DNA of 29,433 nucleotides from a virus. Positions 1 to 29,433 of this stretch are shown one piece after another. Made by a program: the position numbers and the translations under genes. Location of the stretch: positions 1-29,433 of IMG/VR virus record IMGVR_UViG_3300028025_002666; one strand, 5' to 3'. The number at the start of each line of letters is the position of its first letter. Position 1 is the first letter of the stretch. The notes beneath the pieces were generated by a model. It saw only the letters and a program-made list of their open reading frames with translations. It ran no database searches and was not told where the DNA came from.

Positions 1-2
1 AG

Positions 3-248
3 GGCAGTAAAGCCTACCATGTTAAAGCCATGTTTGCCGCTTTATCTGAAGGCCAGAAGAAAATGCTTCAAGATACAACAGGAGATGACTTACATTTTGC
101 AATTATCTATAAAAGAAGCAAGAAATGCGATAAACTTAGGAATAAAGCTCTTGAGTTACTTGGTGGGGATCGGTGGTATGGATTACCCAAACTAAAAAAG
201 GGGTATCATGAATCACCTAAAAATTATAGGCCGTCGATCAAATACTGA
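3..248 (+). CDS. Unknown protein, 5' end probably outside the window
   Basis: The reading frame is open from the first bases of the window to a TGA at 246-248, so the gene may begin upstream. The first ATG in frame is at 30 and would give 72 residues. The product is basic, with Lys/Arg clusters (for example KRSKKCDKLRNK) and no membrane segment. I recognise no family. It is followed directly by a promoter-like sequence and a non-coding stretch, so it looks like the last gene of its transcription unit. Confidence 0.5.
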   Translation, partial: GSKAYHVKAMFAALSEGQKKMLQDTTGDDLHFAIIYKRSKKCDKLRNKALELLGGDRWYGLPKLKKGYHESPKNYRPSIKY

Positions 249-277
249 TTGACTTGGGTTCGTGTCAACTATATCTT
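249..277 (+). promoter_or_regulatory. Sigma70-like promoter TTGACT-N17-TATCTT
   Basis: TTGACT at 249-254 and TATCTT at 272-277 are separated by exactly 17 nt. The site starts one base after the stop codon of the preceding gene. No + strand gene follows for almost 600 nt, so the transcript (from about 284) would cover the hairpin at 372-426 and the tRNA-like element at 436-509. The same -10 hexamer is used at the small-RNA promoter at 24055. Confidence 0.5.
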
Positions 278-371
278 TTCACCATACCTCCTACTCTCAA
301 TTAAAGCGGACTTGACCCCCGTAGGATTGGAAATATCCGATCGTTGAGAGGAAGAGGCTCGTGGGGGGCAT

Positions 372-426
372 TGAGGGGCGAAACTGGCTTTAAAACGTCA
401 GGAGTAGTAGCGACCTGAACCCCTCA
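372..426 (+). other. Structured non-coding stretch (nested hairpin)
   Basis: The outer arms TGAGGGG (372-378) and CCCCTCA (420-426) are perfectly complementary. Inside them CAGG (399-402) can pair with CCTG (414-417). The region 249-511 has no convincing ORF on either strand and lies downstream of a promoter-like site, so it may be part of a non-coding RNA or a tRNA precursor leader. No known RNA family was recognised. Confidence 0.3.
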
Positions 427-435
427 CTCCATTTT

Positions 436-509
436 AGCTGGATCTTCTAACGCAAAAGAACTGTTTCCGTGAGAACAGGAATGTGGGTTCAAATCCCACT
501 CCAACTCCA
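436..509 (+). tRNA. tRNA-like element with a perfect T-arm; degenerate tRNA or attachment-site half-tRNA
   Basis: The T-arm is textbook: GTGGG (483-487), loop TTCAAAT, CCCAC (495-499), followed by an acceptor-like strand and CCA at 507-509. Upstream, CTGTT (461-465) pairs with AACAG (474-478), TTCT (445-448) pairs with AGAA (457-460), and AGCTGGA (436-442) pairs with TCCAACT (500-506) with one C/A mismatch. The fold is not canonical: the anticodon loop would have 8 nt without U33, the D-loop lacks GG, and CCA is offset by one base from a 7-bp acceptor stem. I therefore assign no amino acid. It may be a decayed or unusual phage tRNA, or the tRNA 3' part carried in an attachment site. No integrase gene is visible in the window. 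Confidence 0.4.
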
Positions 510-511
510 AC

Positions 512-754
512 TTACCGCTTGCTCTTATTGCCAACGCACTTCCACTTCTTCCTACTGAGGTTGTTGGGAGAGTTTGGATCTTTTCTCCAATCCCCTTTAA
601 TGGCGTTAGATCGGGCGCAGTAGGCATCTCCCTTCTTGGTGCTGGGTCGGATACGATCTCCTCCATCTTTGGCCTTTCCTGCCTGTCCGTACTTGACGGT
701 TTTAGTCCTGCCTGTGGCTGGGTTCTTCACTACTTTCTTGAATCGTTTTTCCAT
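512..754 (-). CDS. Small basic conserved phage protein (DUF6321-like)
   Basis: This 80-residue protein is rich in Lys and Arg, with the pattern KNPATGRTKTVKYG near the N terminus, KKGDAYCARS in the middle, and DPNSPNNLSRKKWKC near the end. Small phage proteins with this order (a 'KNP.TGR.KTV' start, 'GD.YCARS' and 'SPN.LSRKKWKC') are known to me from aquatic phages and probably correspond to DUF6321; the role is unknown. The two conserved Cys could bind metal, which is inference. It is the only convincing minus-strand gene in the window and has its own promoter-like site at 795-822. The overlapping minus-strand frame at 424-666 is a shadow. Confidence 0.75.
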   Translation of the reverse strand: MEKRFKKVVKNPATGRTKTVKYGQAGKAKDGGDRIRPSTKKGDAYCARSNAIKGDWRKDPNSPNNLSRKKWKCVGNKSKR

Positions 755-794
755 TTAGCTTACTTTAGATTTTGCCTTTTTCATCTCGGTACTA

Positions 795-822
795 ATCCTA
801 TTTATTTGTATGCAAGTGTCAA
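795..822 (-). promoter_or_regulatory. Minus-strand promoter TTGACA-N16-TAGGAT
   Basis: On the minus strand TTGACA (complement of 817-822) is followed after 16 nt by TAGGAT (complement of 795-800). The predicted start near 788 gives a leader of about 34 nt for the minus-strand gene that starts at 754. It is the only promoter-like site found for that gene. Confidence 0.5.
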
Positions 823-866
823 GGAATTGTAATGCCTTTACAAAAGATGACAGATAGTGCAAATAG

Positions 867-1520
867 ATGTGCATGAAGATCCTTCCTAATGGCATTGCTG
901 TAATTGATGGAGACTCCCATATTTCAAAGTGGGTGGAGGAGGAGGGTAGGCTTGATCACGACCAGAATGCGTTGCCTCTCATCCTAGAGCATATCAAGGA
1001 AGGGGATGTGGTGATTGATGCTGGAGCTTTTATTGGAGACCACACTATTGCCTATACCAAGGCCGTTGGTATAAATGGATCTGTTATTGCCTTTGAGCCA
1101 AACCCTGTGGCTTTTAAATGCTTGGTTCATAACTGCCCTAGTGTTTATGCGTTCAACTATGGGCTTAATAGCCACGCAGGATGCTCTTTTTTGAAGATTG
1201 ATGAGAATGTAGGGGCTAGTTCCCTTGGAGAGTCTGGAGAACCTGTGAAGCTCATGTGTTTGGATGAACTGAATCTTGATAGGTTGGACTTCATAAAAAT
1301 GGATATAGAGGGATATGAAGTGAAAGCCTTGCAGGGGGCTAGGAATCTTATCGCTAGGTTCCGTCCCAAGATGTGGATTGAGGTGAATAGTTATGCTCTT
1401 GGCAAACAAGGGAGTAGCGCAGTTGATTTATTGAATGCTGTTGTAGCTCTAGGGTATAGCTTTACTGCATATCCAGAGGAAGGAGGGCATCAGTACGACA
1501 TTCTATGCCTTCCGCTATGA
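867..1520 (+). CDS. FkbM-family SAM-dependent methyltransferase
   Basis: Predicted class I methyltransferase of the FkbM family, whose members methylate sugar hydroxyls in polysaccharides and natural products. Visible motifs are the SAM-binding loop VVIDAGAFIGDHT (about 48-60), the acidic end of strand 2 in AFEPNP (75-80), and the family hallmark DFIKMDIEGYE (141-151) followed by LQGA. At 217 residues it is a normal single-domain length. ATG codons at 867 and 873 are both possible; 873 would overlap the TGA of a 14-codon upstream ORF (832-876) as ATGA, a junction type common in this window. Its stop overlaps the start of the glycosyltransferase-like gene, so the two are probably co-translated and act on the same glycan. 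Family assignment is firm; substrate is unknown. Confidence 0.85.
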   Translation: MCMKILPNGIAVIDGDSHISKWVEEEGRLDHDQNALPLILEHIKEGDVVIDAGAFIGDHTIAYTKAVGINGSVIAFEPNPVAFKCLVHNCPSVYAFNYGLNSHAGCSFLKIDENVGASSLGESGEPVKLMCLDELNLDRLDFIKMDIEGYEVKALQGARNLIARFRPKMWIEVNSYALGKQGSSAVDLLNAVVALGYSFTAYPEEGGHQYDILCLPL

Positions 1521-2200
1521 CTTGCGACATCTTCATTCGCTCATATAGGAACGATTTCCATTGGTTGAAGTATTGCTTGAGGAGTTGTGATAAATATTTG
1601 TCTGGATTCAGACAAATTCACGTAGCCATTCCTGCCTCAGATATGGGGCTTTATAAGCATCATGGGAGCGAGGTGGTGCATTTGGTGGACAACTGGGAGG
1701 ATGACTATCTTGGTCAGCAGAGTACGAAGCTCTATGCAGATCAACACACCCATAGTGATTTTGTGCTTCATGTGGATTCTGATTGCATCTTCACTTCACC
1801 AACCACACCAGAGGACTTTATCATCAACGGAAAGGCCGTTATATTGCACGAGGATGGCGTAGAAACGCCTTGGGTTCCCATTGTGGCACGAACTATGGGG
1901 TTCAATATGGAAAGCGAGTATATGAGGCGTTTACCGATCATTTACCCCAAGTGGATTTATGAGGGGTTTAGGGAGTTTGTGAAGAGGGCGCATGGCATGG
2001 AATTGAAGGAATGGATTAAAATCCAGCCCTATCACGAATTTAGTGAGTTTAATTGCCTTGGGGCGTGGGCTTGGAAGTATGCTCGTGATGGAGTGGAGTG
2101 GAGGTTGCCCCATGAGATGCCTACTAAGGCTAGACAATTCTGGAGTTGGGGAGGAATTGATGGTTGTATTGAAGAAATTGAGAAGATCCTTGCGGAGTGA
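1517..2200 (+). CDS. Glycosyltransferase-like protein (GT-A type, DSD motif)
   Basis: The N terminus reads as a sugar-transferase strand (CDIFIRSYRNDFHWLKYCL) and residues 82-91 read FVLHVDSDCI, the usual position of the metal-binding DxD motif after a hydrophobic strand. A WSWGGIDG stretch lies near the C terminus. There are about 227 residues and no membrane segment. The start at 1517 is preferred over 1505 because its ATG overlaps the TGA of the methyltransferase gene (ATGA). It probably transfers a sugar in the same pathway as the methyltransferase; acceptor and donor cannot be read from the sequence. It could instead be a nucleotidyl- or other GT-A-fold transferase. Confidence 0.65.
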   Translation: MTCDIFIRSYRNDFHWLKYCLRSCDKYLSGFRQIHVAIPASDMGLYKHHGSEVVHLVDNWEDDYLGQQSTKLYADQHTHSDFVLHVDSDCIFTSPTTPEDFIINGKAVILHEDGVETPWVPIVARTMGFNMESEYMRRLPIIYPKWIYEGFREFVKRAHGMELKEWIKIQPYHEFSEFNCLGAWAWKYARDGVEWRLPHEMPTKARQFWSWGGIDGCIEEIEKILAE

Positions 2201-2224
2201 TTTACAAAGTAATACTTAAGAACC

Positions 2225-2464
2225 ATGCACGTTGAAGAATACTCCGAAGATGATCCAGAGCTTGCTAGAATTGAAGCTATTCTTGACCAAGTAAGAGGAC
2301 TTCTTGGGGAGCATTTTGAGATTGGAATTGTTCTTCTGTCTAATGTGGGGGAGAATGGGGTTACTAGCTATCATTCCACCCAATTCGGGAACAAATTCGC
2401 TTTGAATGGAATGGTTGATGCCTATCGGGATGGTATGTTTGATTTTGAAACTGGAGAGGATTAG
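2225..2464 (+). CDS. Small acidic unknown protein
   Basis: 79 residues with an acidic N terminus (EEYSEDDPELARIE), a central hydrophobic strand (FEIGIVLLSNVG) and a GN-containing stretch followed by an acidic tail. The make-up resembles small phage proteins with a single alpha/beta unit, but I cannot assign a family. It lies between the glycosyltransferase-like gene and the promoter at 2467, and is probably the last gene of the 867-2464 group. Confidence 0.6.
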   Translation: MHVEEYSEDDPELARIEAILDQVRGLLGEHFEIGIVLLSNVGENGVTSYHSTQFGNKFALNGMVDAYRDGMFDFETGED

Positions 2465-2466
2465 CG

Positions 2467-2495
2467 TTGACTTAATTTTCTGTATTAAGTAGGAA
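2467..2495 (+). promoter_or_regulatory. Promoter TTGACT-N17-TAGGAA directly before a start codon
   Basis: TTGACT at 2467-2472 and TAGGAA at 2490-2495 are 17 nt apart. The ATG of the next gene is at 2505, only 9 nt after the -10 box. A transcript starting 6-8 nt after the box would have a leader of 1-3 nt. This site would drive the large virion gene block from 2505 to about 14994. Confidence 0.55.
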
Positions 2496-2504
2496 TATAC
2501 ATTC

Positions 2505-3233
2505 ATGGCTACCCTCACTTTCGCAGATGCTAAAACGCTTTTAGCTCCATACGTTACTTCTCAGGGGGCAAGTGATCCTATTGTGGCTTCTGCCATTAAT
2601 GATGTGAACGAAAGGTTCATCACATCTGGGCAATGGAGAGGCAATCGGTTTATTATGAACTTCGCAGTCACTCAGGACAGCGGAGGCAACTATGTATTTG
2701 ATACTGTTGCAGGAGTGGAGAGCGTGTTGAAGGTTATTGCTCTGAACGCCGACTTGTCTGGCGGTCAAACTGCCGACATTATGAGTGATTGGTATCCTTG
2801 GGTTGAGGGTGGCCTTGGTTGGTTGCCAGCAAACTACGCTGGGGACACGCAGATTCTTAGGCAAGGGCCAGTTAGATCGTACCCTCTCCCCTCTGGAGAT
2901 GGGGCTGGTAACTTTACTGTGGATACTCAGCGTTATCGGGTGATTGGAAATGTGCCAGAGACTCGCACGATGTATTGTATTGTTCGCCGTGGGTATGTTC
3001 CGCTAGTTAATGGGACAGATAGGCTTGTTCCTTCCAACAGGAATGCCTATCGCTATGGGGTACAGGCTTGGAATTACGAGAACATCAATGAGCTAGAGAG
3101 GGCTAAAACTTATTGGGAGCTTGCCTATCAATGCCTTAACGAAGAAACTGCTAGCTTTGAGGATGGAGAACAGGTTTCAGTTGACATCCAAACCAAAGCA
3201 TTCGCTCCATCTCTAATGCGCAACCTAATCTAA
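2505..3233 (+). CDS. Virion structural protein, probable head-tail adaptor
   Basis: 242 residues, soluble. The N-terminal half is helical and then carries VNERFITSGQWRGN (about 35-48), a pattern seen in phage structural proteins of the type 'N.A..RL...G.W.G', followed by a beta-rich middle that ends in RRGYVPL. The C-terminal part is helical (NELERAKTYWELAYQCLNEE), which suits an oligomeric connector. It opens the structural block behind its own promoter and precedes the low-complexity and large internal proteins. The adaptor role is inferred from these patterns and from position; another tail or neck component is possible. Confidence 0.55.
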   Translation: MATLTFADAKTLLAPYVTSQGASDPIVASAINDVNERFITSGQWRGNRFIMNFAVTQDSGGNYVFDTVAGVESVLKVIALNADLSGGQTADIMSDWYPWVEGGLGWLPANYAGDTQILRQGPVRSYPLPSGDGAGNFTVDTQRYRVIGNVPETRTMYCIVRRGYVPLVNGTDRLVPSNRNAYRYGVQAWNYENINELERAKTYWELAYQCLNEETASFEDGEQVSVDIQTKAFAPSLMRNLI

Positions 3234-3241
3234 TCTAATCT

Positions 3242-3979
3242 ATGGGAAATCAATTAACACGAAATCCATTCCAAAGCGCATATTTGGATATGTTTGATTC
3301 AAGCGAAAACGGCGCATTTTCGCCCCTTGGGGGAAGCAGATCTGATTTGTATAGTGCAGTAGGAAATCCTACAAATGGGCAGGGTAGCTTTGGTTCAAAT
3401 ATTGGGCCAACTCAAATGAATGCTGGTGTTTATGCGCCACTCATGTCTTCCCTTACGTCTACCCAAGACTACCTTGGTGGTATTTTTGGCAATCCCAAAA
3501 GCTCCACGCTATCAACTGGGATGAATATTCCAGAGAACCTAGGTATGTCTGGAGATTCTTCCACGCCCCTTGGTAATGAATCTGCCCAGAACTCGGCTCA
3601 GTCTGCACAGAAACAGCAGAGTAATCTACAGCAAGCCTTTGAGGGCGTTCAATCCCTTTATTCCCCTATGGGTGGTAGGCCGATTGGAGGATCTGAAGAC
3701 GTGAAGGTTAAGGTGGATGCCTATGGTCGCCCCTATACCGTGGTTAGCATGACCCCTACCGATGCACAGGGTAAGTCACAGAAGGCTGAAACCTTGAGCT
3801 TTGGTATCTCTAAAGAGCAAAAAGCATCTGCTAGCCCTGCGATGGGTGCGCCTCAAGGACAAGTTGCCGCAGGAACTACGCCAAAGGTTGGAGATAAGGG
3901 GGTTTATAACCCATTTGCTAAACAGAACGAGGCTCAAATGCAGGAGTATAATCGTAGGAAGCAAGATTCAATGTCTTAA
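3242..3979 (+). CDS. Low-complexity virion-associated protein
   Basis: 245 residues rich in Gly, Ser, Asn and Gln, with a Gln/Ser run near residues 115-135 (NSAQSAQKQQSNLQQAFEG) and a more ordered stretch around 155-185 that includes DAYGRPYTVVSM. No enzyme motif or membrane segment is seen. It lies between the adaptor-like protein and a coiled-coil protein in a tight run of genes (8 nt after the stop at 3233, 2 nt before 3982), so it is most likely a minor structural protein. Function unknown. Confidence 0.6.
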   Translation: MGNQLTRNPFQSAYLDMFDSSENGAFSPLGGSRSDLYSAVGNPTNGQGSFGSNIGPTQMNAGVYAPLMSSLTSTQDYLGGIFGNPKSSTLSTGMNIPENLGMSGDSSTPLGNESAQNSAQSAQKQQSNLQQAFEGVQSLYSPMGGRPIGGSEDVKVKVDAYGRPYTVVSMTPTDAQGKSQKAETLSFGISKEQKASASPAMGAPQGQVAAGTTPKVGDKGVYNPFAKQNEAQMQEYNRRKQDSMS

Positions 3980-3981
3980 TT

Positions 3982-5187
3982 ATGGCTAAAGAAGGAGCAA
4001 CACGAACATTTTCCAATAGGATTGCAGGGGATGCGCCAACCGCAGGATCTCCCTACCTTCAATCCTTTGTCCAACCAGCGGATGTGGCTAGGACTGCCCA
4101 GTTTGAAAGAGCCTTGCAAATGGAAAGGAGTGATCGTGAGCAAGATAGAGCCTTACGCCAAGAGGAGTTTCAAAATAGGGAACTTGAGTATAGGCAAAAA
4201 GCTGAAGATCGTCGTTTGGAAGCCGCAAATCTTGCCCTTAGAAAACAAGATGCTCAAGATGCTTTGAAATTAGAGGATGAAAAAAGACAAGCTGAAGCAT
4301 CAGAGGTTGCTAGCAGGATAGGGCTTTTGAGTGAGGCAAGCCCCACATTTAGAGAAGATCTAAATAAGATTGTTACCGACAATGCTAAAGTATTTACAAG
4401 TAAGTACGGAAAGTTTCCTCTTGAAGAAATAAATATAAAGAAAAAGGAACATGGCGATTACATGGGGTGGCTATCCAAGAAGGCTCAAGAAGTTGGATAC
4501 TCTGGCAATGTGTATGATCTTCCTAAGAATGACATGGGAGAGTTTGACACCACTCAGAATGGTCAGATCTTTGGGCCTAAAGGAGTGTTTACAAGTTCAT
4601 TTGCCCAGAAGCAAGCCAAGGATGAGGCCGATACGCAACGCAAATTGCAAGAAGCTCGTGAAAGATCGTTCATTGGTGAGTCAACTCGTGTAAAGCTCCC
4701 AGATGGAGAGGTTATTAATGTGGAGGCACAAAAGCCTGTGAAACCATTTGATCAAAAGAAAGAAGACCTAGCATTTAAGGAACGATATGGTGTTCCAGCT
4801 TCCATTTTTTCAGCACCGATGGGAACCTCTGGTCAAACAACTAAAGTTCGTGGGAACATGGTAAATGGAAAGTTTGTTGAGGCCGAAGATGGCGATCAAA
4901 TCATGTTCAAAGACAGAAGGGATTCCAAATTAAAGGGAGGAAAGACTATTCCTTATCCCATTTATGCAGAAGAGGAAGAAAAGCGCAAGACCAATGCACA
5001 ATCTAGCCAATCTGGAGTTGGAATGCAGGGAGGCACAGCATTTATTCCATCTTCCTCACCAACATCCTTGCCACAAACTGAAACTCAAGCTACAACTCCT
5101 ACTCAACAACCAAGTGAAGGGACTAGAGTTAAGCAGAAGGGCGTAACCTATGAATATCGCAATGGAAGTTACATCCAAGTTGACTAA
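3982..5187 (+). CDS. Coiled-coil virion-associated protein
   Basis: 401 residues. After a short N-terminal stretch a long charged helix occupies about residues 38-110 (repeats of Arg, Glu, Gln and Asp), probably a coiled coil. The middle is mixed, and the C-terminal 60 residues are rich in Ser, Thr, Pro and Gln and end in a small beta-like motif (KGVTYEYRNGSYIQVD). The stop codon shares its last A with the ATG of the next gene (TAATG), which implies coupled translation with the large internal protein. The context suggests a structural or ejection-related role; no family recognised. Confidence 0.6.
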   Translation: MAKEGATRTFSNRIAGDAPTAGSPYLQSFVQPADVARTAQFERALQMERSDREQDRALRQEEFQNRELEYRQKAEDRRLEAANLALRKQDAQDALKLEDEKRQAEASEVASRIGLLSEASPTFREDLNKIVTDNAKVFTSKYGKFPLEEINIKKKEHGDYMGWLSKKAQEVGYSGNVYDLPKNDMGEFDTTQNGQIFGPKGVFTSSFAQKQAKDEADTQRKLQEARERSFIGESTRVKLPDGEVINVEAQKPVKPFDQKKEDLAFKERYGVPASIFSAPMGTSGQTTKVRGNMVNGKFVEAEDGDQIMFKDRRDSKLKGGKTIPYPIYAEEEEKRKTNAQSSQSGVGMQGGTAFIPSSSPTSLPQTETQATTPTQQPSEGTRVKQKGVTYEYRNGSYIQVD

Positions 5188-8100
5188 TGCCATTCGATCC
5201 CAATCAACCATTTGAGGTTATTGATACTCCAACACAAAAAGCATCATTTGACCCTAATCAGCCATTTGAAGTAATATCAACAAAAGGAGGTGTAATACCA
5301 AATGAAGTCAACAAACAAAGTCAGCCAGAAGCCAACACGGATAGCAATGAACAACTCCAAGGCAACAAACAAGTCCAATCTGCCAATGAAGCAGGGCTAC
5401 AGCCCAGCGAAGTGCAGTTGCCAGAGTCTAAAGGGCAAGAACAGCTTATCGGGAACGTCAACCCCGATCTAAGCATTGGTGCTCAATTTCAAATAGGAGG
5501 TGAGAATCGTGCAGAAACAAAACAAGCCACAGAAGGAAGTCAAGGGCAAGAAACATGGCAAGGGCTACGAGGCCAAGTCCCTTCGGGGAACGAAGCGCAA
5601 GTAGGTGGGGCGTTTGGGGTTCAACCCCCCAAACAGGATCAAGAAACCTTATTGGGTTCAGCATATGAAGCTGGATTATCTGGGTATAAAGGTCTTGGAA
5701 CCATGTCTAGTGAATTGGGCCGCTACATATGGGATCTTTCAAAGAACATTATTTCTGCCAACGTGGAAGTTGCAGATGCCATTTTGGGCAAAAACTCTTA
5801 TACTGAGGGAGTAAGAAAAAATATCCTAGAGAAAGGCGACAAGTATTATGCCGATCAGATAGCAGGAAGCAGGATGTCGCCCGATGAGGCTAAAAAGCCT
5901 CTTAACCAGTTCGTCTTTGGTGCTGGTCATATGCTGGGAGACTTAGTTTTAGCTGGAATGAGTGGAGGTGAATCCGCTTTAGCTAGGGGTGCAGGGGCAA
6001 TTGCCGAAACCCCAGCAATAAAAGCAATCGCTGAACAGGCTATTCATGGCATGAAGGCATTTACTGCCCCATCTCTAATTGCCTCTAACGAGGCAATTAC
6101 CAAAGCAAAAGAGGAGGGGGAAGATGATTCATCTGCTTTAGCTGAAGGGATGAAGACATTGTTTGAAACAGAGCTTGGAGCCGCATTGCCAATGAATGTA
6201 AGTTCTGGCTTAAAGAGTGTGTTGGCTCGTACTGCCAGTAAAGTTTTGCAAGCCACTCCCCTTGCTGTTGCACAGGGAGAATTAGTTCAGGCCGCAAAAA
6301 ATTCATATGAGAGGGCTTTTGGTGATAACGAGAATGTTCAACCAACTATTTCTGAAAACATTATTGAAGGGAATTTTGAAACTGCCGCTATGCAATTGGC
6401 TCAATCAGCCCCTATGGGATTGCTTGGAGCAATGGGGGGTAATACTAGAAATGTAGGGAAAAGAGTTGCAGAGGTTGGCTTGCCTGAGACTGCGGCGGTC
6501 ATTGAAGAACCAGCAACTGCCCAACCAAAGGTGAGGTATTCAAGCGAGACTCAACTTCTTGAGGATACCACTCGCAGGCTCAATGAACTTAAAGCTAAAC
6601 CAGAAGAAGAGCTTACGACAGAAGAGGCAACTGAGTTGGACTTCCTACGCAGGGTTCCTTCCACAGAAGAGCTTGCTACTGGATATGGAGTGAGCGTTAG
6701 GAAGCCCACATATTCTTCAGAGGAAATCATTCAATCTAAGATTGCTGATGCCACTACGGAATTGGAGTCCCTTTCTGCCAAGGAAACCTTAAACCAGAGG
6801 GAGGCAAAGCGTAAGACTAGGTTAGAGAATGAGATCCAGAAGAACCAAGAGCTTCTTGATACTGGTAAAACTTTAGAAGCAGAAACGGCTAGAAAGGAAG
6901 CCGCAAAAAACAAAACACAACAAAATGAAGAGCAAATCCAAGAAACAAGTGGGGTATCTACTGAGCAAGGGAAGCCCCTTATCGAAACAACAGCAATCCA
7001 AACTGAAGAAGGAACTGCACAGCGGCAAGGTAAAGGTCAAGAAGAAGTAGCCCCTACAGAGCCAACTACTCCTGCTGGAGATATAAAACAAGGATTGGGG
7101 GGTTTCGGTGGTGGTGTAAATGATGCTTTATTCAAAATGCTTTGGGATAAAGTTACAGCAGGAGAGGTTACAGAAAATGGAAAACCTAGTGCAGTTTTAA
7201 CTGCGGCAAAAAGGTTGAGAGAACTTGGAGGTATAACAACTATTGATGAATTTCGGCCTTTTGCTAATGAATTTGCTGGAATTAGCGCACTTCCAAAAGA
7301 ACAAAGGCTTGATGCGTTAAACGCATTAGCTAAAAAATATACTAAACCTATTGAAGTAACTCCAGCTAAAGAACCTACTTCAGTTGTTCCAAATTCCCTG
7401 CAGGAAGCCAAAACTACAGAAGAAGTGGATGCCTTTCTTAATAAGAAGCTTGAGGATTCAAAGCTAATCCCAGAAACCAAGGCAAGAAACAAGGCTATAA
7501 ATGATGCTCGCAAGGAAGCTATCGCTAGAAACAAACAGCTAAGGGCAGAGGCAAAACAAAAGCCTGTTGTTACTTCCCTAGACAATGGCAAGCCTAGGGC
7601 CACCCCCAAGAAGGAAAAGCCACTACCTAAGAAGCCTAAAGGCAATAGGTTACTAGCGGCGGCGTATAAACGACCAAGTGATGGTCAACCTTTCTATGGA
7701 GCCAACCACAAGGAGGCATTGCTTGCGTCTGGTATGTCTTGGAAGGATGTTCAATCCAAGTACGGCAACCCTAGTCAGAGGGAATCTCCTGAGTTTGGCT
7801 ACAAGACAGATTCTAATCCATTTGTTACTCGCAGAGAAGCGGAGCAAGTTGGAGCTATCAGTAAGCAAATAGATGTGGCTGGACGAGAGGCCGACAAACA
7901 ACTAGGGCTTGATCTGCATAGCAATCGTGTGTCTCTGGATGAGTTTCCTGCATTCAAAGCACCAGAGTTCTCTATGGGTGCGGCTAGACCATCGGAGTTT
8001 GGAGATAAGAAGGCATTTCAAGACACTTTAGTTAAAGGAACGCAAGCCCATGAGTCTATTAAGGGAGAAGTCACTTTTGATAAGTGGAAGTCAGCCTTCC

Positions 8101-9458
8101 TAAGTGGCCTTAAAAAAGGAGGCCAATTCACGGAAAGCCAACTAAAGAGCATCTTCCAAGAGTCGGAAGGTCTTAATGCCTATGCCAAGAGCTTTGGAAA
8201 GAATCCAGCAGACATTATTGATTTCCCAGAGCTATGGTCAGGGAAGAGCGCGGCTGAGATTGAGGAGTTATCTAAATCAAAGCGTCCAGAAGACATTGAT
8301 TTAACCAATCAGAACATTGATCAGCTACGAGAGGGTCTTGGATTTGAACCCATTATGAAGCAGGAGGCCGAAAAGTGGGGGAATGTGTGGAAAGAGGCCA
8401 TGTTGCAAATTAATGCTAATACTGCAACCATCCCATCTCTAATCTCTCAACTCAGGACGAGACCTCGTGCATTAACACCAGTAGAGAAAGCAACCTTGCG
8501 TTATGCAACCCTAGATGCCCTGCATACCCTAGACCAAAAGACTAGATTGCTGGCATCCGCTACCGATAGGGTTGAGCAAAAGAAGTATAATCAAGAGTAT
8601 GAGCAAGCAAGCAGGGATTTGAACGAGTTGCTGGAGATCGAATCTAGGACTGCATCTGCTTCTGGGCTGTCTTTGAATGCCGTCAAGTTGATCAATAGGG
8701 CTAATTTCAATGTGACCTCCATGATCAATCAGTATAAGGCCGCAAAAAAAACTTATACTAAAATTGATGGAAAGGCTGAAACAAGACTTTCTGACGCAGA
8801 GCTAACTAAGATCCGTGAACAGAGCAAAGCATTGGTTGATGCCCTAAAGGTTCGTGATGAAGCCCTGCAGGAAGCCAAGATCCTAGAGGCTGACAAATCC
8901 ATCTCTGATTTCCTTGAAACCGCAAAGAAGGATCGTCAAGCTGGGGAGAGGATTACTGACCTATCCGTGGATGAGCAGATCAGTCAATACACAATGGAGA
9001 TTGAAACGGCAGATGGAGACTCCATGAATAGGGGCGTAGCGATACGAGGATTGGCTAGGGCCATCTCCGAGAAGCTAAACACTACGGATGTAGCAGTTGT
9101 CTCTAAAGAAGTGCATGAGAGGATTAAGGACATCATGGGCAAGGAGTGGAATGAGAACACCACCAAGGATGCCCTTGCTGGAAACGGAATCTTTGGTCAG
9201 ACAACTAAGAGTGGTGCTTTTGGATCTCTTAGAACGCTAGGAAGGCGCAGGGCTGACTTTGAAAAAGATCTAGCAATAGCTATGAAGGCTAAGAGTCAAA
9301 AGGAGCGTGATCTTAAAATTGCGAAACTACTTGAACGCAACAGGGTTGATGTGAAAGAGTTAGAGCCTCAGATTCAAGACTTGACTGAGATCATGATGAC
9401 CAGAATATCTAAACTTATGGGAGATCTAAAAAATAATGAGTTGCGTCCGTGCGAGTGA
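5187..9458 (+). CDS. Very large internal virion or polyvalent protein, N-terminal part
   Basis: 1423 residues. It opens with two copies of FDPNQPFEVI (about 3-12 and 21-30), a motif I know from large phage internal or polyvalent proteins. A Gln-rich linker follows, then a helical region with amphipathic/hydrophobic stretches (about 245-420, such as GAGHMLGDLVLAGMSGGESA). Long charged helices fill 450-620, an Ala/Lys/Pro-rich linker lies near 790-830, and helical domains run to the end. Proteins of this kind enter the host with the DNA or line the particle; that role is inferred. The reading frame ends inside a charged helix, and the next gene continues with similar helices in the +1 frame after a 23-nt overlap around an A6 run at 9428-9433. 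The two may be one ~2100-residue protein. Confidence 0.7.
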   Translation: MPFDPNQPFEVIDTPTQKASFDPNQPFEVISTKGGVIPNEVNKQSQPEANTDSNEQLQGNKQVQSANEAGLQPSEVQLPESKGQEQLIGNVNPDLSIGAQFQIGGENRAETKQATEGSQGQETWQGLRGQVPSGNEAQVGGAFGVQPPKQDQETLLGSAYEAGLSGYKGLGTMSSELGRYIWDLSKNIISANVEVADAILGKNSYTEGVRKNILEKGDKYYADQIAGSRMSPDEAKKPLNQFVFGAGHMLGDLVLAGMSGGESALARGAGAIAETPAIKAIAEQAIHGMKAFTAPSLIASNEAITKAKEEGEDDSSALAEGMKTLFETELGAALPMNVSSGLKSVLARTASKVLQATPLAVAQGELVQAAKNSYERAFGDNENVQPTISENIIEGNFETAAMQLAQSAPMGLLGAMGGNTRNVGKRVAEVGLPETAAVIEEPATAQPKVRYSSETQLLEDTTRRLNELKAKPEEELTTEEATELDFLRRVPSTEELATGYGVSVRKPTYSSEEIIQSKIADATTELESLSAKETLNQREAKRKTRLENEIQKNQELLDTGKTLEAETARKEAAKNKTQQNEEQIQETSGVSTEQGKPLIETTAIQTEEGTAQRQGKGQEEVAPTEPTTPAGDIKQGLGGFGGGVNDALFKMLWDKVTAGEVTENGKPSAVLTAAKRLRELGGITTIDEFRPFANEFAGISALPKEQRLDALNALAKKYTKPIEVTPAKEPTSVVPNSLQEAKTTEEVDAFLNKKLEDSKLIPETKARNKAINDARKEAIARNKQLRAEAKQKPVVTSLDNGKPRATPKKEKPLPKKPKGNRLLAAAYKRPSDGQPFYGANHKEALLASGMSWKDVQSKYGNPSQRESPEFGYKTDSNPFVTRREAEQVGAISKQIDVAGREADKQLGLDLHSNRVSLDEFPAFKAPEFSMGAARPSEFGDKKAFQDTLVKGTQAHESIKGEVTFDKWKSAFLSGLKKGGQFTESQLKSIFQESEGLNAYAKSFGKNPADIIDFPELWSGKSAAEIEELSKSKRPEDIDLTNQNIDQLREGLGFEPIMKQEAEKWGNVWKEAMLQINANTATIPSLISQLRTRPRALTPVEKATLRYATLDALHTLDQKTRLLASATDRVEQKKYNQEYEQASRDLNELLEIESRTASASGLSLNAVKLINRANFNVTSMINQYKAAKKTYTKIDGKAETRLSDAELTKIREQSKALVDALKVRDEALQEAKILEADKSISDFLETAKKDRQAGERITDLSVDEQISQYTMEIETADGDSMNRGVAIRGLARAISEKLNTTDVAVVSKEVHERIKDIMGKEWNENTTKDALAGNGIFGQTTKSGAFGSLRTLGRRRADFEKDLAIAMKAKSQKERDLKIAKLLERNRVDVKELEPQIQDLTEIMMTRISKLMGDLKNNELRPCE

Positions 9459-11511
9459 AGAAGCTCAAAGAGCTTATAGTGACCTAGAGCAGATCCAGAA
9501 AGATCTGAAGGAGGGTAAATCTGATGTGGGGAAGAATCTATCTTCTCTACTGAGGGCTATTCGTCTGGAGGAAGCCCATGAGATTGAGAAACTTACTGTG
9601 TTGCAGGACAAGGAGCTTGCTAAAAAGGGACGCAAGGAATTTGATCGTGATAAAGTCACAAATAAGAATATCAAACTAGCCAAGGCTAACCTCAAGTCAA
9701 TTGAAAGCTATCGTAATGCACTTGATGGAGTTAGGACTCTGCATGAAGAGGCAAAGAAGGAAGCGGTAGTTAAAAGGCAGATCGATCAAGTAGAGAAAGA
9801 GATTGCTGGAGAAGTAAAAAAGTCTAATAAAAAGGCAACAGTAGAAACTGAAGCATTAAATGCATTGCGAGTTAAGCTTGGAGAACTCAGAAGCCAATTA
9901 AAAGATTCCCCACAAAAGAAACAGCAGTTGCAGGAAAATGCAATCAAGGCACATCTGGCAAGTCTGGATAGAACTGCCGCAGATCTTGAGCGTCGAATTG
10001 TGGAGAAAGACTTTGCCCCTAAGAGAGTTTCAATTAAGAAGGTTTTAACTAAAGAGGTGCAAGAAAAGCTTAACAGGGTCGATAAACTCAAGCGTGAGTG
10101 GGAGCAAGAGAAGAGAAAGGCCGAGCGTGAAGGCATGACTCCATTCCAGCGTGGGCTTGACACTATTAATCAAGTCAAAAGATTTGCTATTTTATCTGGA
10201 ATAAAATCCATTTTAAAACTTGCCGCCGCAAGTACAGAAATCGCCATTGTTAGGCCAATTACAGAAGGGGCAGGATATGCCTTAAGAGCGATTCCTCTTA
10301 TTGATAGGATTGCTGATCTCGCCCCAATTGAAGGAGGAAGGGCAACTGATTTCGCAGGAGATGTTGCTAATTATTATGGGGGCTTTATTTCTGGAAGCAA
10401 GGAATTTGGAGGCATTGTCTTTAACAGAGGCTCAATGATTGATATTAAGTTTGGCAAGGATGTAGATATTCCAGACAATATGTGGCTCGGTGCTTTCGGC
10501 AGGATTCATGAAGCAGTTAAAAATCCTACTAGGGTTGCAAATTACAACTTTGCATTTGAAAGGTATTTAAATTGGGCTGAACGCAATGGACAGAATCCAA
10601 AAGATCAGTTCGTAAAAGACCAAGCTGAGATTGAAGCTTTTAAATATGCTAATCGTTCCATTTTCAAGGAAGACAACGCAGTTACTAAAATTTACAATGA
10701 TGCAATTAGATTTGGAAAACAAAAGGGTGGAGGATGGGGAACTGGTCTGGCATTTGCGTTAGAGCAAACGCTTCCCATCGTTAAAATTCCCACAAATATC
10801 GTAAAACAAGTATTTGAATATCAGTTTGGAGCTATTACTGGATCTGTAAGATTACTCAGGGCTGTCAACAAGGGGTTAGAAAATGTTTCTCCATACGAGG
10901 CTGAACTCATTATGCGTCAGCTTAAAAATGGTTCCGTTGGTGCGTTGATGTTTATAATTGGGGCAATCTGCGAAGAGGACATTGGCGGCATTTATATAAA
11001 AGGTGAAGAAAAGGGAGAAAAAGAATATGGATCAATTGGTAGTTTTCCTAGATATTTGTTGGAAAATCCAGCCTTTGCGTGTTTGCAAATTGGAGCAACA
11101 TTAACTCGTTATCTTAAAAACCATCTTCCAGATGATGAGAATCTTGTTGAGAATGCACAAACTATTGCCCTTGGAATGCTATTAACTGGGAAGGGAATAC
11201 TTGAAGAAGCTCCCTTTGTTAAGGCCATGTTCACAGTACCAAAAATCGCTGAGTCTGGTGAGAGAATTCCAATTACCCTTGCTGAGATTTACGCAAGACC
11301 ATACATTCCAAACATTATTCAACATTTTGCAAATATGTCTGATCTTGAGGAGCCTGTTGATTGGAATAACTGGAAAAGTGTTTACGACTCCTTTGTTTCA
11401 CCAAAACCAAATCCTCGTGCCCCAGAAAATATACCGCAAGCATTACTGTTAGCGGTTCCAGCATTAGGTCAACCAGAAGAATATAGCAGAAAGGGAGTAC
11501 CAGAAAAATAA
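9436..11511 (+). CDS. Large polyvalent/internal virion protein, C-terminal part
   Basis: 691 residues. Residues 1-240 are almost continuous charged helix. From about 245 it changes to hydrophobic and amphipathic helices (ILSGIKSILKLAAASTEIAI) and a domain containing TLPIVKIPTNIVKQVFEY (about 450) and, further on, GALMFIIGAIC. This 'P..K.P.N..KQ..EY' type of segment is what I associate with large polyvalent phage proteins. ATG 9436 is the first in this frame, with a TAA in frame 7 nt upstream, so an independent start is possible. The abrupt helical beginning makes a frameshifted continuation of the 1423-residue protein at least as likely. It ends in TAATG overlap with the next gene. Confidence 0.65.
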   Translation: MSCVRASEEAQRAYSDLEQIQKDLKEGKSDVGKNLSSLLRAIRLEEAHEIEKLTVLQDKELAKKGRKEFDRDKVTNKNIKLAKANLKSIESYRNALDGVRTLHEEAKKEAVVKRQIDQVEKEIAGEVKKSNKKATVETEALNALRVKLGELRSQLKDSPQKKQQLQENAIKAHLASLDRTAADLERRIVEKDFAPKRVSIKKVLTKEVQEKLNRVDKLKREWEQEKRKAEREGMTPFQRGLDTINQVKRFAILSGIKSILKLAAASTEIAIVRPITEGAGYALRAIPLIDRIADLAPIEGGRATDFAGDVANYYGGFISGSKEFGGIVFNRGSMIDIKFGKDVDIPDNMWLGAFGRIHEAVKNPTRVANYNFAFERYLNWAERNGQNPKDQFVKDQAEIEAFKYANRSIFKEDNAVTKIYNDAIRFGKQKGGGWGTGLAFALEQTLPIVKIPTNIVKQVFEYQFGAITGSVRLLRAVNKGLENVSPYEAELIMRQLKNGSVGALMFIIGAICEEDIGGIYIKGEEKGEKEYGSIGSFPRYLLENPAFACLQIGATLTRYLKNHLPDDENLVENAQTIALGMLLTGKGILEEAPFVKAMFTVPKIAESGERIPITLAEIYARPYIPNIIQHFANMSDLEEPVDWNNWKSVYDSFVSPKPNPRAPENIPQALLLAVPALGQPEEYSRKGVPEK

Positions 11512-12884
11512 TGGCAACTATAAACAGACCAACTTTCCCAGATCCAGCTTTAGAGGTTGGCGTAGCCCAGTATCCCACTCCTGTAGTACCAGACTACTAC
11601 ACAAGGGATGGTCATATCATCCTTGTTGAGAAGGTTAGCATTGAGAAGGGCAATTACAATCCCCAGCCGCTAGATGGTAGTGTTATTTATGCTGGAAGAG
11701 ATGCCAACGATTGGCCTGAGAATCTTTATCTGGTATTCCAGCAAAATGAACCAACTGGCAAGTTTGTTTTTAACTACTGGGCTAATGATCGCACCCTAGC
11801 AAGCCAAGACCCTTGGAACTATGGGCTTCAGTATAGCCTCAATCACCCTAACTTTAAGATCATCACAAGGACGTATATCACTCCTCGTGAAGACTACGCC
11901 CCTGTTGCATTAGGAGCAGTTGACCCAGTATTTGGCGGTAATGCAATCATTTCCCAACAGCAGATGGCAGAGTTGCCAGATGATAACCCATTGCGTTCTC
12001 GCTATGTGCAAGTGCAGAGGGTGTATGAGACTATTCCAAGTGCCGTTATTGAGGGGAAGGTTATGGCGGAGTTTGGTATTGCTACAGAATCCAAGCAAGT
12101 TGTTGTTGCTGGAACTTCCATTGCAACGCCAAATACCAATACGATTAAGTCTGCAATCTCCATAGCGGATGCAGTCAAATCCACGTTGGATAAGGTTGAG
12201 TATGATTCAACAGAGGTTTTAGATGGGTATCAGTATGATGCCGACTTGGGCTTGGTTGTTCAGACCACCAAAGAATTAATTGCAGAGGGTACGGCTCCAC
12301 TCAGCCCGACAAATGGAATGATTGCCTATAAGGACGAACCTTTAAATGCTTGGCAGTCCATTAGAATCAGATCGTCTATTTCGTCTCTTCCAGCAACAAG
12401 GACTGAATATAAAACAGGGGCATATGCGTCTCCCAATCTATTAACTGGATTTGAGACAAGCTTCTTTAACTTTCCAGATGGGCAGTTGCAATTTAACGTG
12501 ACTCCTGTAATGAGGGCCGAGAGAAGCTACCAGACTACATTTAAGTATGTAACTTCATACCAATATAATCAACCATCACAGCCTTCATTAACATTGTTTG
12601 ACCCTTTATCTATTCATGTTATCTATAGCGGATTTTTCTTTAGTATTGATATTCCGAATTGCTTAACAGATAGTGGGTTCCTTCTATACGTTAATACTGG
12701 ATTCAACAATGCCACATCCAATAGATATGGCGTACATGAAGAAACGTATAATGTTCCTGTGTCTTCCACGACAGCTACTCAATATTTAGGGCTAGTTGGA
12801 ACATATCAGTTAATTGCCTATGAGGTTGATTATTGGAAGGCAAATATTTGGAGAATTGCCCAGCAGTACGTTTTATTGAAATAA
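11511..12884 (+). CDS. Tail or other virion structural protein
   Basis: 457 residues, soluble and beta-rich, with regular aromatic and Pro residues. Segments such as LYLVFQQNEPTGKFVFNYWA (about 73-92) and FKIITRTYITPREDY (about 117-131) read as sheet-forming structural sequence. A helical region with an Ala/Thr-rich stretch lies near 205-240. No catalytic motif or membrane segment is seen. Its ATG shares one base with the stop of the large internal protein gene and it heads a run of three surface-type genes, so a tail or tail-tip component is the best reading. No named family. Confidence 0.55.
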   Translation: MATINRPTFPDPALEVGVAQYPTPVVPDYYTRDGHIILVEKVSIEKGNYNPQPLDGSVIYAGRDANDWPENLYLVFQQNEPTGKFVFNYWANDRTLASQDPWNYGLQYSLNHPNFKIITRTYITPREDYAPVALGAVDPVFGGNAIISQQQMAELPDDNPLRSRYVQVQRVYETIPSAVIEGKVMAEFGIATESKQVVVAGTSIATPNTNTIKSAISIADAVKSTLDKVEYDSTEVLDGYQYDADLGLVVQTTKELIAEGTAPLSPTNGMIAYKDEPLNAWQSIRIRSSISSLPATRTEYKTGAYASPNLLTGFETSFFNFPDGQLQFNVTPVMRAERSYQTTFKYVTSYQYNQPSQPSLTLFDPLSIHVIYSGFFFSIDIPNCLTDSGFLLYVNTGFNNATSNRYGVHEETYNVPVSSTTATQYLGLVGTYQLIAYEVDYWKANIWRIAQQYVLLK

Positions 12885-12885
12885 C

Positions 12886-13461
12886 ATGGAGTCTTCTGAA
12901 ATTAAGACAGACTTTATGGGCTTTGGGCCTATCCCTCAATCCAAGCCTACGCACATAGGAGGATTTGGAAGGGAAGGTTCATTTGCCCCGACTAGGCCGA
13001 ATAAAATTAGGTTGCGGTCAGATAGAAATATTTATTCTTCAGTTGGAGATGTAAGCTCATTACTTCCGTTTGGCATTACCTTAAGATACATTAATGACGC
13101 ATATCAAATGTCTATTGCTGCTGGGTCTGTAAATGGAATAATTCCATCTAATATGTTTACCACTTTCAATTTGGGGGGGAGTGTGGCTGGAACAACTTAC
13201 ATAGGTATTGATGTTACTTCAAGTAGTGGAACCATACAGTCAGCAAGTATTTCCGTTGGAAGCTCTCCGTTTACTGGGCAAGCTCCGACTGCTAATTTCC
13301 CTCCTGCTTCATTTGTTATTCCAATGGGCGTAATTGTAGATGGAGTCACTTATAATCTACTTGGAAGGAATTGGGTGAACGCCACATCATCGGTTGTTTA
13401 CACTTCAATAGATTCTGGTAGTGGCACATTAATTAATCACTACGTTTGGACGATTGCCTGA
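12886..13461 (+). CDS. Small virion surface protein, unknown
   Basis: 191 residues, rich in Gly, Ser and Thr in the second half, with alternating hydrophobic and polar residues typical of beta-structured phage surface proteins. The first 45 residues are Pro/Gly/Arg-rich and probably flexible, which fits an anchor. It follows the previous stop by one base and precedes another Ser/Thr-rich protein by 6 nt. I infer a tail-associated protein. No family recognised. Confidence 0.5.
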   Translation: MESSEIKTDFMGFGPIPQSKPTHIGGFGREGSFAPTRPNKIRLRSDRNIYSSVGDVSSLLPFGITLRYINDAYQMSIAAGSVNGIIPSNMFTTFNLGGSVAGTTYIGIDVTSSSGTIQSASISVGSSPFTGQAPTANFPPASFVIPMGVIVDGVTYNLLGRNWVNATSSVVYTSIDSGSGTLINHYVWTIA

Positions 13462-13467
13462 GTTTTT

Positions 13468-14994
13468 ATGGGGAACGCTCAGATATTTTTGAGAGAGGGA
13501 TCAACTTACGTTAATACGTTTTCCTCATCTGGTGCGTATTACGATTCCGAGGCTGGAACGCAAACAGTATTGTTTGAAATACCAAACACCTCTAATAGTT
13601 TTTATTTTGGATTTAATACGGAAGTTACTAGCGTATTTATTGCCAATGATACTAATCGTTCATTTTCATATTCCTTTATTGCTGGAGAAAAAGCATACTC
13701 CCAAACTGGGCCATACCCAGAAGGATCTACACCTCCTACTGCATTTGGTTCATTCACTATTGTACCAGCAGAATACACAGGAAATGTTAATGGATTGAGT
13801 TCTGCTACAAGCACAGTTTTGGGCATATCAACATCATTTACATCTTACGGATATTACGTTCCACCTGACTATACTACAACAGCATCCGCAACCACATATG
13901 TTGAGCCAACATTTGCTCAAATCTATCAAGGTGGAGCGCAAGTTTACACTTGCACAACAGAAGGAACTTATTTTGCAGTTCCTAACGAAACAAATGGATT
14001 TGATTATTTTAATTCGTTTGGAGTTAATAGCCTTTCAGTAGAAAGCACAACTGCGGCAGTTATTATTGGAACTAGCACAGTGCAAGTTCCGTATACCTAT
14101 TTATATGCTGATCCCACATTTACAACTTTTTACAATGGGCTTTCAAATATTACATCTCAGGTAACAGTACCTAAAAGCATACGATTCGAAACCAATATCA
14201 TTGAATTTAATAGTCATTTGTTATTACCAGCGGCTCAAATACCAGAGGGCATAGATGTAAGTGAAGCAAGACGTAATGACATGGACTCTAGGGAGCTTTT
14301 TGTTTTTAGGGCTAACTATGATCATTATTATTCAACATTTATGGATGCCCCATTTCTTAGGCAAAACATTCCCGTGTTAATGCCACACGAGAGAACTTCT
14401 TACGGACTTTTTTCCACATACCCAATTTACACAGTTCCTTTTGGAGAATACGCACTAAACAGCAATAGCATGACGTTTTATGATCCCACTACCACTATAG
14501 GGTCAGGGTCGGATTCGTCTAACACATACAGCACTCGAAATAGTGCTAGTTATATCATAAATAGCAACTCTTCTAATTCTTCTGCATATACTACATTTGT
14601 ATCAACCGATAGGGGAATGACTACTGGAACCTTGAATATTTCTTTTGGTGGTTTGCTTGGCGTAACAAGTTATACTACTGGACTATTTCCTGCCAGTTCT
14701 TCAGCAAGCTATTTTAACGGAATGGAAGCAAACACCGCATTGTCATGGGAAATAGTTGGAGACAGCAATGGGAATATTTTTTATTATGTAGCAGGAACTA
14801 TTAACCGATGGGCTGGGGACTATGTTTTTGGAGATGTGGCATTTGGAGCCAATAACCAATATTTAGCTCACCCCTATAAATCATTTCCCAAAACAGCCAA
14901 TCTTACCATAGGAAGCCCTAACTCTGATGTTTATGTAGCTTGGGGAACGCAGAATCTTGTGGCTGAGTTTAATGGCGTTCTTGGTGCATTTTAA
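13468..14994 (+). CDS. Ser/Thr/Tyr-rich tail or spike-like protein
   Basis: 508 residues with very high Ser, Thr, Tyr, Asn and Gly content and few charged residues, as in beta-structured fibre or spike proteins. A short charged insertion near 265-285 (EGIDVSEARRNDMDSRELF) interrupts the beta-rich sequence. No catalytic triad, collagen repeat or chaperone domain is seen. It is the last gene of the structural block and is followed by two glycosyltransferase-like genes; abundant surface Ser/Thr makes it a conceivable glycosylation target, which is speculation. Confidence 0.5.
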   Translation: MGNAQIFLREGSTYVNTFSSSGAYYDSEAGTQTVLFEIPNTSNSFYFGFNTEVTSVFIANDTNRSFSYSFIAGEKAYSQTGPYPEGSTPPTAFGSFTIVPAEYTGNVNGLSSATSTVLGISTSFTSYGYYVPPDYTTTASATTYVEPTFAQIYQGGAQVYTCTTEGTYFAVPNETNGFDYFNSFGVNSLSVESTTAAVIIGTSTVQVPYTYLYADPTFTTFYNGLSNITSQVTVPKSIRFETNIIEFNSHLLLPAAQIPEGIDVSEARRNDMDSRELFVFRANYDHYYSTFMDAPFLRQNIPVLMPHERTSYGLFSTYPIYTVPFGEYALNSNSMTFYDPTTTIGSGSDSSNTYSTRNSASYIINSNSSNSSAYTTFVSTDRGMTTGTLNISFGGLLGVTSYTTGLFPASSSASYFNGMEANTALSWEIVGDSNGNIFYYVAGTINRWAGDYVFGDVAFGANNQYLAHPYKSFPKTANLTIGSPNSDVYVAWGTQNLVAEFNGVLGAF

Positions 14995-15001
14995 TTTCTT
15001 C

Positions 15002-15030
15002 TTGCCATAAGGTTTTTGTTTGGAAACTAT
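15002..15030 (+). promoter_or_regulatory. Weak promoter candidate TTGCCA-N17-AACTAT
   Basis: TTGCCA at 15002-15007 lies in a 10-mer TTCTTGCCAT that also occurs at the promoter before 24192. The -10 candidate (15025-15030) matches the consensus at only three positions and ends 6 nt before the ATG at 15037. The spacing fits the other sites, but the match is poor. Confidence 0.25.
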
Positions 15031-15036
15031 TAAAGG

Positions 15037-16047
15037 ATGCTTGCAATAGTAACTGCGGCAACGAAGTCATATCTTCATTGCTGGCCTCAACTCATTAGAG
15101 CCATATCAGCTTCAGCGGCTCATCATGCCGAAGCTCACTTCATCTTCGCTACTGATAATAGCGACGAATCAAAGAAAGCGGAAGAACTAGCCAAAGGCAG
15201 ACTTCCCGAAGGATGGAAGGTCACGGCAATCCGTTTGCCCATAACGGAAGACGAGAAAGACTATAAGGAATCTGCTCAGATTAGGATAGCTCAACTACAA
15301 GGAGCCGCATTTGAGTTTGCTAGGCGCATTAAGGCTGATGCCTGTTGGAGCGTAGAGAGCGATACCATCCCGACAGCCAATGCCCTTCGGGTGCTTGAAT
15401 GGACGCTCCAGATGCCAGATGCTCAAGGAGACTCCTATTATAGCATAGCCGCCGCCACTTACCCCAATGGCTTGTTCCTTGGTGGGTTTGGAACTCCGAC
15501 GGCTCAGATAGCGGAGGACTTCCTTGCTAGTGAAAGGATACTTAAGCCAAGGCTCAAGCTTTGTTTAGAGGAATGCGAGAAGCGGCTAAAGGAGGCTAAA
15601 GAAAGATCCACGGCAGAAAAGGAAGGGAAAAGAATGGCTAGGCTCCGAGAGATGGTTAAAAAATCACCACCAGATGGCAATATCTGGGAAGTCACCGCAA
15701 AACACGGATGGAGACGTAGGGGATGGATGGAGTTTGCCTATCCTGCTATTGGCCTTGGTTCAATAGTTCCGTCTGATTGGTGTGGGCTTGGTTGCACCTT
15801 ATTATCAAAGAAGGCACTAGCATTGTCTGATTTTACAGGATACTTAGGCAAAGGCACTCAAGACCTATTTCTGTGTTGGAGCAAATGGCATCCAGCAGGA
15901 CTAAGGATAGCTTGCGTTCCTCATATTGCTTGCGATCACATTAAGAGGCATGGTGATAAGGTCATCCATCACGTTGCTTGGCACGAACAGGCTCCAGAAT
16001 ATTACGGACACTTAAGGCAACGCCAGCAAGAATTCATTCCTGTTTAA
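15037..16047 (+). CDS. Glycosyltransferase-like protein with a coiled-coil insert
   Basis: 336 residues. The N terminus MLAIVTAATKSYLHCW and the following strand HFIFATDNSDE look like the nucleotide-binding half of a GT-A fold. ACWSVESDTIPT (about 102-113) carries an acidic ESD in the usual DxD position. A charged helical insert occupies about 170-212. The C-terminal half has TQDLFLCWSKW and IACDHIKRH (about 297-305), similar to the acidic and His metal-site end of such enzymes. Cytoplasmic, no membrane segment. Together with the next gene and the 867-2200 pair it suggests a phage glycan-modifying pathway. Enzyme class is likely, but sugar and acceptor are unknown. Confidence 0.6.
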   Translation: MLAIVTAATKSYLHCWPQLIRAISASAAHHAEAHFIFATDNSDESKKAEELAKGRLPEGWKVTAIRLPITEDEKDYKESAQIRIAQLQGAAFEFARRIKADACWSVESDTIPTANALRVLEWTLQMPDAQGDSYYSIAAATYPNGLFLGGFGTPTAQIAEDFLASERILKPRLKLCLEECEKRLKEAKERSTAEKEGKRMARLREMVKKSPPDGNIWEVTAKHGWRRRGWMEFAYPAIGLGSIVPSDWCGLGCTLLSKKALALSDFTGYLGKGTQDLFLCWSKWHPAGLRIACVPHIACDHIKRHGDKVIHHVAWHEQAPEYYGHLRQRQQEFIPV

Positions 16048-16049
16048 TG

Positions 16050-16078
16050 TTGACATGATGGTATAGTCGTATTACAAC
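16050..16078 (+). promoter_or_regulatory. Promoter TTGACA-N17-TACAAC before a start codon
   Basis: A perfect TTGACA (16050-16055) and TACAAC (16073-16078) are separated by 17 nt. The ATG of the next gene at 16091 is 12 nt after the -10 box, so the leader would be about 5 nt. The site lies in the 43-nt gap between two glycosyltransferase-like genes. Confidence 0.55.
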
Positions 16079-16090
16079 GCACGAACTGAA

Positions 16091-17077
16091 ATGATTGTTG
16101 CCATCTCTTACCACGATGGGGATCTTCCCCTTATGCGCCGTTGGGCAAACCATGTTTGCCAATTGGGTATTTACAAAGAACATAAGCTAGTCTTGGTTCC
16201 TATTAGGAAATCAACGACAGATGGAGTTCTAGGGCCGTTAATGCTTTGCTTTGGAGAAGTTATCATTGAGCCTTGCGATCATGCCTATGGTGGTTGGCCT
16301 CAGTCCTGCAACATGGCCTTTGAGTCCGTAGCTTGGTTGGCATCCTCAACTCTCAAGCAACCTTTCCTCTGGATGGAGCCAGATGCAATTCCACTTAAAG
16401 CATCTTGGGTGGACGATATTGAAAATGCCTACAATGCCGCTAGGAAGCCGTTTATGGGTGCTTTGGTGGAGATTGCTGGCATTATGCCTAATGGCGTGAA
16501 TCATATGAGTGGCGTGGGAGTGTATCATTGGGATCTACATCGTCTAGCCCCATCCATCTTCAATAACGAAAAAACTGCTTGGGATATTGCTAGTGCGTCC
16601 AATGTTATTCACCAAATGCACGAGACTAAGCTCATCCAGCATGATTGGGTTCCAACTGCTAAGTGGCGTAGGGATGTGGTTACTCCAGATCTAGTAGATC
16701 CACTTGCCGTAATATACCATCCAGATAAATTGGGCGTGTTAATGTTTGATGGCGTAATTCCGAATGATGTGCAGGGAGATCCTGCAATGGGTGCTGTGCT
16801 GGTTACACAGAAGCCTCATGAAACAAAGGAACCTATCAATCTATATGCCGAGACAAGGGATATGATTTTTAGGGAATATCAACCAATAGACACAATTAAA
16901 GAAGTAATTCATTATGCAAAAACCAACCCGAAAGCCAAGAAAGACCTCATCCAAAGCCTCATCCAAGAAGGCATCCTCACCAAAGCCTCATGTGCCAAGC
17001 TCTTTGCTTCCAAAAAAGCCAAGTCAGTCAAGCGTACTAGAAAACAAGTTTCGGCTTCTTTGGTCAACGATAAGTAA
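16091..17077 (+). CDS. Glycosyltransferase-like protein, overlapped by a nuclease frame
   Basis: 328 residues. MIVAISYHDGDLPLMRRWANH opens as a GT-A-like first strand and helix; FLWMEPDAIPL (about 92-102) has EPD in the DxD position after a hydrophobic strand. HAYGGWPQSCN and a His-rich region (HQMHETKLIQHDW, about 180-192) follow. The last 55 residues are a helical, Lys-rich tail that overlaps the next gene in another frame for 164 nt. This tail is probably not part of the catalytic fold. Function is inferred from fold-like features; it might modify glycans with the neighbouring transferase. Confidence 0.55.
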   Translation: MIVAISYHDGDLPLMRRWANHVCQLGIYKEHKLVLVPIRKSTTDGVLGPLMLCFGEVIIEPCDHAYGGWPQSCNMAFESVAWLASSTLKQPFLWMEPDAIPLKASWVDDIENAYNAARKPFMGALVEIAGIMPNGVNHMSGVGVYHWDLHRLAPSIFNNEKTAWDIASASNVIHQMHETKLIQHDWVPTAKWRRDVVTPDLVDPLAVIYHPDKLGVLMFDGVIPNDVQGDPAMGAVLVTQKPHETKEPINLYAETRDMIFREYQPIDTIKEVIHYAKTNPKAKKDLIQSLIQEGILTKASCAKLFASKKAKSVKRTRKQVSASLVNDK

Positions 17078-17366
17078 AATTGAGTTGGTTGAGGAGCATA
17101 GGTTCCATGAGACACGTAAATGGAGGCTGGATTTTGCACATTTAGATTCTAAGGTTGGTATTGAAATTCAAGGAGGAATCTGGAATGGTGGAAGGCATGG
17201 TCGTGGATATGGAATTTCCCAAGACTATGAAAAGTCGAATGAGGCAATTTTTGGCGGATGGGTCATTATTAAGCTTGCTGGAAACCAAATCACTATAGAT
17301 GCTTTAGAGAAGATAAAGATTTTGATTGATGCGAGATCACCTAACAGACAGACAATTAACCCATAG
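16914..17366 (+). CDS. PD-(D/E)XK-like endonuclease (DUF559/VSR type), overprinted start
   Basis: 150 residues. VEEHRFHETRKWRLDFAH (about 59-76) followed by GIEIQGGIW (82-90) matches small phage nucleases with 'E.RFhp.R.WRfDFA....vaVE..GG': Asp73 and Glu84 are the expected acidic metal ligands, and Gln86 stands where many members have Lys. The conserved part begins near LENKFRLLW (42-50), still inside the overlap with the preceding gene, so real overlap is at least about 40 nt. The first 40 residues are a Lys/Ser/Pro linker encoded within the transferase gene. A TTG start near 17083 is an alternative but would cut into the family core. Role could be junction resolution, repair or host-DNA cleavage. 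Confidence 0.65.
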   Translation: MQKPTRKPRKTSSKASSKKASSPKPHVPSSLLPKKPSQSSVLENKFRLLWSTISKIELVEEHRFHETRKWRLDFAHLDSKVGIEIQGGIWNGGRHGRGYGISQDYEKSNEAIFGGWVIIKLAGNQITIDALEKIKILIDARSPNRQTINP

Positions 17367-17913
17367 GGCTTACCTTCAATCTCCCTTATGGAAGGGGATA
17401 AGAAGGCGAGTCTTGGAACAATTTGGCGAGATTTGCGCCAAATGCGGAGAACATGGAACAGATGTGCATCATTTGACCTATGAGAGAGTTGGAGGCAATG
17501 AGTTAATGGAGGATTTGCAAGTCTTATGCAGGGAATGTCATACGGCAATTCATGCAATGGAAAAGGCAACCAAACAGCAAAAGGCCAAACGGAAGGGATG
17601 CACGGTTGAGGTTTTATACTCCATGCTAACAGATGAGCATAAAAGACAGATTGAAGCAAAATACTCTGGCAACGCATATTCTATATTAACAGCACCATCT
17701 AAAGATGGCTGGTCGGCAAGGAAGATGGCTAGAAGGTTTGTAAATATTCAATTTATAGTTGGTAATTTGCATCCTTCGTACCCAGTAGATCAAAGGCAAA
17801 TAAACGCCATTAACCAATTTTTCTACAGACAAGAATATCAATTACTGAAAAGTAGGGGCGAGTTAACAAGTAAAATGTCAAAATTATTGAGAGAAAAGTA
17901 TTTTTCTCGTTGA
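17329..17913 (+). CDS. HNH endonuclease
   Basis: About 194 residues from ATG 17329; TTG 17326 is also in frame. ICAKC (35-39), then DVHHLTYERVG (45-55) and LCREC followed by His (66-71) form a zinc-ribbon HNH fold: two CxxC pairs around the catalytic HH. The C-terminal 110 residues are basic and helical, probably DNA binding. It overlaps the end of the preceding nuclease by 38 nt and ends just before the promoter of the capsid gene. It could be a free-standing homing nuclease or a packaging or recombination helper. No intron boundaries are visible in the flanks. Confidence 0.85.
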   Translation: MRDHLTDRQLTHRAYLQSPLWKGIRRRVLEQFGEICAKCGEHGTDVHHLTYERVGGNELMEDLQVLCRECHTAIHAMEKATKQQKAKRKGCTVEVLYSMLTDEHKRQIEAKYSGNAYSILTAPSKDGWSARKMARRFVNIQFIVGNLHPSYPVDQRQINAINQFFYRQEYQLLKSRGELTSKMSKLLREKYFSR

Positions 17914-17939
17914 CTGATAGATTAGTTAAGATGTAAAAG
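17910..17939 (+). promoter_or_regulatory. Promoter TTGACT-N18-TAAAAG upstream of the capsid gene
   Basis: TTGACT at 17910-17915 overlaps the stop of the HNH gene; TAAAAG at 17934-17939 lies 18 nt further on (TGTAAA at 17932-17937 is an alternative with N16). The transcript would carry a leader of about 140 nt before the capsid ATG, unlike the near-leaderless units elsewhere in the window. Confidence 0.5.
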
Positions 17940-18086
17940 GCGAGTTAGCTGAAACCAGTCGAACTGGCGAGGGGATAGCCACCACTCAAAAATTGGGCGT
18001 TAATTATGGAGCCTAGCCCGATCCAAAAAAAAGACAGACAAAGCATTACGCCGAGTCACAAACAAACAATTTAATTATATTATATT
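17940..18086 (+). other. Capsid gene leader with hairpins and a second promoter-like element
   Basis: No ORF is seen. CCAGT-CGA-ACTGG forms a short hairpin near 17956-17968, and GGGC near 17996 can pair with GCCC near 18016. The 3' part is A-rich and ends in a TTAATTATATTATATT run right before the ATG, with no Shine-Dalgarno sequence. AAGACA and TCACAA flank the repeat at 18038-18050 and align with the promoter at 19320-19348, so a second transcription start close to the ATG is possible. Confidence 0.35.
18038..18050 (+). repeat. 13-bp repeat ACAAAGCATTACG, copy 1
   Basis: Identical to 19327-19339. Both copies lie upstream of a start codon (37 and 18 nt) and are followed by A/C-rich sequence. 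The second copy lies between the -35 and -10 boxes of a promoter-like site, so the pair may be duplicated late-promoter spacers or an activator site. Confidence 0.55.
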
Positions 18087-19256
18087 ATGCCAATCTCATG
18101 TTCCACAGTGAACGATCTTTTTCAAAGGGAGACGAACAGGTTCTCCGTTGACGTTCACGAGCGTTATTCCGTTGATGGCCCTTGGGGTCGTCTAGTCCGT
18201 GTCGGCAAATTCCCTCAAGGAATGGGTACGACTCTTAATGAGATCACAGTTGAGCGTGTGCTTTCTGGTGATTTTGAAAATGCTTGGACGAACGTTGGAG
18301 TTTCCGACGGAACTGCCAGCAATGGTTGCGTTCCTTCTCCTTCAGATCTTGACTTCGGTCAGACTGTCCGTAGCTGGAATCTTCAGAGCCGCAGTTATCA
18401 GACCCCTTGCATCTGCTTGGACGATCTGAAGACTTCGTTTGAGATTGAGTCCCAGATCGCCAAGACTGTTACTCAGCTCACTCAGCTTACGAAGACCGTC
18501 CTCGACAATCGCCGTCGTAGCGAGTATCTGCGCCTTGTTTCCAAGGTACAGGCTGGTTACAACACCGAGTACGCAACTCTGAATGCCGTTCCAGTTCCAA
18601 CCTTCCAGTTGGCACAGGATCAGCTTGATGAGCTTCGTGTTCGTCTGATTCGTGATGGTGCTGGTCACAATGCACTTGGTAAAGAGAACGGTGTTCCTGT
18701 CCTTGGACTGATCACCAGCCCTGAGACAAGTCGTGCGCTCATCCGTAACAACGCAGAGCTTCGTCAGGACATCCGCTATGCAACTCCTAGTGAGCTTATC
18801 GCTCCTCTTGGTGTTGAGCGTTCGTTCGGTGGGTTCTACCACATGATTGATCTTGAGGTTCCTCGCTTCACCTATTCTGGTGGAACGTACACCCAGATCT
18901 ACCCATTCGTGCAGTCCAGCACGACCACAGGGTTCAAGTGGGAGGCAAATCCAGCGTATAACAACGCTCCATACGAGGCCGCATACATCTTCCATCCAGA
19001 TGTGTATGAGGAGGCAGTCCAACAGGTCGGGCCAAACATCGCTGGCGCAAGCTTCGATGATTATCCTTACTACTACTCTGGTCAGTTCTTCTGGCTGAAC
19101 ATCCGTCATGCGCTTTCCAATCCTCTTGGAAAGATCGGTCGCTGGATGGGAGTGTTCACAAGCGGCAGTCGCCCTCTGGCTCCTTACCTTGGAAGGGTTA
19201 TCCTTCACAAGCGTTGCGCTAACGACTTCGGTAGCGTTGCTTGCGTGAATTCCTAA
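18087..19256 (+). CDS. Probable major capsid protein
   Basis: 389 residues, soluble, mixed alpha/beta, with a long helix near 120-160 (ESQIAKTVTQLTQLTKTVLD and onwards) and aromatic-rich sheets in the second half. I identify it as the capsid protein mainly from context: own promoter and leader, an intrinsic terminator right after the stop, and strong codon bias. Nearly all Arg codons are CGT or CGC, with only a few AGG near the ends, while neighbouring genes use AGG heavily. C-ending codons are also enriched. This is the usual mark of the most expressed virion protein. The length suits an HK97-fold capsid protein without a separate protease gene next to it. A less likely alternative is a major tail protein. 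Confidence 0.7.
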   Translation: MPISCSTVNDLFQRETNRFSVDVHERYSVDGPWGRLVRVGKFPQGMGTTLNEITVERVLSGDFENAWTNVGVSDGTASNGCVPSPSDLDFGQTVRSWNLQSRSYQTPCICLDDLKTSFEIESQIAKTVTQLTQLTKTVLDNRRRSEYLRLVSKVQAGYNTEYATLNAVPVPTFQLAQDQLDELRVRLIRDGAGHNALGKENGVPVLGLITSPETSRALIRNNAELRQDIRYATPSELIAPLGVERSFGGFYHMIDLEVPRFTYSGGTYTQIYPFVQSSTTTGFKWEANPAYNNAPYEAAYIFHPDVYEEAVQQVGPNIAGASFDDYPYYYSGQFFWLNIRHALSNPLGKIGRWMGVFTSGSRPLAPYLGRVILHKRCANDFGSVACVNS

Positions 19257-19278
19257 TAGGAACTAGCTAATCAAAGAT

Positions 19279-19315
19279 AGCCCCCTTGGAGAAATCCTTG
19301 GGGGCTTTTCTTTTT
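19279..19315 (+). terminator. Intrinsic terminator after the capsid gene
   Basis: AGCCCCC (19279-19285) pairs with GGGGGCT (19300-19306), extended by GG/CC beyond two T-T mismatches, around an AGAAAT loop. It is followed by the T-rich run TTTCTTTTT. The stop codon is 23 nt upstream. Confidence 0.9.
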
Positions 19316-19319
19316 ACCA

Positions 19320-19348
19320 TTGACCAACAAAGCATTACGAAGTAACAA
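19320..19348 (+). promoter_or_regulatory. Promoter TTGACC-N17-TAACAA directly before a start codon
   Basis: TTGACC at 19320-19325 begins a few bases after the terminator's T-run. TAACAA is at 19343-19348 after 17 nt, and the ATG at 19357 is 8 nt further on. The predicted transcript begins 0-2 nt before the ATG. The spacer holds copy 2 of the 13-bp repeat. Confidence 0.55.
19327..19339 (+). repeat. 13-bp repeat ACAAAGCATTACG, copy 2
   Basis: Identical to 18038-18050. It lies within the spacer of the promoter-like site at 19320-19348. Confidence 0.55.
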
Positions 19349-19356
19349 TTCACATT

Positions 19357-19623
19357 ATGACCGCATCATTTACTATTCCTAAAGGATTCACCGCACCAGA
19401 TGGTGTTAAAGAGGGAGCAGAGTTCTCAGAGATCGCCAAGTTCAAGATTGCAGACGGCAAGATCCACATCATCGCCATTGGTCAGGATGAAACTCCTATT
19501 GCCTCCAAGTCCGACAAGCCCAAGAAGGCTAAAGACGCAATGAAGGAAGAGATTGCGGCTATGGAGAGTGAGGACGAGATGGTAGAAGATGAAGAGGAGA
19601 TGGTAGAAGAGGAGATGGTTTAA
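19357..19623 (+). CDS. Small acidic protein downstream of the capsid gene
   Basis: 88 residues. The first 55 look like a small beta domain (MTASFTIPKGF, AKFKIADGKIHIIAIGQDE), followed by a Lys-rich stretch and a highly acidic tail with three EMV repeats (EDEMVEDEEEMVEEEMV). Position right behind the capsid gene suggests a head decoration, assembly or scaffold-like partner, but its size is small for a scaffold. An acidic tail could also mimic DNA. Function is not established from the sequence. Confidence 0.6.
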   Translation: MTASFTIPKGFTAPDGVKEGAEFSEIAKFKIADGKIHIIAIGQDETPIASKSDKPKKAKDAMKEEIAAMESEDEMVEDEEEMVEEEMV

Positions 19624-19647
19624 TCTTTAACCACAGGGGAACTTACC

Positions 19648-20757
19648 TTGTCTAACTTTCAACCAGTTAATTCCAATCCGACAGATGGTGAGTTAATCAC
19701 CCTTTGTAAGATTCTAGAGGCAGTCTCAACTGGAGGTGGTGGCGGTGGAGACTCAGATGTGGCGGTAGGTGCTGATGGCGTAACTAGGGTTCCTCTAAAT
19801 GTTAATGCCGCTGGTGAGCTAAAGGTTAATGTTGAGGCTAGTATTGATGCTGATCTTGCAGACATTGAGAATGCGTTAGCAACGACGAATGGCATCCTTA
19901 CAACGACTGCCGCAGATACGGCAACTATTAAGAATGAGGCCGTTTCGATTGATGGCAAACTCCCTGCGCTCTCAAACGGAAGGGTTCCTGTAGAGGCGAA
20001 TAACGCCGCTACTCAGGTATTTAACTACACCGCAACTGGTGCGGTTTCCGCTGGAACTGTAATCATCGGGCCGATTGATTGCAGTCAGTTTAGGGAAGTT
20101 TCAGTTCACGTAATTGCTATAGGTGTTGGAGCAACTGCCCCTGTAGCACAGATTTCTAATGATGGGACGAACTGGATAGCCGCACAAGTTATAAATACTG
20201 GCGGCACTATTTCAGCAACTGGGGCTATTACCGCAGGAGTAATCGGCAATGTTTCTGTTTTTGGTGCGAGGAATTTCAGAATGATATCGGCAGGAAATCA
20301 AACCTCTGGAACGATAACCATCGTCGCCTACGCCTCGCAACAGGCTACGCCTAAGTTGTATCAGACGGTGACGCTTTCTGGAATACCTCAGGTTATCCCT
20401 ACCCAATCCTCAAGTATTGGCTTTTCTTTATACCACACGCTAGTTTCAGCGGAATCGACCAACGCAACAAGCGTGAAGGCATCGGCTGGGACTATAGGAA
20501 CCTGTGTTCTGACTAACACACACAGCCAATTCCAATATGTAAAATTCTTCAACTTGGCAGTTGCCCCGACGGTGGGAACTTCAACTCCAGTAATTCAGTT
20601 TCCTATTGCGGCAGGATCGACGCTGGATGTTTCTACGTCATTCGCTGGTCTTAGATTTTCAACAGGAATCGCCTATGCAATAACGCATAATGCGCCCCTC
20701 CTAGACAACACGGCAGTTGTAGCTGGAGCAGTCCTTGTGAATTTATCCTATGTTTAA
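19648..20757 (+). CDS. Fibre or surface protein with a conserved N-terminal peptide, TTG start
   Basis: 369 residues. It starts with TTG at 19648. This start is supported by alignment with the protein at 21181: both begin with a FQPV.SNP.DGELIT.CKILEAV peptide immediately after the start. An AGGGG sequence about 9 nt upstream may help initiation; it is one of the few SD-like sites here. After a Gly linker (about 29-34) the sequence is beta-rich, low in charge and full of Ala, Thr, Val and Gly, as in fibre or cell-adhesion proteins, with helical heptad-like parts near 65-90. Likely a virion surface component; the receptor is unknown. Confidence 0.6.
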   Translation: MSNFQPVNSNPTDGELITLCKILEAVSTGGGGGGDSDVAVGADGVTRVPLNVNAAGELKVNVEASIDADLADIENALATTNGILTTTAADTATIKNEAVSIDGKLPALSNGRVPVEANNAATQVFNYTATGAVSAGTVIIGPIDCSQFREVSVHVIAIGVGATAPVAQISNDGTNWIAAQVINTGGTISATGAITAGVIGNVSVFGARNFRMISAGNQTSGTITIVAYASQQATPKLYQTVTLSGIPQVIPTQSSSIGFSLYHTLVSAESTNATSVKASAGTIGTCVLTNTHSQFQYVKFFNLAVAPTVGTSTPVIQFPIAAGSTLDVSTSFAGLRFSTGIAYAITHNAPLLDNTAVVAGAVLVNLSYV

Positions 20758-20941
20758 TATCGTTCTCAAAACCACAGGCAACGAACTCTACGACCGAATT
20801 GCTGGTCTGGTTCAAGGCGAGGTTGGAGAAGTGACAGGCTCCCCATACACGGACGGCAAGCAGTTCTATAACGCCATCTTCCCAAGCTACGGAGAAGTGA
20901 GTTGGATTCCAGCAGAGTGTTGCACGATTACTGAAGCCTAA
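20750..20941 (+). CDS. Small unknown protein
   Basis: 63 residues (MFNIVLKTTGNELYDRI, then GEVTGSPYTDGKQFYNA). Its ATG lies within the last codons of the fibre gene and its stop shares a base with the next ATG (TAATG), so translation is probably coupled. No motif recognised. Possibly an assembly helper for the neighbouring fibre proteins; this is inferred from position only. Confidence 0.5.
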   Translation: MFNIVLKTTGNELYDRIAGLVQGEVGEVTGSPYTDGKQFYNAIFPSYGEVSWIPAECCTITEA

Positions 20942-21171
20942 TGAAGCCACTCAGCGATATTCGGTTTCTAATCAAAATCTACCCACTAGCCAAGGCTTGC
21001 GTATTATTGCATTCAGATAGCCAGTATATCGGGCCTATTACAATGCAGATTGCCTACAACGAAGTGAGGACAAAGATCGTTAAGTATGGCATTAGCTCAG
21101 AGGATAAAATTGTCGGAGCAGTCGTGTATATTGCAATATCACTTGCCTACCTATTCAATAAAAGATATTAA
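20941..21171 (+). CDS. Small protein with a C-terminal hydrophobic segment
   Basis: 76 residues. The first half resembles a soluble helix and strand (FLIKIYPLAKACVLLH), and residues 56-71 (KIVGAVVYIAISLAYLF) could span the membrane. The stop of the previous gene overlaps its ATG. The promoter-like site of the next gene lies inside its 3' end. No family recognised. Confidence 0.5.
   Translation: MKPLSDIRFLIKIYPLAKACVLLHSDSQYIGPITMQIAYNEVRTKIVKYGISSEDKIVGAVVYIAISLAYLFNKRY
21143..21171 (+). promoter_or_regulatory. Promoter TTGCCT-N17-TATTAA directly before a start codon
   Basis: TTGCCT (21143-21148) and TATTAA (21166-21171) are 17 nt apart. The -10 box includes the stop codon of the previous gene, and the ATG at 21181 is 9 nt after the box. 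The geometry is the same as at 2467, 19320 and 24155. Confidence 0.45.
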
Positions 21172-21180
21172 TTCAATTGT

Positions 21181-21510
21181 ATGACAACATTTCAACCTGT
21201 ATCATCTAATCCAGCAGACGGAGAATTAATTACGCAATGTAAGATTCTAGAAGCCGTTGATGGTGTTTTGAATGTATCCGATCACAACTCTGGAGCTAAC
21301 GGAGGTAAGATTGTCCCTGCCACCACCGCTTCTGGATCTGGCACTTTTTACGCACTTCAGTTTGTAACTAGCGGAACGCTTACTGCCTATGTTGGCAACA
21401 TTACTGGAACCATAACTGGCGTTACATTCCCTGCTGGTTTTGTCCTTTACGGAAATACTACCAGCTTCACAACTGGTGCTGGAACGTCCGTAGTAGCTTA
21501 CACAACCTAG
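21181..21510 (+). CDS. Short surface protein sharing the N-terminal peptide of the 369-residue fibre protein
   Basis: 109 residues. Residues 3-26 match the start of the protein at 19648 almost position by position (FQPVSSNPADGELIT versus FQPVNSNPTDGELIT, then CKILEAV in both). The rest is a Gly/Thr/Ala-rich beta-type sequence. The shared peptide may anchor two different surface proteins to the same site on the virion. Length suggests a single small domain, perhaps a decoration or adaptor protein. Confidence 0.6.
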   Translation: MTTFQPVSSNPADGELITQCKILEAVDGVLNVSDHNSGANGGKIVPATTASGSGTFYALQFVTSGTLTAYVGNITGTITGVTFPAGFVLYGNTTSFTTGAGTSVVAYTT

Positions 21511-21513
21511 GTC

Positions 21514-22410
21514 ATGCCAAGCCTCGCTCTGAAGGCTAGTATAAATTATCCGTTTATCGGTGCATCTGGCCCTTCTTCTGATCCAGACGCTTTAGCTTGG
21601 TTTAACGCAGTAGAGGCAACTGGAAACACGATTACACCAACAAACAAGACGGCATTTAATACTGCATTCTTAGCATTAAAATCAAATAACATTTGGGATA
21701 AAATATCACAAGGTTGTTTCTTTGTTGGAATTAGTGGAGCTAATCCGCTAACAGGAGCATTCACACCATTTAAGACAATTTCTGGAACAACCCCAACCAA
21801 TGTAAACTTTACGACATCTGATTACAATAGACTTACAGGGATTATCCAAGATGGAGGTTTCAATGTAATTGGAACAAAGTATATTGACACAGGGGTTCTT
21901 AACGCCTTGGGAGAATTTGATGGAAATCCAGCGTACTTATTAGATGATAGACACGCATTACTTTATAATTCACGCAATGATATTGCCAACGATTTTCTTA
22001 TTGGATCTATATACCAAGCTGAAGCAGATGCCAATAGTTTTAAATTTGCTTTAGATGGTGCTATACCCAGTTCAAATTGGCAACTCGCATTTAACAATTT
22101 TGCCTCTGCATTGCCTACATTGAATTTAAACAACGGAGGAAGAGGATTTATGGGCGTTTCGGGAGATAATATCAATGGTGGATTAACTGAGTATATTTTT
22201 GAAAACTCAGAAGCAATATTTGGCGCATCATCTGAGTACCCAACTGGCCCATTAATGGCTTTTTTATCAGCAACGAATGTTCTTATTGCCCCTCCCCCAA
22301 CTGGCATAAAAAGAATTGCTTTTTATTCTTTAGGTACTTCATTGGCTGATAGCGCACAACTTACGGCCTATGGATCAATTATTAACACCTTACTTTCTTC
22401 CCTATCATGA
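21514..22410 (+). CDS. Tail or surface protein, unknown beta-rich family
   Basis: 298 residues. The N-terminal part has the pattern DPDALAWFNAVEATG followed by TNKTAFNTAFLALK and IWDKI, which I associate with a group of phage tail/surface proteins that continue with 'PTNVNF...DYNR..G'. The present sequence has PTNVNFTTSDYNRLTGI (about 91-107). The C terminus has a run ending in ALSS-type helix (INTLLSSLS). No enzymatic motif. Probably a receptor-binding or baseplate-related protein. Confidence 0.55.
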   Translation: MPSLALKASINYPFIGASGPSSDPDALAWFNAVEATGNTITPTNKTAFNTAFLALKSNNIWDKISQGCFFVGISGANPLTGAFTPFKTISGTTPTNVNFTTSDYNRLTGIIQDGGFNVIGTKYIDTGVLNALGEFDGNPAYLLDDRHALLYNSRNDIANDFLIGSIYQAEADANSFKFALDGAIPSSNWQLAFNNFASALPTLNLNNGGRGFMGVSGDNINGGLTEYIFENSEAIFGASSEYPTGPLMAFLSATNVLIAPPPTGIKRIAFYSLGTSLADSAQLTAYGSIINTLLSSLS

Positions 22411-22649
22411 CAACTTGGCTTGTAATTCCAACCGATAGAATAAGCGAACTGGACGAAATCAACGCCAAGTCCAACAACAGGTTTTGTTCACATTGTGAAA
22501 CCATTGATGGCGTTTACTTGACTAACTCCGACAAGCTAAACGATCCGTACTGGTCAGAATATCAAGAATTTCTTTCTTCTCTCACGCTCTTTGAAGGAAC
22601 CCCTGTTTGGCCTACGCCTCCAGCAAAAGTAAAAAAACCAAACCAATAA
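22407..22649 (+). CDS. Small soluble unknown protein
   Basis: 80 residues. The ATG overlaps the TGA of the upstream gene (ATGA). It contains a pair of Cys (FCSHCETIDGVYLTN, about 27-41) that may bind metal, and a Pro/Lys-rich tail. It lies one base before the holin-like gene. No family recognised. Confidence 0.5.
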   Translation: MTTWLVIPTDRISELDEINAKSNNRFCSHCETIDGVYLTNSDKLNDPYWSEYQEFLSSLTLFEGTPVWPTPPAKVKKPNQ

Positions 22650-22650
22650 T

Positions 22651-22830
22651 ATGAGCGATAACATTTCACAATCTGATGTAGGCCCAACAAGCGCAATTGT
22701 TTCGTTAGTCTCTCTTGTCATTAGTTTCTTCGACGCAACCCACGTTTGGCTTCAAAACCTAACCCTGCTTGTTTCTCTATGCGCTGGTTTGATAGCAATC
22801 TATGCTGGCATCAAAAGGCTACTCAAATGA
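22651..22830 (+). CDS. Small membrane protein, holin-like
   Basis: 59 residues with two hydrophobic segments (about 13-26, IVSLVSLVISFF, and 34-53, LTLLVSLCAGLIAIYAGI) and a short basic C terminus (KRLLK). The size, two spans and position directly upstream of a spanin-like lipoprotein and an endolysin gene fit a class II holin that releases or activates the endolysin. Its TGA overlaps the ATG of the next gene. Holins share little sequence, so the call rests on size, topology and neighbours. Confidence 0.65.
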   Translation: MSDNISQSDVGPTSAIVSLVSLVISFFDATHVWLQNLTLLVSLCAGLIAIYAGIKRLLK

Positions 22831-23192
22831 ACAAACTTCTTATTGTATTGGCATCGACACTTCTTATTGGATGCGCCCATAAAGAGAAGCCAACCTATAC
22901 TGCGCCCTCTGTGGTAGCCGTTAAAACGAGCGTGGAGAAAGTGCGTCAATATGTGCGCCCAGAAGGTCATGCCGCCGTTAAGGAGCTTTCTGACGCAATT
23001 ACGACCTATCAGACTCAAGTGGAAGATCAGTCTGTCGCTCTCAGGAAGGCTCAAAACGATTCTCTGTATTGGGAAAATAAGCAAATCAAAGCCTTGAAAG
23101 AACTTTGGGTCTGGAGGGGTATTGCCATTGTTTCCATCGTTTGCGTTGTGGGATACATCGGGATTAAGACTTCATGGAAATTCCTCGCTTGA
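22827..23192 (+). CDS. Unimolecular spanin-like lipoprotein (u-spanin candidate)
   Basis: 121 residues. The start at 22827 overlaps the stop of the holin-like gene (ATGA); an in-frame ATG at 22746 would place extra residues before a clear signal peptide and is rejected. MNKLLIVLASTLLIGC has a lipobox with Cys16, so the N terminus should be an outer-membrane lipoprotein. A helical periplasmic region (about 30-93) is followed by a transmembrane helix (about 97-114, RGIAIVSIVCVVGYIGI). A lipobox plus a C-terminal membrane span is the diagnostic layout of T1 gp11-type unimolecular spanins, which fuse the two membranes in the last step of lysis. It implies a host with an outer membrane. Confidence 0.7.
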   Translation: MNKLLIVLASTLLIGCAHKEKPTYTAPSVVAVKTSVEKVRQYVRPEGHAAVKELSDAITTYQTQVEDQSVALRKAQNDSLYWENKQIKALKELWVWRGIAIVSIVCVVGYIGIKTSWKFLA

Positions 23193-23503
23193 ACAAAGCA
23201 GTATCTCAGAGGCTTGTCGCTTCCCTCGTCGGAATTGCAGTAATTCAAGCCTCTTGGCGTTGGGCAGTTGAACATCTATACACGCTTCCAGAGGTGGCTT
23301 TGGCTGGATTTGTCACCATTACAACAAATACCCTGTATGTTACTGGGGCTATCGTGATTTTTCTTGTTACTGGTCGCATGGTATACGATTGGAAGATGGG
23401 AACAACCCAAGTCCAAGAAGTAGTATCGTCTGTGGCAAAAGTAAGGGAAGAGATTGTTGAATACATCCAGAAGCCAAAGAACTTCGATGACGAAACTATT
23501 TAA
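23174..23503 (+). CDS. Membrane protein of the lysis cassette (holin or antiholin candidate)
   Basis: 109 residues with hydrophobic segments at about 14-30 and 40-66 (GFVTITTNTLYVTGAIVIFL) and a charged, helical C terminus. Its ATG is 19 nt inside the spanin-like gene, and its stop overlaps the endolysin start by 17 nt. With two membrane proteins in the cassette one may be the holin and the other an antiholin or a second holin; the sequence does not say which. Confidence 0.6.
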   Translation: MEIPRLNKAVSQRLVASLVGIAVIQASWRWAVEHLYTLPEVALAGFVTITTNTLYVTGAIVIFLVTGRMVYDWKMGTTQVQEVVSSVAKVREEIVEYIQKPKNFDDETI

Positions 23504-23942
23504 GGACGTAATCATACCTTTCTTGTTCAAGTGGGAGGGGAAAAAGCTCTGCCTACATAAAGACGATGCAGGGAACTACAGGGACGGAAAGCTCGTTGGA
23601 ACCAAGTACGGAATAGATGCCAGATCACATCCGAATGTGGACATTGCGAATCTAACGTATGACGAAGCGAGTGAGATCTATTGGAATGAGTATTGGATCA
23701 AGTACGCTTGTGATGACATGGATTGGCCTATGAATCTCATCTTCTTCAATTGCTGTGTGAATTGCGGTCTATCCAGAGCAAACAAGATACTCAAACTTTC
23801 TGGTGATAACCCATCGAAGTTCATCAATGAACAAGAAGCTTTCTACAAGAGGCTCGTAATCCATAGACCTCAAAGTAAAGTTTTTTTAAATGGATGGTTG
23901 AATAGAACGAAAGATCTAAGAAAAGTAACAGGACGAATTTGA
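23487..23942 (+). CDS. Endolysin, GH108-type N-acetylmuramidase
   Basis: 151 residues from ATG 23487. PFLFKWEGKK (11-20) has Glu17 at the position of the catalytic Glu of GH108 proteins (normally EGG), and GTKYGIDA (39-46) matches the conserved '(T).YGI' stretch. LTYDEASEIYWNEYW (56-70) matches the family pattern of 'lt..eA..iY...YW'. The C-terminal part (VNCGLSRANKIL, then ...NGWLNRTKDL) fits the family's peptidoglycan-binding domain. It cleaves the glycan backbone after holin action; there is no signal peptide, so it depends on the holin. The third and last gene of the lysis cassette behind the membrane proteins. Confidence 0.85.
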   Translation: MTKLFKDVIIPFLFKWEGKKLCLHKDDAGNYRDGKLVGTKYGIDARSHPNVDIANLTYDEASEIYWNEYWIKYACDDMDWPMNLIFFNCCVNCGLSRANKILKLSGDNPSKFINEQEAFYKRLVIHRPQSKVFLNGWLNRTKDLRKVTGRI

Positions 23943-23967
23943 AGCTCTCTGCAAGAGCAGTATTAGA

Positions 23968-23996
23968 TTCTTAAGGGCTGGGGGAAAATGTGTCAA
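23968..23996 (-). promoter_or_regulatory. Minus-strand promoter candidate TTGACA-N17-TAAGAA
   Basis: On the minus strand TTGACA (complement of 23991-23996) and TAAGAA (complement of 23968-23973) are exactly 17 nt apart. It points into the endolysin gene in antisense. No minus-strand gene follows, so it may make an antisense RNA or be a chance match. Confidence 0.3.
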
Positions 23997-24030
23997 GCCT
24001 ATAATTTCTTTTCTCTTTTAAAAAAATATC

Positions 24031-24060
24031 TTGATCCCCCTACTTCATCCATTCTATCTT
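24031..24060 (+). promoter_or_regulatory. Promoter TTGATC-N18-TATCTT of the small-RNA candidate
   Basis: TTGATC at 24031-24036 and TATCTT at 24055-24060 are separated by 18 nt. The transcript would start near 24066, 50 nt before the terminator stem at 24116. The -10 is the same hexamer as at 272-277. Confidence 0.45.
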
Positions 24061-24065
24061 AGCCC

Positions 24066-24154
24066 CTCACCAACTGCCGCCAGCAATGGTCGCGGATTGG
24101 GGTAAAGGGAAATCGCTCTCCTGCTTCCTATGAGGCAGGGGAGTTTCTTTTTTC
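24066..24154 (+). ncRNA. Candidate small RNA of about 90 nt
   Basis: The stretch between the endolysin gene and 24192 has no ORF, yet holds a promoter-like site and, about 50 nt after the predicted start, an intrinsic terminator. GCCCC near the 5' end (24062-24066) can pair with GGGG at about 24099-24102, and CCGC with GCGG (about 24077 and 24092) can form an inner hairpin. It could instead be a short attenuated leader for the 24192 gene, but that gene has its own promoter downstream of the terminator, so a stand-alone RNA is favoured. No known family. Confidence 0.4.
24116..24154 (+). terminator. Intrinsic terminator
   Basis: CTCTCCTGCT (24116-24125) pairs with GGCAGGGGAG (24134-24143), including two G-T wobble pairs, around an 8-nt loop TCCTATGA. 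It is followed by the T-rich run TTTCTTTTTTC. It lies between the small-RNA promoter and the promoter of the 24192 gene. Confidence 0.85.
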
Positions 24155-24183
24155 TTGCCATTGATATTTCTCCCACATAAAAG
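24155..24183 (+). promoter_or_regulatory. Promoter TTGCCA-N17-TAAAAG directly before a start codon
   Basis: TTGCCA (24155-24160) abuts the terminator's T-run, and TAAAAG (24178-24183) follows after 17 nt. The ATG at 24192 is 8 nt after the -10 box, predicting a leader of 0-2 nt. TTCTTGCCAT recurs at 14999-15008. Confidence 0.5.
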
Positions 24184-24191
24184 GATGGGCT

Positions 24192-24437
24192 ATGACAACT
24201 GAATATCCCACACCTCGTACAGACGCTCTCATGGTTGGAGGTTGTATTGCAATCAACATACTTGAACACGCACGAGTATTGGAAAGGGAAGTGGAAGAGT
24301 TGAACCACAGGATGGTCGCAATCAAGAACACTCAATCCTCATTGATCGCCGCAATCAACTCTGCCATCAACGAATACAAAGGCTCTAGCGCAAGTGTTTA
24401 TCTTGATGGAATCATGGAGAATCTTTTTTCAAAATAA
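24192..24437 (+). CDS. Small phage protein with PRTDA and LERE motifs
   Basis: 81 residues. The N terminus TPRTDALMVGG and the following HARVLEREVEEL are the pattern of a common group of small phage proteins of unknown role ('PRTDA...AR.LERE'). The central and C-terminal parts are helical. It is the first gene after the promoter at 24155 and has no SD. Confidence 0.65.
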   Translation: MTTEYPTPRTDALMVGGCIAINILEHARVLEREVEELNHRMVAIKNTQSSLIAAINSAINEYKGSSASVYLDGIMENLFSK

Positions 24438-24440
24438 TTC

Positions 24441-24469
24441 TCGACATCCGTATCATCTCCACATAAAAC
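24441..24469 (+). promoter_or_regulatory. Promoter TCGACA-N17-TAAAAC before a start codon
   Basis: TCGACA (24441-24446) and TAAAAC (24464-24469) are 17 nt apart. The ATG at 24480 is 10 nt after the -10 box, so the leader would be about 2-4 nt. The site fills the gap between two small genes. Confidence 0.45.
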
Positions 24470-24479
24470 ATTTCTCGTT

Positions 24480-24785
24480 ATGACAACACCAACAAAAACC
24501 AAAAAGACAAAAACAACCCAGCCGCTTCCTCACGAGAAGGCATCGGAGTATATAGAATTAGGCCAACTATTGCAAGCGCATGAGAATAGCTTCATCACCT
24601 TTGAAGAGGCTATCAATGATCACGCTGTTAAGATAGACGAGCTGAACGAAGTCATCTCCCTTCACAATGAGGAGATCGCTGAACTGAGGCACTTCATCGG
24701 CCATAGCATCAATCGCATCTTCTGGATGACGGCAATCGGCATTGCAGTCGCAATCACATTCTCAGGAGTGGAAATCTTCCGCTAA
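24480..24785 (+). CDS. Small coiled-coil membrane protein
   Basis: 101 residues. A Lys/Thr-rich N terminus is followed by a predicted coiled coil (about 40-76, with EEAINDHAVKIDELNEVISL) and a C-terminal membrane span (about 81-97, IFWMTAIGIAVAITFSG). A tail-anchored topology is suggested, with the coiled coil in the cytoplasm. No family assigned; early membrane-associated phage proteins may act in host takeover or exclusion, which is not shown here. Confidence 0.6.
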   Translation: MTTPTKTKKTKTTQPLPHEKASEYIELGQLLQAHENSFITFEEAINDHAVKIDELNEVISLHNEEIAELRHFIGHSINRIFWMTAIGIAVAITFSGVEIFR

Positions 24786-24790
24786 TCACT

Positions 24791-24922
24791 ATGGAAAAAG
24801 AACCATTGTCACTTGAGGAGAAACTTGCAATCCTTATGGATAGTTTGAAGGATCTCCGTGAAACTCTAGATGAAGCCATTTCATTCATTGACGATTCAAT
24901 GATTGAGGCCGACGAACGATAA
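24791..24922 (+). CDS. Small acidic protein, 43 residues
   Basis: An acidic, probably all-helical peptide (LSLEEKLAILMDSLKDLRE, then TLDEAISFIDDSMIEA). It begins 5 nt after the stop of the preceding gene and ends 20 nt before the ERF gene, in a compact run of + strand genes. It is supported by position and by a clear ATG and stop; function unknown. Confidence 0.5.
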   Translation: MEKEPLSLEEKLAILMDSLKDLRETLDEAISFIDDSMIEADER

Positions 24923-24942
24923 ACCAACCAACCAAAAACAAC

Positions 24943-25674
24943 ATGAAAACAGAAACAACACCACAGCAGGAATATTCATCGGCACTTGTTGCCGCTATCG
25001 GGGAATTGTCCAATGTCGCCAAGACTGCGGCTAATCCATACTTCAAGTCCAAGTACGCACCGCTAGAGGCAATCGTGGACGCAACACGCCCAGTTCTTCT
25101 AAAGCATGGACTTGCCATCACTCAAGCCCCCTTGTTTATGGATGGAACCGCAGGAGTGGAGACAACGATTCTCCATGTCTCAGGGTACTCCACAACAACG
25201 ACACTCCTTCTCCCCTTGAAGGATCAGTCGCCACAGGGAGTGGGTGGAGCAATTTCTTACGCTCGTCGCTATTCACTTGCGGCTGTCTGTGGGCTTGCGA
25301 CCGAAGACGATCTTGACGGCAATGAGCATCTGCCAGTTAAGAGGGAAGAGGCTCGTCCAGCAGTAGCAAAGGTAATGGACAAGAACCCATCTGTGCGTCC
25401 AGCAGGGGCAGTTACAGGGGTTTGGAGGGGAGTCCTTCCAACAAATACCAAGATTGCCGCCAAGAGCAAGGAAGGAAGTCCGAAGGTTTGGACGCTGTAT
25501 GCGGTTGAGTTCAATGATAGCGGTAAGATCATTGAGGCAATGACCTTCGATGAGAAGTTGTTTGATGCCGCCACAGAGTTTGGCAAAGAGGGGGTAATCG
25601 TTGATGTGGGTGTAGCCCCATCAAAGAAAGATCCAAGCAAGTTTGAACTTGTAACCATTACACCCTCCGAGTAA
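24943..25674 (+). CDS. erf: ERF-family single-strand annealing recombinase
   Basis: 243 residues. The N-terminal domain carries NPYFKSKYAPLEAIVDATRP (31-50) and then GGAISYARRYSLAAVCGL (101-118) and ATEDDLDGN (119-127), the hallmarks of ERF proteins (NP.FKSKYA, G.A.sYArRYaL, EDDDGN). ERF proteins anneal complementary single strands in phage recombination and replication of genome ends. The C-terminal 90 residues (from about 150) have alternating strands (VWTLYAVEFNDSGKIIEAM) that may be an OB-like DNA-binding part, which is inferred. The preceding A/C-rich leader has no SD. The stop shares an A with the next ATG, so it is coupled with the metallophosphoesterase. Confidence 0.9.
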   Translation: MKTETTPQQEYSSALVAAIGELSNVAKTAANPYFKSKYAPLEAIVDATRPVLLKHGLAITQAPLFMDGTAGVETTILHVSGYSTTTTLLLPLKDQSPQGVGGAISYARRYSLAAVCGLATEDDLDGNEHLPVKREEARPAVAKVMDKNPSVRPAGAVTGVWRGVLPTNTKIAAKSKEGSPKVWTLYAVEFNDSGKIIEAMTFDEKLFDAATEFGKEGVIVDVGVAPSKKDPSKFELVTITPSE

Positions 25675-26510
25675 TGAGCAAGAAGCTTAAATCTAGGGGG
25701 GCGAAAGCCCCCTTAAATGCCACAAGGCAAGAGCTTCATCAAACAGCTATTGATATTCAAGCTGCAATTAAACCATTTCATATAGGGACAAAGCCCATCC
25801 GCTTTTTGGGCATGGGCTGTTCTCATGGAAAGTATGTAGATCCTACTGCTGTAGATGCCGTGATTAGGGCAAGGGATTCATGGAAGCCAGAAGAAGTAAT
25901 CCATCTAGGTGATTGGGCTGATACTGCCGCCATGAGGAAAGGAGCCGCAGGGTCAAGTGATGAGTCAGAGCCTATTCGTCCAGACATTGATGGGGGGCTT
26001 CAATTCCTTAAGGACATTGGGGCTACCATAGCTTTAGATGGCAATCACGAGGTTAGGATTCAGCATCTTAAATCAAGCAAGAGCGCAATTGTGTCTTGCT
26101 GTGCAGAAGCAGTTGACCAGCACATTGATCAGTATTTAGCTGGTATCAAGTGCAGGAGGATTCCGTATACTGGCATTTACCAAAAGTGGATGATGGCAGA
26201 CATCACCTTTACACATGGCACGATTTATAATGAAAACGCCGCTAGGGACATGGCAGAGATGTATGGTGGCAAGGTTGTATTCGCCCATACCCATCGCAGT
26301 CAAATGGCTGAAGGGAGAACAAGTAAGGAGAGTAGTGGGTTCTGCGTTGGAACGCTTACTCGTCAGGGAAGTATGGACTATGCTAATTGCCGTAGGGCAA
26401 CCTTCGGGTGGCGACAAGGCATGGTTATTGGCGAGGTTATTGGTAATGATTCAGCAGTTTGGCTTCTTACTCGTGGAGAGTTCGATAAGGAATGGAGGTT
26501 GCCAATATGA
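25674..26510 (+). CDS. Calcineurin-like metallophosphoesterase
   Basis: 278 residues. Metal-binding motifs appear in order: GMGCSHGKY (46-54, where the usual first Asp of D-x-H is replaced by Cys49), HLGDW (77-81), DGNHE (122-126), THG (180-182) and AHTHR (204-208). This is the MPE fold that hydrolyses phosphodiesters or phosphomonoesters. Residues 1-40 are an extra basic, helical N terminus. It follows the ERF gene with TAATG overlap and precedes a gene with ATGA overlap, so it probably serves in DNA metabolism or in nucleotide second-messenger or NAD-type turnover; the substrate cannot be read. Loss of the first Asp may weaken or alter one metal site. Confidence 0.85.
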   Translation: MSKKLKSRGAKAPLNATRQELHQTAIDIQAAIKPFHIGTKPIRFLGMGCSHGKYVDPTAVDAVIRARDSWKPEEVIHLGDWADTAAMRKGAAGSSDESEPIRPDIDGGLQFLKDIGATIALDGNHEVRIQHLKSSKSAIVSCCAEAVDQHIDQYLAGIKCRRIPYTGIYQKWMMADITFTHGTIYNENAARDMAEMYGGKVVFAHTHRSQMAEGRTSKESSGFCVGTLTRQGSMDYANCRRATFGWRQGMVIGEVIGNDSAVWLLTRGEFDKEWRLPI

Positions 26511-26743
26511 GCGCAAATGAATGGGCTGATGCCATTGCCCGATCAATGGCTAAGAATGTGGATGAAGTCCCAGAGGGCTTCTATACAACCAAACAGATCT
26601 CTCAGATGACGGCAAGAGGACTGAGCAGTACCAAAGTAATGATTGAAAGACTTATGCAGGAAGGAACAGCAGAAATGAAAATGTTTAGGATTCAAGCCTC
26701 TAAAAGGCAATGCCCCATACCCCACTACAAAATAATCAAATGA
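26507..26743 (+). CDS. Small protein with a possible HTH
   Basis: About 78 residues from ATG 26507, which overlaps the preceding TGA (ATGA). An in-frame ATG at 26492 lies inside the previous gene and is less likely. Residues 27-50 (EGFYTTKQISQMTARGLSS, then KVMIERLMQE) resemble a winged-helix or HTH unit with a recognition helix, and the end is basic. It might be an early regulator or a DNA-binding partner of the ERF/MPE group. No family assigned. Confidence 0.5.
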   Translation: MSANEWADAIARSMAKNVDEVPEGFYTTKQISQMTARGLSSTKVMIERLMQEGTAEMKMFRIQASKRQCPIPHYKIIK

Positions 26744-26952
26744 ACGAAACAGAATTGACAAAAGAGTTTTATATTGAGCCAGAGTTTTCTTGGCTTGCTG
26801 GCCCTTACGAGGAGAACAGCAAAACCAACAGGATCATGCTTGATCGTGTATTGCAGGACATGGTGAGGGGCAACATTGAGCATCGTGTCGTGCGAGATCA
26901 AATGGGTAGGTTTATTGTCGAGAGAAGGGGAATGATACTATCAAAGCGATGA
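26740..26952 (+). CDS. Small unknown protein
   Basis: About 70 residues from ATG 26740, which overlaps the TGA of the previous gene (ATGA). An ATG at 26710 is also in frame but lies inside the upstream gene. The sequence is charged, with an acidic and aromatic start (EFYIEPEFSWLAGPYEEN) and a basic end. No motif recognised. Its last codons overlap the DUF3310 gene start. Confidence 0.5.
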   Translation: MNETELTKEFYIEPEFSWLAGPYEENSKTNRIMLDRVLQDMVRGNIEHRVVRDQMGRFIVERRGMILSKR

Positions 26953-27179
26953 AAGAGAACGATCCAGTTAATAGTCCATCTCATTACAAGGCTCCCAGCG
27001 GTGGCGAGCTTGTAGATACGATTGCTCATCTCAATTACCTGAGAGCCAATTCAATCAAATACATCTTTCGTGCTGGCAAGAAATACCCAGACAAGGAAGT
27101 TGAAGATCTGAAGAAGGCGATCTGGTGCTTGAATAAAGAGCTTTCCATTATCGAACAATGTCAACAATCCAGCAACTAA
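26949..27179 (+). CDS. DUF3310 family protein (SaV-like)
   Basis: 76 residues. VNSPSHYKAPSGGEL (7-21) and NSIKYIFRAGKKYP (34-47), followed by DLKKAIWCLNKEL, are the pattern of the DUF3310 family, small phage proteins often found with nucleotide-metabolism and replication genes. The ATG overlaps the stop of the upstream gene. Function of the family is not established, although a link to nucleotide metabolism has been proposed. Confidence 0.85.
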   Translation: MKENDPVNSPSHYKAPSGGELVDTIAHLNYLRANSIKYIFRAGKKYPDKEVEDLKKAIWCLNKELSIIEQCQQSSN

Positions 27180-27238
27180 TCATTGGAGCTATGAGTGCGT
27201 CAGTATTGATGTATGTCATGGTTTCCTTCAGACGATGA
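27158..27238 (+). CDS. 26-residue single-span membrane peptide
   Basis: A short ORF whose product (IIGAMSASVLMYVMVSF core) is one hydrophobic span with a basic C terminus (RR). Its ATG lies inside the 3' end of the DUF3310 gene, and its TGA overlaps the ATG of the metallopeptidase-like gene as ATGA, the same junction type as the real genes around it. That coupling is the main support. Function unknown. Confidence 0.4.
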   Translation: MSTIQQLIIGAMSASVLMYVMVSFRR

Positions 27239-27513
27239 CCTTTAAAAAGATTGGAAGCATTAAGATCAATGGCAGTAATTGGAAGTACGGATACGGAAAC
27301 ACCAGAACTACCAATGGACACAAGAACGATGGGCTATGCGTCTATGAGACAAAGACCATACACATCAATCCAAAATCCAGCCGATCACTTGAAGAAGTTA
27401 TCTGCCACGAGTTTCTTCATGCTAGGTTTCCAGACCTTTCAGAAGAAGCAGTAGATGACGCTGGTGATATACTTGGAAAAGTTATTAACGCATTTAAAGA
27501 CTCAAACAAATGA
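27235..27513 (+). CDS. Small HExxH zinc metallopeptidase-like protein
   Basis: 92 residues. ICHEFLHARFPDLSEEAVD (57-75) contains HEFLH, the HExxH zinc motif, and an acidic helix follows that may supply a third ligand. The N-terminal part is beta-type (IGSIKINGSNWKYGYG and IHINPKSSR). This layout resembles small phage peptidases of the SprT or ImmA type, but is shorter than either, so the fold may be a minimal version. Cleavage target unknown; a maturation or anti-repressor role would be speculation. Confidence 0.7.
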   Translation: MTFKKIGSIKINGSNWKYGYGNTRTTNGHKNDGLCVYETKTIHINPKSSRSLEEVICHEFLHARFPDLSEEAVDDAGDILGKVINAFKDSNK

Positions 27514-27695
27514 AAAAACTAGAAGATACATTTACCGATTGGTACAACACAGTCGCAATCAGAACATACTCACCGAATCATGGAACTGCAAAAGGACATG
27601 AAGACTATGCAAGGAATGCCTTCCTTGGAGGCTTTTATGCAGGGCTAGAACACTTCAAACAACTACTTGAAAATGATCAGACAGAAGCTAATTAA
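27510..27695 (+). CDS. Small unknown protein
   Basis: 61 residues. The ATG overlaps the upstream TGA (ATGA), and its 3' end overlaps the next ORF. The sequence (EDTFTDWYNTVAIRTYS, then YARNAFLGGFYAGLEH) is helical and aromatic. Similar 'A...F..GF.AG' endings occur in small phage proteins of unknown role. No motif assigned. Confidence 0.5.
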   Translation: MKKLEDTFTDWYNTVAIRTYSPNHGTAKGHEDYARNAFLGGFYAGLEHFKQLLENDQTEAN

Positions 27696-28335
27696 AACCG
27701 ATATGGTTCCCCCGAACCGCTATCGCTTCACAGTCCCAGAGACAGGGATGAAGATTGATGGTGAGTTATCATGGGATGGTCTTTTGTCCAAAGTTAAGGC
27801 CCACTACATGGATAATGGCATTCCCCTTCCTAGTGATTGGATTGAGCGTGTAGAAGATCAGCTATGTAGGCAGTTGCCTCATGGGTGGTGCGTCTATACT
27901 GATGGAACTCCAGCTAAGGGGACTAGGCCACTCCTATCCGCTGAAAGCATTATTAAGGGCATCACCTCTTTGTCCACTATGGCTTTTGATGGGATTAAGG
28001 GAGAGGATGTATTCGTTAGCCAAGAGGAGGCTAATAGAAGGGCTGAGATTTGTTCTCGTTGTTATAATAATATGACAACTAACTTTTGTGCTGGTTGCAA
28101 TGTAATGCAAAAAATCACAAACCTAGTCTCTAGAGTTAGGGGGACTAGGACAACACCTTTAGATGAAAACCTTTATACTTGTGGGGTATGTGGTTGCAGG
28201 AATGAAGCAATCGTTCATGTAAAGAGAAAAGTGTTGCTTTCTGGTGAAAAATCCGAGACAACGGAGGCTCGACCAGATTGGTGCTGGTTAAAAACTGAAG
28301 ACTTAACTCAAGCATCTGCATCACTTAAAATATGA
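27667..28335 (+). CDS. Zinc-ribbon protein upstream of the portal gene
   Basis: Up to 222 residues. Cys pairs at 129/132 (ICSRC), 141/144 (FCAGC) and 172/175/177 (TCGVCGC) form two likely zinc knuckles, and WCW near 208 adds another Cys. The first 70 residues (NRYRFTVPETGMKIDG, WDGLLSKVKAHYMDN and VEDQLCRQLP) fit small phage proteins that begin 'P.TG..F......L...V..H...N'. Alternative starts at 27673 and 27703 are possible; the last avoids overlap with the preceding gene. Directly upstream of the portal gene (ATGA overlap), so it may have a role in packaging or head assembly; this is inferred from position. Confidence 0.6.
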   Translation: MKMIRQKLIKTDMVPPNRYRFTVPETGMKIDGELSWDGLLSKVKAHYMDNGIPLPSDWIERVEDQLCRQLPHGWCVYTDGTPAKGTRPLLSAESIIKGITSLSTMAFDGIKGEDVFVSQEEANRRAEICSRCYNNMTTNFCAGCNVMQKITNLVSRVRGTRTTPLDENLYTCGVCGCRNEAIVHVKRKVLLSGEKSETTEARPDWCWLKTEDLTQASASLKI

Positions 28336-29433
28336 TTACATACGGACTGAAAGACTTGCAAGAAGGCGAGAAGCCACCGAAAACAAGGGTGGAGGACGCT
28401 GGTTCAGCTCGTGCAATGCTTTTCACCCTGCAAGAAGATGATCAAATCGCATCACATCGCCGTAGTCAAATCCAAGGTATTATTGATGGTAATCCTCCCT
28501 TTAACGAACAACAGCTTCGTGAACTTGGTCAGGCAGATCGGATTAATGTAAACTGGGGTCATGCCGAAGCTAAGGTAGAGGCCGCTGTTATTCCTTACTT
28601 TGACATCCTCACCTCCGTTGGTGCTTATGCTACTTGCAAGACCAAGTACGGAAAGGACATGGGTAAGAGGGAGGAGTGGAGCCGAATCATTACCGAAGAG
28701 TTCCACAGGCTTCTTTCTTCATCTAATCCAAACTTCCTTGCACAGCATCAAGTCTGTCATAAGTCGCTGGTTATTCATGGTCAGTCCTGTATGTATTTCC
28801 CAGACCAGACTGATTGGAGGGCTAAAGCAATTGAGCCTTGGGCTATGGTTGTGCCAAAGGGATCTAAGGTAGATTGGAATGACTGGGAGTTCTGCTATGT
28901 TCTAGACGAGCTTTATTGCGAGGAGCTTTATTCTTACATTGAGAATAAAGAGGCCGCTAAAAGAGGTGGATGGGATGTTGAGGAGGTTAGGGAAGCAATC
29001 ATGCAAGCTAGTGTTGATGACAAGGATCAACGCCGCCCTTGGGAGTGGCATCAGACGGAGCTTAAAAACAACGGACTATACTACTCCTACGCCAAGAGCA
29101 AGGTCATCAAGATCGCCCACTTCTATGTCAGGGAATACGATGGTCGTATCTCTCACTACATCTTTGATCGCATCAATAGCACAGAGTTCCTTTGCAAGAA
29201 GATTGGACGCTATAAGGATTTCTCTAGCGCATTTACCATCTTCCTTAATGGAGTTGGCAATGGGTACTATCATGGCGTGAGAGGGCTGGGTCAGAAGGTT
29301 TATAAGTATGCGGAAGCAATGAACCGCATGAATAACTCCCTCATGGAGAATGCCATTGTAGGTGGCACGACCATGTTCCGAGCAAGCTCTGCCGCTGATG
29401 CCGAGAAGATGAAGAGCGTTCAGATCGGCCCTT
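28332..29433 (+). CDS. Portal protein, 3' end outside the window
   Basis: The frame starts with ATG 28332 overlapping the TGA of the preceding gene and stays open to the last base, giving at least 367 residues. NVNWGHAEAKVEAAVIPYFD (about 77-96) and later EYDGRISHYIF, NGVGNGYYHGVRGLGQKVY (about 311-329) and RMNNSLMENAIVGG fit podovirus-type portals: an N-terminal wing, a beta segment, then the helical stem (GYYHG..G, with helices before and after). Portals form the dodecameric DNA entry ring. It lies far from the capsid gene. The family assignment is from pattern, not a search. Confidence 0.7.
   Translation, partial: MITYGLKDLQEGEKPPKTRVEDAGSARAMLFTLQEDDQIASHRRSQIQGIIDGNPPFNEQQLRELGQADRINVNWGHAEAKVEAAVIPYFDILTSVGAYATCKTKYGKDMGKREEWSRIITEEFHRLLSSSNPNFLAQHQVCHKSLVIHGQSCMYFPDQTDWRAKAIEPWAMVVPKGSKVDWNDWEFCYVLDELYCEELYSYIENKEAAKRGGWDVEEVREAIMQASVDDKDQRRPWEWHQTELKNNGLYYSYAKSKVIKIAHFYVREYDGRISHYIFDRINSTEFLCKKIGRYKDFSSAFTIFLNGVGNGYYHGVRGLGQKVYKYAEAMNRMNNSLMENAIVGGTTMFRASSAADAEKMKSVQIGP

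Follow-up and report, generated by a model that had tools for sequence, protein, structure and literature searches.

Promoters at a fixed distance from start codons predict near-leaderless operon mRNAs in a clade of uncultured phages

Introduction

Can a phage start several of its operons at promoters lying so close to the first start codon that hardly any 5' leader would be made? This question is raised by a 29,433-base stretch of viral DNA (hereafter the window), in which an initial annotation recognized six promoter-like sites just upstream of ATG codons and proposed leaderless mRNAs. Expression from leaderless mRNAs has been described for a few groups of bacteria and for phages of Thermus. 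In addition, the cI mRNA of phage lambda, transcribed from the PRM promoter, begins at its AUG.

Other precedents are available. Most middle and late mRNAs of the Thermus phage phiYS40 were shown by experiment to be leaderless (PMC3594737). In Deinococcus, a -10 motif adjoining the ORF drives the expression of leaderless genes, and a -35 box located 17 bp upstream strengthens it (PMC12340547). More generally, genes with a TA-like signal some 10 bp ahead of their start codon have been taken to be leaderless (Zheng et al., 2011; PMC3160421).

The window is the complete IMG/VR virus record IMGVR_UViG_3300028025_002666, which is itself probably a fragment. All genes downstream of position 867 lie on one strand. 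The putative major capsid protein has neither a Pfam nor a PHROG match and zero matches among 50,697 phage records, while 49 IMG/VR loci encode relatives of it at 64-97% identity; no terminase was found in the relatives with PF03237. Further comparison material consisted of 12 loci surrounding gene 2505 and of long stretches from 17 relatives. Together, these capsid relatives, gene-2505 loci and long stretches make the promoter finding testable by comparison.

Results

Six promoter-like sites precede start codons more often than expected by chance

The six hexamer pairs reported by the initial annotation are all present at their positions, with a spacer of exactly 17 nt, and their -10 boxes do end 8-12 nt before an ATG (Table 1). 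Sites 1, 2 and 6 lie in promoter-sized intergenic gaps of 40-43 nt, and site 4 lies within the end of the preceding ORF. A terminator-like hairpin followed by a T-run separates the capsid gene from site 3, and another is found directly upstream of site 5; a terminator scan of the window gave matches at shuffle level.

Table 1. Coordinates of the promoter-like sites and neighboring features in the window.
Feature	Coordinates	Strand	Sequence or description	Position relative to start codon
Site 1	2467..2495	+	TTGACT - 17 nt - TAGGAA	9 nt to ATG 2505
Site 2	16050..16078	+	TTGACA - 17 nt - TACAAC	12 nt to ATG 16091
Predicted +1 of site 2	A16085		predicted leader ACTGAA	
Capsid-gene promoter, same type	17910..17939	+	TTGACT - 18 nt - TAAAAG	~140 nt before ATG 18087
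Structured capsid leader, variant class	17947..18086	+	two units plus hairpin; A-rich, SD-less tail	
Putative major capsid gene	18087..19256	+	named from position and size only	
Terminator-like hairpin	19283..19304	+	hairpin and T-run	
Site 3	19320..19348	+	TTGACC - 17 nt - TAACAA	8 nt to ATG 19357
Site 4	21143..21171	+	TTGCCT - 17 nt - TATTAA	9 nt to ATG 21181
Terminator-like hairpin	24115..24144	+	hairpin and T-run	
Site 5	24155..24183	+	TTGCCA - 17 nt - TAAAAG	8 nt to ATG 24192
Site 6	24441..24469	+	TCGACA - 17 nt - TAAAAC	10 nt to ATG 24480

For the chance test, a match was defined by a -35 hexamer with at least 4/6 consensus bases, a -10 hexamer starting with TA, at least 7/12 bases overall, a spacer of 17 nt and a gap of 8-12 nt to the ATG. 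Six of the 36 gene starts in the window follow this rule, as compared with a mean of 0.58 and a maximum of 4 in 1000 dinucleotide shuffles of the upstream DNA; this comparison, which had been suggested at the outset, thus supports the initial annotation. The best bin for the gap between -10 box and ATG is 8-12 nt, the other bins containing 0-3 genes. Generic sigma-70 consensus scans of the window, by contrast, revealed no enrichment (22 vs 27.2 and 22 vs 23.4), indicating that the signal resides in where promoter-like words lie relative to the ATG, not in how many there are. The promoter-ATG pattern is therefore genuine and beyond chance.

The same six sites emerge from a two-block promoter model that was trained on four gene families of the relatives, leaving out the window and L006, the relative closest to it. 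Its top six among the 38 gene starts of the window are precisely these sites, with scores of 14.4 (site 3), 13.9, 12.7 (site 1), 9.9 (site 4), 9.4 (site 5) and 8.8 (site 6), the next gene start scoring 6.2, and the shuffle p value is at most 0.0032 for each of the six. The gap was limited to 4-14 nt in this model, so that the evidence on distance proper is the unrestricted TTGAC histogram described below. Sites 1-3 have orthologs among the training families and sites 4-6 (21143, 24155 and 24441) have none. Taken singly, these last three sites are less certain. Of note, sites 5 and 6 are alike and hence not fully independent.

The promoter unit is conserved in diverged relatives

In about 35 diverged relatives, orthologs of genes 16091 and 19357 nearly all carry TTGAC at about -35 to -45, in otherwise unalike flanks, and the 2505 orthologs likewise keep the position of TTGAC while their flanks differ. 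In non-redundant upstream regions, TTGAC is in place in 24/27 cases for the 16091 family, 21/25 for the 19357 family and 14/15 for the 2505 family (at -38 to -41), as well as in 11/14 cases for a fourth family that has no member in the window; in shuffled upstream DNA of the four families, this is true of only 1-3%. When the whole region from -110 to -1 was considered for 791 genes, a sharp TTGAC peak was visible at -34 to -43 only, with a flat antisense control, and the same peak was found again in 1277 non-redundant upstream regions. Outside the four families, the TTGAC excess is small (42/1196 vs 26.5 expected).

The second half of the promoter is positioned just as strictly. Among 69 family upstream regions chosen on TTGAC alone, TA is found at offset 23, i.e., with a spacer of 17 nt, in 48, the other offsets accounting for 1-11 regions, and the gap between the -10 box and the ATG is mostly 8-12 nt in the relatives. 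The -35 box is a nearly invariant TTGAC that, together with the 17-nt spacer, corresponds to the TTGACA-like arrangement of sigma-70 promoters. The -10 consensus is T-A-A-(A/T)-A-A (TAAWAA); about 5-8% of sites end in T, unlike a TATAAT-like box, in which the final T is conserved. These promoters have sigma-70 geometry and are not classed as canonical sigma-70 promoters.

Conservation is lower for the remaining sites. Site 4 is present in close relatives and missing from many homologs, with TTGC-17-TA in some; the start at site 5 was found in only one near-identical relative, and no homolog with the start at site 6 was found among the relatives compared.

Predicted transcription starts lie a few nucleotides before the AUG

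Aligning 12 sequences of the 16091 family that show the standard spacing reveals the following invariant bases: TTGAC, the TA of the -10 hexamer, A at -6, -2 and -1, and G at -3. Positions -5 and -4 are pyrimidines, and the six bases between the -10 box and the A at -6 vary freely. This A is located exactly 7 nt past the -10 box, where +1 is expected, and the sequence from there up to the ATG is conserved as AYTGAA. The invariant A and the conserved bases downstream of it suggest that the leader in this family has 6 nt and reads AYYGAA, in most cases AYUGAA, and the leader at site 16050 is probably 6 nt long. In the 19357 family, an A at -3 is, by inspection, likely the usual +1 candidate, which would give a leader of about 3 nt, with the start of site 3 near A19354.

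Comparison strongly backs the proposal in its near-leaderless form, through the fixed distance between TTGAC-17-TA and the ATG in dozens of diverged relatives and through the conservation that resumes at the predicted +1 in the 16091 family. The term needs to be adjusted, since two of the families agree better with leaders of about 3-6 nt than with none at all; "near-leaderless" is more exact. As judged from the sequence, near-leaderless transcription at operon starts, with predicted leaders of about 0-6 nt, is the likeliest mechanism.

Shine-Dalgarno signals are absent from the conserved families

According to the initial annotation, no Shine-Dalgarno (SD) sequence precedes these genes. This is the case for four sites, but not for site 24155, where AAGGA stands 6 nt before ATG 24192 (-7.2 kcal/mol), nor for site 2467, where AGGA (-5.2 kcal/mol) is farther from the ATG. 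Both matches overlap the -10 box and would be untranscribed if the promoters start as predicted; they remain a caveat. In the four conserved families, the SD signal is absent (-0.68 vs -0.83 kcal/mol in shuffles), and among the remaining genes a minority gives a weak signal (15.8% at or below -5, as compared with 10%). The upstream regions are rich in A and poor in G.

Two further proposals were that downstream genes are joined by ATGA or TAATG overlaps indicative of coupled translation and that the arrangement covers a whole phage region. The junctions do exist, but such overlaps are ordinary in phages and do not count as evidence for leaderlessness. As for the whole region, the arrangement is limited to 6/38 gene starts, and the major capsid gene is leadered, its promoter, also of this type, lying about 140 nt upstream.

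These data also allow other explanations to be weighed. One is that the promoters are real while functional mRNAs are mainly leadered, with an ordinary 5' region supplied by read-through from same-strand operons upstream or by starts elsewhere, the close promoters being minor. The same-strand organization of the genes downstream of 867, with only two clear terminators before the sites, would be compatible with this, as would the well-spaced, SD-like AAGGA of site 5. However, a promoter without a role near the ATG has no need of a fixed distance, the TTGAC peak is absent at leadered distances and the four conserved families lack an SD signal, all of which make this explanation unlikely. Even less credible is the idea that TTGAC and the following bases form an RNA or operator element, namely a short hairpin preceding the start codon and bound by a regulator: while the 16091 and 2505 families do have inverted repeats in the stretch from TTGAC to ATG (mean fold z of -0.82 and -1.21, respectively), the 19357 and fourth families have no such fold (z of +0.23 and +0.64), and the TA at exactly spacer 17 would be left unexplained. 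A hairpin was rejected as the general main signal given its absence from these two families. Finally, chance matches or coding constraint (loose hexamers combined with a conserved end of the upstream genes) could account for the lack of enrichment in generic scans and for the TTGAC that, in some relatives, is part of the coding sequence (CPIDKW) of the gene preceding 16091, but this least probable explanation is largely refuted by the shuffles (0.58 genes vs 6), by the family counts of TTGAC and the TA at spacer 17, by the relatives-trained model that puts the same six sites on top and, with respect to coding, by the conserved position of TTGAC where the upstream gene ends elsewhere.

The capsid gene has a structured leader

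The capsid gene differs from the operon starts above, as TTGAC is found at -32 to -46 in 0/34 of its orthologs. Instead, most relatives display TTGA(C/T) followed by TA 17-18 nt later, about 110-190 nt upstream of this gene. The intervening leader is conserved among relatives, as seen by blastn and in an alignment of the variant class to which the window leader belongs. In the other class, 16 aligned relatives can form two tandem H-type pseudoknots, with 88.7% of cells paired vs 45-53% when the structure is slid along the alignment, and a covariation of 0.315 vs 0.157 in shuffles (0/500 as high). On the 3' side, the pseudoknots are followed by a hairpin (mean z of -2.25) and then by an unstructured tail without SD.

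By inspection only, the window leader appears homologous to the tandem pseudoknots, a search with the R1 covariance model giving no match to it. According to the covariance model, the leader occurs once per locus, upstream of the capsid gene, and a pattern scan of IMG/VR retrieved it in contigs of this clade only. Rfam gave no gathering-level hit in the window, and permissive settings yielded chance-level hits only. This leader is regarded as a candidate for a new RNA family.

The host polymerase is the likely user of these promoters

No T7-like polymerase was detected in the relatives by a search that was also silent in all 14 control genomes, and only one relative encodes a clear sigma region 4. 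These two observations suggest that the promoters are likely used by the host polymerase. With regard to the host, the capsid profile was compared with genome contigs, with 388 genomes from the phylum of Lentisphaera marina and with 294 from the phylum of a planctomycete, and no convincing relative was found; a single hit (61 residues, E-value of 5e-4, within a 2244-aa frame) was judged spurious. Similarly, 16 bacterial genomes showed no clear enrichment when their occurrences of this promoter-ATG pattern were counted.

Discussion

The reading that we favor, and hold to be quite probable, is that several operons of these phages start at promoters of sigma-70 geometry that would give near-leaderless, SD-less mRNAs, while the capsid gene is leadered; here, we infer the transcription starts, the polymerase and its sigma factor, and the mode of translation. 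The operon promoters consist of TTGAC, exactly 17 nt and a TAAWAA-like -10 box, the end of which lies 8-12 nt from the ATG. There, RNA polymerase would start 6-8 nt past the -10 box, i.e., about 0-6 nt ahead of the AUG of the first gene. Translation initiation at this gene may then depend on the AUG and not on an SD sequence, and ribosomes would reinitiate at the overlapping ATGA/TAATG junctions to translate the genes that follow. The capsid gene would rely on the same promoter type, and on a structured leader of about 140 nt. The -10 box without the usual final T, the two SD-like sites, the little or absent conservation of sites 4-6 and the leadered mRNA that read-through from same-strand operons could yield were counted against this reading.

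As in phiYS40, a phage would here express many genes from mRNAs without leader by means of the host translation apparatus. In that phage, however, this applies to most middle and late transcripts, whereas here it is a prediction for 6/38 gene starts, in a clade that is uncultured and unrelated, whose promoters have a strong -35 box and whose capsid gene is leadered. The Deinococcus promoters are similar in that the -10 box precedes the ORF by a few bp and the -35 box, when present, lies 17 bp upstream, but they are host promoters with a TANNNT motif, mostly without -35 box, while the phages combine a nearly invariant TTGAC with a -10 box that rarely ends in T. The -10-like signals 8-12 nt before the start codon at the six sites also agree with the TA-led genes of Zheng et al. 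(2011), which were described in bacterial and archaeal genomes, in contrast to the phages studied here, with their fixed -35 box and gene-by-gene conservation. Lastly, PRM drives a single regulatory gene, and not virion operons across a phage clade. Relative to these precedents, the novelty thus lies in operon-start promoters that are conserved throughout a clade of uncultured phages and combine a strong -35 with a deviant -10 box; no description of a conserved near-leaderless promoter set across such a clade was found in the literature searched.

These loci provide a comparative data set in which a fixed promoter-ATG distance and a deviant -10 box can be set against a structured capsid leader. 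If confirmed, the promoters could serve to annotate start codons in such phages, and the type of -10 box they favor could give a clue to the host. More tentatively, one promoter type may feed two translation classes, with near-leaderless operons (0-6 nt; tail-adaptor-like, glycosyltransferase-like and other products) on the one hand, and a leadered capsid mRNA with a new structured RNA made of tandem H-type pseudoknots on the other. The choice of leader would then set the level or the timing of expression, and the host sigma factor would accept a TAAWAA-type -10 box. Among the genes driven by these promoters, 2505 encodes a product that resembles podovirus head-to-tail adaptors (best Foldseek E-value of 2e-5, TM-score of about 0.5), the fold of the 16091 product has a weak likeness, with low TM-scores, to glycosyltransferases of the glycogenin/LgtC kind, and 19357, downstream of the capsid gene, encodes an 88-aa protein.

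Structured leader of the capsid gene

In relatives of the phage, the leader of the putative major capsid gene folds into two tandem H-type pseudoknots with covariation, following the pattern GCG-UA-stem-GGRGU-CGC-stem (see table for examples). This element has no family in Rfam and was detected in one copy per locus and in this phage clade alone. The window's own capsid leader (17947-18086) belongs to a variant class, whose first unit (GCCGAAACCAGTCTTACTGGCGA...) is tandemly duplicated in another relative, L101 (12589-12818).

Locations of features in the window and in related phage loci
Feature	Location	Remark
Tandem-pseudoknot capsid leader, L013	9355-9424	
Tandem-pseudoknot capsid leader, L099	12260-12330 (-)	
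Tandem-pseudoknot capsid leader, L083	14131-14201	
Methyltransferase-like gene	within 867-2200	PHROG 8156 match
DUF6492-matching gene	within 867-2200, after methyltransferase-like gene	DUF6492 match

Promoter sites and their possible control

Inverted repeats lie between the -35 box and the ATG, at 16056-16084 for gene 16091 and at 2470-2490 for gene 2505, and likewise in the relatives of each gene. They vary in sequence, with the -10 box within or beside the loop, and are of modest significance (mean z of -0.8 and -1.2, respectively); they are possibly operators or regulatory hairpins. A possible seventh promoter site of the window, TTGCCA and AACTAT separated by 17 nt (15004-15032; p 0.11), sits in a 42-nt intergenic gap, 6 nt before the ATG at 15037. 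A clear sigma-70 region 4, found in one of 16 relatives within a 118-aa frame of L103 (G004 14940-15089), is a candidate for phage control of the near-leaderless promoters.

Other genes and a tRNA-like sequence

The gene at 19648-20757 has an apparent TTG start with the SD-like sequence GGGGAA (-6.5 kcal/mol) upstream of it, and its product resembles that of gene 21181 at the N-terminus (SNFQPVNSNPTDGELIT and TTFQPVSSNPADGELIT, respectively). The methyltransferase-like and DUF6492-matching genes overlap by 16 nt and have no relatives in the capsid-centred loci, most of which end short of that part of the genome. Near the window start, 436-507 resembles a tRNA, scoring 27.7 bits with the Rfam tRNA model, slightly below the gathering score of 29, and is not called by ARAGORN. 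Upstream of it, at about 247-435, are blocks common to the window and two relatives, L059 and L087.
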